Source: Closterium sp. NIES-65
Lineage: Eukaryota; Streptophyta; Zygnematophyceae; Desmidiales; Closteriaceae
DNA: 64,000 nucleotides
Assembly (NCBI GenBank): GCA_948144175.1
Contig: CANXME010002546.1
Coordinates: 1-64,000, forward strand
Direction of reading: 5' to 3'
The notes beneath the pieces were generated by a model. That model was not told where the DNA came from. It searched no databases and saw only the letters and a program-made list of their open reading frames with translations. A program made the translations under genes and the position numbers. Within the stretch, counting starts at the first letter, position 1, and the number at the start of each line of letters is the position of its first letter. This document shows positions 1-64,000 of this stretch, piece after piece.

Positions 1-778
1 ACGTACTCCTCGCCTCAAGCCCACTCCTAGCCTACCGGTCACTCGCTCTCAGCTTGCCTCGGATGAGTCCGTAGACCGAGTGGCCCGTATCCAGAGCTTG
101 TGGGTTGCCTCGTGTACCTGGATGAGCACTCGACTCACCTTGCATACCCTCTTAGCATTCTTGCACGCTATGTCGCTCCCGGCCGTCACTGGAAGGAGCA
201 CATGGATGCAGCTAAGAGGGGTGTTGCGCTACTTGTGCAGTACGTCGGGCATGGGGCTAGTGCTTGGAGGGCGAGACCCAGTTGTTCTCACTGGGCACTC
301 AGACGCTTCTTGGGCAGACAACCAGGCTACTCAGCGGTCGTCTCAGGGTTACACCTTCAGTCTTGGCTCTGGTTTCAGTTTCTTGGCGTTCTACTCGCTC
401 TTCTTCTGTTCTCAGCTCCAGTTGTGAGGCTGAGATCTACGCCACAGCCATGGCGGCCGAGGAGCTACGCTGGCTCACCTACTTTGCTGACCGACCTTGG
501 GAGAGCGGCCTCGTTCTCCTCCAGTACTGTACGTCGACAACAAGGCAGCCATTGCCTTGTGTGAGTAGCACAGACTGGAGCACAGAACGAAGCACATTGC
601 TCTGCGCTACTTCCTTGATCGAGAGCTGCAGCAACGTGGTCAGCTTCGTCTGCGTTACGTGGCCTCTGAGGGCAACACTGCTGATGTGTTCACCAAGGCG
701 CTTCAGCCTTGTGACTATCAGCGCTTTTGCACTCTTCTAGGCCTTGTGCCTACTGGACCTCACTTGCTTACTTCTTGA
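1..778 (+). pseudogene. Copia pol 3' end remnant (RNase H region)
   Basis: The left edge holds the C-terminal part of a Ty1/copia polyprotein, broken by frameshifts. Recognisable blocks in order are the pre-RNase H block ending LRYLCSTSGMGLVLGG, the TGHSDASW block with its RNase H aspartate, the SSCEAEIYA block with its glutamate, the HRTKHIALRYF-like stretch and the ANTADVFTKAL-like tail. They lie in different frames, so the protein cannot be made. The same blocks occur in the intact copy at 19,981-22,527, which makes the identification firm. The rest of the element lies beyond the left edge. A 3' untranslated stretch and polypurine tract follow, up to the LTR at 1,009. Confidence 0.85.
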
Positions 779-1008
779 GTCTGTTTGTACTGTGATCTCT
801 ATATATATACCTGCATGTTTACTCTTGCTAGGTTGTGATCTTTGTACCTCTTGTTCTATTATAAACCTGCATGTGAACTGTCTTGTGACCACTTGTTTGT
901 GCTCGGAATTTGTGTGGTATCCTTGAGATCCACCCTGAGCTTGTTTTGCCTTACTTGCCTTGACTGGTCTTGTGACCCCTAGTTCTCCCCACTTCGCCTA
1001 TGGGGGTG

Positions 1009-1138
1009 TGTCAAACATTATATATGTTGTGCTTGTTTAGGCTACAGTGGGTTAGCCTATAGGGGGTACACAATTCTAGGGTTAGGTACTTGTACTGTTT
1101 TCACTGTTAGTTCAACATTCCTGTTTATTCATTCTAAC
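1009..1138 (+). repeat. LTR remnant of the copia A family
   Basis: The sequence begins TGTCAAACATTATA straight after the polypurine tract CTATGGGGGTG. It has the family-typical GGGTTAGCCTATAGGGGGTAC and TAGGGTT blocks seen in the LTR at 31,954-32,084. The right end is unclear because it runs into a second pol fragment without a clean terminus. Confidence 0.7.
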
Positions 1139-1462
1139 AGGCTCCACAGGAGCTACGCTGGCTCACCTACCTGCTGACTGACCTAGGAGAGCCGTCTCGT
1201 TCTCCTCCATATCTGTACGTAGACAACAAGGCCATGCTGGCCTTGTGTTGGGAGCACAAACTGGAGCACAGAACGAAGCACATTGCTCTGCGCTACTTCC
1301 TTGCTCGTAAGCTGCAGCAGTGGCCAGCTGCACCTTCCTTACGTGGCCTCTGAGGCCTACACTGCTGATATCTTTACCAAGGCACTTCCGCCTTGTGATC
1401 ATCAGCGCTTCTGTACGATGCTAGGTCTTGTGCCTACTTGGCCTCACTTGCTCACTTCTTGA
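1139..1462 (+). pseudogene. Second copia RNase H fragment
   Basis: A short piece of copia RNase H encodes the ELRWLTYLLTDLGE, YVDNKAMLAL and EHRTKHIALRYFL blocks, then the terminal CDHQRF-like block before a stop near 1,460. It closely matches 22,210-22,527 but lacks everything upstream and has small indels. It follows an LTR directly and is itself followed by a 3' UTR, polypurine tract and another LTR. The arrangement therefore looks like a recombined or internally deleted tandem of two related elements. Confidence 0.8.
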
Positions 1463-1659
1463 CCTTGCTTGTACTGTGATCTTTCTATGCCTGCACTTCC
1501 TTGTTTACCTTTATATATGATCTTGCATGTGAACTGGCCTTGTGGCCTTGAACTTGTGCTCGGAATGTGTGGTGACGTTGTGATCCACCTTGAGCTTGCT
1601 TTGCTATGCTTGACTGGTCTTGTGACACCTTGTTCTCCCCCACTTTGCCTATGGGGGTG

Positions 1660-1787
1660 TGTCAGACTTATGTGACTTAGCCTATGTAGGCTATAGTGGG
1701 GTAGCACATATGGGGTACAACACATTTCTAGGGTTTGTAATTGTACCCAACCTTTCCCTTAGTCAATCATTCCTCATTTCTTCACAC
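1660..1787 (+). repeat. LTR of the copia A family (3' copy of the remnant)
   Basis: It starts TGTCAGACTTATGTG after the polypurine tract TGCCTATGGGGGTG and shares the GGCTATAGTGGGGTA and CTAGGGTTTGTAATTGTAC blocks with other LTRs here. The right limit is set approximately at a TTCACA-like end. The boundary with the next element is not proven. Confidence 0.6.
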
Positions 1788-1904
1788 AAACGCAACTTCG
1801 GTTTCTGCTAAAAACGAAAAGGCGGAAAACGGATTCCGTGAAGCGCGCTCGCACGACAAAAACCGGAAGGGGTGAAGACAACACGCGCCGTTGCGACCCC
1901 AGTC

Positions 1905-2604
1905 ATGAACAACCCCACCGACAGCGACAATGAAGAAGACGTAGACGGTGAGGCTCATGTTATAAATGTCGCTTTTTCATCCGATGAGCAACTCCCTCCG
2001 CTCCCTTCTCCCAACCCCACCCTCACCGCCGCCTTGTTCAAGAACGCCGCCGTGCGCAAGCAAGCCGAGGTCCTGGAACACCTGCGGGCGTACTTGAAGC
2101 ATGTAGAGCACAAGGTGCGGCACAACGAACCGGCAAGCGCCCTCGAATTCCTTGGCGAAGCCTTCACGCTCATCACCAACCGCTTCAAGTTACTTCACGT
2201 CGCCGACTACACCAACTTCCGCACCGCAAACAGGTTCAAGCTCTATGAAGACAAGAGCGTCTTCACTTCTCGCCCGTTCAAGCAGGCCGTCGCGGACGTA
2301 GCGGCCATGGAGCGCGCCCAAGGAAATTTCAATCGCGCCCCACGCGGCGGAGGGCGTGGCCCATGGTCTTTGGGAATAAGCGCGGCCCGCCAAGTGATGG
2401 CAACGGCAGGAGCTTTCGAGGCTCTTGCTACCGCTGCGGCCAGCCGTGCCACATGGCCAACGCTTGCCCTGAAAATGTGGCGGGGAGCCCAAGGGCCCGC
2501 ACCGGTGGTGTGAACTCCCGAAAGGGCAATCACCCGGTGTCGAGGGGCATGATCAAGGTAGCACTAGGGAGTGCAAGGCCGCTGGCCGTTTCCCGTAGGG
2601 GATG
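1905..2604 (+). pseudogene. YR-element gag-like protein with zinc knuckle
   Basis: The likely start is the ATG at 1,905 (MNNPTDSDNEED). An acidic N-terminus and a helical region (residues about 40-150) are followed by a Gly/Arg-rich stretch and a CCHC zinc knuckle, CYRCGQPCHMANAC. The knuckle is in a different frame (near 2,363-2,608) from the upstream part, so a frameshift near 2,360 breaks the reading frame. Gag proteins of this kind bind element RNA; that is family knowledge. The protein is followed by non-coding sequence with an A28 tract. Confidence 0.65.
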
Positions 2605-2860
2605 GTAGAATGGCCGCGGGCCAGCCCCAAGGCAAGGGGATAGGACTAGGAGTCATAGAGTAAAGCATTTAATGAAATGGTGGATTTCTTGTGTGCATTA
2701 TTGAGGACTCGGAATGCATAATGGGCTATCTTTGTGAAAACGGTGATTTTTGTGTGACTTACTAAGGCCCTTGGTTTCAACGTGTTTAAGAAGCTGCAAC
2801 GGGAGCAGCCACAAGCCTCTGAAAAAAAAAAAAAAAAAAAAAAAAAAAACCAGAGAATAA

Positions 2861-3028
2861 TGTCAGAATGTTAATTATCTAGCATGTAGTGGGGTGCTCT
2901 ATAGCGAGTACAACCCTGTTAGGGTTTGCTATAAGTATCCCAACTGTTGCTAGTGAAACCCCTCCTTTGTTCATTTCTCTCTTGCCTAGCTAGCTAAGCT
3001 CTAGCTATGGCTCCTCACTATTCTCACA
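2861..3028 (+). repeat. 5' LTR of the non-autonomous element (168 bp)
   Basis: It starts TGTCAGAATG and ends TATTCTCACA next to the primer-binding site. It is nearly identical to 4,086-4,262. Confidence 0.9.
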
Positions 3029-4085
3029 TGCTATCAGAGCATCTACGCTCCTGGCCTGTGGGCCCACCTGACTGCTTCCGCTGCTACTCTGTCTGTTGCA
3101 CGCCCCGTGGCGTGCGACTCCTTGTTCCTGCCGGGTTTTTTATTCGGGTTTTCTTTCCGCCTTGCGCTCGGGGCGCGCGGCGGTTTTCTGCCCGCCGTGC
3201 GCCCCGAGGCGCGCGGCGGTTTCCTACCTCAGGGACCCGCACGCGGCCCCCGCCCTGCTCGTCGCGGTGCCCTGGGGAGCACGCGCGGCCCCCGCCCGTC
3301 ACGTCGCGGCGCCCTGGGGAGCCGCGTGCGGCCCCTCGCTGCCCCCGTGGTGGCGCCCTGGGGGCCGCTCGTCACCCCTGGAGCCGCGCGCCACCCCTAG
3401 CGCCGCGCGCGGCCCCTCCCCCCCTCACTGCCCCGTGGTGGCGCCCTGGGGGCCGCGCGCCGTCCCCCTCGCCGTCCCCCATGCTCCTACCCCGTGCCAC
3501 CCGTTTTAGGGTTTGGGGGTGGGGAGTGTGGGGGTGACGGTTGTGGGGGTGCCGGTTGTGTGCGCCGTTCCCTGCTCCTCCTCCTCCTCCGTCTCCCGCT
3601 GTTGCAGCTGCCGCTCAGGGGGGTGGGTGTGTGGGAGCCGAAGGATTGGTGCTAGGGGGGGTGACATGGGAGTGGAGTTAGGGGTTCAGCAGGGGGTGTG
3701 TGTCAAGGGTGTAGGTCAGCTGGAGGAGGTTGTGTGGAGGTAGCTGTCAGGTCGCTTGCAGCGCCTGTAGTCCGACGCCCTTGCTTCGGTAGCCAGTGAG
3801 CCTGTTGCACCAGTCGCCAGTGGGTCCATTGCTCCTGCCGCTCGTCTTAGCCGCGGAGTCAGTCACTCCAGTAGTCCGTCGCCCTTGCTTCGGTAGCCAC
3901 TGAGTCAGCCGCTCCTGTGCCCGTGCCTCTGCAGCTTCAGTCGTTGCCTCCCATCTTCTCTCCTTCCACAGTTCCTCCTCCTCCTCACTTGCCCTCTGTG
4001 ATAGCCTCTAGCTTTGCTTGCAATTGTGCACCTACTCTATGACTGTGTGCTCTGCTGATTACACCCCACTTTGGCTATGGGGGTG

Positions 4086-4262
4086 TGTCAGAATGTTAAT
4101 TATCTAGCCTATAGTGGGGTGCTCTATAGCGAGTACAACCCTGTTAGGGTTTGCTATATGTATCCCAACTGCTGCTAGTGAAACCCCTCCTTTGTTCATT
4201 TCTCTCTTGCCTAGCTAGCTAAACCCTAGCTACGGCTCCTCACTGTGCTCACTATTCTCACA
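4086..4262 (+). repeat. 3' LTR of the non-autonomous element (177 bp)
   Basis: It starts TGTCAGAATG after the polypurine tract and ends ATTCTCACA before the target duplication AATAA. It is a few bases longer than the 5' LTR near its right end. Confidence 0.9.
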
Positions 4263-4737
4263 AATAAGAGCAAGAGAGAGAAAGAGGGAAACAAGCGAGA
4301 GAGAAAACTACGAAGGGAGGGAGTTTTTTGTTCCCACTAAGCCAGGAGCCCGAGACGCAAGGCAAGGTTTCCATGGTCTTAAGAAGGGGACGGCAGCAAG
4401 GACGGCTATCCAACGAATCTGGAGAACGGCAAGAATGATAATGCAAAAAAAAAAAAAAAAAAAAAGGGTTTAGGGTGGAAGAAAGGAAGAGCGCGAGCGA
4501 GATGTTCACCGTGATGAGCTCACCGAGCAAAAGAAGGAGCTGCCCTACGAGCACCACATGTTAGGCACAGGGCGGAACACCCAAGTGCATGCAATCAGGC
4601 AAAAGGACTCATGAAAAAAAAAAAAAAAAAAAAATCAACAACAACAACGAGAGAGAAAGGAAGAGAGAGAAAAAGAGAGAGCGAGAGTGAGAACCTCACG
4701 GGGGACCTACATTGCCGCATACCTTGCTTAACGAAGC

Positions 4738-6754
4738 ATGTCCCATGCTGCCCCGAACCCCATGGTCCACAGATACACCGGGTATCGGCTCGATGGTTGA
4801 GTATGACCCGTACGAGATCGCGATCACCGACAAGCTCGTCACAACCATGCGCGGACGCCTGCGCGCAGCATTTCCTTGGTGGAGCTCATGGTGCGAGAGT
4901 AGCTTCATACTCTCGGTGGTTTTAAATGGCTATTGGATGCCATGGAAGCATGGGCCCCCCACGCCGTTTCAGAAAGACAACCACGCGGGAGCACTAATCC
5001 ACTCAAAGTTCACCAAGCTGGCCATAATCGAGCTCCTTGATAGTGGTGCGGCCATTATCGCCCCCGGATCCCAACAGCTCTGCATCAGTCCACTAAATGT
5101 GGTGGTTCAAAGAGACAAGTGCCGACTGATTCTTGACCTCAGAAGAGTAAACAAAAATCTGAGCATCCCCAAATTCAAGTACGAGGGATTGAAGCGGGTG
5201 GCGGAGCTCGTCAGCATAGGCGATTGGATGTTCGCTGTCGACCTCAAATCAGGATACCACCACGTCGACATCCATCCGTCATGCTGGAAGTACCTGGGAT
5301 TCCAATATGACAGGCGCTCATACGTCTTTCGGTCCCTCCCTTTCGGCCTCGCGACGGCCCCATTTGTATTCACGCAACTTATCAAGCAGCTCGCCCGCCG
5401 CTGGCGGGCCCTCGGGGTACGAGTCATCCCGTACGTTGACGACATCATATTTTTGTGTCACACGGAAGGAGAGGCTCGAACTACGTGTCAGATGGTGGTG
5501 GAGGACCTCAACAAGGCGGGGCTAGTCATTAATTCTAAGAAGTCGCATCTGCAACCCACCCAGCAGCTGCGCTTTCTGGGTGTCGAACTGGATACTAAGC
5601 ACGGCCAGTTCTCCATTGGTCCCGAGCGGCGTACATCGTTACGCTCGACCATTCAAGAACTTTGCATGGCAGGCAGAGCCAAGCGCGCAAGGTCCCGATC
5701 CGCCATGTAGCGAGGGTCACTGGCATGCTCGCTTCGATGTCACTTGCCATTGGCGCAACTGCGCGGGCATTTAGCCAGAACCTGCTGCAGACCATTCAGG
5801 AGGCCGCTTCATGGAACAGCAAGGTGCCATTAGTCCCCGCCGTAATCGAGGAACTCGAGTTTTGGCTGCAAGAATTCGACAACTTCAATGGCGCCTCCTT
5901 CCATGTCCCGAGCAGCTATGACGTAGTGATCCATGTGGACGCCAGCGCACACAGTTGGAGAGCCACACTAGACACGTTCCCGGGAGGGCGAACCGAGGCG
6001 AATGCAGCAATGCCCGAGCATCTTACAAGGACCTCGAGCACGCAACGAGAAATGGAAGGAGTTCTATGGGCTCTCCAAACGTTCGCGGGAGGGATCCACA
6101 ACCGACACGTCCTAGCCAGAACTGACAACCAAGGCATGTTCTTCATTCTTCGCAAAGGCGGCTCTCGAAGCCCTAGTCTTACCACAACATGCAGAGCCAT
6201 TATTCAAACGTGCATGGCCTCGAGGATTCGCCTGACGGTCGAATGGATCCCACGCAAGCTCAACACACGAGCGGACGAACTCTCCAAGATGATCGATCGA
6301 GATGACTACTCAATTAAAGCACCGTGGTTCCGTCTCATTGAGCGGCGTTTGGGACCGCACTCCATTGATCTATTCACCAATGCAAGCAACACACAGTTGG
6401 CCCGCTTCTGTTCCAAAACACCTCACTCGGACGCAGAGGCTACCGACGCCTTCTCAATATCATGGAACGCTGAGCACGGTTATGCTTTCCCACCACCACA
6501 CCTCATCCCAGCAGTGCTTCACCACGCCCAACGGACGCGAGCATCGCTCATGCTCGTAGTGCCTCATTGTCCAGGGGCAAGCTGGTGGCCGTTGCTACAA
6601 ACCACCCCACCGAAGTGGGCCCCTTGCATTCGCACTCACATCCACCTCACCCATGGGAGTCAGTGCCTCACCACGGGCACCCACACTTGTGCCTTCTCTG
6701 GCAAAGGAATGCCTCATAGCCCTATTCACGCTTTACGAGTGTCGTTCGCTACCT
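4738..6754 (+). pseudogene. YR-element reverse transcriptase-RNase H
   Basis: The RT fingers/palm read through 4,738-5,710, with DLKSGYHHVDIHP, LPFGLATAPFVFTQL and the catalytic YVDDI motif near 5,433. The thumb and RNase H continue in another frame (5,662-6,756), with VIHVDASAH (RNase H Asp), a REMEG block (Glu) and ARTDNQGMF (Asp). The C-terminal SIDLFT and RFCSKTPHSDAEATDAF block is the one found next to RNase H in DIRS-type elements. A frameshift near 5,700 separates the halves. No clear ATG fits the expected start, so the first codon is uncertain. The RT type fits DIRS/Ngaro rather than copia. Confidence 0.85.
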
Positions 6755-6803
6755 GAACTCTCACGAACCTGGTGCATGATTACTTGAGAGGCTCAAGCAA
6801 GAA

Positions 6804-7820
6804 TTGCTCCGTATAACTGCGCAAACACGGGCCGACTCTACGATTCGCACCTACGAGCCGTACTGGGCCAAGTTCCGGGCGTTCTACAAACGAGTCAAGC
6901 TACAGTTTCTGCCATGCACAGACATGACGCTCGCGTTATACTTGGTCCATGCGATTCAACAAAAAGCAACAGTATCAGTGATACAACTGACATGCTCGAC
7001 AGTCAGCTTCGCACATCGGATGATCGGGGCCCCGTGCCCATCAACTGGGCCGTTCACATCCCAAGTGCGGGAATTTGCCAAGCGACATTGCCCGTGCCCC
7101 CGACGACTCAAAGAGCCCATCTCTTTGCACCAAGTCCACGAAATGGCGTCGGAATACCTGGAGTCAAACAACCCCGGCGAGTTCCAGAAGAGACTTATCC
7201 CAATCCTAATGTACGCCGGCTTTCTACGCTACTCGGACCTCGTCGAAATTAAGTGGCACGACATCCAGTTCGAGGAAGACGCCATGTGGCTCTTTATTCC
7301 CCGCTCAAAGACTGACCAGGCAGGAGAAGGTGCATGGGTTCCAGTAGCAGCAAGCTCAGGTCCCTTCTGCCCCGTACGGTGCACCAAGCGCTTCATCCAA
7401 TTGGCGGGATACAACCATGCACAAAGAGGCCCGCTCATACGAGTTTTCGGTCAAGACACCACGAGTCTCGGCACTGCCGCCACTTCACCATCCTACACAA
7501 CAATCCGCAACTGGTGCAAGGAGGCATTCCAAAAGATCGGCTTAGGACTCGAGCATCTCGGCACCCACTCCTTTCGCAAAGGCGCAGCCACTGCCACCGC
7601 CAACTCAGGAGTACCAGATCGCTTTTTGAAACAGTTGGGACGGTGGCGCAGCGATACTGCCAAGGAGATGTACATCACCCCGGCGGTCGATCAGCTGGTC
7701 GAAGCGTCTCAACACGTTCAAGATTCGGCACGAGCCTCGTCACCAGTGCAACACTCAGCGGCTCTGATGCGACGACAACAACCTCCACTGCACATGTCTC
7801 AGAAGACCCATTTGAAATGA
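6804..7820 (+). CDS. Tyrosine recombinase of the YR retrotransposon
   Basis: An uninterrupted reading frame of about 338 codons; the first codon shown is TTG, so the true start is uncertain. The N-terminal SAM-like core-binding domain has TIRTYEPYWAKFRAFYK near residue 12. The catalytic domain carries the expected residues: first Arg in GFLRYSDLVEIKW, H-x-x-R in HSFRKGAAT, Trp in GRWRSD and the nucleophile Tyr in KEMYI. Family knowledge: these enzymes integrate a circular cDNA and make no target-site duplication. All key residues are present, unlike the frameshifted gag and RT, so this may be the only intact protein of the element. Confidence 0.85.
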   Translation: MLRITAQTRADSTIRTYEPYWAKFRAFYKRVKLQFLPCTDMTLALYLVHAIQQKATVSVIQLTCSTVSFAHRMIGAPCPSTGPFTSQVREFAKRHCPCPRRLKEPISLHQVHEMASEYLESNNPGEFQKRLIPILMYAGFLRYSDLVEIKWHDIQFEEDAMWLFIPRSKTDQAGEGAWVPVAASSGPFCPVRCTKRFIQLAGYNHAQRGPLIRVFGQDTTSLGTAATSPSYTTIRNWCKEAFQKIGLGLEHLGTHSFRKGAATATANSGVPDRFLKQLGRWRSDTAKEMYITPAVDQLVEASQHVQDSARASSPVQHSAALMRRQQPPLHMSQKTHLK

Positions 7821-8178
7821 GACGATGCCATTGCTACATGAAAGAAAGAAAGCTTTCTAAATATGAATATTTTTAAAAGTGTAACGCTTTTCAAATTTTG
7901 TATTTTGAAAGCAAAGCAGTCTGTAATGTAGGAATGGGCAGCGACGAACCGCACTAAACGCCCGTTTTGGAGTACAAAACGTGGGCTGGAGGTCATTTCC
8001 CTCCACCCACGTCTCTCATTTTCAAACGGTTTAGCCGATTTTCCCGGCCACCCACCCCTTGAAATGTGTTAGCACATTAGTCTGATAGGCTGCTTGGATT
8101 TCAAATTATACTAAACCCATTTGAAATGAGACGATGCCATTGCTACATGAAAGAAAGCAAGCTTTCTAAATCTGATTA
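7806..8178 (+). repeat. Direct-repeat pair at the 3' end of the YR element
   Basis: About 60 bp beginning CCCATTTGAAATGAGACG occurs at 7,806-7,870 and again at 8,117-8,178 with few differences. The pair brackets about 250 bp of non-coding sequence. The first copy overlaps the recombinase stop codon. The position and spacing fit the B1-A2-B2 end of split-direct-repeat YR elements. Confidence 0.7.
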
Positions 8179-8290
8179 TCAGTGTTACCCTTGTTGAAAA
8201 AACTGATCTATTAGGGTTTCTGCTTGTTTTGAATATTCTACCCTGAGGCATCAGTGTAACAAATTTTCAAACCTTGCTGAAGTTGTTATT
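8179..8290. other. Short host or older-element flank, no gene
   Basis: AT-rich sequence between the YR element and copia-B. It contains ACCCTGAGGCATCAGTGT-type words that also appear near 32,220-32,310. I see no coding potential. Confidence 0.5.
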
Positions 8291-8295
8291 AACAC

Positions 8296-8739
8296 TATTG
8301 GAAACAATTGATTTAGCACCTCTGTCGTGTCAAAACACCAAGTCAGAAGCGAAGCGAAACATATCGAAGCATTGGCGAGTCAACCCTCGGAGGTTGAACA
8401 GCTGCTGGAGGTTACGCGAAAGTCAAAAGTCAGCGACCTTTGAGCTGACAAGTACAGTGCGACAGCAAGGACAAACAACTGACTCGCTATTGAGAGGTTG
8501 CCCGAGTCGTCACTGTATCGAACCACAACAGCAACAGCAAAACAGTTATTAGTTATAACCCTTCATTTTTCCTTGTACTCTTATAAAAGCTTGTATCTCT
8601 TTGTTTCAATCAATCTACTTTGCCCTCACATACCAGCGCAAGGTGGTTCACAAACCTTTCATTAAACGCTTCCGCTATTACATTGTCCTACTCAGAATTT
8701 AGTCTTGCAAAGATCCTAAGGGCTTTTCTCAGCCCAACA
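8296..8739 (+). repeat. 5' LTR of copia-B
   Basis: It begins TATTGGAAACAATTG and ends CAGCCCAACA, just before the primer-binding site. The matching 3' copy differs at scattered bases, so the element is not recent. A CTTATAAAAGC box near 8,580 may be the TATA element. Confidence 0.88.
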
Positions 8740-8801
8740 TGGTATGAGAGCTATCAGAACAAATTCAACTACAATCAAGACACCTACAACATCACAAGGC
8801 A

Positions 8802-9098
8802 ATGGCATCGCAGAAGGAGAGAAGCTCCTCTAACGGCTCTCCCGGCACTACTCCTACTCCACCTCCTGCCTCTGGCCTACAGACAGAGGAGGGCACAGCA
8901 ACAAGACCGGCAGCTGGGTCTACCGAAACTCCTGCAAATCAAGCCGCGGCCTTCGACCCAGACATGATGGAGAAATACTTCTCCTTCATGTCCTTCTACG
9001 AACAACACCAGCAAGGGGCACCTGCGCAGTCAAACAACAGCAACAACAACAACGCAACACCGATGAGCCTCGACGGTTCATCCTACGCACGACGAAAT
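8802..9098 (+). pseudogene. Copia-B gag, N-terminal piece
   Basis: The ATG at 8,802 begins MASQKERSSSNGSPG, a Ser/Thr/Pro-rich start followed by the FDPDMMEKYFSFMSFYEQHQQ block and an Asn-rich run. The frame is cut at 9,098 by the composite insertion. The gag coding sequence resumes at 9,915 with a Gln-rich segment. Confidence 0.75.
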
Positions 9099-9909
9099 TG
9101 TCGGAAAATATAATTTAATAATTTCTATATGTAACTGCCTGTAGGATTGGTTACTGTAGTTATAGCGTTTTCCTATTTGGTGGTGCACCTTTCTTGCTTG
9201 TTCTCTCATATTTGTACCCTTGAACCTATAGTGAAATCCCTTTTTTCTCTCGACATTTCTCCTCCAACTCGAACTCAACTTCCTACCTCACTAGCTATGG
9301 CTCCTAAGCCTCGCTAAGAACTTTGACATGAAAGGGCTTGTTAAGTAGCGGATCAGAGTGCGCCCATAACCCCCCAGGCAAGCGCGCCTGTAACCCCCCG
9401 TAGGGTCAATCGGGCATCCACAGTGCAGATCTGCTGACACCCCCCCACACTGGGAGGCCCAGGACTGAGCACAGCGGCAACGGCCTACATGTGCATACAC
9501 CGGGATTCGAACCCGAGACCACTCTGACACCATGTCAGAATCCCAGTCACTAGACCATTGGGATAGAAGGGCTTGTTAAGTAGCGGGTCAGAGTGCACCC
9601 ATAACCCCCCAGGCAAACACGCCTGTAACCCCCCGTAGGATCAATCGGGCATCCACAGTGCAGATCTACTGACACCCCCCCACACTGGGAGGCCCAGGAC
9701 TGAGCACAGCGGCAACGGCCTACATGTGCATACACCGGGATTCGAACCCGAGACCACTCTGACACCATGTCAGAATCCCAGTCACTAGACCATTGGGATA
9801 GAAGGGCTTGTTAAGTAGCGGGTCAGAGTGCGCCCATAACCCCCCAGGCAAACGCGCCTGTAACCCCCCGTAGGATCAATCGGGCATCCACAGTGCAGAT
9901 CTACTGACA
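9099..9909 (-). mobile_element. Composite TRIM array in copia-B gag, TSD GAAAT
   Basis: The insertion is flanked by GAAAT at 9,094-9,098 and 9,910-9,914. Its right part is a minus-strand tandem of the TRIM family also found at 12,145-12,520: three LTR copies and two internal regions (about 9,330-9,909) with a period near 240-257 bp. The left part (9,099-9,329) is a different LTR-like sequence starting TGTCGGAAAATATAAT and ending TTTGACA. The leftmost TRIM LTR lacks its first 30 or so bases. LTR-LTR recombination plus replacement of one end would explain it. Confidence 0.8.
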
Positions 9910-9914
9910 GAAAT

Positions 9915-12139
9915 CAGCAACAACAACCTACCTTCGCCCCGTACGAACCTCAGCGCGGTTCCGTCAGCTTCATTCCGCGCCAGCAGGCTTCACCTGAGCA
10001 AGATAAGACATTAGATGCACTTCAAGTTCAGTCGCAGTTTGCACACGTCTTAAAACTGCAGACGTAAAGACCGTTCGATGGAAAGGACTTCTTTACCTGG
10101 TCATTCGAATACGAGCTGATGATGGAAGGCGCGCAGATTCTTGGCTTCTTCGACGGGTCCCTGCCATACCCAACATACGGGACGCAAAACGACAAGCAGC
10201 AGTATACATATCAGTCCATGATGGCGTATACAATTCTACTACGCAACGTCACATCGAACCAACAGCAGAACATTCGGTCTTACCGAGGATACGAGAACTC
10301 CGCCGAGCTCGCGTACAACCACCTGAAGAACGTGTATCAGGCAACTGACAGCGTCAATCAGAGTCGGTTAATGGCACAACTGACAACAGTGGAAATGAAA
10401 CCGGGCGAAAAAGGGATGGCGTATATCAGCCGCTGTCGCGAATTTCGCGACAAACTCTTTCGATGCAGAGGATCGATATCAGAAGACGCCTTCGTCACAG
10501 TCGTCATTGGCGGTCTTGGTCCTCATTGGCGCTCCACTCGCGCCATACTCCGAGCTCACGGGAAGATCTTCAAAGCAGCACTATGCGCCGAAATTCACGC
10601 TGAACAGCAAGACATGGACCTGCAAGAGGAACGACACAAGAGGAAAACGTCAGTACCTGAATTTGCGTTTCACACTCAACGGCGCTACAACAACAACAAC
10701 CGGCATCAACCAAAACATGTACCTCCGTTCTGTCATCTTTGCAAGACATCAGGTCATCCCCGCACACACTGCCCTAACCGGCAGCAGTCAGCACCAACGC
10801 AACGGCAGCTTCGACCTTCAAGCAGTCAAGTCGCCTCAACGCAAGCGATTCCCACCACTCAAGTCCAAACGTCAACAACGTCGACGGGACAACCTGCACA
10901 AGGAACAAGGAACATCGTTAGCTGCATGGCAAGATTAACCGACTCCTGCATCACCGAGTCGCCGCCGCACTACTCACCAGAAGAACAATTCGTCGAAAGG
11001 ACTCCACGCCGCGAGTCACTGCAACCGAACCCAACATACGCAGCCATCGCCCAAAGCGAGCCGTCCGAGAAAGATACCTGGTTCTTGGACAGCTGCTGCG
11101 GACAACACATGTGCTCTTCAGGTCGCTTCGTTCAACGCGAACACCAACTTCAACGCGAAGTCGTCATCACCGTCGCCAACAACCAGAACCTGCGCACACG
11201 ACGACAAGGCGTGCTGCAACTTCATTTACAAGAGGCAAACGTCATATTGCAGATGTCAAAGGTGTTAATCGCGGAGGGACTCGGCTACAACTTACTGAGT
11301 GTCAGTCAGCTGATGGCTAAAGGCATCCACCTCGAAGCAGACAGCACAACACAGGAGTTCAAGCTGTACCACGGAAGAGGAGGCCTCTACATCGGCAAGG
11401 CTGTACTGAAGAACAACGTGTTTGTTCTCGACTTCGTTCCAAATCTAGGCACCGCCGATAGCGACGGAATTGTCACCTTCACCTCCTGGACGCACCCACC
11501 GGATCTTGATCCTGACTTCAGCCCCCAAGGATTCTGGTACTCGCACACCATTCCTGAGGCAGAACGAACAAGAGCATTAGCAACTATTCAATCGGCAGCA
11601 GCAGAGACAACATCGGCAGTAGCAGAGACAACATCGGCAGCAGCAGAGACAACATCGGCAGCAATAGAGACAACATCGGCAGCAGTAGAAACAACATCGG
11701 CAGCAACCGAGACAACATCGGCTGCAGCAGAAACAGCATCGGCACCAATTGCGGGTCCTTCAACTGCACCGGCTCCAATCGACGACGACATTCCACCGAC
11801 TCCTACGCAGCAATTGAACCCAACACCACAAGAAGTACATCGAAGTGCCAACTTCACCGCAAGCTTCTACTCCAACTCCGACTTGTACCGTCGCTCACCC
11901 GGACATCGAGCTGGCGAAGACATCTGGCACGCACGAATGGGACATCCAAGCAACACAGTGTTAAATAACACAATCAGAGCAGGATTGCTCGACAAGGACT
12001 CACTGCTCCTAACCGACGGAAGCGAACTTCGACGAGCTCGTGGAACGTGCTTTACCTGCCCCGAAGCTGACTTACCACATCGGCCGTTCGCTTTCACCAC
12101 AACCCCAGCGCACCAGCTTACGCACCACTTGAGAAAGTG
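9915..12139 (+). pseudogene. Copia-B gag, protease and integrase start
   Basis: The gag core contains WSFEYELMMEGAQILGFF and a zinc knuckle CHLCKTSGHPRTHC near 10,735. The protease follows near 11,085 as LDSCCGQHMCSSGR, where copia enzymes normally have D-S/T-G. An Ala/Thr-rich repeat, AAETTSA, occupies about 11,590-11,740. The integrase zinc-binding part has IWHARMGHPSNTVLNN and CFTC near 11,920-12,060. An in-frame TAA at about 10,066 separates two parts of gag. The frame is then cut by the TRIM at 12,145. Confidence 0.85.
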
Positions 12140-12144
12140 TACAG

Positions 12145-12520
12145 TGTCAGTAGAGCTACACTGTGAGATCCCCGATCGATCCTAGGGGGGGTTACAGGCG
12201 CGTTTGCCTGGGGGGTTATGGGCGCACTGACCCGCTACTGAAACAAGCCCTTTTATCCCAATGGTCTAGTGGTTGGGATTCTGACATGGTATCAGAGCGG
12301 TCTCGGGCTCGAATCCCGGTGTATGCACATGTTGGCCGTTGCCACTGTGCTCAGTCCTGCGCCTCCCAGTGTGGGGGGGTGTCAGTAGAGCTACACTGAG
12401 AGATCCCCGATCGAATCTAAGGGGGCTTACAGGCGCGTTTGCCTGGGGGGTATGGGCGCACTGACCCGCTACTGAAACAAGCCCTTTTATCCCAATGGTC
12501 TAGTGGTTGGGATTCTGACA
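12145..12520 (+). mobile_element. 376-bp TRIM retroelement, TSD TACAG
   Basis: The complete element has a 5' LTR at 12,145-12,286 (142 bp), primer-binding site TGGTATCAGAGCGG at 12,287-12,300, a 93-bp interior, a G7 polypurine tract and a 3' LTR at 12,380-12,520 (141 bp). The duplication TACAG lies at 12,140-12,144 and 12,521-12,525. There is no coding capacity, so it must be mobilised in trans. It belongs to the smallest class of LTR elements (TRIM/SMART). Confidence 0.93.
12255..12327 (+). promoter_or_regulatory. tRNA-like region with A and B boxes across the TRIM LTR/interior junction
   Basis: TGGTCTAGTGG at 12,262-12,272 resembles a tRNA-Glu-type A box and GGCTCGAATCC at 12,306-12,316 a B box. 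They start 44 bp apart, the spacing in a real tRNA gene. The minus-strand copies in the 9.1-9.9 kb array have the consensus B box GGTTCGAATCC. The acceptor stem is not conserved, so this is a tRNA relic or a Pol III promoter, not a working tRNA gene. Confidence 0.6.
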
Positions 12521-12525
12521 TACAG

Positions 12526-15210
12526 CGACATCCTGTACAACCGCAAACCTAGACAAGGAGCATACAACTACACCATCACGTTCATCGATGCCGCCACGCG
12601 TTACATTTGGCACCTTAACCTTCCGAGCAAGGACATGGCTTTCGAGGCCTCGTCGCTTGGCTCCCAGTAGCAGAACGAGAATCGGGCGTGAAACTAAAAA
12701 GCTTCCAGTCAGACGGAGGAGGAGAATACATCTCACAGAGGTTCAAGCAGTACCTGGCAGAAAGAGGGATCAAGAGGCCATCTCTCTTCCCTACGCTCAC
12801 CAGCAGCAAGGTGTAGCAGAAAGGATGAACAGATCTCTTCAGAACACAATGCGCAAGCTGCTACGAGGCATACGACTGCCCAACTACCAGTGGCCCGAAG
12901 CAATGGACCACGCTGTCATGCTGCACAACTTGCTCTCGTCATCATCGCTCCCGAACAACGCATCACCGCACCTGCTGTGGACAGGAAAACAGGGCAGCAC
13001 AAAAATGTTAAGAGTTTTCGGCTGCATGGTGCAGTACCGACCCCCATCTGCACGAGTCGGCCGATTCTCCCAACCCGCACAGTGGGGACTACACCTGGGC
13101 ATCGAAAGAAATTAAAACGCGCGGAAGATTTTCAACGTCCACTCCAAGGAAACAGTAGCAGCACGTGATGTCATTTTCTACAAACGACTCACCCTTCCGA
13201 CGTACCTTGCCAACCTGGAAGAAGATCGGGACCTCACAGGTGGCTTCCGTGGTGACTGAGCTTTCGCCTCAGCAGCAGACAAAGCTGACTGGGACAAGCA
13301 GAACGTGGATGAAGCCTCGGAGGAAGCCGGACCTCTCCCTTACTGCTCCGTCGACGTCCCAATGGATGACGAAAATCCTCGCGAAAGCGCCAACGCCGAA
13401 GTATTTTACCACTTCGCCGACAACGGTTACGTTACACCTGCAGAAGTCAACACCAACGAAGCAGAACGCATAGGGCCCAACTTCATACCTGACCTAGAAG
13501 CAGGTGACGAAGCAGCTTATCCCGAGGACACAACACTCCCCCGCTACACACAGTGGCTTCCAGATACTCGGCCTCGTCACAGCGGTCCACGGCACGGAGA
13601 TTCGTAAGGAGCCTGCCACAGTTCAGCAGGCTCTGGGGGGGGAGCATAAGGAAAAATGGCGCGAAGCCATGGACAAGGAGCTGAAAGCACTAGAAGAACA
13701 GAACACCTGGAAAGTCGTTCCCATCGGCGTGGCACGAAACAAGACAGTACTCACCGGGAAATGGGTCTTCCATGTGAAGACAAAGGCAGACGGCACCATC
13801 GACAAGTTTAAGGCGCGCTGGGTCGTACGCGGCTTCGACCAAGAGCACGGATGCGACTTCACCGAGACATTCGCCCCGGTCAGCTGACACACCTCACCAC
13901 GAATTCTCCTCGCAATCGCCGCCATGAAGAAGAAGAAACTACGGCAAATTGACGTCGCCAATGCATTCCTCTACGAACCTGTTTACGCCGAAATCTTCGT
14001 CGAACTTCCACACGGCTCCCACGGAGAGCTTAACCAAGTCTGTCAGCAGCTGAAATCCCTGTATGGTATTAAACAGGCCCCAAGACTGTGGCAGCAGTAT
14101 CTACACGCTCGACTCGTCCGCATCGGATTCCGACATCTACCACACGACCAGGGCATGTATCGGCTCACGAAAGGTGACGACTACATCCTACTGATCGTCT
14201 ACGTGGACGACCTGCTCTACATCGGCTCGACTGACAGCGTCACTTCTTGGTTCGAATGAGAACTGCAGCAGGACCTCACTCTCACAGTGTCATCTACTGT
14301 CACGCAGTATCTCGGCCTCAACATCCAGGAAGAAGAAGGCGTGATCTACCACAACGTTGCGAAATATGCCGACACTATCGCCAAACGCTTCGGACTCACC
14401 CCGATCACCATCACCATCTCCACGCCTTACCGCTACACCGCAGGAAATCACAAGGAAAGTTCCGCTCTGCTCAAGCCCGCAGGCATACGCGACTACCAGA
14501 AAAAGCTGGGCTGCCTCCTCTTCGCAGCTGTCACCTGCCGCCCGGATCTATCGTACTCCGCAAGTCAGCTCGCGACCTACCTCAAGAAACCTGAAGCAAA
14601 ACACATGGCGGAACTCGACCGCGCTCTCCACTACCTCGTCAGCACCCCGACCGTCGGCTTAACCTACCACAAGAACGGAACTACAACGCCTAAACTGACC
14701 GGCTACGTTGACGCAGATCACGCCGTCGACTCCGACAACAGACGCTCGCGCACCGGCTACATCTATCGCCTCGAACCTATCGGACCCATCTCATGGCAGT
14801 CAAGCAAGCAGGAGTTAATCGCCCTCTCTTTAGCTGAAGCAGAATATATCGCACTCTGCTCAGCCACCAAGGAAGGACTGTACCTTCGCGAACTTCTCGA
14901 GGAGGCGAAGCTGGCTCAGTTACCCAGCTTCTCCCTGTTCTGCGACAACCAGTCGGCAATTTACATAACCAACAAAAATGGATTCACGAACAGGACGAAG
15001 CATATCGCCCTGCGATATTTCTTCGTAAAGGACGAGATCGAGAAGGGGAGACTCGAGCTGTCTTACTGTCCCATGTCCGAGATGGCAGCTGATTACTTGA
15101 CCAAGAAGCTCGGGAAGCAGAAGTTCGAGTACTGCATGCTGCTGAATGGACAAAGCCACGTCACCAGCAGCGACACTCCAGAAGCGAAGGGGAGTTTTGG
15201 AAATAATTGA
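12526..15210 (+). pseudogene. Copia-B integrase core, RT and RNase H
   Basis: It resumes after the TRIM with the integrase core (FIDAATRYIW, then HQQQGVAERMNRSLQNTMRK with the catalytic Glu) and LLWTGKQGSTKMLRVFGC. RT begins near 13,615 (EPATVQQAL; KWVFHVKTKADGTIDKFKAR) and has a TGA at about 13,887. It continues with the IDVANAFLYEP, SLYGIKQAPRLWQQ and IVYVDDLLYIGS blocks and another stop at 14,257. RNase H runs to a stop at 15,210 with GYVDADHAVDSD and ITNKNGFTNRTKHIALRYFF. The catalytic YVDD is intact although the frame is broken at least four times. Confidence 0.88.
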
Positions 15211-15295
15211 TTTAGCGCCTCTGTCGTGTCAAAACACCAAGTCAGAAGCGAAGCAAAACATATCGAAGCATTGGCGAGTCAACCCTCGGAGATTG
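15195..15295 (+). repeat. 3' LTR of copia-B, left part
   Basis: It begins TTTTGGAAATAATTG and matches the first 100 bp of the 5' LTR. It is interrupted at 15,296 by copia-A2. The bases GATTG at 15,291-15,295 are the target site. Confidence 0.9.
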
Positions 15296-15427
15296 TGTCA
15301 GAACTTATAGCTTACTTGTTTCTGTAGGCTATAGTGGGGTATCCCATAGGGGGTACAACCCAATTAGGGTTTCCTATTTGTACTCACTTCGTTCATAGTC
15401 ATTTCACCTCTCGTTCGTACTTTCTCA
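15296..15427 (+). repeat. 5' LTR of copia-A2
   Basis: 132 bp from TGTCAGAACTTATAG to TACTTTCTCA, with the primer-binding site adjacent. Confidence 0.95.
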
Positions 15428-15479
15428 TGGAATCAGAGCAGGTCCCTTCCTAGGGCCTGTTCCTAGGGCCCACCGAAGC

Positions 15480-16600
15480 GCGCCCCGAGGCGCGCATTTT
15501 TTTTTAGCGACCCTCCGAGTCGCCCCTCCCGTCGTGCTCCCGCTTAGGCCCCTCGTCGGCCCCCGCTTAGGCCCCTCGTCGGCCCCGCTTAGGCCCCTCG
15601 TCGGCCCCGCTTAGGCCCCTCGTCGGCCCCTGCTTAGGCCCCTCGTCGGCCCCGCGTACCCCTCGTCGGCCCCGCGTAGGCCCCACGTACCCCTCGTCGG
15701 CCCCGCGTACCCCTCGTCGGCCCCGCGTACCCCTCTTCGGCCCCGCGTAGGCCCCGCGTACCCCTCGTCGGCCCCACGTAGGCCCCGCGTAGGCCCCGCG
15801 TACCCCTCGTCGGCCCCGCGTAGGCCCCGCGTACCCCTCGTCGACCCCGCGTACCCCTCGTCGGCCCCGCGTAGGCCCCGCCCAGGCCCCGTCTCGGCCC
15901 CGTGTCGGCCCAGCGTAGGCTCCGTCGGCCCCGCTTAGGCCCCTCTTCGGCCCCGCGCCGGCCCCACCTACGCCCTGTCGGCCCCGCGCTGGCCCCGCTT
16001 AGGCCCGCCACCGGCCCCTGCTACAGCCCGCCGCGTCGGCCCCGCCTACAGCCCGCCGGCCCGCCTAGGCCCCACTTCGGCCCCTCGTCGGCCCCACTAC
16101 AGCCCGCACCGGCCCCTGCTACAGCCCGCCACCGGCCCTGCTACAGCCGCCACTGGCCCCTACTACAGCCCGCCGCCGGCCCTGCTACAGCCCGCCACCG
16201 GCCCTGCTACAGCCGCCACCGGCCCCTGCTACAGCCCGCCACCGGCCCTGCTACAGCCCACCACCGGCCCTGCTACAGCCGCCACCGGCCCCTGCTACAG
16301 CCCGCCGCCGGCCCTGCTACAGCCCGCCGCCGGCCCTGCTACAGCCCGCCACCGGCCCTGCTACAGCCCACCACCGGCCCTGCTGCAGCCCGCCGTGCTG
16401 CACGTGAGCAGCCCCAGCAGCCCGCGCCGCCCGTGAGCCCCTACGCCACCCGAGCCGCGCGAGACGCCCGAGCCGCCCGAGCCGCCCGAGCCGCCCGAGC
16501 CGCCCGAGCCGCCCGAGCCGCCTGAGCCACGCGAGCCACCTGAGGAGCCGTGCTGCTGTCCCTGAGCTGTGTTCCTCTGCTGCTGACCTACCCGACTCTT
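15480..16600 (+). repeat. GC-rich minisatellite leader of copia-A2
   Basis: The untranslated leader is made of three successive repeat blocks. GGCCCCGCGTACCCCTCGTC-type units occupy about 15,550-15,900. CTACAGCCCGCCACCGGCCC-type units of about 21-22 bp occupy 16,015-16,390. GCCGCCCGA units of about 9 bp occupy 16,460-16,520. No start codon context fits a protein. Open frames in this stretch result from the repeat periods and high GC. Confidence 0.8.
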
Positions 16601-16629
16601 CCAGCCCGGTGAGACTTTCAGCTGCTGCC

Positions 16630-17703
16630 ATGGCCACCCCCAATCTTCTTACTTTTGACGCTGAGGGGAGGGCCATTGACTTTGCCGTCTGGATTGAAGA
16701 CCTGCAGCTGTACTTACTGTGTGATGCGATAGATGAGGTCTCTCTCTTTGACTTTGTCTCTGGAGCTGTCCCTGCCCCGCCTGCTGATGCTGACTCTGCC
16801 GTTCGCTCCAAGTGGGCGACCCGCGATGCTGCTGCACGTCTTGCTGTGCGTCGCCACCTCCCTTCCTCTGAGCGTGCCCACTTTAGTCAGTGCAAGACCG
16901 CTCAGGCCTTGTACGACGCTGTAGTTGCACGCTACTCCTCCCCTTCCTCCGCTACCCTTAGCCGCCTCATGCTACCGTTTCTCTTCCCTGACCTCGCTTC
17001 CTTTCCCACTGTCGCTGACCTCGTTACCCACCTCCGCGCTAGTGACGCTCGCTACCGCGCTGCCCTTCCTGCTGAGTTCCGTGCCGCAAACCCTCCTCCC
17101 ATGTATATCACTCTCTACTTTCTCGTCACCCGTCTTCCTGAGTCCCTTCGTGTCGTTAGGGACCAGTTTCTCTCTGTCTGTCCCACCACCCTCACTGTCG
17201 ACCTCCTTGAGGAGTCCCTGCTAGCGGCTGAGAAGAGTATAGTCGCTGTTGGGGCCTCTAGGGGTGACCCTCGCACCCCCATCTTTGAGGGGTGTTCTCC
17301 TTCCCCCCTGCTGCCCTCTGTCGCCTCTGCTGCTACGGCCGACCTCGCTGGTTTTGAGTCGGTCGGTGCGGCGTCTGCCCCCAGCGGCAGACGCCGCTCT
17401 GGCAAGGGCAAGGGGGGCAAGGGAGCGGGTGGATCTAGAGGAGGCAGTGGCGGAGGAGGTGGGGGTGGCGGGGGGAGTGGGGGTGGCGGTGGAGGTGGTG
17501 GCGGGAGTGGAGGTACTAGTGGCGGCGGTGGAGGCGGAGGTGGCGGCGGAGGTGGTAGCGGAGGAGGCGGTGGGAGCGGTGGGAGCGACGGTCCTGGTGG
17601 GGGAGGTGGCGGTGGAGACGGGGGTGGCGGTGGAGGCGGGGGTGGTGGTGGAGGCGGGGGTCGGAGTGGCTCGTCCCAGCGGAGCAGCTCTAGGGGTGGT
17701 CAG

Positions 17704-17741
<38 letters not shown>

Positions 17742-19980
17742 GCAGCAGCAGCAGCGCTCTCGCACCGTCCCCGGCCCTCAGCAGCTCCGTGAGTGGTACT
17801 TGCAGCGTCAGCGCGGTGGTGCTCTTGGTCCCTGCCCCTACGTTCTTCGCACCGGTGACCGTGCAGGGGAGAGGTGTGGAGGCGCCCACACAGCCCGTCG
17901 CTGCTTTGGCCGCCTGACCGACGCCTGGCGTCAGCAGTTTCCGGAGGCCGCTGAGATCCCCCGCTGGGGAGAGCTGTCTAGGGCTGGAGTAGCTATTTAT
18001 GATCTTGACTTTGATGCTATTCTCTCTGCTGTGTATGCTGTGACTGGTAGTGATGAGGATGACTGTTACCGGTGTTTCCCGCCCGACCCGGGCATTGGTA
18101 CTGCCGCGTCAGGTACTAGTGAGGCTGCTGCTCTAGGTGCCAGTGCGTCTGTGCTCTCAGGTGCTGGTGAGTCTGCCCTCTCAGGTACTGTGTCGGCTTC
18201 GGCCTCTCACACCTTCACCCTTGACTCTGGAGCGTCTCGCTCCTTCTTTAGGGACCGCACCACTCTCACGCCGCTGAGTCGGCCGGTTGCAGTGTCCCTG
18301 GCTGACCCCTCTGGGGGGCCGGTCCTGGCTCGCTTCTCCACTGTCCTCCCGTGTCCGGCGGCCCCCTCTGGCACCCTGACTGGTCTCTACCTCCCCTCGT
18401 TCTCGACGAACTTGGTGAGTGGTGCTGACCTCCAGGATGCGGGTGTCCACCAGTTCACCCCTGCTCGTCAGCGGGTGACCCACTGCACGGAGGAGGATAC
18501 AGGTCGCCACCTGGCTACGTTTACACGTCGGCCAGGGTCGAGCCTGTACACACTGACCACTGCTTCTCCTCCAGGTGCTGCGTCTGGTAGGGTCCCTTCG
18601 TCTGGTCAGGTGTTTGCTGCAGCGTCCAGGTCTGGTCCTGAGTCTGCCCCCTGCTCGTGTCGTCGTCTGTCTCACGAGACCCTCCTCTGGCACCACCGCC
18701 TTGGCCACCCCTCTCTGCTTCGGCTCAGAGGCATGGCCTCGCGAGTCCTTGTGTCTGGTCTTCCCCGGTCTCTCCCTCCCCTTCCTCCGGGCCCTGGCCC
18801 CACCTGTGTCCCCTGTGTCGAGGGGCGCCAGCGTGCTGCCCCTCACTCCTCCCAGTTTCCTCCCACAGAGGCCCCGTTGCAGACGCTTCACATGGACGTG
18901 TGGGGCCCAGCCCGCGTCCGTGGACAGGGTCAGGAGCGCTACTTCCTGCTGGTGGTTGACGACTACTCGCGTTACACCACAGTCTTCCCCTTGCGCAGCA
19001 AGGGTGAGGTCACTGAGGTGCTGATCGACTGGATCCGCGCAGCTCGTCTCCAGCTTCGGAGGAGCTTTGGCTCTGACTTCCCTGTTTTGCGTCTGCACTC
19101 GGACAGAGGTGGAGAGTTCTCCTCCGGCCTCCTGAGTGCCTACTGTCGTGTGCGAGGCATCCGTCAGACCTTCACGCTTCCGGACTCACCGCAGCAAAAT
19201 GGGATTGCTGAGCGCCGCATTGGCATGGTCATGGACGTCGCTCGTACGTCCATGATGCATGCGGCTGCTCCCCATTTTCTGTGGCCGTTTGCGGTCAGGT
19301 ACGCTGCGCACCAGATCAACCTCCACCCCAGGGTCTCTCGACCGGAGACCTCCCCAGCCCTGCTGTGGACAGGGAAGGTTGGCGATGCGTCGGCGTTCCG
19401 GGTCTGGGGATCTCGGGCGTTTGTTCGCGACCTGTCTGCGGACAAGCTGTCCCCTCGTGCTTCTCCCTGCGTCTTCCTGGGGTTCCCCCCCGACGCCCCT
19501 GGGTGGCAGTTTTACCACCCCACCTCTCGACGTGTTCTGTCCTCCCAGGACGTCACGTTCGACGAGTCGGTGCCCTACTACCGCCTCTTCCCCTACCGCA
19601 CTCCGTCCCTCCCCCCACCCCCGCTCTTCTTGGTACCAGGTCCCCCCCCGGTAGTCCCCCTCCCCCCTCAGGGTCCTGCCCCTTCAGGTGTGTCCCAGGT
19701 AGACGCGGTCGAGCCTGTCGAGGTCACTGGTGACTCTGGTGCTGCTGCGGGAGCTGAGCCTGGGGGTGCTGTGCCTGGGGGTGCTGAGCCTGGAGGTGCC
19801 GAGTCTGGGGGTACTGTGCCTGGGGGTGCTGGGCCTGGGGGTGCTGAGCCTGGGGGTGCCGTGCCTGGAGGTGCTGTGTCTAGGGGTGCTGAGCCCGGGG
19901 GTGCTGTGCCTGGGGGTGCTTCGTCTCGCCGGGAGCCACTCTCCCCACAGGAGCTGCGTGAGTGGTTTGCCGGGCGCTAG
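16630..19980 (+). CDS. Copia-A2 polyprotein, gag-protease-integrase part
   Basis: The start is the ATG at 16,630 (MATPNLLTFDAEGRAIDF); no better start lies upstream. The gag core spans roughly residues 1-230. A long Gly/Ser tract with a poly-Gln run follows (about 260-380), then a C-x13-C-x3-H-x4-C cluster (CPYVLRT...RC) near 410 in place of an ordinary zinc knuckle. Protease has the normal TLDSGASRSFF near 530. Integrase has the HHCC region from HHRLGHPS and catalytic D, D and E in LHMDVWGP, LHSDRGGEF and NGIAERRIG. A Pro/Gly-rich linker of PGGAEPGGA repeats ends at a TAG at 19,978. Confidence 0.92.
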
Positions 19981-22527
19981 AGGCGTGCTGCTGGTGCTGG
20001 TGGTTCTTCGGCTGCAGAGGGCACTGCTGCTGCGCGCCCCGCCGGTGCTCGTACTGTGGGTGCTGGAGCTGCTGAGTCTGAGAGTTCTCCTGGAGCTGGT
20101 CGTGCTGAGGGTGTTGGCGCTGAGCCTGCCGTTGGCGGCCCGACTGACAGTGCTCCTGGTGCTGCGGCTGGAGGTTCTGGAGCTTCTGGTGGTGCTGCTG
20201 GAGGTGCTGCTGGAGTGGGTGCTCCTGCCGGGGCTGCTGGTGCTGTTCCTGCTGTTTCTAGCGTCGCCGCGCGGCCCCGACCGTACTTCGTTCCGCTCCT
20301 GCAGCAGGTTCTTGGTCTTCCACCTCCTCCTCCTCCCTTAGAGGGTCCGCAGCCTGTCCGGTCACAGCCACAGCTACAGCCTGCCTCCCCTTTGCCTGCT
20401 CCTTCTCCCTACGCTGGTCCGACTGGAGGTCTTACTGAGCGTCGTGAGCCTGCGTCTCGTCCTGTGTCGCCTGTTCGTACTGAGCGCGCTAGTGGTCGCG
20501 GGTCGCGTCAGCGTCCTCCTCCTGTCCCTGGCACGCACCGGATGTCACTGCGTCCGTCCACTGCTCCTCTGCGTGCCCCTTTGCCTTCTCCTCCTGCTTC
20601 CTCTCTTCCTGCTCTTGCCGACCCGGAGTCGGACGCTCTTCGTGCTGCCAGTCCTACTGTCACGCGTCTCCTGGCTACTGCTGTCACTGACCCCTCCTTT
20701 GAGTCGTCTGCTGCGTCTGCCCTTGTCACTGAGCTTGTCGACTTTGCTGCGCGCTGTCGTCTAGACTACGCTGCTCGTCTTGTCACTGAGTCTGAGTCCG
20801 CCTGTCCTCCGTCCGTCGGGGGTGAGTGTGCCCTTGGCACGGACGTCCTTGAGGACAGGCAGGAGGAGTTCCAGTGTCTGGCCGCCGCTTCACCTCGTCT
20901 CGCGTCTGTACTGCTAGCCCCTGAGGGAGACCCGGATGCACCAGACATCCCGACTCCGCGCTCTTACGCGGAGGCGATAGAGGGTCCCTACTCCTCTCAG
21001 TGGCAGGCAGCTATGGATGCAGAGATGGCTTCCTGGAAGTCCACAGGCACCTACGTTGACGCTGTTCCCCCTCCTGGGGCAAACATCGTCAGTGGCATGT
21101 GGATTTTCAGGGTGAAGCGGCCGCCGGGTTCTCCGCCTGTCTTCAAGGCGCGTTACGTGGCTCGTGGCTTCAGTCAGCGGCAGGGGGTTGACTACTTTCA
21201 GACCTTCTCCCCCACCCCGAAGATGACCACTCTTCGGGTTCTGCTACACGTTGCTGCTCACCGTGACTACGAGCTGCACTCTCTCGACTTCAGCACAGCT
21301 TTCTTGCAGGGCAGCCTGCACGAGGAGATCTGGCTGCGTCGCCCACCTGGCTTCACTGGGTCTTTCCCTCCTGGTACCCAGTGGAGTCTCCGGCGTCCAG
21401 TCTACGGTCTCCGCCAGGCGCCACGTGAGTGGCACGACACACTGAGGACTACGCTCGCGGCACTTGGGTTTGCTCCTTCCACTGCCGACCCGTCGCTGTT
21501 TCTGCGCACCGACACCTCTCTGCCGCCGTTCTACATCCTCGTGTACGTCGACGACTTGGTCTTTGCCACAGCTGACACTGCTGGACTCGCCTACGTGAAG
21601 TCCGAGCTGCAGAAGAGACACACGTGCACTGACCTGGGTGAACTGCGCAGCTACCTTGGCTTGCAGATCACCCGGGACAGAGCACGCCGCACCATTACCC
21701 TGACTCAGTCACACATGGTGCAGCAGGTCCTTCAGCGCTTCGGCTTCACGTACTCCTCGCCTCAGGCCACTCCTCTGCCTACTCGCCACTCGCTCTCAGC
21801 TCTGCCTTCGGATGAGTCCGTAGAGTCGAGTGGCCCGTTTGCAGAGCTTGTTGGCTGCCTCATGTACCTGATGACCTGCACACGACCTGACCTCGCATAC
21901 CCTCTTAGCATTCTCGCACGCTTTGTTGCTCCTGGGAGACACCGACCAGAGCACATGGCTGCAGCGAAGAGGGTGTTGCGCTACTTGTGCAGTACGTCGG
22001 GCATGGGGCTAGTGCTTGGAGGGCGCAGTCCAGTGGTCCTCACTGGGCACGCAGACGCTTCTTGGGCTGACGACCAGGCTACGCAGCGGTCGTCACAGGG
22101 TTACACCTTCAGCCTTGGTTCCGGCTCTGTCTCGTGGCGGGCTACCCGCTCGTCTTCTGTTCTCGGCTCCAGTTGTGAGGCTGAGATCTACGCTGGGGCT
22201 ATGGCTGCACAGGAGTTACGCTGGCTCACCTACCTGCTGACCGACCTTGGAGAGCAGCCTCGTTCTCCTCCAGTCCTGTACGTAGACAACAAGGCCATGC
22301 TGGCCTTGTGTCGAGAGCAGCGACTGGAGCACAGAACGAAGCACATTGCTCTTCGCTACTTTCTTGCTCGTGAGCTACAGCAGCGTGGACAGCTGCGACT
22401 TGCGTACGTGGCCTCTGAGGCCAACACTGCTGATGTCTTCACCAAGGCACTTGCGCCTTGTGATCATCAGCGTTGCTGCACGCAGTTGGGTCTTGTGCCT
22501 GTCTTGCCTCACTTGCTCTCCTCTTGA
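19981..22527 (+). CDS. Copia-A2 polyprotein, RT-RNase H part (same frame, after TAG)
   Basis: This frame is continuous with the upstream one except for the single TAG at 19,978-19,980, so it is the second half of one polyprotein. A Gly/Ala-rich linker comes first. RT has MWIFRVKRPPGSPPVFKARY and STAFLQGSLHEEIWLRRP, RPVYGLRQAPREWHDTL and the catalytic LVYVDDLVFATA near 21,540. RNase H has TGHADASWADD, SSCEAEIYAG and LYVDNKAMLAL, ending after ANTADVFTKAL. All catalytic residues are present. Translation would need readthrough of the TAG, or the stop is simply a new null mutation; I favour the latter. Confidence 0.9.
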   Translation, partial: RRAAGAGGSSAAEGTAAARPAGARTVGAGAAESESSPGAGRAEGVGAEPAVGGPTDSAPGAAAGGSGASGGAAGGAAGVGAPAGAAGAVPAVSSVAARPRPYFVPLLQQVLGLPPPPPPLEGPQPVRSQPQLQPASPLPAPSPYAGPTGGLTERREPASRPVSPVRTERASGRGSRQRPPPVPGTHRMSLRPSTAPLRAPLPSPPASSLPALADPESDALRAASPTVTRLLATAVTDPSFESSAASALVTELVDFAARCRLDYAARLVTESESACPPSVGGECALGTDVLEDRQEEFQCLAAASPRLASVLLAPEGDPDAPDIPTPRSYAEAIEGPYSSQWQAAMDAEMASWKSTGTYVDAVPPPGANIVSGMWIFRVKRPPGSPPVFKARYVARGFSQRQGVDYFQTFSPTPKMTTLRVLLHVAAHRDYELHSLDFSTAFLQGSLHEEIWLRRPPGFTGSFPPGTQWSLRRPVYGLRQAPREWHDTLRTTLAALGFAPSTADPSLFLRTDTSLPPFYILVYVDDLVFATADTAGLAYVKSELQKRHTCTDLGELRSYLGLQITRDRARRTITLTQSHMVQQVLQRFGFTYSSPQATPLPTRHSLSALPSDESVESSGPFAELVGCLMYLMTCTRPDLAYPLSILARFVAPGRHRPEHMAAAKRVLRYLCSTSGMGLVLGGRSPVVLTGHADASWADDQATQRSSQGYTFSLGSGSVSWRATRSSSVLGSSCEAEIYAGAMAAQELRWLTYLLTDLGEQPRSPPVLYVDNKAMLALCREQRLEHRTKHIALRYFLARELQQRGQLRLAYVASEANTADVFTKALAPCDHQRCCTQLGLVPVLPHLLSS

Positions 22528-22724
22528 CCTTGCTTGTACTTTCGCATATATATACTCTTGCTCTTGTATATCTCTATATATGATCTTGCATGTGAACTGG
22601 CCTTGTGGCCTTTGAACTTGTGCTCGGAATGCGTGGTGACTTTGTGATCCACCCTGAGCTTTGCTTTGCTTTGCTTGACCGGTCTTGTGACCCCTTGTTC
22701 TCCCCCACTTTGCCTATGGGGGTG

Positions 22725-22856
22725 TGTCAGAACTTATAGCTTACTTGTTTCTGTAGGCTATAGTGGGGTATCCCATAGGGGGTACAACCCAATTAGGGTT
22801 TCCTATTTGTACTCACTTCGTTCATAGTCATTTCACCTCTCGTTCGTACTTTCTCA
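22725..22856 (+). repeat. 3' LTR of copia-A2
   Basis: 132 bp, with no difference from the 5' LTR when read base by base. It is followed by the target duplication GATTG. Confidence 0.95.
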
Positions 22857-23204
22857 GATTGAACAACTCCTGGAGGTTACGCGAAAGTCAAAGGTCAGCG
22901 ACCTTTGACCTGACAAGTACAGTGCGACAGCAAGGACAAACAACTGACTCACTATTGAGCAATTACCCAAGTCATCACTGTATCGAACCGCAACAGCAAC
23001 AGCAAAACAGTTATTAGTTATAACCCTTCATATTCCCTTGTACTCTTATAAAAGCTTGTATCTCTTTGTTTTAATCAATCTACTTTGCCCTCACATACCA
23101 GCGCAAGGTGGTTCACAAACCTTTCATTAAACGCTTCCGCTATTACATTGTCATACTCAGAATTTAGTCCTGCAAAGATCCTAAGGGCTTTTCTCAGCCC
23201 AACA
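22857..23204 (+). repeat. 3' LTR of copia-B, right part
   Basis: It restarts with the duplicated GATTG and matches 8,396-8,739, including CTTATAAAAGC. It ends CAGCCCAACA, followed by the AACAC duplication. Confidence 0.92.
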
Positions 23205-23408
23205 AACACAGCACATAGTGACAAGCATCATGCACTTTCTCTTTGTCCTTTCTTTCCACTGGGGTCACAGATTTCGCCGGCCGTCTGGTTTTTTGCTTGC
23301 GACAGATGTCCACCACTTCGTGCCAGCACACGTAATGTCGTGCCGAAATTTAGGGGAATCCCAGGTTACGGGCTAGGGTGGTTATGGGAAAGTGGGGAGG
23401 GAGGGGGG
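23205..23408. other. Sequence between copia-B and copia-A3
   Basis: About 200 bp of mixed composition ending in a G-rich run. I see no gene, RNA or repeat copy in it. Confidence 0.5.
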
Positions 23409-23504
23409 TGTCAAACATGGGTTAGCCTTTAGGGGGTACATTTCACTAGGGTTTCCTACTTGTACTCCAACAACTTTCTAGTTCATCACTTCTTGATTCT
23501 GACA
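23409..23504 (+). repeat. 5' LTR of copia-A3 (internally deleted)
   Basis: From TGTCAAACATGGG to TTGATTCTGACA. Compared with the 3' LTR, the stretch between TGTCAAACA and GGGTTAGCC is missing. Confidence 0.88.
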
Positions 23505-23918
23505 TGGTATTAAGAGCTTAGGTTCTAGACCTAAGGGCCCACCGTTCCGCTAGAGGTGCCCTCGTGCGCCCCTTTTTTTTTAGCGCCCTCGTGCGCCTCT
23601 CCCCTAGTGCGCCCTTGTGCGCTCTCCTCTCACGCTGCCCGTGTGCAGCCCGCTAGCAGCCCGAGCGCGGCCCCGCTGTTTTAGCGAGCGTAGGAAATCC
23701 GCCGCCTAGGGCGGCCCGATTTTTTTCTCGCGAGCCCCAGCAGGCCGTCGCTCGTTGGCCCCGCTCGCCCCTAGGCCGACGCGCGACCCACAGCCGCCCA
23801 CCCGTAGGTCGCAGCCAGCGCGCCGCGGCGATCGCGCGCCGGCTGCTGCAGCTCGCGCTTAGCCACCGCTAGAACGCAACCACGGCCCGCGTGCAGCCGC
23901 ACCCTAGGCGCCGCCGCA

Positions 23919-25490
23919 TGTGAGAATAGTAGCTATAGTGAGGAGCCACAGCTAGGTAAGTCCTAGGTAGGCAAGTGTAAGTTACGGCAAAGAGAAGAAG
24001 GATTTCACTAGCAGCAATGAGGAAACATATAGCAAACCCTAGATGGGTTGTACCCGCTATAGAGCACCCCACTACAGGCTAGATTATAACATTCTGACAC
24101 ACCCCCATAGCCAAAGTGGGGTGTAATCAGCACAATGAGCAGGTATAGCAGGAGTTCACAATAGTAAGCAAAGCTAGAGTTAATCACAGCGGGCAAGTGA
24201 GGAGGAGGAGGAACTGTGAAGGAGAGAAGATGCGAGGCAACGACTGAAGCTGCAGAGGCACGGGCACAGGAGCGGCTGACTAAGTGGCTATCGAAGCAAG
24301 GGCGACGGACTACTGGAGTGACTGGCTCCGTGGCTATAGACGAGCGGCAGGAGCAACGGACCCACTGGCGACTGGTGCAACAGGCTCACTGGCTACCGAA
24401 GCAAGGGCGACGGACTACAGGCGCTGCAGGCGACACGACAGCTACGTTCACACAACCTCCTCCAACTGCCCCACACCCTCGACACAAACCCCCTGCTGAA
24501 CCCTAGCTCCACTTCCACGGCACCCCCCTTAAACCCTAAACCCTAGGCTCCCACACACCCACCCCCCTCAGCGGCAGCTGCAGTAGTGGGAGACGAGGGA
24601 GGAGGAGGAGCAAGGGGAGGAACTCACAACCGCCACCCCCACACCCGCCACCCCCAAACCCTAACGCAGGTAGGAGCGCGGGAAGCAGTAGGGGTGGGTC
24701 ACGGAGGGAAAGGGAGGCGGCGGGGGGTCTCCAGGGCGCCACGAAAAAGTAGGGCGCGGGCCCCCCGAGGGCGCCACAGCGGGTGACGGGAGGGGGGCCG
24801 CGCACGGGCCCACGAGGGCGGCTCGACGGGCGACGGAAGGGGCCGCGCGCGGGCCCCCAAGGCGCCGCGACGAGGCGACGGTTGGGGCCGGCGCGCGGGC
24901 CCCCAAGGCGCCGCGACAAGGCGACGGGAGGGGCCGGCTCGCGGGCCCCCAGGGCCCCGCGACAAGGCGACGGGAGGGGCCGGCGCGCGGGCCCCCAAAG
25001 CGCCGCGACGAGGCGACGGGAGGGGCCTGCGCGCGGGCCTCTAAGGCGCCGCGACGAAGGGACGGGAGGGGGCCGGCGCGCGGGCCCCCAGGGCGCCGCG
25101 ACGAGGCGACGGGAGGAGGGCGACGCGCGGGCCCCCAGGGCGCCACACGAAGCAAGAAACCGCCGCGCGCCTCGGGGCGCACGGCGGGCAGAAAACCGCC
25201 ACGCGCCCCGAGCGCGTGGCGGGAAGAAAAATCGAAGGTCGCGCGACACACAGTAGGGCAGCGGAAGCAGGTGGGCCCACAGGCCAGGAGCGTAACCGCT
25301 CTGATAGCATGTGAGAATAGTAGCTATAGTGAGGAGCCACAGCTAGGTAAGTCCTAGGTAGGCAAGTGTAAGTTTAGGCAAAGAGAAGAAGGATTTCACT
25401 AGCAGCAATGAGGAAACATATAGCAAACCCTAGATGGGTTGTACCCGCTATAGAGCACCCCACTACAGGCTAGATTATAACATTCTGACA
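23919..25490 (-). mobile_element. Non-autonomous LTR element nested in the copia-A3 leader
   Basis: It is a reverse-strand relative of 2,861-4,262. LTRs lie at 25,310-25,490 (5' in element orientation) and 23,919-24,098. The primer-binding site, read on the minus strand as TGCTATCAGAGC, lies near 25,297-25,308. The GC-rich interior at 24,540-25,250 matches the interior of the first copy. The flanks CCGCA and CCGCG agree at four of five bases, so the duplication is probable. Open frames in the interior carry only Pro/Arg/Ala-rich low-complexity sequence and I do not call a gene. Confidence 0.85.
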
Positions 25491-25705
25491 CCGCGCACCG
25501 AGCATAGGCCCGCCGTCGCGCCGCCTTACTCGCCCGAGCCGCGCCGCCCGAGTCGCGCCGCCCTGACCGAGCCGCGCCGCCCTACCTGCAGCACCTGCTC
25601 TTCCTGCTCCTACTGCTACTACTGTTGCTACTGCTAGTGCTACTACTCCTACTACTGCTACTGCTACTGCTACTGCTACTGCTACTGCTACTCCTGCTCC
25701 TGCCA

Positions 25706-28700
25706 ATGGCAAGTCCCACTGTTCTCACCTTTTACGCCGAGGGCCGCCCGATTAAGTTCGATGTCTGGCTTGATGACCTTCACCTGTACCTCCAGAGCAC
25801 TGCCAAGGACGATGTTTCCCTCTATGACCACACGTCCGGCGCTGCTCCCGCACCTCCCACTACTGCTGACAGGACTGCTCGCTCCCAGTGGCAGACCCGT
25901 GATGCTCATGCTCGCCTTGCCGTTCGCAGCCACTTGCCGTTAGATGATCGCGAGCACTTCGGCCAGCATAAGACCGCTAAGGAGCTGTACGACGCAGTAG
26001 TCGCGCGCTACTCCTCCCCTGCCACTGCTGCTATAGGCCGTCTCTCATTGCCCTACCTCTTCCCCGACCTGTCCGCCTTTGCCACTGTAGCTGACCTCAT
26101 CACCCACCTCCGTACCAGTGACCTCCGCTACCGTGCCGCACTCCCCCCCAATTTCCTCGCCAAGAACCCCCCCCGATGTACCTCACACTGTACCACCTTA
26201 TCACCCGCCCCCCTGACTCCCTTCGCACTGTCAAGGATCAGTTTCTCGCCCTCTCCCCCACTGACCTCACTGTCGACCTCCTCGAGAAGGAACTCCTAGC
26301 AGCTGAGAAGAGCATTGTAGCTGTAGGTGCCACTCGTGGTGACCCCCGCACCCCCTTCTTTGAGGGGTGCTCCCCCTCCCCCCTCCTCCCCTCCATTGCA
26401 TCTGCTGCTGCTGTCGACTACCTCGGAGCTGAGGGGGTCGGGGCCGCATCTGCTCCTAGTGGGAGGCGCAAGGGCGGCAGGGGCAAGGGGGGCAGGGGTG
26501 GTGGAGGTGGAGGCGGGGGCGGCGGCGGTGGAGGGGGTGGGGGGGGCGGGAGTGGTGGCGGAAATGGGAGTGACGCGGGTGGTGGGGGGGTCAGTGGCGG
26601 CACAGGGGGTGGTGGCGGCGGCGGCGGTGATGGGGGTGGTGGAAGCGATGGTGGCAGTGGTGGCGGCGGTGGAGCGGGTGACGGGCGCGGTGGAGCGGTG
26701 CAGCGTGGGGGGTTCGGCGGTGGCCAAAGGCAGCAGCAGCAGCCTCCCGGCGAGACTCCCTCGCCCCAGCAGCTCCGTGAGTGGTACTCTCAGCGTGGGG
26801 GGTCTGGGGGTGGAGGTACCTGCCCGTATGTCATTCGCACAAGTGACCGCGCTGGCCAGACCTGTGGGAAGTTCCACGCGGCGCAGCGCTGTTTCTTTTG
26901 CCTCGACGACGCCTGGCGCGAGCAGTTCCCTGACGCCTCTGAGCTGCCCCGCTGGGCTGATCTGCTTAGGAAGGGGATTGATATCTTTGCTCTTGATTAT
27001 GATGATATCCTTGCTGCTATGTATGCATTGACTATTAGTGCTGAGGGTGACTGTTACCTGAGTGTACCGCCCGACCCGAGTATTGGGACCTGTGAGGCTG
27101 CAGCTCTAGGTGCTAGCGCGTCTGCTGCTCTAGGTCCCGGTGAGGCTGCTGCTCTAGGTGCTAGTACGTCTACGTCTGCTGGTACCGCACCTACTGAGGC
27201 ACTGCACACCTTCACACTGGACTCAGGTGCTTCCCGCTGTTTCTTCCGCGACCGCACTGCCCTAGAGCAGCTCCCTAGAGTGTTTGCTGTCTCCCTGGCC
27301 GACCCCTCAGGGGGTCCGGTCCTTGCGACCTCCACCACTGCCCTCCCTTGTCCTGCTGTCCTGTCTGGCACGCTGTCGGGCCTCTACCTCCCCTCGTTCT
27401 CTACGAGCTTGGTGGCGGGTTCCGCGCTCGAGGACGCGGGTGTTCACCAGTTTACCCCGGCCTACGAGCGTGTGACGCACTGCACGTGCGCCCGGATGGG
27501 TCGTCACCTGGCTACCTTCACTCGGCAGCCGGGGTCGGACTTGTACACACTGACCACTGAGTCCTCTCAGGTAGCTGCGTGTGCGTCTGCGTCTGCGTAA
27601 GGTCAGCTGTCGGCTCCCTGCTTGTGTCGCTCCCTGTCACACAGGACTGTTCTCTGGCACCACCGCCTAGGTCACCCGTCAGTGCAGCGCCTTCGCGGCA
27701 TGCACTCCAGGTACCTTGTCTCTGGTCTTCCCAGGGTTCTCCCTCCCCTGCCACCCTCGCCTGCTCCTCCCTGTCTTCCCTGTGTCGAGGGGCGGCAGCG
27801 CGCCGCTCCTCACTCTTCCTCGTTCCCTCCCACAGAGGCTCCCCTGCAGACTCTCCACCTGGACGTGTGGGGCCCCGCCCGCGTCCGGGGACAGGGCCAC
27901 GAGCGGTACTTTCTGCTGGTCGTCGACGACTACACGCGCTACACCACGGTCTTCCCCTTGCGTACCAAGGGTGAGGTCCCTGATGTCTTGATCCCCTGGA
28001 TCCGCGCTGCTCGTCTCCAGCTCCGCCAGCGGTTCCAGTCGGACTTTCCTGTCCTACGTCTGCACTCTGACAGAGGTGGCGTGTTTTCCTCTGACCTCTT
28101 GGCAGCCTACTGTGCGGAGCATGGCATCCGCCAGACGTTCACTCTCCCAGCCTCTTCGCAGCAGAATGGGGTTGCTCAGCGCCGCATTGGTCTTGTCATG
28201 GAGGTCACTCGTACCTCCATGATCCATGCGGCTGCCCCCCATTTCCTGTGGCCGTTTGCAGTGCAGTACGCCGCGCATCAGCTCAACCTCTGGCCCCGTG
28301 TCTCTGTTCCGGAGACCTCGCCTACCCTGCATTGGACGGGGGAGGTTGGCGATGCGTCGGTGTTCCGAGTCTGGGGATGTCGAGCCTTTGTCCACGATAC
28401 GTCCACGGACAAGCTCTCCTCCCGTGCCGTTCCCTGTGTCTTCCTTGGCTTTGTCCCTGACGCGCCTGGCTGGCAGTTTTACCACCCCACCTCGCGTCGT
28501 GTCTTTGCCTCTCAGGACGTCACCTTTGACGAGTCGGTACCCTTTTACCGTCTCTTCCCCTACCGCACTGCCCCGCTCCCCCCCCCCGCCGCTCTTCCTC
28601 ACCCCAGGTGTCCCGTCGGTAGACCCCCTCCCTCCCCAGGATGCTGGTCCCTCAGGTGTTTCTCAGGTAGACCCGGTCGAGTCTGTCGAGGTAGCTGTTG

Positions 28701-31678
28701 ACTCTGGTCCTGCGCGAGGTGCTGAGCGTGCTGAGCCTGGTGGTGCTGGGTCTGGGGGTACTGAGACTGGGGGTGCTGAGCCTGGGGGTGCGGAGACTGG
28801 GGGTGCTGAGCCTGGGGGTGCGAAGACTGGGGGTGCTGAGCCTGGGGGTGCGGAGACTACGGGAGCAGAGACTGGGGGTGCTGAGCCTAGGGGTTCTGCG
28901 ACTGGGAGTGCTGAGCCTAGAGGAGCTGAGGTTGGGATTTCTGAGACTGACCGTGCTGTGCTTGGTGGCGCTCCCTCTTCACAGCAGCTGCGTGAGTGGT
29001 ACTCCCAGCGTTACAGCCTCCGTAGTGGGGCTACTGGAGCTGAGGGGGTCTGCTGGAGTTGGGGCTGGTGGCCCTGCGGGTGCAGTGTTGCGGCCGGAGC
29101 CTCCCTCCCCTCAGCAGCTGCGAGAGTGGTACGCTCGGCGTTGCAATCTCCGGAGTGGAGCTCCTGGTGTTGAGGTACCGCCCGCTGGAGGCCCTACTGC
29201 TGTTGGAGGTTCTGGCGCTGCTGGAGGTGCTGCTGGTGCTGGAGCTGCTGGTGGTGCTGCTTGTGCTGGTTCTGGTGGAGGTTCTGGAGCTGCTGGAGGT
29301 GCTGCAGGTGCTGGAGCTGCTGGAGGTGCTGCTGGTGCTGCTGGAGGCTCTGGAGCTGCTGGAGGTGCTGCTGGTGCTGGTGGAGGTTCTGGAGCTGCTG
29401 GAGGTGGTGCTGGTGCTGGTTCGTCTGGAGGTTCTGGTGTTGTCTCTACTCCTTCTGGGGGCACTTCACGGCCGCGGCCGTACTTCGTTTCGCTCCTTCC
29501 GCAGGTTCTTGGTCAGCCGCCTCCTCCTAGTCCTCCTCCCTCCTTAGAGTGTCCTCCGTCTGTCCAGTCGCAGTCACAGCTACCGCCTGCCTCGCCACTT
29601 CCTGGTCCTTCTCCCTACACTGGTCCGACAGGCGGTCTTACAGAGCGTCGTGAGCCTGAGTCTCGTCCTGTGTCGCCTGTGTCTCGTCCTGTGTCACCTG
29701 TTCGCGCACTGGTCGCCGTGCTCCGCGTGAGCGTCCTCCACCTGTCCCTGGCACACACTATATGACTCTGCGTCCTTCCACTGCTCCACAGCGTGTCCCT
29801 CTGCCGTCTCCTCCTGCGTCCTCTCTTCCTGTTCTTGCTGACCCGGAGTCTGACTCTCTTCGTGCTGCCAGTCCTACTGTCACGCGTCTCCTGGCCACTG
29901 CTGTCACTGACCCTTCCTTTGAGTCTGCTGCTGCATCTGGCTTAGTAGCTGAGCTTGTTGACTTTGCTGCTGCCTGTCGTCTAGACTACGCCGCCAGTCT
30001 TGTTGCTGAGTCTGAGTCTGTCTGTCCTCCGTTCGTCCGGGGTGAGTGTGCTCTAGGCACGGACGTCCTTGAGGACAGACAGGAGGACCTTGAGTGTCTT
30101 GCAGCCGCTGCGCCTCATCTCGTGTCCATGCTGATTGCCCCTGAGGGAGACCCGGATGCTCCAGACATCCCGACCCCGCGCTCTTACGCTGAGGCGATCG
30201 CGGGTGAGTACTCCTCTCAGTGGCAGTCAGCCATGGATGCAGAGATGGCATCCTGGAAGTCCACTGGCACTTACGTCGACGAGGTTCCCCCTCCTCGGGC
30301 GAACATCGTCAGTGGCATGTGGATTTTCAGGGTGAAGCGGCCGCCGAGTTCTCCGCCTGTCTTCAAGGCGCGTTACGTTGCTCGAGGCTTCAGTCAGCGA
30401 GAGGGAGTAGACTTCTTTTAGACCTTCTCCCCCACCCCGAAGATGACCACTCTTCGGGTGCTACTGCACGTTGCTGCTCAGCGTGACTACGAGCTTCACT
30501 CTCTTGACTTCAGCACAACTTTCTTGCAGGTCAGCCTGCACGAGGAGATCTGGCTGCGCCGCCCTCCTGGCTTCACTGGGTCGTTTCCTCCTGGTACCGA
30601 GTGGAGCCTCCGGCGGCCAGTCTACGGTCTCCGCGAGGCGCCACGTGAGTGGCACGACACACTGAGGACTACTCTTGCGGCACTTGGGTTCACGCCTTCT
30701 ACTGCTGACCCGTCGCTGTTTCTGCGCACCGACACTTCGCTGCCGCCGCTCTACATCCTCGTGTACGTCGACAACTTGGTCTTTGCCACTGCTAACACTG
30801 AGGCTCTCGCCCACGTGAAGTCCGAGCTGCAGAAGAGACACACGTGCACAGACCTGGGTGAACTGCGCAGCTACCTTGGCTTGCAGATCACCCGGGACAG
30901 AGCACGCCGCACCATCACACTGACTCAGTCACACATGGTGCAGCAGGTCCTTCAGCGCTTCGGCTTCACCTGGTCCTCAGCACAGGCCACTCCTCTGGCT
31001 ATAGGTCACTCGCTCTCAGCTCTGCCTTCGGATGAGTCCGTAGAGCCGAGTGGTCCTTACCCAGAGCTATTTGGTTGCCTCATGTATCTGATGACTTGTA
31101 CTCGTCCTAACCTAGCGTACCCTCTTGGCCTTCTGGCCCGTTACGTGGCTCCTGGTAGGCACCGAAAGGTGCACTGGGATGCTGCTAAGAGGGTATTGCG
31201 CTACTTGTGCAGTATATCGGGCATGGGGCTCGTGCTTAGAGGAGGGAGCCCAGTTGTTCTCACAGGGCACTCAGACGCTTCTTGGGTTGACGACCAGGCT
31301 ACTCAGCGGTCGTCACAGGGTTACACCTTCAGTCTTGGCTCTGGCTCAGTTTCTTGGCGTTCTACACGTTCGTCCTCAGTTCTCAGCTCCAGTTGTGAGG
31401 CTGAGATCTACGCCATAGCCATGGCTGCATAGGAGCTACGCTGGCTCACCTACCTGCTGACCGACCTGGGAGAGCGGTCTCGTTCTGTACGTCGACAACA
31501 AGGCTGCCATTGCCTTGTGTGAGGAGCACAGACTGGAGCACAGAACGAAGCACATCGCTCTACGGTACTTTCTGGCTCAAGAGTTGCAGGAGCGTGGTCA
31601 GCTTCGTCTGCGTTACGTGGCCACACAGACCAACACTGCTGATATATTCACCAAGGCACTTCAGTCTGGTGATCATTA
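25706..31678 (+). pseudogene. Copia-A3 gag-pol
   Basis: The ATG at 25,706 begins MASPTVLTFYAEGRPIKF, homologous to copia-A2 gag. A C8 homopolymer near 26,168 shifts the frame. Gag continues with a Gly tract and the same C-x13-C-x3-H-x4-C cluster, then protease TLDSGASRCFF. A TAA occurs at 27,598. Integrase runs 27,622-28,560. Frameshifts fall in the Pro/Gly linker (28,600-29,550). RT has a TAG near 30,419 and reads YVDNLVFATAN, so the second catalytic Asp of YVDD is Asn. RNase H has a TAG at 31,430. The copy cannot make an active enzyme set. Confidence 0.9.
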
Positions 31679-31953
31679 GCGTTTCTTCACTTTGTTAGGG
31701 CTTGTGCTCGCTTTTCCTCACTTGTTGTAGACTTTGCCTGTACTGTGATCTATATATATATACCTGCATGCTTGCTAGATATAGATCATTGTGATGCTTG
31801 TGCTACATATATGTCTTTGCATGTGAACTGGCCTTGTGGCCCTTTGCTTGTGCTCAGAGTGTGTGGTGACGTTGTGATCCACCCTGAGCTTGCTTTGCCT
31901 TTCTTGACTGGTCTTGTGACCCCTTGCTCTCCCCCACTTTGCCTATGGGGGTG

Positions 31954-32084
31954 TGTCAAACATTATACCGTATATGTTTCTGTTGTGTAGGCTATAGTGG
32001 GTTAGCCTTTAGGGGGTACATTTCACTAGGGTTTCCTACTTGTACTCCAACAACTTTCTAGTTCATCACTTCTTGATTCTGACA
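31954..32084 (+). repeat. 3' LTR of copia-A3
   Basis: 131 bp from TGTCAAACATTATACC to TTGATTCTGACA, just after the polypurine tract CTATGGGGGTG. Confidence 0.92.
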
Positions 32085-32504
32085 GGGGGGGGAGGGGGAC
32101 GCGCGGGGGTTGGCTGGTACGGTACTCGCTTCAGGGTAGAACTCGAGAACAGGAACGGCAACCCTGAGGCGACAGTGCTCCTTAATCGTAAAGCCTGGCA
32201 CATCAGGGTAAATCAAGGTTCCTAGAAAATTACCCTACCGCATCAGTGTTACTACCGAAAACCACCCTGATTATCAGGGCATCAGGGTGATTTACCCTGA
32301 TAAAATGGCCCTGCCCACTTCCTTCCCTACTCCTTCACGTTTCTGATCCTATAGTATCTCGCTTCTCCTATCGGATCCTTTTTCCTCATCAATTTCACAT
32401 CATCTGTTTCAATAAAAGTTGTATCAGCAGGCAATTATGAAACGAGTCCACCTTTATTCATCAATTTACCATAACCATGAAACCACTAACATCTCACACT
32501 ACAC
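32085..32504. other. Intergenic sequence with CAGGGT words, no gene seen
   Basis: It begins with a G-run, then carries several ATCAGGGT and ACCCTGAT words in both orientations (32,200-32,310), which can form small hairpins. The remainder is AT-rich. I see no coding region. Similar CATCAGTGT words lie near 8,230. Confidence 0.5.
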
Positions 32505-32620
32505 GCCTTAGGGTACACAAGGATGCACCATAGCAGTTGGCAGAGCGTACACAAGGTTGCACCATAGCAGTTGGCAGAGCGTACACAAGGTTGCACCATA
32601 GCAGTTGGCAGAGCGTACAC
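32505..32620. repeat. 34-bp tandem repeat downstream of the copper transporter
   Basis: About three copies of a 34-bp unit containing AGCAGTTGGCAGAGCGTACA, with few differences. It lies beyond the transporter stop codon and may be in its 3' UTR. Confidence 0.8.
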
Positions 32621-32906
32621 ATCGCAAACCAAACCCATCCAGAACATAGCTTAGCACCGCATGGCCTTTCTTCCTGCTCTGACTGACTCACTAAATGTCC
32701 CGATTCTCCCACCACATAATGACAGCATCCTATGTCCCCATGTGTGAGCAACCCATCAGAATAAAAGCAGCAGCATCTCACCACACTTCGCTCTGCTGCG
32801 ACGAGATGGCTGATTTGCACCTCACCACGCTTCGCTCTGCTCTTCCTCCTGCCTAAACGCCAAACCATTCCAAGTTTGTCAAAAGCCTCTCCCCATATCA
32901 TCCCCT

Positions 32907-34419
32907 TTATGGAGCGGCGCAGCACGCGTCAGAAGTCCCGCAGCAATTCTCCTCCTGCGCCTCCTCAACAAGCGGCCTTTCCGACGAGGTCTTCCGCCTC
33001 TTGGCTCCAAAAAAGAAGAAGCCAATAGTGAGGCCGAGAACGACCGCGATAAAGAGGCCGATGTTGAAGCTCATGACAATGAGCATGATCGCATAGCTGA
33101 ATATGAGGTTGAGCGCGTATATGCCCGTCACTGCCAGGCGGTCCAGGAGGGATCTCCAATCGACCTTCTTGCTACTGGTGGCGTCGGCGCTGTCAGCGCT
33201 GGAAAGGAGAGCGGGAGGGTGGAGGGCGGAGGGAGGGGGTGGAGGGAGGAGGGAGGGGGTGGAGGGAGAGGGATGAAGCCACTTAGCTCGCATCCTGCTC
33301 AAGGAGGGATCGCCAGAGGCAGGCCTTCTTGCTGCTGGCGGCGTCGGTGTCATCGGCACTGGAAGGGAGAGGTGAGTGGGAGAGGGAGAGGACGAAGGAG
33401 AGGGAGGAGAGAGGGAGGAGAGCGATGAGGGAGAGAAACAGGGAGGGAGAGGGAGGAGGGAGAAGGAGCCACTTAGCTCGTATCCTGCTCGATGAGGGGA
33501 CCTTGTTGGTGCTGCTGGCGTCGGTGTCGTCAGCATTGGAGAGGGGAGTGGGGGAGGTTGGAGGGCGAAGTCAGGAGGGTGGTACTGAAAGTTGCAAGAG
33601 GGAGTGACAGTGAGTATAGCAAGAGGAAGAGTAGTGAGTATAGCAAGAGGGAGTGGTAGTGAGTGTAGCAAGAGGGAGTGGTAGTGAGTGTAGCAAGAGG
33701 GAGTGGTAGTGAGTGTAGCAAGAGGGAGTGGTAGTGAGTGTAGCAAGAGGGAGTGGTAGTGAGTGTAGCAAGAGGGAGTGGTAGTGAGTGTAGCAAGAGG
33801 GAGTGGTAGTGAGTGTAGCAAGAGGGAGTGGTAGTGAGTGTAGCAAGAGGGAGTGAAGAGAGAGGAGCAAGAGCAGTGAAAAGAGAGTGAAGAGTGCGAT
33901 GGAGGGCGATACAAGGGGCAAACGGGAGAGGGAGCGGCAATAGCGGCGGCGAGGACGACCACGGTGAAAACAGGCAAGGGGGAGGGATCGATGGATTCAA
34001 AAGGAGGGAGGATGAGAGGAGGGAGGTGGAGGGAGGAAGAGCAAGGGAGAAAACCACATCAGCTTCACTTACCCTTGCTCGGCGTCCTTCACGCGGCATC
34101 GGCGAGTGGCGGACAGCTTCAGCCGGAACGACGTGAGGAACTCGTGAAGCACGCAGAAGACAACGACGAGGAAGCACGCGAGCAGATAGAAACCCCAACT
34201 GCTCGTTTTCCAACTCTCGAACAATATAATCACGTTCGGGCCCCAGTAGAACCACATCTGCATCATCATCATCGACATGCTTCCGCCAGATGTGCTGCTG
34301 CTACTGGTGGAAGGAGAATCCGGGTCGTAGCTGGGGCTGGAGGTGTCAGCTCCGCCGGATGCGGAGCCTCCGCCCATGGAGCTCATGTCGTGACCCATGG
34401 CGCTCATGTCGTGATCCAT
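32907..34419 (-). CDS. CTR/COPT-family copper transporter, two exons
   Basis: Exon 1 is 34,419-34,073 and exon 2 is 33,198-32,907, joined in frame (donor GTAAGT, acceptor TTTCCAG) to 212 residues. The N-terminus is Met/His-rich (MDHDMSAMGHDMSSMGG), as in copper-capturing ectodomains. It is followed by MWFYWGPNVIILFESW before membrane segment 1 (about 75-94). Segment 2 has the MxxxM copper gate (MLIVM, 154-158) and segment 3 the GxxxG packing motif (GLTIG, 171-175). Four cysteines end the protein (NCCGTSDACC). Family role: trimeric high-affinity Cu(I) uptake across the plasma or an internal membrane. The length fits the family. The intron holds repeats and two partial copies of the exon 2 start. 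Confidence 0.95.
33280..33545 (-). repeat. Two truncated copies of the start of transporter exon 2, in the intron
   Basis: Around 33,325-33,362 and 33,505-33,542 the intron repeats the exon 2 beginning and its upstream acceptor region (compare 33,160-33,205), with 80-90% similarity. Each copy is preceded by a copy of the AAGCCACTTAGCTCG stretch. The copies stop before the membrane segments. They lie upstream of the intact exon. Confidence 0.8.
33600..33865. repeat. 25-bp minisatellite in the transporter intron
   Basis: About ten tandem units of 25 bp built on AGTGTAGCAAGAGGGAGTGG, nearly identical. The long open frames here result from the period and are not genes. Confidence 0.9.
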
Positions 34420-36329
34420 GGCTGCTGCTGCCGGTTACGCGGTAACCAGATGAGTTTACCCGAATGCGAAGTGTTGCGAATATGTGTCAGACCAGAACGC
34501 AGCAAACGGATTAGCAGGATAGGACAAAGTAGGCCCCTTTGATTGGAAGGCTGGGTGCGGTCGGGAAAGTCCACTATGGTCAATTATGCTTCCCTTTTTA
34601 TCTCCAATGTTAGCTGCTTCTAGGCGTCTATGCACCCGATCTGTAAGTGACTTCTGTAGAAGTGTGAAGTGGGAATCGGAGAAAAAGGGAGGTCGAGGCA
34701 ATGTGGACAAACCGTCCCTAGTCGAGCTCCAGGTTACGTCCCAAGGCAACACGAACGAGGCGCGGGGAGTGAGAAAACGACCAGGAGACAAGTCCACAGA
34801 CGAGTAGCACTAGCGGAGTCCTTTATATCCTTCGATGACAGCAAGCCAGGAATCTCGAGTAGAATCTCGCTGCTCCTTCCGATCGTTGTTCCAAAAAGCT
34901 CCACGCCGAACAAGAAAGCGGATAGAAGCTCTATAGGTAGTCTGTCGCAAAGATCGAGGATTCTCGTTCTGTTTCTCGTGCTCTTTCCTTTCCGCACTGT
35001 TTCAGTCCTTTCTGTCGTACAGTGCTGTACGAGCCGAGCCTTTCTCTCACACAATTGGAAAGGGGAGGCTTTTCTGACGAAATGACGTGGCGGCGGGGCA
35101 GCTGGCCGATAGCTACTCCAGATACCAGTAGCGGCCTAAAAAATCTCCGAGTGGCGAGCAACGTAAGAACCGTCAGCTGGAGAATGCCAATTGACTGAAC
35201 GTCGCGAGAAAGAACGGGGGAAAAAGGTTGGTGGAGGGAGGTAAGAAAGGAGCATGAGAAACAGGCTGGAATCAGTGTGGTAGAGTGGAGCCTTCTTGTC
35301 AACAGCGGTGCAACTCCCGGTTTCAGTTTTGCTCAGTACAAGTTTACATGTCCTAGAAACACATCTGTACGTGCAGTTCAGAGCAGAGATCCAAAGCAGG
35401 ATGCCTGCAGAAGCATCGTACGATCGCGGTGCTTCTGTGCCAGAGCCGCACTGTACGGTGGCACGTACGTTCGCCTTGCTCCTGACATGATACCGTACAC
35501 CTTGTTATCTCCACATCCCGACCAGCATTTGCTTGCGATTGGTGCATTGGTCCCGTCAGCAAATCACTGCTGGTGATTTGTTCACCCAGCTGACTGGGAA
35601 CAAGCCAATCGCTCGGCATTTCGTGAGAACTTTCCACTATGGGCGACACGGACGGAGAGGGAATGTACATGGACCACAGCCGCGGAAACTGGTGGGCCGT
35701 GGTCCGTGGCCAGCAATCCTCACCACGCCGCGGCTCGAGAGTCGGGAGCAGCGGGTTTATCAAATTTGTTCTTGTTCCATGTTGGAGCGCCTACTCTAAA
35801 CCATTGTCTCAGTTCTGGTTTCATATCCCAAAGTCGCCCTAAGTCAACCAATCCACGAGAACCCACTAGGGGTTAAACGATTCAGCTTCAGATGTGTCCC
35901 TTGTGCCGTGCAGTTCTTTGAGACCAATTTTTGAATACGGCTCGACACCTTTTCAGGGTCGTCGTACAGGTACGAGCTATTTGGAGGCTGACCAGTCCAG
36001 CTGAAATGGCAACATTTTACTGGGTCAACAGATTCTGTACGTATAAAAGCCACTATAAATTTGTCCAACTGACGAGGGTTTAGGGTCGTGTAAAGTGAAC
36101 ATTCTATCAGTGCCAGAAGACCTTATGTTCAAGTCTTGAAGGGCATCAAGCTGTTGCCATTTTGGGGCTTTTAATTATTAGCCTCAAGCTTTTATCAAGT
36201 ATCGACAAGAACAAAAAATAATGGGAAGTTTTATGTTTAGTTACGCATCCATGATTCATCCTTTCATAGCATCAACTTGTTAGCACATGTGGGGACACCG
36301 AAACAGGCCATTAGTTGTACATCTCACTT
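34420..36329. other. Intergenic region, no gene recognised
   Basis: This 1.9-kb space lies upstream of the transporter and downstream of the kinase gene, both transcribed leftward, so the transporter promoter should lie near 34,430-34,700. Short frames occur on both strands but show no domain, splice structure or homology I recognise. There is no tandem repeat and no palindrome of the kind found further right. Confidence 0.5.
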
Positions 36330-39300
36330 TCAGATCTCCACGGCTTCTGTCTGGTCAACGACCCGCCGCACCCTCACATACACATCTGTGCCGTAGCCTG
36401 GAATGCTAACCATCTGGGATTTGTGAAAGTAAACAGGGACATGACGTGAGGGAATTTGAAGCAAACAGCGGAGGCAAGGGAGATTCGATGTATGTCATAA
36501 TACTACGGTACTATGCAAAAGAATGGAAGCGCGTGTGGGAAATCAGTGCACGATTCAAATACGGTAATTAGCGTAAAGGCAGATAATGACGATGCAATGA
36601 ACCCAAGAGAATGAACCCAAGACACTGCACCCCAGATTTACATCCTACTCCTCACCTCAATGTTGCCATTTGTACCTCAATAGTGCCCTCACACCTCGGC
36701 ATCGTGACCCACACCTCAGTACGCCCATGCGCTCTTCAATACCTCCATCCATGCCTCAATACCGCAATGCACACCTCGATATTGCCACCAAGATATTGCG
36801 CAAGCAACCGCGAGTAAGGCAGCCCGAACCCCAGGCCCGCCATGGGCGTCCCTTGGGAGTCCACAGGACCACCAGCTGGTGAAGGGGTGGGTAGTTGGTT
36901 GGTGGTGGTGGGGTGAGAGGGGGGAGAAGAGGGCTTAGTTGATTTGTTGATCCGGGGCCAGGGGAGTTGATGGTGGGTTGAGGGGCATCGACAAGGCAGC
37001 TCGAACCCCACCCGCCATGGGCGTCCCTTGGGAGTCCACAGGGCCACCGGCTGTTTAGGAGCAAGGGGGTTGGTTGGCGGGTTGAGGAGGTCACCTCAAT
37101 GACAAACAAGCAGCCCGAATCCCAGCCCAGCCCGAATCCCAGCCCAGCCCGAATCCCAAAAGAAGTCCCAGGCCGGCCTGGCCATGAGGCGCCTCACAAA
37201 CAAGTCCCAGGCCGGCCATAAGCCTTACCTGCGGATCTCAGGGTGCTAGACGTGCTGACGTCACCCTCCACCGAAGAGTACCCATAGCGCCACACCTGGC
37301 AATGGATGGGCGGGCGGCAGGTGGGAGGGAGACAGGTTGAAGGGTGGGTGGAGAGGGGTTATACGGCTGGCGTGGTGTGCGTGCAGCAGCGCACAGCCAA
37401 CATGCAATCTCGAGGCGCCCCAAAAAAACAGCAGCAGCACATGACAGCTGGCATCGATGAGAGTGGGATGGGCGCCACTGACGCCCCCACCCCTGCACTG
37501 AGGAGTAGAGATGGGCAGGTGGGAGGCTGGGTTGCAACGAGGGGGTGTAGGGAGGTTATAGGACATGAGCACATGAGAGGACATGGGTGCTCTCATGTGC
37601 ACTTGAGAGCTGCCATCCATGGGGTGGGTCCGACTGATGGCCCCACCCTCCACAAACGAGTATCCACATGGCCAAGCGGGGTGCACACATCAGGAGCCTG
37701 ATGGCATGAAAGATGGGTGCGGTCTTGGGATGTCTTACAACCCCCCCCCACCCTCCCCTTCTCCCTCTCCCACCCCCCCTTTACGAATCCCCCCCCCCCC
37801 CCCCCTTCATGCCTCTGTCCCTCTCCTTCCACTTGCTGTCGCCTCACCTTGGCTTGAAGCTTCTCTGGAATGCCGCCTCCCAAATCAGACACCTGGTGAA
37901 GGGATGGGTGAAGGGATGGGTGAAGGAATGGGTGAAGGGATGGGTGAAGGGATGGGTGAAGGGATGGGTGAAGGGATGGGTGAAGGGATGGGTGAAGGGA
38001 TGGGTGAAGGGATGGGCGAAGGGATGGGTGAAGGGATGGGTGATGGGATGGGTGAAGGGATGGGCGAAGGGATGGGTGAAGGGATGGGTGAAGGGATGGG
38101 TGATGGGATGGGTGAAGGGATGGGCGAAGGGATGGGTGAAGGGATGGGTGATGGGATGGGTGAAGGGATGGGCGAAGGGATGGGTGAAGGGATGGGTGAT
38201 GGGATGGGTGATGGGATGGGTGATGAGATGGGTGAAGGGATGGGTGATGGGATGGGTGAAGGGATGGGTGAAGGGATGGTTGATGGGATGGGTGATGGGA
38301 TGGATGATGGGATGGGTGATGGGATGGGCAATGGAGGAGGGGGAAAGAACGGGTGCACTTGGTTCCAGCAAATATGCTGGAGGGAGGGGTGCATAGATGG
38401 ATGGATGGATGGATGGATGGATGGATGGATGGATGGATGGATGGATGGATGGATGGATGGATGGATGGATGGATGGATGGATGGATGGATGGATGGATGG
38501 ATGGATGGATGGATGGATGGATGGATGGATGGATGGATGGATGGATGGATAGAATGATGGGTCAAACAGCTGTGGCTTCACGCAGCAGCCTGTAGCCATA
38601 CTTAAGGGCAAATTGGACTGAATCAGAACACAACACCGCTCTGACAACATTTGGAGGGTTGATTGGAACAGAAAACCGCTCATACAAGTAGTCACCTTGA
38701 TTGTGACTAGGTTGGATTCTTGACTGGGGCTCTGGGGTTGGGGGGATGCATTGGCCCACAAAGAAACACAAAACTGCTTTTACAGCAAACGGGGGGCACG
38801 GACTGACCTTGATCGTGACTTCGTTTGAGCCGGAGCAGACAGTGATTATAACGGGGGGGAACTTGGCTGAAGAGGAGGGCATCGAGTCCCCTGATTGGTC
38901 TGCGTGATGCTCCACTACTGCTCGGGACGCGTTCTGATTGGATCGACGGGTGTGGAAGGACGAAAGAGGCACGTGGGGGATGCGAGGTGCGAGTCCTCTG
39001 ATTGGTCTGTGTGATGCTCCACACTTGCTCCGGACCCGTCCTTATGGTGCCCAACAAAATTCAGCTTTACCCGACTCAAAATACGAGGATCCTTATAACG
39101 AGTACCAACTGCTTCACACTCTGAGGATCTCAAAGAGCTTGTAGTGGGGATGCGAGGGGGTATATGCGAAGGAGGCAAGACACACTTCATAGGGATTACA
39201 ACCAGCCCTCTCTTGAGAATTCCCAAGAGCTTGCAGTGCAGATGCGAGGGGGTGTAGACGACCGAGGTATTGAGGACCCTGTGAGCATGAACTCAGGACA

Positions 39301-42300
39301 GAAACTACAGAGCTTTAACTGAGTACAGACAGGGCTCAACCTGAGAATCTCAAAGAGCATGTGATGCAGATGTGAGGGGAGATGTAAGCAAAAGAGGCGT
39401 TGAGATCGCCTGTGAGCACGAACTCAGGACAGCAGCCAAAGAGCTAACCAAGGCAAGGGGTACAGAACAGACTCACCTTGAGAATCTCAAACAGCATGTA
39501 ATGCAGGTGTGAAGGGATGTAGGCAAATGAGGTGTTGAGATCCCCTGTGAGCACGAACTCAGGGCAGCAGCCGAACGTCCTCGTGCACATGTCTGTCGCC
39601 TCCTCCACTGCGTCTTCAACGACCTCCCGTGCTGACATCTGAGGATGATGAGGTGACGAGGAGAGATTGCAGTGGGAGGGGAAAGGTAAAGACTCAAGGA
39701 AAGGGCAGCAGCCGAACGTCCTCGTGCACATGTCAGTGGCCTCCTCCACTGCATCGTCCACCACCTCCCGCGCTGACATCTGATAATGGCGAAGGGGAAA
39801 GAAGATGAGAACTGGGAGTGGGAAGGGGAACAGTGAACAGTCAGGGAAAGGGCAGCAGCCGAACGTCCTCGTACACATGTCAGTTGCCTCCTCCACTGCG
39901 TCTTCAACGACCTCCCGTGCTGACATCTGAAGATGGTGATGAGGAGGAGACGGGAGTAGGACGAGGAAGGGTACTGATTCAAGGAAGTGTTTTGAGTCGA
40001 CTCAAAACACAGAAGGGTACTGATTCAAGGAAAAGGCAGCAGCCAAACGCTCGAGTGCACACATCCAGTGCATCTGGAACCCATGCCGACATTTTTGAGG
40101 CGCCTAAAAAATTCAGTGCATCTGAACTGAAACCCATGCCGACAACTGAAGGTGACTTTTGAGTCGACTCAAAAGTCACCTCGAGTACACACATCCAGTG
40201 CATCTGAAACTCGATGCATTGGGTTTCGAAGCTTCGAAGCATCTGAAACCCATGCCGACAACTGAAGGCTTCAAAGCTTAGCGTTCCTTGCCGTCAAGTC
40301 AATTCAAGAGTCACCCCGCAAGCTTACAACCTCAGGGAGAAGGGATATTGCGACTTTCTAAAACCCCTTCACCAATCATGGTCACAGCTGAAGGTAAAGT
40401 TGAGAGACGGGTCACATGAGTGATAGGTACAAACGAAGGGTGAGCCGCAACAAGCACACTCACTCACGTTGGTGCAGATAACCCCGATATACCCTGGTCT
40501 CTTCTGCTGCAATGCCATATGCTGTTCTGCCACCAACACTCACTGAACTTCTGTGCAGAAACAGTGTGGGTCAACACAAGCCCCCCCACTCACTCACGTT
40601 AGTGCAGATGACACCGATATACCCTGGTTTCTTCTGCTGCAGGGCGATGTGCTGCTCTGCCACCACCCTCCCTCGGAGTGCGTTCTGTTTCCTACTCCAA
40701 ATCCACTCAAGAGAGGCACACACACTTCTCACTCACGTTGGTGCAGATGACCCCGATGTACCCTGGCCTCTTCTGCTGAAGGGCGATGTGCTGCTCTGCC
40801 ACCACCCTGCCTCAGATTGAGTTTTTTTTCCTACTCCAAATCCACTCAAGAGAGGCACAAGCACTTCCCACTCACGTTGGTGCAGATAACACCGATGTAC
40901 CCTGGTCTCTTCTGCTGCAGTGCAATATGCTGCTCTGCCACCACCCTTCTGCTGATACGAGACCGCAACCTGCCAGGACAGACACAAAGGAAGACAGTCT
41001 ATAAACACAGCAATCAACATGTACAAGCTACACTGCATCATGCAAGAACAGCAAAGTTCCATCTATATACCATGTAAATGAGCATCCCAGCCCTACGGCG
41101 TGCAGTTGCCTCTGGACGATCGAGAATATGATCATATCATATCATATCAGATCCGATCCGATCAAGGGCACGCACATGTTATCAAGGAAGCTGTCGAGGT
41201 TGAGCTCTCGCCCCACCAGCTGCCGGTTGGCGCACTCCCGCACCCCTCGGGCCAGCACGCCTATGAGGGGCTTGGGGCCTGCCTATGAGTTTCTTGGCGC
41301 TCTGTGCTCTCTCAGTCTACCTGACCTGGCTGCCTGGCTGCCTGGCTCACATGTTATCAAGGAAGCTGTCGAGATTGAGTTCTCGCCCCACCAGTGGCCG
41401 GATGGAGCACTCCCTCACACCACGTGCCAGCACGCCTATAAGGGGTGTGTGCTCTTCCACCAGCTGTGCAGGTGAGCGCAGGGGAGAGGGAGAGAGGGAA
41501 GCATAGAGTGGGACAGGGGGATGAGAGGTAAGGGGCTGGATGGAGCACTCCCTCACCCCGCGGACTAGCTGATGAATTGAGTGATGAGGAAAAGGGGAAA
41601 GGTTGTGAACGGTAGAAGAGAAGGCTCTCTCACCCCGCCCGTGGGCCAACACACTCAAAATCGCCTATCACCCATCATCACCCATTACTCACCAGCGCCA
41701 GCAGCTCGGTGAGCTTATCATTGTCCTCATGCGTCACAGGATACATTGACATGCAAACACCCCCTTCCATCACCCATCAACCATCTTCCACCACCCTCCA
41801 CCACTCTCCACCCATCTCTCACCAGTGCCAGCAGCTCCGTGAACTTCTCATTGTCCTCATGCGTCCGCACCTCAGGAAACGCAACCAGCAGGTCCAGCGC
41901 TCTGCGGTACGAGTCATAGACCTGGAGTGAGGGGGGTACGAGGAGAGGGGAGAGAGGAGAGGAGATAGATGGGGGGAGGAAAAGAGACGAGAAAATAAGT
42001 TCTTGTGTGTCCCCACCCCAGGGAATACAACCAGCAGGTCCAGCGCCCTGCGGTACGAGTCATAGACCTGAGAGGGGGGTATGAGGAGAGAGGAGGAGAA
42101 GAGGAGGCACATGAGGGGAAGAGACGGGAAAATCAGTTCTTGTGCGTCCACACCCCAGGGAATGCAACCAGCAGGTCTAGCGCCCTGAAGTAAGAGTCAT
42201 AGACCTGAGAGGGGAATATGCGGAGAGGGGTGAGAGGAGAGGAGGCAGATGAGGGGAGAAAAACGGACAAGTCAGGACAATGAGGCGGTTGGCCACGCTG

Positions 42301-43502
42301 ACGTGGCATCTACAAAATGATGACGTGGCACCTGCTTGATGTGTGGGTTGGTGACGACGATGTAAGGCAGGAATTGAAGATCCATGAGGCGCTTGGCCAG
42401 CCGGATGGGCAGCTCGCGGTGCACAAACCTGGAGAATGACAGCCGAAAACAAACAGACAAACAAACAAACAAATAAAACACATAAAAAAAAACAAAAAAC
42501 AAAAAACAGCAAAAGGAGCACTTATTGCTTGGCCAGGGACGGATAGGCAAAGGGACGGTCCTTGCATGACAGGGGGGCTAGCAGCTCACGGTGCACAGAC
42601 ATGGAGAAAGAAGGGAAACGGGCGAAATAACACTGATTACTTATCCAGTGGGGGAGGGTGGTTGTGTGGAGGGAGGAGGAGTGTTACCTGGCCTGGCGGA
42701 GGAGATAGGAGGGGTCTTTGAGAACCTGCTCTCCGAACTGCATCATGTGCTGCATCGTCGTCGCTGTCATCGGCAGCGCCGCGTATTTCTCCACCGTCAC
42801 GTCGTAAAACGACGCTTTGTTAAACGCCGACGCTTTGTTCTGCGACCAGCCTCCCGGACCTCGCGGGTACGGCAGGGAGAAACGCCGAATTCCTGAAACA
42901 GCTGCTGCTGCTGGCCTTGGTGCGGCTGCTGCCGGTATTCCCAAGGCTTGAAGTTGTTGGTACTGTCGAGATTGGTGGTGGTAGTGCCGGTACATCTGTT
43001 GCTGATACTGACTGTTTTGATGGTACTTAAGATGCCGACGCGATCCTGAGAACTGCTGTGTTTCGATCAAGCTCTTGATCACGGAATCAGCGGCAGCCGA
43101 GAACGACCGAGTAGGCGGTCTCGCGTCGACGGATCTCGCGTCAAGAACTTCCCGCATCGTCAACCCTACGGGCTCATATGTAGGCTTCTCGAATGGCGGT
43201 GTTTCGACTCGGCGGGTTTCGCCTCTCGACTCGCGGCTCGCTGGTCCAGCTTCGCTAAGTATTTCTGAAACACGTGTGGCCATGCCAACTGCAATTACAT
43301 CAAGTGGCGCATCAGTGGTTGTTCCAGGACCCCTCGCATTTCTTTGGTCATCCCGTGCTGTTGTCGCGGAGATCGGAAAAGCAGGAGATGATACGTGGTT
43401 GAGTGCGTGGGATAGCAGTGGGTAAGCGAGGCATCTCAAAATGTCAATGACCGGCTTCGACGCGAGTGGGAGCGAGCTTCGCGGAAGATTCTGCAACGCC
43501 AT
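36330..43502 (-). CDS. Mitochondrial PDHK/BCKDK-family protein kinase, 11 exons
   Basis: The exons are 43502-42688, 42428-42332, 41921-41823, 41463-41351, 40969-40876, 39638-39477, 38933-38808, 37892-37848, 37295-37229, 36875-36775 and 36413-36330, all with GT/AG ends, joining in frame to 600 residues. The N-terminal 240 residues are basic and then Gln/His/Ala-rich, plausibly a mitochondrial presequence plus linker. The helical regulatory domain has [14 protein letters not shown] and [11 protein letters not shown], then [16 protein letters not shown]. The GHKL ATP-binding domain has N-box [11 protein letters not shown]1 SDLGGGIPE and G2 [10 protein letters not shown], ending [12 protein letters not shown]. 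Family role: serine phosphorylation of the E1 subunit of mitochondrial 2-oxoacid dehydrogenases. Wording is nearer fungal Pkp1 and BCKDK than canonical plant PDK. Confidence 0.95.
37001..37054 (-). repeat. Partial copy of kinase exon 10 (5' part)
   Basis: It repeats the DSQGTPMAG coding stretch of exon 10 (36,775-36,875) and then diverges before the G2 box. It lies upstream of the intact exon in gene orientation. Confidence 0.75.
37620..37690 (-). repeat. Partial, diverged copy of kinase exon 9
   Basis: The minus strand reads CGYSFVEGG where exon 9 reads YGYSSVEGD, with similar flanking bases. It lies upstream of the intact exon 9 (37,229-37,295). Confidence 0.55.
37893..38334. repeat. 12-bp minisatellite in kinase intron 7
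   Basis: About 36 units of GAAGGGATGGGT with GATGGGATGGGT and GGGCGAAGGGAT variants in a patterned order. It begins at the acceptor of exon 8 (37,892). No stop codons arise on either strand, so very long open frames appear; they are not genes. Confidence 0.95.
38391..38550. repeat. GGAT tetranucleotide array (about 40 copies)
   Basis: An uninterrupted run of GGAT/ATGG units, close to the 12-bp minisatellite in the same intron. Its perfection suggests recent expansion. Confidence 0.97.
38690..39050 (-). repeat. Partial copies on both sides of kinase exon 7 (N-box)
   Basis: At 38,692-38,722 the minus strand repeats the exon 3' end (SNLVTIK against SNEVTIK) followed by a GT donor. At 38,991-39,050 it repeats the 5' end with degenerate [10 protein letters not shown] coding. 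The intact exon 7 (38,808-38,933) lies between them. Confidence 0.8.
39115..39437 (-). repeat. Three 3'-part copies of kinase exon 6
   Basis: At about 39,345-39,437, 39,214-39,300 and 39,115-39,180 the minus strand repeats the exon end (the [17 protein letters not shown] and MLFEIL stretch) in increasingly diverged form. All lie downstream of the intact exon 6 (39,477-39,638). Confidence 0.85.
39704..39928 (-). repeat. Two 5'-part copies of kinase exon 6
   Basis: At 39,850-39,928 and 39,704-39,780 the minus strand repeats the acceptor and MSAREVV(E/D)DAVEEATDM through TRTFGCCP, then diverges. The intact copy alone continues into the [10 protein letters not shown] block. Both lie upstream of it. 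Confidence 0.9.
39966..40032. repeat. Palindrome between 21-bp direct repeats
   Basis: A perfect 24-bp palindrome (39,987-40,010, core TTTTGAGTCGACTCAAAA) separates two identical 21-bp copies of GAAGGGTACTGATTCAAGGA(A) at 39,966-39,986 and 40,012-40,032. Confidence 0.92.
40060..40285. repeat. Cluster of three palindromes interleaved with repeated sequence
   Basis: A CAGTGCATCTG...CCATGCCGACA stretch is repeated about three times. Between the copies lie an imperfect palindrome with core TTTGAGGCGCCTA (40,092-40,112), a perfect 30-bp palindrome with core TTTTGAGTCGACTCAAAA (40,151-40,180), and TTCGAAGCTTCGAA (40,225-40,238). Confidence 0.88.
40466..40810 (-). repeat. Three 3'-part copies of kinase exon 5
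   Basis: At 40,733-40,810, 40,596-40,668 and 40,466-40,540 the minus strand repeats [24 protein letters not shown] coding up to ICTN and a GTGAGT donor. The intact exon 5 (40,876-40,969) is upstream and alone retains the RSRISR start and acceptor. Confidence 0.92.
41177..41660 (-). repeat. Partial copies around kinase exon 4
   Basis: A 3'-part copy ([13 protein letters not shown] through NLDSFLDNM) lies at 41,177-41,275, downstream of the intact exon (41,351-41,463). Shorter copies of the GVRECSI-like stretch lie upstream at about 41,530-41,570 and 41,625-41,660. Confidence 0.8.
41696..42210 (-). repeat. Partial copies around kinase exon 3
   Basis: A 3'-part copy ([14 protein letters not shown]) lies at 41,696-41,745. 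Two 5'-part copies ([20 protein letters not shown]) lie at 42,015-42,075 and 42,150-42,215. The intact exon (41,823-41,921) is between them. The 5' copies still carry the CAGGTCTATGACTC acceptor context. Confidence 0.88.
42578..42606 (-). repeat. Short copy of the start of kinase exon 2
   Basis: It repeats the acceptor and the CACCGTGAGCTGC-like beginning of exon 2 (42,332-42,428), upstream of the intact exon. Confidence 0.6.
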
Positions 43503-44269
43503 GGCACGAAGTTACTGAAATGAACCTTTTCAACTTTGTAGGGTCGCCAATGATACTCTAACTATGTCAGACGTAGCTTCTCTGTAGTTGTGAGCCAATG
43601 ACGGGTCACAGACGAGAATATCTAACTACGGATCAAGTGACCTGTCCAGTCGAAAATGGTCGCTAACAGCAATGTCAAGGTACAGTAGTGTTCTGATCCC
43701 TCTTCGAATCCGGTGCCCGACTGTTAGCACGCACATATCCCGCGCACAGCTCCCTGTGAGTTAGGAGGAATTTGGTGTTCACTATTTTTGGACTATTTTT
43801 GCTGCATTTGAGAATTGCTGCTGTGATGGAAATTGCTCGCTTCAGTATTGTGTTGGTGCTTTGTCAAGGCCTGGGTTGCTTGGGCCACCCAGGTCTGGGG
43901 CAGCGTAATTAGGTTCGGCCACAATGCCATTTGAGCGGATTTTTTATTCAGTGGTTTGGCGGGAAACTTGGTTCGCTGAGTCCGTGGACACTGCTCCTTG
44001 CTTGGCGACATCGGATTGGTTGCTTAGCTTGCGGTGGGATGACAGGTCCTGCTGCTGGCAATTTAGGTCCCAACTTTTGCTTTTCACACCTCATTTGAGA
44101 CGATCTGACGTGTTCTGGGGCCTGCAACCACCTCTGTTACCAAGTGTTATGCTAACACTAGGAGAGTGACAATAGTTATGTCCAAGGCAAATAATAATGT
44201 AGATAGTGAAATACGCAATATCGACGAGCTTGACAGCTATTTGCCAGCTTGCCTTGTTCAGAAAAAACG

Positions 44270-44328
44270 GGGGGGGGGGGGGGGGGGGGGGGGGGGGTGG
44301 GGGGGGTGGGGGGGGGGGGGGGGGTGGG
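44270..44328. repeat. Poly-G tract broken by single T bases
   Basis: Nearly 60 bases of G with a few T interruptions. It can form G-quadruplexes on the plus strand. The open frames through it give poly-Gly or poly-Pro and are not genes. Confidence 0.95.
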
Positions 44329-46205
44329 GGTCGTGTCTGGCCCAATCACAGTCAGCCGAACCTGCAGTACACCCTTGTTCTCAGTCTTCTCACCGGCGGA
44401 AGCAGTGGCTACAGTGTTTGGACGTAGCGGGCTGGTGAGATAAGTCGGTTGCGGGCCAAGTCGCACGAGGCGACGAAACCAGACTTGGGCCGTAAAATTC
44501 CGTTAACGCTCTTAACCGTTTACAAAACAGCAGTACCATTTTAGAACGTATAGAAACTTGACTAAACGCCCTGGGTCAAACTGTCAGTATAACGCATGTG
44601 ATAGGACTTTCTTTGGTCCGCTGCGGCTACACTAAGCGTCTCGGTCAGTATAGCATATTCCAGTCTAACGAGAATGAGGGTGTATATAAAAACCGTTTAG
44701 AAGTTACATGGTACAGTACGGTACACCGATGTCGATTGCGCCAGACCAGTTCCACGGTTTGGAGACCAGAAATGTCGTTAGGCTGCCCACATCAGCACTC
44801 CATTGACAAAGTACACCGCCCCAAACGCCCCACACTCCACCCAGCGTCCGAACCGAACTGAACCGACTCAAACTCAACCAGATCGTCTCGCAGCCACAGC
44901 ACAGCACTGCTCCTCCCTTGAACACACAAACAGTGAGGTACAGTAAATGTTTTGTTGTGCAGGGGCAGAAAGATGAATCCGCCGCCACACCACAGCACAG
45001 CCCTTGCGTTTTTGCGCTCTTTCCGCCCAACCACTTGGCCCGACAGCGTAGCTTGGCTCCTCACCTCACCTCACCTCACCCCATCATCCTTGGGTGGGAT
45101 TTTGGCGACTGCTGCTGATGGCTGGTTGGTGGCGCTGAGGTGGCGCCTCAACGCCTATCAAGAAAGGTGTTCTCAAAGTGGTTGGTTTGGATAAATTTGG
45201 TGGCGGAAAAGGTTGGCTCAGTTTTGAAATGGTTAGTTAGTTTCTGAAGCAAACTTCCAAGTCGAAACCGTAAAATGTCAACGAGGACGAAAATTCATCA
45301 TAAGGAATTTGGATGTTGTTCAGCCATATCTGCATTGTACCTCGGATAAGTGGTGGGTGCTTTGGTTGTGGCTGGAGCGGCAGTCGAAGCAATGAGCTTT
45401 CATTCGAGCTGATTAGGGGCTCAAGTAGCCTATCTGGTTTCTTTCTCAATCCCATCTTCTGTACGCGTGTAGTGTGGTTGTTCGTTAGGATAGACTGCAT
45501 TCCCTCCTTTTAGAAGTCTGATGCCGTCACAAGTATCCGCATTGGAGTCTCATTTCCGCTCGTTTCGGTCGCATTACGTTGTAGGCTCCAGCTATTCGCT
45601 GCATTTCGTTCTCCGAGTTAGCGTCGTATGACGTTGAAAGTCGGTAGCCGTCAAATTATTCAATGCGGGTTTCCTGGCCGTCATAGTTTCCTCGCCGTGT
45701 CGCCTAATGCCGCCTTTCCGGAGTCCCGCATGAGACAACATTAGCCAGGTAAGCTTCTTCGCGCTTCCCGTCTTTAAGACCTGTCTTCAAACCTCTAGCA
45801 GGCAAGCAACATAAACAGAAAGCAAAATAAACTACACTCGACCGTGGCAGATTCAGTATCCTGCTGATAAACGCCGCAACGCATGTCCAGCGTTCATTGT
45901 TGCATGATTGAAATCGTGTTCTTTACTGCTTGACCAAAGCTGCATTCAATGTATATGATGTATTTTGAGCATGACTCCCAGCTTTGGAATGGATCCGTTT
46001 TGTCTGCAAACCTAAAATTTACAAGCAATAATGCTCGCACTCCGCACATTCCCATCCCATGCTATTTACAGCTCGCGTCGTCTTTGCGTTTCGTGCGGTG
46101 GCATCGAAAGAAGATAATAATAATAAATATAATGAAAAAGAATGTTACACAACATCCCGTTTTGAGTCACATTTGAACTCAGCTCCATTTGACGGAATGA
46201 ATTTT

Positions 46206-46331
46206 TGCCATCCTTTTAGGTGCTCTTTCGTTAGCGGGTCTTTCGACGAATCCTCGGATCCCGTTCTTGCCATCCTTTTAGGTGCTCTTTCGTTAGCGGG
46301 TCTTTCGACGAATCCTCGGATCCCGTTCATC
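46206..46331. repeat. 62-bp tandem duplication upstream of the receptor kinase
   Basis: Two adjacent, essentially identical copies of a unit that begins GCCATCCTTTTAGGTGCTC and ends at a GGATCCCGTTC. It lies 220-350 bp before the proposed start codon and may be part of the promoter or 5' UTR. Confidence 0.9.
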
Positions 46332-46552
46332 ATCCTAATTTCATGCATTTTTCTTACCTGCAGACGTCCGATTTCGCCTGAATTTGCGTTATCCTCCTCC
46401 GTAGACTGACCCACACAAAATTCCTATTTATGCCGATGGCGGGCGCAATAACTGGGCGGATCCTATCCTCACATCCGACGTCCGCGTTACAGTCATCATC
46501 GACACAAGAACGAAACAGAACGCATCACTTCCGTCAAAAGCCATCTACGGCG

Positions 46553-49500
46553 ATGGCATCAGCGCATGTGATGCTGATGGCCCTATGGGTCGTGACGTGG
46601 TTAACCGCACTCGCCTTCGTCCCTGCAACACTCGCTGCAAGCCCTGACAGTGAGTCCGATTTTCCATGTATCCGTATGTAGGGACGTGACAGCTGTTTGT
46701 TTAAGCGCCAAAAAAAACCCTTCCCTGCTGTACTCGCTATAAGCAACGACAGCAATTCCTGCTTTCCAAAGTTCATGTACTGTCCATAAATAGGAACATG
46801 ACAGCATCGCGTGGCACCATGGCACCGTATCATGATGAAACAGCAGTCAGTGTACCCTTAACACATTTCCTTTCTACCACCCCCCACCTCCTCTACCATC
46901 CCCCACCTCCTCTACCATCCCCCACCTCCTCCCCTCACCGCCGCCTCTTCCACCCCTCCCCTTTCCCGCTTTCCCACCACCCCTCTCCCCCCCTCCCCCC
47001 CTCCCCCCCCCCCCCCCCCCCCACCTCCTCCTCCCCCTCTCATGCAGCGGAGGAGCTGTTGAACATCAAGGCTGCGTTCATGGCGTCAAACCCCGCGGCG
47101 CCGCACACAACATAGACCAGTCATCCGTCCAGTTTCCCAACCCCTACACCCTCCCTCCTCATCCATTCCCCCACCAATGGTTCCTCTTCCACCTCCCACC
47201 TCCCACCCCCACCCCCACCCACCCCTCACTCTCATGCAGCGGAGGAGCTGTTGAACCTCAAGGCGGCATTAATGGCGTCAAACTCCGTGGCGCTGCAGTC
47301 CTTCCCAGACGACATCGACCCATGTAGAGCCCTAACCCCCTACTCCTTGCGTTTCCCCCCCTCCTCCCATCACTTGTGCAGCGGAGGAGCTGTTGAACCT
47401 CAAAGCGGCGTTCATGGCGTCAAACCCCGCGGCGTTGCAGTCCTTCCCAGACGACATCGACCCGTGCAGCGCGGAGTGGCAGGAGAGGATCAAGTGCAAC
47501 GAGCATGGCCGGATCATAGAGCTGTGAGCACTGACCATGTTGGGTTGAGGGGGAAGAGGGGGTGGAGGGAGGGGAAGAGGGATGGTGTGGTGTGAGTGAC
47601 TGCAGTCCTTCCCAGACGACATCGACCTGTGCAGCGCAGAGTGGCAGGAGAGGAAAAAGCGCAACAAGTTGACTTTTGAGTCGACTCAAGAGTGGCAGGA
47701 GAGGAAAAAGCGCAACAAGCATGGCCGAGTCATTGAGTTGCGAACACGTTGGGTTGAAAAGAGAGGGGGGGGGGCGTGGGGAGAAAGGAGCGACTCACTG
47801 CAGTCCTTCCCAGATGACATCGACCGTGCAGTGCAGAGTGGCAGGAGAGAATCAAGTGCAACGAGCATGGCCGGATTATCAAACTGTAGGCACATTGGAT
47901 TGTTGAAAGGGGGGCTGTGGTGTGGGGCTCTGCTATCTCCCTTCCCCCTCCTGCTATCACTTTTTTTGCCCGTGCTATCATCTGGCGAACGAGCTCCTGA
48001 AAGAGCCAATCCCAGGATGACAGCTGGCCCGGCTGGATGCTCATCCTTCCGTCCAATCAACGTGTTCCCTACTGATGGCCCTTGGAACTCGTGAGGCTTC
48101 TCAGAACTCGTTCCCAGATGCTGCCATCCCTGGTGTAGTGCCCCTTATTCGTGCTTCACCTGCTCCTTGTCTCCAATTCACCCCCCATTCTGCTTCCCCT
48201 TTCCCACGTGCAGCAATCTCGCCAACGAGCTGCTCAAAGGGCCAATCCCAGGCCGACAGCTGGCGCAGCTGGATGCATTAGAGCGCCTGTGAGTAGCGCA
48301 CGCTTTTGTCTTAAGGAGAGTCGGGTTCGAGGCTTTGGGTTCTGCAGCAGCAGGCAGGGTGAGAGAACAGAGTTTGGGTTCTGCTGCAGCAGTAGGGTCT
48401 GAGGCTGGAGCTCCAAGACTTGAAGAGCTTCAAGCCAGGGGTTCGAGTCTTGGCCCGATAGGGTTTCGTTAAGTCATCACTGCCTGGTGGTGGAAGATGT
48501 GGAATTAGGGTTGTCTACTGCTTTGGGTTCGTGGGGCGGCCAGCAGGGAGATTAGGGTTTGGGGCTGGGGGAGCTTCAAGACTGAAGAGCTTCAGGCTAG
48601 GGGCTCGATTCTTGGCACGCTGAGCTTCACATCTAGCCAGTGCCTGCCTGGTGGCACCTTAGGCCTTAGGGTAGTAATAATTTGGTTTTTCGACATTTCA
48701 AAACCGATACATTATCATGTGGTTCAGCCCAGAGGTTCGGATTTTGGCAAAATTAGTTTCCTTTAGCCAGTGCCTGGTGGCACGCGTTAGGTTTTAGGCC
48801 GGAGAAACTTTTCACTTTTACGGGGGTTGATGCGCTGGGTTACGACTTGACTTTGATGCATTGCTTTATGGAGGCTGCGAGTTAGGGTTTGAGGCGGAGG
48901 TTCTGGGTTTTGAGGGGACAGGCAGGTGGTGTTCAAATGCAGGTCAGTATCCATTGGGGTTGCTTGCGCCTTGTGTTTCTTCTCTTCTGAACATGCTTGG
49001 AAACGAGAAGGGCGTGTAAATTGCAGGAAAATGAGTTCTTTGGATTGGCAATATCAAGCTAGTAGTGAGTGCAGAGAGAGGGAGGTAGCGAAGTAGCCAG
49101 AGAGGTTGGAGAGGCCTGCGTACCAGAGTGACTACTATGAGTATCAACCCTTACTGCCTTATTCTCCTTTGCTCCTTAAAACACTAGACCCTGTCCCTCC
49201 TGCCTTTCTCCTGTTTTCACTGCAGAAATTTGGGGTACAACTCTCTGACTGGCCCCATTCCCAAGGACCTTGGCTCTCTCAACGGCCTCACTTTCCTGTT
49301 AGTCCCATCCCATCCCATCCCATCCCATCCACTCCACTCATAAAATTGCCTTATGGCCCCTCTCGTAAGGGCCCTTTTTCTCAGCTCCCATTCTTACAGC
49401 GCCTTGCATCTCTTTTTAAGGCGCTTCTTCTATGGCTACATTCTCATCTTCCTGGTAGGTGCAGAATGCTTATTTGTTGCACACACACTATCTGCTGAAA

Positions 49501-52500
49501 CTGCCTTTTCAGTCATGGCTGTCTGTCACCAAGAAAAGCCAAGACTAGCACGTTGGCATACACATGATTACACATATACTCTCATCATACATGTGAATGG
49601 GCTTTCATGTGTGCCTGTGCATTCCCATGTGTGTACATGTGTGCGTGCATGCGTGCATCTTCTTGTGGTCAGGTCGTTTGAGGCGAATCAGCTGGAGGGG
49701 CCTATCCCGGACTGGATGGCGCCACTGCTCTCACGGCTCATTGAAATGTGCGTAGCTTTTTGAATTGTATGTGCTGCTGCCTCTGTGTGTGTTTCTTCCT
49801 CTGTCTGTGCTTCCCTCACTCTTTGTGTGCTGCTCAACATTCTGCTCGTGTCTCTTCCTTCCCCTCCTCCCCTCCCCCACCAGTCGCTTCGCCAACAACC
49901 AGTTCAACGGGCCTCTGCCTAAAAGCCTCTCCACCCCCTCCTCCTCCGTCGCGTATCAACCGTTTCAGTCTGCTCGTGTTTCCCCCTCCCCCTCCCCCTC
50001 CCCCTCCTCCCCTCCCCCACCAGTCGCTTCGCCAACAACCAGTTCAACGGCTCTCTGCCTAGAAGCCTCGGCACCCTCCGGAATCTAACCACCCTGTAAG
50101 GCTCGCTTCGTATCAGCTCTCTTCTCACTGCCTCCCCCTCCCCTACGTTCAACTCTCCCTTGTCTGTCCCGTCGCCCTGTTCCCTCTCGTAGGCACATAC
50201 CTCTTTCTCCTCCCCACCATCCCACCCACCACTCCCTCCTCCCCTCTCCCCTCTCTCCTCTCCCCTCCCTGCAGGGACATGGGCAGCGATAAGATATCGG
50301 GCGAGCTACCACCACAGCTAGCCCCTATTTCCCCACCCACCCGTTCTCCTCCCCGTTCCTCTTCCCCTTTCCTTCTCTCTGCAGAGGTCATGGGCGGCAA
50401 CAAGAAATCGCGCAAGTTACCTCCACAGCTAGCCGTTTTTTTTCACCCACCACCTCTCCACCCACCCATTCCCCCCCTTTGTCCTCTTCCCCCGCTCTCT
50501 TCCCCCTTCCCTCCAGGGACATGGGCAGCAACAAGTTATCGGGCGAGCTACCACCACAGCTAGCCTACTGCAGTAACCTCAGACTCATGTAAGCTCACTG
50601 CCAGAAACCTTCACTCTTGTTTTTTGCATAAACTTGAATCCTTGATTCTATTCTCCCTTCCACGCCCTCATATCCCTTCTCCTTATTTCCTCCACTTTCC
50701 CCCCACCCCCAACCGCATCACCCTCCTCCTTCTCTCCCTTCCCGCTCACTTCTTGCTCCTTGCAGCTCTTTTCCAGCCAATCAGCTGTCGGGTCCCATCC
50801 CGGAGTGGCTAGGGAACCTCAAGCAGCTTGAAGTCCTGTAAGCGCTGTCACTTTGCACACCAACTTTGCGCTGTAAACCCCGAGTCCCGAGATGTACACC
50901 AACGGGCTCTCAGGCCAGGCCCCATCCCCCTTTCCTGCTGTCTGCCTGCCTGCCATCCCAAGCCATGTCTGTCCCTCTGTCCTCCTGTGCCCTCGTGCTC
51001 CTGTGCCCTCCCTCGTGCTCCTGTGCCCTCGTGCTCCTGTGCCCTCCCTCGTGCTCCTGTGCCCTCGTGCTCCTGTGCCCTCCCTCGTGCTCCTGTGCCC
51101 TCCCTCGTGCTCCTGTGCCCTCCCTCGTGCTCCTGTGCCCTCCCTCGTGCTCCTGTGCCCTCCCTCGTGCTCCTGTGCCCTCCCTCGTGCTCCTGTGCCC
51201 TCCCTCGTGCTCCTGTGCCCTCCCTCGTGCTCCTGTGCACCTATGCAGGGAGATGTACACCAACGGGCTCTCAGGCCCCATCCCCTCCCAGCTGGCCCTT
51301 GCAGTGTCCCTCCACTCCATGTAAGCTCCACCCATATACTCTCTCCATACTCGCATCTCTAGTATACTTCGGGGCTGCTCCTTTCCCCTCACACTCCCCT
51401 CCTTTTTCCCCTCACCCATCAACCCCCCCCCTTTTTTCCCTCTCTCTCTTCCCACCTTCTTCTCCCCCTCAACCCCTTTTCTTTGCCTTCTCTCTCTCTT
51501 CTCTCCCCCCCCTTCCCCCGTTAGTGCCATGGACGACAATCAGCTCTCAGGGCTGCTACCCCCCGAGCTAGGCGACCTACCCAATCTATCCACCTCACTC
51601 TTTGCGTTCTGGCCCCACTCCCCCATATGTGCTCTCTCTCCTCCTCCCCTACCCCTCAGTGCCATGGACGACAACCAGCTCTCAGGGCTGCTCCCCCCCC
51701 GAGCTAGGGGACCTACCCAAATTATCCGCCATGTGAGAGAATCTGTTGCGCATTGGGATCGAATGCGTTTTACAGCACATACTCGAAGAACCCATCTCCT
51801 TTGTGTTTGTTTTTCCTAGTCGTTTTCTCTCTCATCCCTGTGTGTCTGTTCTGTTGCTCTCCTGAATTCCCTATCCCCGCTTCCATCACACCCCTATCCC
51901 CGCTTCCATCACACCCCTCTCTTCCTTTCCCTCCCTCCGACTTCTCCCACCAACATGCCCTCTCCCCCATGCCCTCTCTTCCTCCCACATGCCCTCCCCC
52001 GCATGGCAGCTATGTGGCGAACAACAACCTGGAAGGCCCCATCCCGGACTCATACACACATGCGCTCAAGAGTCCTCCCAATGCGCTCTTCCCATTCCCT
52101 CACCCCCATGCCCTCCTCTTGCCCCACATGGCAGCTATGTGGCGAAAAACAAGCTGGAGGGGCCCATACTGGACTCCTACACATGCACTTAAGAATCCTC
52201 CCCATATCTCCCTGCCATGCCCTCCCTGCCATGCCCTCCCTGCCATGCCCTCCCCCCCATGCCCTCCCCCACATGCCCTCCCCCCCATGCCCTCCCCTTC
52301 ATGGCAGCTATGTGGCGAACAACAAGCTGGAAGGCCCCATTCCGGACTCATACAGCAAGCTCGAGTCGCTCATGTACCTGTGCGTGCTGCTCTCTCCCTC
52401 TTGCCACGCTGCACTTGGGTAGACCACCTACTCACATACCTCTGTTAGCTGCTGTGCTGTGCACTGGAGGGGCCCATCCCAGACCCCTACAGCAAGCTCG

Positions 52501-55500
52501 AGTCGCTCATGTACCTGTGCGTACTGTGCTGCTCTCTCTCTAACGGTCCTTATTGAATATAATAAACGGTACAGCAAGTGTAAGGCATGAATGGACTGTT
52601 GAGACTAACCTATTGCTGCTCTCTCCCTCTTGCTGCTCTGCACTTCAACGGATGGACACCCCCTTGTGAATTCAGCCATGCACTTACCTGCGAGTGCTTC
52701 CCTGCTTGTACAGCTCTCCGCCTATGCCCTCCCTAGTTTTACACGTTCTTTGAGGCGGCCTCACGTTTTCTCACATTTCCCCCAGCCTACATTCAGCATG
52801 ATTTTTTAGTCGACTCAAAAACTGACTTCTCACATTTCCTCCAGTCTGCATACAGCATGCTCGAATCACTCATGTACCCGTGTGCGCTGCCATGCACTTA
52901 AATCTCCGTCTACCTTTCCCATTTATCTCCCTCTCCCTCTCCCTCTCCCTCTCCCTCTCCTTCTCTCGTCCTCCTCTCCCCTCTTCTTGCCTGCAGGGAC
53001 GTGAGCTACAACAAGGGTTTGAATTCCCACCTTATACCCAACCCTGCCCTCCTTCCCCTCTCAACTGATCCTTCTCCGTCTCCCTCTCTTGTCCTCCTCT
53101 CCCCTCTTCTTGCCTGCAGGGACGTGAGCTACAACGAGGGTATAAACGGCACTATCCCAGAGTTTCTAGGGAAAATGGCACGCATCCAGTCCATGTGAGT
53201 GAGTCAATGCAGCCAACGCTAGTCAACGCATTCAACATGTGTGAGTCAATGCAGTCAACGTGAGTCAATGCAGTCAACGTGAGTCAATGCAGTCAACGTG
53301 AGTCAATGCATGCAGTCAACATGAGTCAATGCAGTGAATGTGAGTCTCTTTCCTCCCTCCCTCCCTCCCTCCCTCCCTTCCTCCCACACACACTCACAGA
53401 GCCTTTGAGTACTGCGATCTGACAGGCCCCATTCCCCCCAACCTGGGCGAGCTGCAGAACATAGTCGAGATAATTCTCGACAACAACCACCTCACGGGGG
53501 ACATCCCTCTGTCCTTCCTTTCCCCTCCGTCCCTCCCTCTCTCCCTTGCTCCCTTGCTCCCCTTTATCCCTACCCTTCAACCACAAAGCCTTTGAGTATT
53601 GTGACTTAACCGGCCCCATCCCAGCCAACCTGGGCGAGCTGCAGAACATAGTGGAGATCTTCCTCGACAACAACCAGCTCACGGGGGACATCCCCCCCTG
53701 ATTCCCTCTCTTCCATCCCTTCCCATCCCATCCCATTCCTTCCTTTTCCTCCCCTTCTCCCTCACTACCCGCAGAGCCTTTGAGTATTGTGACTTAACCG
53801 GCCCCATCCCAGCCAACCTGGGCGAGCTGCAGAACATAGTCGAGATCTTCCTCGACAACAACCAGCTCACGGGGGACATCCCGCCCTCCCTGGGTCAGCT
53901 CGTGACGCTCAACAAGCTCTTCCTCAACCACAACATGCTCTCGGGGGCCATTCCCGTGGAGCTCTGTCAACTCACCAACATCTACGACCTGAATCTGGCC
54001 CGGAACCAGCTTCAGGGGGGCATTCCCGCGTGCTTGGCACAACTGCCGCACCTAGCAACACTGTGAGTCGATCCATCACTCTCATCTCACCATACATCCC
54101 CACGGAGCGCTGCCTGCCAGTTCAGGGGCTACCTCCCGCCCTCGCTGGGGCAGCTCGTGACTCTCAAGCTCGTGACGCTCAACAAGCTCTTCCTCAAACC
54201 ACAACATGCTCTCGGGGCAAATTCCTACAGAGCTCTGTCAACTCACCAACATTTATGATCTGTATTTGGCGAGGAACCAGCTGCAGGGGACCGTTCCTGC
54301 GTGTCTGACACAGCTGCTGCACCTAGCCACCCTGTGAGTAGCGTATGAGCGTGTGAAGGTCCTGTCCTGAGGGCACGGACTGAAAGCAGAGACACAGTAT
54401 TCCTCGACTACAAGAGCAGCTCGAGACCCTCAAGCTCGTGACGCTCAACAAGCTCTTCCTCAACCGCAACATGCTCTCGGGGCAAATTCCTACGGAGCTC
54501 TGCCAGCTGACTAATATTTATGACCTCAACCTGGCCAGGAACCAGCTGCAGGGGACCATTCCCGCTTGCCTGACACAGCTGCCGCGCTTAGCCACGCTGT
54601 GAGTTCCTGCAACACAGCACTCTCTCCCCCTGAACACACCACTCTCTCCCCCTGAACACACCACTCTCTCCCCCTGAACACACCACTCTCTCCCCCTGAA
54701 CACACCACTCTCTCCCCCTGAACACACCACTCTCTCCCCCTGAACACACCACTCTCTCCCCCTGAACACACCACTCTCTCCCCCTGAACACACCACTCTC
54801 TCCCCCTGAACACACCACTCTCTCTATGAACCTGCTGACCATCTCACTCCCAGACGTCTCCAGCACCAACGCTGTGAACTTCGAGTACAACGGCAACTGC
54901 CTTGACAACGTGCCTTCTTTCCCTCCCTGCCTCGCTCTCCCCTCCCTCTCCCACCATTGCAGAACCTTGTCTATGAACCTGCTTACAGGCCCAGTCCCGG
55001 ATGTCACCAGCACCAACGCTGTCAAGTTTGAGTACAACGGCAACTGCCTTGACAACGTGCCGGACCAACAGGACGTCTGCGCCGCTCCCACCACCACTCC
55101 TCCCTCCACAGACGGAACCCCCCCTTCAACGGACGGGACCCCCACTGACGGAACCCCCACTGATGGGACCACCGCCAATCCCCCCACAGCTGACGGCACC
55201 ACCACTGACGGCAGCAGCAGCGGTGGCGGCGATGCTGCTTCCCAGGAGTATCCTCCTCCCGCTGAGGCTGCTGCTGCTTCAGTCTCTGCTCCTCCCCCTC
55301 CTCCCCCTGCCAACCAAGGTGCGTTCAGCTTTTTCATCTCAGGGGTAGCAGCAGCAGCGGTGGCAGCAATGCTGCTTCCCAGTAGTCGCCTCCCCCAGCC
55401 AGGGTATGTTTTTTGAGTATTCTAAAAAAATATGCAATGCTGCTTCCCAGTAGTCGTCTCCCCCAGCCGGGGTATGTTTTTTGAGCATTCTCAAAAAACA

Positions 55501-58500
55501 TGCAATGCTGCTTCCCAGTAGTCGCCTCCCCCAGCCGTGCCTGCTGCCTCGGTTACTCCCCCTACTGCTCCCCCTCCTCCCCTGCTAGCCAAAGTGTGCT
55601 GCGCCGCTCTTCTTTCGGTTTGCTTTCACTCAGCATCTTCAAAGCTCACCACAGGAATTTTTTTTTAGTCGACTCAAAAAGCATCTTCTAGCATTTTTAG
55701 GCTCACCCTCTCCTTCTCCCCACTCACCTCTCCCTCCTATGTTGCCTCCTTCCCCTATGTTCCCAGGCTCCACCACGGCAGCAGCGTGTGTTCTGTGCTG
55801 TGGGGCTTCTTTATAGTCTTCAAAGCTCTCTGCATCTCCCCTCTCGCCCTCTTCCCCCTCCCTCCCATCCTGCCCCTTCCCCTCCCTTCCCCCTCCCCCA
55901 CTCCTCTCCCCCAACCCCTCTTTCCTCCTCCACGTATTCGGTTCCAGGCTCCCCAGCAGCAGCGTATGTGCTGCTGGGCTTTTTTGTCATCTTCTTCAGC
56001 GTCCTCGTTATAGTGGCCTTCATTTGCAACGTGAGGAGCTCTGGAACCTCCTCCTCCAATCGCCCAGACCAATGTACGTCCCCTCTCTCCCTCCCTCCCC
56101 TCCGCCCTCCCCCCCTTCTCTCCCTCCCTCTCCCTCCTCTTTTCCTTCCTCTTCTCTCTCCTCTCTGCCTTCCTCTCCTCCTCCTCTCCCTCCTCTTCGC
56201 TCTCTATTCCCCCTCTCTCCCTCATTACATCAGGGTCAACGCCAGTGCCCGGCATAATCACCATTGTAGTCTTCACGACTGCTCTCGTTGCCCTCATCGC
56301 CGTCGCCTACTACTTGAGCTACCGCCAAGGGAACTCTGACGGCTCTAACCGCGCTGACCAGTGTATGTGCAATGTTGAAGAAGTGTTTTGAGACGTCTCA
56401 AAACACTCTGACGGCTCTAACCGCGCTGACCAGTGTATGTGCAATGAGTTTGAAGAAGTGTTTTGAGACGTCTCAAAACACTCTGACGGCTCTAACCGCG
56501 CTGACCAGTGTATGTGCAATGAGTTTGAAGAAGTGTTTTGAGACGTCTCAAAACACTCTGACGGCTCTAACCGCGCTGACCAGTGTATGTGCAATGAGTT
56601 TGAAGAAGTGTTTTGAGACGTCTCAAAACACTCTGACGGCTCTAACCGCGCCGACCAGTGTATGTGCAATGAGTTTGAAGAAGTGTTTTGAGACGTCTCA
56701 AAACACTCTGACGGCTCTAACCGCGCTGACCAGTGTATGTGCAATGAGTTTGAAGAAGTGTTTTGAGACGTCTCAAAACACTCTGACGGCTCTAACCGCG
56801 CTGACCAGTGTATGTGCAATGAGTTTGAAGAAGTGTTTTGAGACGTCTCAAAACACTCTGACGGCTCTAACCGCGCTGACCAGTGTATGTGCAATGAGTT
56901 TGAAGAAGTGTTTTGAGACGTCTCAAAACACTCTGACGGCTCTAACCGCGCTGACCAGTGTATGTGCAATGAGTTTGAAGAAGTGTTTTGAGACGTCTCA
57001 AAACACTCTGACGGCTCTAACCGCGCTGACCAGTGTATGTGCAATGAGTTTGAAGAAGTGTTTTGAGACGTCTCAAAACACTCTGACGGCTCTAACCGCG
57101 CTGACCAGTGTATGTGCAATGAGTTTGAAGAAGTGTTTTGAGACGTCTCAAAACACTCTGACGGCTCTAACCGCGCCGACCAGTGTATGTGCAATGAGTT
57201 TGAAGAAGTGTTTTGAGACGTCTCAAAACACTCTGACGGCTCTAACCGCGCCGACCAGTGTATGTGCAATGAGTTTGAAGAAGTGTTTTGAGACGTCTCA
57301 AAACACTCTGACGGCTCTAACCGCGCCGACCAGTGTATGTGCAATGAATTTGAAGAAGTGTTTTGAGACGTCTCAAAACACTCTGACGGCTCTAACCGCG
57401 CCGACCAGTGTATGTGCAATGAGTTTGAAGAAGTGTTTTGAGACGTCTCAAAACACTCTGACGGCTCTAACCGCGCCGACCAGTGTATGTGCAATGAATT
57501 TGAAGAAGTGTTTTGAGACGTCTCAAAACACTCTGACGGCTCTAACCGCGCTGACCAGTGTATGTGCAATGAGTTTGAAGAAGTGTTTTGAGACGTCTCA
57601 AAACACTCTGACGGCTCTAACCGCGCTGACCAGTGTATGTGCAATGAGTTTGAAGAAGTGTTTTGAGACGTCTCAAAACACTCTGACGGCTCTAACCGCG
57701 CCGACCAGTGTATGTGCAATGAATTTGAAGAAGTGTTTTGAGACGTCTCAAAACACTCTGACGGCTCTAACCGCGCTGACCAGTGTATGTGCAATGAGTT
57801 TGAAGAAGTGTTTTGAGACGTCTCAAAACACTCTGACGGCTCTAACCGCGCTGACCAGTGTATGTGCAATGAGTTTGAAGAAGTGTTTTGAGACGTCTCA
57901 AAACACTCTGACGGCTCTAACCGCGCTGACCAGTGTATGTGCAATGAGTTTGAAGAAGTGTTTTGAGACGTCTCAAAACACTCTGACGGCTCTAACCGCG
58001 CTGACCAGTGTATGTGCAATGAGTTTGAAGAAGTGTTTTGAGACGTCTCAAAACACTCTGACGGCTCTAACCGCGCCGACCAGTGTATGTGCAATGAGTT
58101 TGAAGAAGTGTTTTGAGACGTCTCAAAACACTCTGACGGCTCTAACCGCGCCGACCAGTGTATGTGCAATGAATTTGAAGAAGTGTTTTGAGGCGTCTCA
58201 AAACACTCTGACGGCTCTAACCGCGCTGACCAGTGTATGTGCAATGAGTTTGAAGAAGTGTTTTGAGACGTCTCAAAACACTCTGACGGCTCTAACCGCG
58301 CCGACCAGTGTATGTGCAATGAGTTTGAAGAAGTGTTTTGAGACGTCTCAAAACACTCTGACGGCTCTAACCGCGCTGACCAGTGTATGTGCAATGAGTT
58401 TGAAGAAGTGTTTTGAGACGTCTCAAAACACTCTGACGGCTCTAACCGCGCTGACCAGTGTATGTGCAATGAGTTTGAAGAAGTGTTTTGAGACGTCTCA

Positions 58501-61500
58501 AAACACTCTGACGGCTCTAACCGCGCTGACCAGTGTATGTGCAATGAGTTTGAAGAAGTGTTTTGAGACGTCTCAAAACACTCTGACGGCTCTAACCGCG
58601 CTGACCAGTGTATGTGCAATGAGTTTGAAGAAGTGTTTTGAGACGTCTCAAAACACTCTGACGGCTCTAACCGCGCTGACCAGTGTATGTGCAATGAGTT
58701 TGAAGAAGTGTTTTGAGACGTCTCAAAACACTCTGACGGCTCTAACCGCGCCGACCAGTGTATGTGCAATGAGTTTGAAGAAGTGTTTTGAGACGTCTCA
58801 AAACACTCTGACGGCTCTAACCGCGCCGACCAGTGTATGTGCAATGAGTTTGAAGAAGTGTTTTGAGACGTCTCAAAACACTCTGACGGCTCTAACCGCG
58901 CCGACCAGTGTATGTGCAATGAATTTGAAGAAGTGTTTTGAGACGTCTCAAAACACTCTGACGGCTCTAACCGCGCCGACCAGTGTATGTGCAATGAGTT
59001 TGAAGAAGTGTTTTGAGACGTCTCAAAACACTCTGACGGCTCTAACCGCGCCGACCAGTGTATGTGCAATGAATTTGAAGAAGTGTTTTGAGACGTCTCA
59101 AAACACTCTGACGGCTCTAACCGCGCTGACCAGTGTATGTGCAATGAGTTTGAAGAAGTGTTTTGAGACGTCTCAAAACACTCTGACGGCTCTAACCGCG
59201 CTGACCAGTGTATGTGCAATGAGTTTGAAGAAGTGTTTTGAGACGTCTCAAAACACTCTGACGGCTCTAACCGCGCCGACCAGTGTATGTGCAATGAATT
59301 TGAAGAAGTGTTTTGAGACGTCTCAAAACACTCTGACGGCTCTAACCGCGCTGACCAGTGTATGTGCAATGAGTTTGAAGAAGTGTTTTGAGACGTCTCA
59401 AAACACTCTGACGGCTCTAACCGCGCTGACCAGTGTATGTGCAATGAGTTTGAAGAAGTGTTTTGAGACGTCTCAAAACACTCTGACGGCTCTAACCGCG
59501 CTGACCAGTGTATGTGCAATGAGTTTGAAGAAGTGTTTTGAGACGTCTCAAAACACTCTGACGGCTCTAACCGCGCTGACCAGTGTATGTGCAATGAGTT
59601 TGAAGAAGTGTTTTGAGACGTCTCAAAACACTCTGACGGCTCTAACCGCGCCGACCAGTGTATGTGCAATGAGTTTGAAGAAGTGTTTTGAGACGTCTCA
59701 AAACACTCTGACGGCTCTAACCGCGCTGACCAGTGTATGTGCAATGAGTTTGAAGAAGTGTTTTGAGACGTCTCAAAACACTCTGACGGCTCTAACCGCG
59801 CCGACCAGTGTATGTGCAATGAGTTTGAAGAAGTGTTTTGAGACGTCTCAAAACACTCTGACGGCTCTAACCGCGCCGACCAGTGTATGTGCAATGAATT
59901 TGAAGAAGTGTTTTGAGGCGTCTCAAAACACTCTGACGGCTCTAACCGCGCTGACCAGTGTATGTGCAATGAGTTTGAAGAAGTGTTTTGAGACGTCTCA
60001 AAACACTCTGACGGCTCTAACCGCGCTGACCAGTGTATGTGCAATGAGTTTGAAGAAGTGTTTTGAGACGTCTCAAAACACTCTGACGGCTCTAACCGCG
60101 CCGACCAGTGTATGTGCAATGAGTTTGAAGAAGTGTTTTGAGACGTCTCAAAACACTCTGACGGCTCTAACCGCGCTGACCAGTGTATGTGCAATGAGTT
60201 TGAAGAAGTGTTTTGAGACGTCTCAAAACACTCTGACGGCTCTAACCGCGCCGACCAGTGTATGTGCAATGAGTTTGAAGAAGTGTTTTGAGACGTCTCA
60301 AAACACTCTGACGGCTCTAACCGCGCTGACCAGTGTATGTGCAATGAGTTTGAAGAAGTGTTTTGAGACGTCTCAAAACACTCTGACGGCTCCAACCGCG
60401 CCGACCAGTGTATGTGCAATGAGTTTGAAGAAGTGTTTTGAGACGTCTCAAAACACTCTGACGGCTCTAACCGCGCTGACCAGTGTATGTGCAATGAGTT
60501 TGAAGAAGTGTTTTGAGACGTCTCAAAACACTCTGACGGCTCTAACCGCGCCGACCAGTGTATGTGCAATGAGTTTGAAGAAGTGTTTTGAGACGTCTCA
60601 AAACACTCTGACGGCTCTAACCGCGCCGACCAGTGTATGTGCAATGAGTTTGAAGAAGTGTTTTGAGACGTCTCAAAACACTCTGACGGCTCTAACCGCG
60701 CTGACCAGTGTATGTGCAATGAGTTTGAAGAAGTGTTTTGAGGCGTCTCAAAACACTCTGACGGCTCTAACCGCGCCGACCAGTGTATGTGCAATGAGTT
60801 TGAAGAAGTGTTTTGAGACGTCTCAAAACACTCTGACGGCTCTAACCGCGCTGACCAGTGTATGTGCAATGAGTTTGAAGAAGTGTTTTGAGACGTCTCA
60901 AAACACTCTGACGGCTCCAACCGCGCCGACCAGTGTATGTGCAATGAGTTTGAAGAAGTGTTTTGAGACGTCTCAAAACACTCTGACGGCTCTAACCGCG
61001 CTGACCAGTGTATGTGCAATGAGTTTGAAGAAGTGTTTTGAGACGTCTCAAAACACTCTGACGGCTCTAACCGCGCCGACCAGTGTATGTGCAATGAGTT
61101 TGAAGAAGTGTTTTGAGACGTCTCAAAACACTCTGACGGCTCTAACCGCGCTGACCAGTGTATGTGCAATGAGTTTGAAGAAGTGTTTTGAGACGTCTCA
61201 AAACACTCTGACGGCTCCAACCGCGCCGACCAGTGTATGTGCAATGAGTTTGAAGAAGTGTTTTGAGACGTCTCAAAACACTCTGACGGCTCTAACCGCG
61301 CCGACCAGTGTATGTGCAATGAGTTTGAAGAAGTGTTTTGAGACGTCTCAAAACACTCTGACGGCTCTAACCGCGCTGACCAGTGTATGTGCAATGAGTT
61401 TGAAGAAGTGTTTTGAGACGTCTCAAAACACTCTGACGGCTCTAACCGCGCTGACCAGTGTATGTGCAATGAGTTTGAAGAAGTGTTTTGAGACGTCTCA

Positions 61501-63807
61501 AAACACTCTGACGGCTCTAACCGCGCCGACCAGTGTATGTGCAATGAGTTTGAAGAAGTGTTTTGAGACGTCTCAAAACACTCTGACGGCTCTAACCGCG
61601 CCGACCAGTGTATGTGCAATGAGTTTGAAGAAGTGTTTTGAGACGTCTCAAAACACTCTGACGGCTCTAACCGCGCTGACCAGTGTATGTGCCATGAGCC
61701 TTGCCTCCTCTGCTCGAGTCATTGAGGTCTGACCTGAGAGGTCACATGGTCTCCCCTTTTCACCGCACCAGTGCCAGTAACAGAGTACAGCCTGTCAAAG
61801 ATCAACAAGGCAACGCGCAACTTCACCACCATCTCTTGATATTCAGCTCTGAAGCTGTTGCTGCTGTTTCTCCTTCCGTTTTCTCCTATTCTCTCCCACT
61901 CTCTTCACCGCACCAGTGCCAGTAACAGAATACAGCCTGTCAAAGATCAACAAGGCAACGCGCAACTTCACCACCATCTCTTGATATTCAGCTCTGAAGC
62001 TGTTCCTGCTGTTTCTCCTTCCGTTTTCTCCTATTCTCTCCCACTCTCTTCACCGCACCAGTGCCAGTAACAGAGTACAGCCTGTCAAAGATCGACAAGG
62101 CAACGCGCAACTTCACCACCATCTCTTGATATTCAGCTCTGAAGCTGTTCCTGCTGTTTCTCCTTCCGTTTTCTCCTATTCTCTCCCACTCTCTTCACCG
62201 CACCAGTGCCAGTAACAGAGAACAGCCTGTCAAAGATCGACAAGGCAACGCGCAACTTCACCACCATCTCTTGATATTCAGCTCTGAAGCTGTTCCTGCT
62301 GTTTCTCCTTCCGTTTTCTCCTATTCTCTCCCACTCTCTTCACCGCACCAGTGCCAGTAACAGAGTACAGCCTGTCAAAGATCAACAAGGCAACGCACAA
62401 CTTCACCACCATCTACGGCCGCGGCAGCCGTCTGTTTCAGCGCAGCCGTCTCTTGCAATCCAGCTCACATGCCAGTTATCTCCACCCTTCCTCCCTTCTC
62501 CACCCCGCCAGTGCCCGTAACGGAGTACAGCCAATCCAAGATCAACAAGGCAACACAAAGCCTCACCACCATCCACGGTCGCGGCAGCTTTGGCAAGGTG
62601 TACCTTGCATTGCAGCTCACATGCCAGTGGTGTCCCCTTTCCTGTCGTTGCCCCAACCATGCAGTGCCAGTAACGGAGTACAGCCTGTCAAAGATCAAGA
62701 AGGCAACACGAAACTTCACCACAATCTATGGGCGGGGAAGCTTTGGCATGGTATACCTGGCAGAGGACTTTTTCCGAGACCAGTCTGACCCGCGAGCCAT
62801 CATCAAGCGAGCCCATGACCCGCAGAGTGAGTGCTATGTTTGGTGCATGCATGCGTGCATTTCTGTTCAAGTGCAAGGTGGAGGTGCTGGCGAGGGCACA
62901 GCACCGCTACCACATGAACATGTAGGGGTACTTTCGAAGCTACCGCACTGAACCAATCTAGCTTCCTTTCCACCTGTCACTTCTCCCCTCATCCTCTCCC
63001 CCTCGGAGCTGGGCGATTTCCTGTTCAAGTGCAAGGTGGAGGTGCTGGCAAGGGCACGGCACCGCTACCTCGTGAACCTGCTGGTGCGGAATCGCACTGA
63101 ACCCATCTCCTTCCTACCGCTTAACCTCCTGACCCATGCCCTTCCCTCATCACAGAGCTGGGTGAATTTCTGTTCAAGTGCAAGGTGGAGGTGCTGGCAA
63201 GGGCACGGCACCGCTACCTGGTGAACCTGCTGGGGTACTGTGTGGGCAAGGGCGAGCGCATCCTCGTTTATGAGTACCTCTCTAATGGCACACTCTTCGA
63301 CCGCCTACACAGTGAGTACATTCTTGTTCCTGGTGTTTTTTCTTTTTTTCTTTCTTTCTTTCTTTTATGGATGGAGCCCTCACACAAACTCTACATATCC
63401 AGCAACCTCCCCACTCCCAACCACCAGGGCCGGAGCTGGAATCACTTTGAGGCGCCTCAAAAACCCCGTCCCAACCCCACCCTGCACCCCCCAACCACCA
63501 GGGCCGGAGCTGGAATCGCTTCCTTGAAAAACGCGTGTGAGCATTGTAGTGAACGTGGCGTGTGCCTTGGAGTATCTCCACTGCACTGCACCACCCTCAA
63601 CCCCTCTCTCTCCCCGTCCCAACCCCACCCTGCACCCCCCAACCGATAGGGCCGGAGCTGGAACCGCTTCCCTGGGAAACGCGTGTGAGCATAGCAGTGA
63701 ACATCGCGTGTGCCTTGGAGTATCTGCATCACGGCGTGTCTCCCCCCCTCGTGCACCGCGCTGTGACCTCCTCCAACATCCTGCTCGCCCACGATATGAG
63801 CGCCAAG
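46553..63807 (+). CDS. LRR receptor-like kinase, 5' part (runs off the right edge)
   Basis: The intact exons I assign are 46553-46649, 47382-47523, 48214-48288, 49226-49297, 49673-49747, 50024-50095, 50517-50588, 50766-50837, 51249-51320, 51660-51732, 52308-52379, 53120-53194, 53775-54062, 54963-55318, 55948-56073 and/or 56234-56362, 62665-62826, 63156-63311 and 63650-63807, about 738 codons. The parts in order are a signal peptide (MASAHVMLMALWVV), an LRRNT-like cap with TEELLNLKAAF and DIDPCSAEW, and about 14 plant LRRs (LSGPIPEWLGNL type, 72/75-nt phase-2 exons). A Thr/Pro-rich juxtamembrane stretch and a membrane segment follow. The kinase has GRGSFGMVY, AIIKRA and a catalytic loop HRAVTSSNILL. 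The HRD Asp is Ala and the loop Lys is Thr, so it looks like an atypical or pseudokinase. The exon at 51,660 is 1 nt too long. Confidence 0.9.
47048..47340 (+). repeat. Two truncated 5'-part copies of receptor exon 2
   Basis: At 47,048-47,113 and 47,241-47,330 the acceptor and TEELLN(I/L)KAA(F/L)MASN coding are repeated. The first ends in a stop soon after ASNPAA and the second diverges after DDIDPC. The complete exon follows at 47,382. Confidence 0.9.
47600..47890 (+). repeat. 3'-part copies of receptor exon 2 with a palindrome at one junction
   Basis: QSFPDDID...EWQER-type coding recurs at 47,600-47,668 and 47,800-47,888. At 47,639-47,668 and 47,690-47,719 an identical 30-bp segment is repeated, separated by a palindromic insert with core TTGAGTCGACTCAA (47,676-47,689). 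Confidence 0.92.
47975..48030 (+). repeat. Diverged copy of receptor exon 3
   Basis: It repeats GCGAACGAGCTCCTGAAAG and the following LRR coding, but with a TGA and no splice sites. The intact exon is at 48,214-48,288. Confidence 0.75.
49884..49960 (+). repeat. 5'-part copy of the receptor exon RFANNQFNG
   Basis: The acceptor and RFANNQFNGPLPKSL coding are repeated at 49,884, then it diverges into CT-rich intron. The complete exon is 50,024-50,095. Confidence 0.9.
50275..50440 (+). repeat. Two 5'-part copies of the receptor exon DMGSNKLSG
   Basis: Copies at 50,275 and 50,385 have acceptors and the (D/E)MGS/G-(N/D)K...ELPPQLA coding but no donor. The complete exon is 50,517-50,588. Confidence 0.9.
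50890..51245 (+). repeat. 5'-part exon copy plus a 16/20-bp minisatellite
   Basis: A copy of EMYTNGLSG coding at about 50,892-50,925 precedes an array of CCCTCCCTCGTGCTCCTGTG units, alternating early on with a 16-bp form (50,985-51,235). The complete exon follows at 51,249. Confidence 0.9.
51525..51600 (+). repeat. In-frame but donorless copy of the receptor exon AMDDNQLSG
   Basis: The acceptor TTAG and AMDDNQLSGLLPPELGDLPN coding are in frame, but the sequence diverges before the exon end and has no GT donor. The other copy (51,660-51,732) has both splice sites but a C8 run instead of the expected C7. Confidence 0.85.
52011..52200 (+). repeat. Two 5'-part copies of the receptor exon YVANNKLEG
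   Basis: Copies at about 52,011 and 52,132 carry the GGCAG acceptor and YVA(N/K)N(N/K)LEGPI coding, then lose similarity. The complete exon is 52,308-52,379. Confidence 0.9.
52462..52890 (+). repeat. 3'-part copies of the receptor exon YVANNKLEG, one with a palindrome
   Basis: The SKLESLMYL end and GTGCGT donor recur at 52,468-52,520, and a weaker copy lies at 52,845-52,890. Two 32-bp repeats (52,769-52,800 and 52,828-52,859) are separated by a palindrome with core TTAGTCGACTCAA (52,802-52,821). Confidence 0.88.
52990..53040 (+). repeat. 5'-part copy of the receptor exon DVSYNEG
   Basis: CTGCAG and DVSYNKGLN coding at about 52,998, diverging afterwards. The complete exon is 53,120-53,194. 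Confidence 0.88.
53205..53345. repeat. 19-bp minisatellite after the receptor exon
   Basis: About six to seven units of GTGAGTCAATGCAGTCAAC. Each unit begins with the 5' splice consensus GTGAGT, so the donor of the preceding exon has been copied as part of the repeat. Confidence 0.88.
53400..53705 (+). repeat. Two 5'-part copies of the large LRR exon
   Basis: Copies at 53,400 and 53,586 encode AFEYCDLTGPIP and NLGELQNIVEI up to LTGDIP, and then stop. The complete 288-nt exon is 53,775-54,062. Confidence 0.92.
54121..54600 (+). repeat. Two 3'-part copies of the large LRR exon
   Basis: At 54,121-54,332 and 54,420-54,600 the stretch LVTLNKLFL...LARNQLQGTIPACL is repeated up to a GTGAGT donor, with small indels. 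Both lie downstream of the complete exon. Confidence 0.92.
54618..54930 (+). repeat. 22-bp minisatellite and a diverged exon copy
   Basis: About 9.5 units of CACTCTCTCCCCCTGAACAC(AC) occupy 54,618-54,826. Next comes a diverged copy of the start of exon 54,963 (SMNLLTI...NAVNFEYNGNCLDNV) without a proper acceptor. Confidence 0.92.
55365..55540. repeat. Three copies of a 32-bp stretch separated by hairpins
   Basis: ATGCTGCTTCCCAGTAGTCG and its continuation occur three times. Between them lie TTTTTTGAG-(TATT or CATT)-CTC/CTA-AAAAAA inverted repeats (about 55,407-55,431 and 55,475-55,500). Confidence 0.9.
55631..55710. repeat. Palindrome between diverged direct repeats
   Basis: CAGCATCTTC...GCTCACC (55,631-55,650) recurs as AGCATCTTCT...GGCTCACC after a palindrome with core TTAGTCGACTCAA (about 55,658-55,680). 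Confidence 0.8.
55948..56073 (+). other. Membrane-segment exon a of the receptor kinase
   Basis: This 126-nt phase 1-1 exon has acceptor TTCCAG and donor GTACGT. It encodes AAYVLLGFFVIFFSVLVIVA, then a basic/Ser-rich end and NRPDQ. A truncated relative lies at about 55,768-55,825. Confidence 0.85.
56234..56362 (+). other. Membrane-segment exon b of the receptor kinase
   Basis: This 129-nt phase 1-1 exon has acceptor CATCAG and donor GTATGT. It encodes IITIVVFTTALVALIAVAYY and ends NRADQ. It shares phase, length and ending with exon a. Including both exons would put two membrane spans in the protein. Confidence 0.85.
56334..61696. repeat. 75-bp palindrome-bearing array, about 71.5 units
   Basis: Units of exactly 75 bp contain the end of membrane exon b with its 5' splice site (CTGACGGCTCTAACCGCG, GACCAGT/GTATGT), then GAAGAAGT and a perfect 24-bp palindrome with core TTTTGAGACGTCTCAAAA. 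Variation is limited to a few positions: GCTGAC/GCCGAC, GAGTTT/GAATTT, AGACG/AGGCG and TCTAACC/TCCAACC. Because 75 is divisible by three and the unit has no stop in one frame of each strand, both strands show open frames of over 1,760 codons. Neither is in the receptor frame, which hits TGA in the first palindrome. The array therefore lies in an intron. Confidence 0.97.
61761..62455 (+). repeat. 145-bp tandem array of the kinase P-loop exon start
   Basis: Units begin at 61,761, 61,906, 62,051, 62,196 and 62,341. Each has an acceptor-like CACCAG, VTEYSLSKINKATRNFTTI-type coding and a 70-bp intronic spacer. The fifth runs on to a degenerate glycine loop. A sixth copy at about 62,505 has GRGSFGKVY. 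The seventh (62,665-62,826) is the intact exon. Confidence 0.95.
62855..63115 (+). repeat. Two copies of receptor kinase exon 63,156-63,311
   Basis: LFKCKVEVLARA(R/Q)HRY coding recurs at 62,862-62,930 and 63,005-63,090 before the intact exon. The second also has an ELGDF start. Neither continues to the VYEYLSNGTL part. Confidence 0.9.
63410..63600 (+). repeat. Two 5'-part copies of the catalytic-loop exon around a palindrome
   Basis: ACCACCAGGGCCGGAGCTGG recurs at about 63,420 and 63,497. They are separated by a perfect palindrome TTTGAGGCGCCTCAAA (63,446-63,461) and spacer. The second continues to ALEYLH-like coding. The complete exon is 63,650-63,807. Confidence 0.9.
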
Positions 63808-63904
63808 GTATGTAAGCCGCAGTAAACAGCAGTGAGCACAGCTGCATGCACCGTGGCTTGGCAACATTGTAGTGCCCTCAAATATGTTCATCTCACATCC
63901 CAAT

Positions 63905-63974
63905 GTCTCCTCCCCTCGTGCACCGTGCCATGACCTCCTCCAACATCCTCCTCTCCCACGACATGAGCGCCAAG
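63905..63974 (+). repeat. 3'-part copy of the catalytic-loop exon
   Basis: LVHRAMTSSNILLSHDMSAK and a GTATGT donor recur downstream of the complete exon. It is the last recognisable item before the right edge. Confidence 0.9.
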
Positions 63975-64000
63975 GTATGTGGGTGTTGATGGCACCTTGC

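What the first reader, a model, noticed from the sequence alone, without database searches (positions are those of the whole stretch)
39966..63461. A family of short palindromes with a covarying centre sits at the junctions of local duplications
At least seven separate loci (39,987; 40,092; 40,151; 47,676; 52,802; 55,660; 63,446) plus every unit of the 75-bp array carry TTTTGAG-N-CG-N'-CTCAAAA or a close form. The central pair is T/A (TCGA), A/T (ACGT) or G/C (GCGC), so the sequence changes but the symmetry is kept. At most of these loci the palindrome lies between two copies of the adjacent host sequence: 21 bp at 39,966, 30 bp at 47,639, 32 bp at 52,769 and 27 bp at 63,417. I see none in the retroelement half. 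A hairpin-templated duplication, or a very small mobile palindrome with long target duplications, would fit. I know of no described element with this form.
Basis: partly seen in the sequence, partly recalled or inferred. Interest (0 to 1): 0.9.

Follow-up and report, generated by a model that had tools for sequence, protein, structure and literature searches.

The report
Tiny palindromes that duplicate their insertion site
An alga's genome holds about 25,000 copies of a very short mirror-image DNA sequence that appears to spread by inserting itself and copying roughly 15 to 100 letters of its landing site, which matches no transposon type that I know or could find.

Summary
The host is probably Closterium sp. 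NIES-65 (one retroelement protein 100% identical). TTTTGAGNCGN'CTCAAAA occurs 24,964 times in 874 Mb (about 0.1 expected; reversed control 0), inflated by arrays. At most 4.5% have non-complementary N/N'. The 18-mer is the centre of longer palindromes (arms up to ~26 bp) in TCGA, ACGT, GCGC and AATT families.

Copies sit in X-E-X: host DNA X, palindrome E, host DNA X again. This was found in 34 of 54 sampled loci versus 78 of 840 random positions (p=7e-20), and in 28 of 36 and 14 of 37 loci picked genome-wide without looking at flanks. In 72 loci with near-identical repeats X is 15-107 bp. E has ragged ends around the centre. No target consensus was found. At five loci a paralogue with one X and no E shows an insertion of E plus X. 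Repeating X-E units form arrays (71 in the window).

Fixed TSD, conserved ends, a tail and an endonuclease motif are absent: not a MITE, SINE or Replitron. Best model: a hairpin, trimmed from its open end, is captured at a staggered break whose fill-in duplicates X. Insertion is well supported; DNA versus RNA hairpin and the enzyme are unknown.

The parts
39966..39986 (.). X, left copy of the 21-bp target duplication
   Evidence: 21/21 identical to 40012-40032; single copy in the tandem paralogue at 39561-39730
39987..40011 (.). E, TCGA-family palindrome with GTG/CAC arms
40012..40032 (.). X, right copy
40093..40110 (.). E core, GCGC family, one mismatch; flanking repeat gapped
40150..40181 (.). 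E, TCGA family, perfect 32-bp palindrome AGGTGAC-core-GTCACCT; flanking repeat gapped
47639..47668 (.). X, left copy of target duplication (28-30 bp)
   Evidence: the paralogue at about 47812 has it once, by eye
47669..47689 (.). E, TCGA family, right arm cut short
47690..47719 (.). X, right copy
52768..52800 (.). X, left copy of diverged 33-bp duplication
52801..52826 (.). E, TCGA family, one mismatch
52827..52859 (.). X, right copy
55662..55679 (.). E core, TCGA family, one mismatch; flanking repeat weak
56333..61698 (.). array of 71 X-E units of 75 bp (X about 42 bp of host DNA, E about 33 bp of ACGT family)
   Evidence: TRF 71.6 copies, 98%; 71 cores; X 42/42
63416..63443 (.). X, left copy, 28 bp
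63444..63489 (.). E core (GCGC family) plus 27 bp after it that resemble sequence upstream of X in the next tandem copy (by eye)
63490..63517 (.). X, right copy
37163..37217 (.). probable degraded member: 16-bp direct repeats around TGGCCATGAGGCGCCTCACAAAC
   Evidence: 4 mismatches to the core
55366..55537 (.). 68-bp array (2.5 copies) with a related palindrome, centre CATT or TATT instead of NCGN'

Best explanation
A high-copy family of ultra-short, non-coding mobile palindromes, taken to be in the nuclear genome. Supported by data: a copy (E; longest arms seen give about 54-58 bp, many copies shorter) is inserted into host DNA, and about 15-107 bp of target (X) end up on both sides; X-E units can then multiply into tandem arrays. 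Inferred: the inserted form is a hairpin with an intact tip and an open base trimmed by nucleases. It is captured in a staggered break (two opposite nicks tens of bases apart); the overhangs are filled in, which duplicates X; the hairpin is opened and copied, which restores a perfect palindrome and passes any arm mutation to both arms. I favour a DNA hairpin (for example a cruciform arm cut at its base from an existing copy). No enzyme is identified.
For: 24,964 cores, 0 in reversed control. X-E-X in 34/54 vs 78/840 random positions, 28/36, 14/37 with mutated centres. Empty paralogues with one X and no E at L012:8165 (16-bp X), window 39990 (21 bp), L007:4972 (20 bp), L006:5300 (60 bp) and, by eye, window 47674. 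Nested: at L040 an ACGT copy lies in a TCGA copy, flanked by GTCACCTCTTACATG / GTCACCTCTTACACG (my reading). Ragged ends: E 18-78 bp, median 33, in 105 loci. Centre kept: sites were found by their centre, so this rests on the half-arm count, where TGACTTTTGAG is paired 36 times and unpaired 6. Arms vary yet match: 79.3% complementary within 22 loci, 67.7% mean and 78.5% maximum in 2000 partner swaps. Centre complementary in at least 95.5%. No target consensus: at most 0.11 bit at any boundary position, 142 boundaries of 72 loci. Spacer-less duplications 12, core-bearing ones 33 of 89 two-copy duplications in the sample. Fill-in at staggered breaks is a shown source of small tandem duplications in mouse and human cells (PMC8355091, passages).
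Against: No enzyme, no free hairpin and no new insertion was seen. 20 of 54 sampled loci, 8 of 36 and 23 of 37 show no X-E-X by the rule used; age may explain this but was not tested. Random positions give X-E-X-like matches 9% of the time because the genome is rich in tandem repeats. The sample was chosen around cores. Of the 89 two-copy duplications, 44 have a spacer without the core, so other duplication goes on too. Only five sites have a convincing empty paralogue; the L014 candidate is weak. The arm-symmetry margin over the best swap is small, and several of the 22 loci are clearly asymmetric. Some E carry extra arm pieces (L013:8019; L025, L026, L036), which simple hairpin capture does not predict.
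Confidence: 0.55

Rival explanations
1. Retroposition of a hairpin RNA: a short stem-loop transcript is reverse-transcribed at a nick by a LINE-type enzyme (a minimal SINE). Target-primed synthesis gives direct repeats of variable length, and RNA trimming gives ragged ends.
For: Variable-length duplications; copies fold into stable stem-loops as RNA (z -5.8 to -11.3, 4 of 4 tried); ragged ends.
Against: No endonuclease motif at 142 boundaries (at most 0.11 bit). No A-tail or constant 3' end seen: in 17 of 25 TCGA loci the match to the arm consensus runs for at most 4 bases on both sides. N/N' complementarity at the very tip is not needed in an RNA tetraloop (general knowledge).
Confidence: 0.25
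2. Duplication first: the genome makes small tandem duplications at staggered breaks anyway, and this palindrome is merely a common filler copied in at the join.
For: Local tandem repeats abound (109 overlapping TRF rows in the window; random positions 78/840). Of 89 two-copy duplications 12 have no spacer and 44 have a spacer without the core. Extra bases at such joins are known in general (recalled).
Against: 33 of the 89 carry the core (sample chosen around cores). All 33 gaps with a hairpin arm of 8 or more hold this family (29 by the core search, 4 clipped forms by eye) and no other hairpin.
Confidence: 0.12
3. A MITE-like DNA transposon whose two inverted ends are joined, moved by an unknown transposase with an unusually long stagger.
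For: Short, palindromic, high copy, non-coding, target duplications.
Against: Duplication length varies 15-107 bp. Outer ends are ragged while the inside is constant, the reverse of a transposon end. No longer element with these ends seen: shared sequence between sites is mostly 35-50 bp, and the few longer matches look like shared arrays or gene and repeat paralogy (judged from the listing of a 264-kb sample).
Confidence: 0.05
4. The palindrome was there first and its hairpin provoked duplication of neighbouring DNA.
For: Hairpins are fragile sites (general knowledge); arrays exist.
Against: Empty paralogues lack the palindrome as well as the second X at five loci; duplicating X+E would give X-E-X-E rather than X-E-X.
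Confidence: 0.03

Closest known systems
Palindromic GC clusters of yeast mitochondrial DNA (GC42)
   Same: Tiny palindromic non-coding mobile repeats (42 nt) with putative target duplications, families and merging of units (PMC4478555, abstract, opening and section 17)
   Different: Mitochondrial; GC-rich; target site nucleotides AG (2 nt) rather than 15-107 bp; ragged ends around a fixed centre not mentioned in the parts I read
MITEs
   Same: Short, palindromic, high copy, target duplications
   Different: MITEs (recalled) have conserved outer ends and a fixed duplication length per superfamily; here neither was found
SINEs / LINE-mobilised small RNAs
   Same: Variable-length target duplications, truncated copies
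   Different: Too short for the usual Pol III promoter (recalled), no tail, no endonuclease motif, symmetric structure
Small tandem duplications from staggered-break fill-in (CST/Pol alpha-primase; FLT3-ITD)
   Same: Short (under 100 bp) direct duplications made at breaks with long overhangs (PMC8355091, passages)
   Different: There, in the passages seen, no genome-wide family of palindromes lies at the join
Replitrons (HUH transposons)
   Different: 900 bp to 4 kb, 5-11 bp direct terminal repeats, 2-8 bp target duplications, no inverted ends (PMC10741241, passages)
Bacterial REP/REPIN palindromes
   Same: Short hairpin repeats in many copies (recalled; listing only)
   Different: Bacterial, moved by Y1 transposases, no long duplications (recalled)

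Membership tests
MITE (TIR transposon derivative) | conserved outer termini | tested here: not met
   ends ragged around a constant centre
MITE (TIR transposon derivative) | target duplication of fixed length | tested here: not met
   15-107 bp in 72 loci with repeats at least 95% identical
MITE (TIR transposon derivative) | related autonomous element | tested here: inconclusive
   no element-like homology beyond about 50 bp in 264 kb (from the listing); whole genome not searched for it
SINE / LINE-mobilised RNA | variable-length target duplication | tested here: met
SINE / LINE-mobilised RNA | endonuclease target motif | tested here: not met
   at most 0.11 bit per position, 142 boundaries
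SINE / LINE-mobilised RNA | tail or constant 3' end | tested here: not met
   both ends ragged in TCGA loci; no tail in the 36 loci printed (by eye)
Yeast mitochondrial GC cluster | short palindromic mobile unit | tested here: met
   mobility inferred from empty paralogues only
Yeast mitochondrial GC cluster | mitochondrial location and AG target | tested here: not met
   cores on contigs of up to 4.8 Mb, window with retroelements; long X
Replitron | 2-8 bp target duplication, direct terminal repeats | tested here: not met
   long X, inverted arms
Replitron | HUH endonuclease in the element or genome | not tested
   not searched for
Staggered-break tandem duplication | X duplicated head to tail with no target consensus | tested here: met
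Staggered-break tandem duplication | dependence on end joining / Pol alpha fill-in | not testable with these tools
   needs genetics

The most novel reading that the evidence does not exclude
A class of nuclear mobile DNA that is nothing but a hairpin: it has no fixed ends, only a fixed tip. It spreads as excised hairpin DNA captured at staggered breaks, each arm being recopied from the other, so symmetry rather than sequence is inherited, and it seeds tandem arrays and duplicated splice sites in genes.
Probability: 0.35. Interest if true: 0.92.

Novelty: categorically new. Interest (0 to 1): 0.82.

Why it matters
If the insertion model is right, selfish spread needs neither coding capacity nor defined ends: a hairpin tip is enough. 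It would give a natural, very abundant record of staggered breaks and their fill-in across a plant-lineage genome, and a source of minisatellites and of duplicated exon ends. Because NIES-64 and NIES-65 are sympatric strains that can mate and have assemblies (PMC10407611, passages), mobility can be tested directly.

Tried and rejected
Chance or base composition: rejected. Non-covarying centre: rejected. Known RNA family: no Rfam match at gathering scores in the window. LINE endonuclease motif: none. Other hairpin families in duplication gaps of the sample: none seen. Cross-strain comparison through proteins led nowhere: the 120 listed Closterium proteins, all hits to a Copia query and so a weak test, hold none of seven palindrome-encoded pentapeptides; the array ORF gave 11 weak hits, none named as Closterium, with the tool's length limits. 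Candidates for insertions in open frames were listed but not pursued. In one search, 16 of 105 loci were flagged as having an empty paralogue; I kept four (L006, L007, L012, window 39990), call L014 weak, and dropped the other 11 from the listing, without aligning each, as arrays, occupied duplicates or homology limited to the palindrome. Window 47674 was judged by eye. Planned but did not complete: a genome-wide count for any centre (TTTTGAGNNNNCTCAAAA), a mismatch search for a 44-bp form, and a genome search with joined flanks.

Selection and limits to note: the 54-locus sample comes from 20 stretches chosen around core matches plus the window. The loci were picked by me from the places listed, mostly skipping tandem neighbours: 40 and 37 loci, of which 3 and 1 were dropped as duplicates; L112 and L136, near-identical, both stayed in the 36. 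Searches allowed wider limits around the core (34 against 28 bases), and the random control was run with the narrower one. E is whatever lies between the repeats, so some long E include non-palindromic bases. Three loci (L138-L140) entered only. In one search cores within 150 bp of the previous one were skipped and duplicate X removed.

Full report
What was checked. The 18-mer TTTTGAGNCGNCTCAAAA is present as described: two exact single sites (39990, 40157), five one-mismatch sites (40093, 47674, 52803, 55662, 63445) and 71 units of the 75-bp array; with a CG centre required, none within two mismatches before 39,990. The window lies in an 874-Mb eukaryotic genome (G000, contig 2248). A 675-aa piece of a Copia ORF is 100% identical over its length to a protein named Closterium sp. 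NIES-65, and all 120 listed hits bear Closterium names, so the host is probably that zygnematophycean alga. Genome-wide the pattern has 24,964 matches and the pattern read backwards has none. From 55.6% GC I estimate about 0.1 by chance. Arrays inflate the number: this window alone adds 71 from one array.

The centre. The twelve non-complementary N/N' combinations are covered by two patterns, with 374+417 and 165+168 matches, so at most 1,124 of 24,964 (4.5%) are non-complementary. In the first sample (20 stretches of 10 kb, window not included) 112 sites within two mismatches had centres TCGA 41, GCGC 26, ACGT 22, AATT 9, others 14.

The element is longer than the core. TCGA copies extend to about GCCATGGTAACGAGGTGAC-core-GTCACCTCGTTACCATGGC; the 30-bp form has 613 exact matches. 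ACGT copies extend to about GCCACGTG(N)AAGNNGTG-core-mirror, and the 24-bp form has 939. These outer forms are read by eye, not from a formal consensus. Arms differ between copies (GAAAGAAGGAGTG, TTTGAAGAAGTG, ATTGAAGAAGTG and others) yet tend to mirror each other. In 22 loci whose E length was set by the flanking repeats, arms are 79.3% complementary over 11 positions; swapping partners within a centre family gives 67.7% on average and 78.5% at most in 2000 trials. The margin over the best swap is small, and several copies are clearly asymmetric.

The flanks. With a fixed rule (ungapped repeat of at least 88% identity, score at least 15, close to the core on both sides), X-E-X is found at 34 of 54 independent loci and 78 of 840 random positions (Fisher p 7e-20). 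Loci picked from genome-wide lists without regard to flanks give 28 of 36 for GTG-core-CAC (slightly wider limits) and 14 of 37 for mutated centres. A looser gapped rule gave 50 of 107 against 136 of 1260. Over 105 loci the median X is 41 bp (10-90%: 20-75) and the median E is 33 bp (18-78). In the 72 loci whose repeats are at least 95% identical, X runs from 15 to 107 bp (the rule itself bounds both ends), and the outer boundaries of X carry at most 0.11 bit of information: no target motif.

It is an insertion. At five loci a held paralogue has one X and no E: L012:8165 (16-bp X), window 39990 (21 bp), L007:4972 (20 bp), L006:5300 (60 bp, three paralogues listed, one aligned), and, by eye, window 47674. 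At L040 an ACGT palindrome sits inside a TCGA one with its own 15-bp repeats (sequence; by eye). In the sample, of 89 two-copy local duplications, 33 carry the core (up to three mismatches), 12 have no spacer (gap -3 to 3) and 44 have a spacer without the core. Of 247 repeat pairs with a 12-70 bp gap, the core search found the family in 46, and all 33 gaps with a hairpin arm of at least 8 show it, 4 of these only as clipped forms that I recognised by eye. These samples were chosen around cores, so the ratios do not describe the whole genome.

How it may work. The ends are ragged around a constant centre, the reverse of a transposon. Because sites were found by their centre, the claim that copies keep it rests on the half-arm count: TGACTTTTGAG is unpaired in 6 of 42 cases. 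That is what trimming of a hairpin from its open end would leave. Duplications of tens of bases without a target motif are what fill-in of a staggered break can leave; mouse cells make them at paired nicks that leave 43-base overhangs, and human cells likewise at nickase-made breaks, through CST and Pol alpha-primase (PMC8355091, passages). So I propose capture of a trimmed hairpin at a staggered break. A DNA hairpin is favoured because symmetry reaches the dyad axis, where an RNA loop would not need it; an RNA hairpin remains possible, since the four copies tried also fold well as RNA. No enzyme was found or searched for. Extra arm pieces in some E (L013:8019; L025, L026, L036) point to iterated copying and are unexplained.

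What it is not. Fixed duplication length and conserved ends (MITE), tail and endonuclease motif (SINE/LINE), 2-8 bp duplications and direct terminal repeats (Replitron) are not met. Yeast mitochondrial GC clusters are the nearest in form, with a 2-base AG target (PMC4478555, abstract, opening and one section). In print: none of the four 18-mers is in the library (one unrelated Taxus paper holds a 13-base piece). Closterium with 'palindrom' gives 13 papers, 10 listed, none about such repeats by title and abstract start. Descriptive phrases gave 140 papers (15 listed), 1 and 2, none fitting by title and abstract start. The paper on these genomes has no 'palindrom' in its main text (PMC10407611). 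The library holds open-licence papers only, so a description elsewhere cannot be excluded.

Verdict.

Noticed in passing
window 56333-61698: Each array unit seems to include the end of a kinase-gene exon and its 5' splice donor (CCAGTGTATGTG), so the array may hold about 70 tandem splice donors; read by eye, not tested.
   Followed up: no
window 63416-63517: The target duplication seems to include the 3' splice site (CACCAG/GGCCGG), so the second copy would keep the intron end intact; by eye.
   Followed up: no
window 4691-7820: DIRS-like retroelement: reverse transcriptase, RNase H-like and tyrosine-recombinase domains in neighbouring ORFs.
   Followed up: no
window 10068-31432: Copia-type retroelement ORFs (gag, RVT_2, integrase domains), one matching a Closterium sp. 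NIES-65 protein at 100%.
   Followed up: no
window 61759-62762: Tandem copies (145-153 bp) of what looks like an exon beginning VPVTEYSLSKINKATRNFTTI (by eye).
   Followed up: no
L009:3330-3420: Short array of TGACTTTTGAGGCAC half-arms without mirror partners.
   Followed up: no
L055 (C105:675500-675900): Minisatellite whose unit has GAGGTGAC...GTCACCTC arms around a different 22-base middle: a possible relative with a loop.
   Followed up: no
L058 near its end: CACGTGGAGTTATTCTTTTACACGTG: CACGTG ends without the TTTTGAG core, perhaps a further relative.
   Followed up: no
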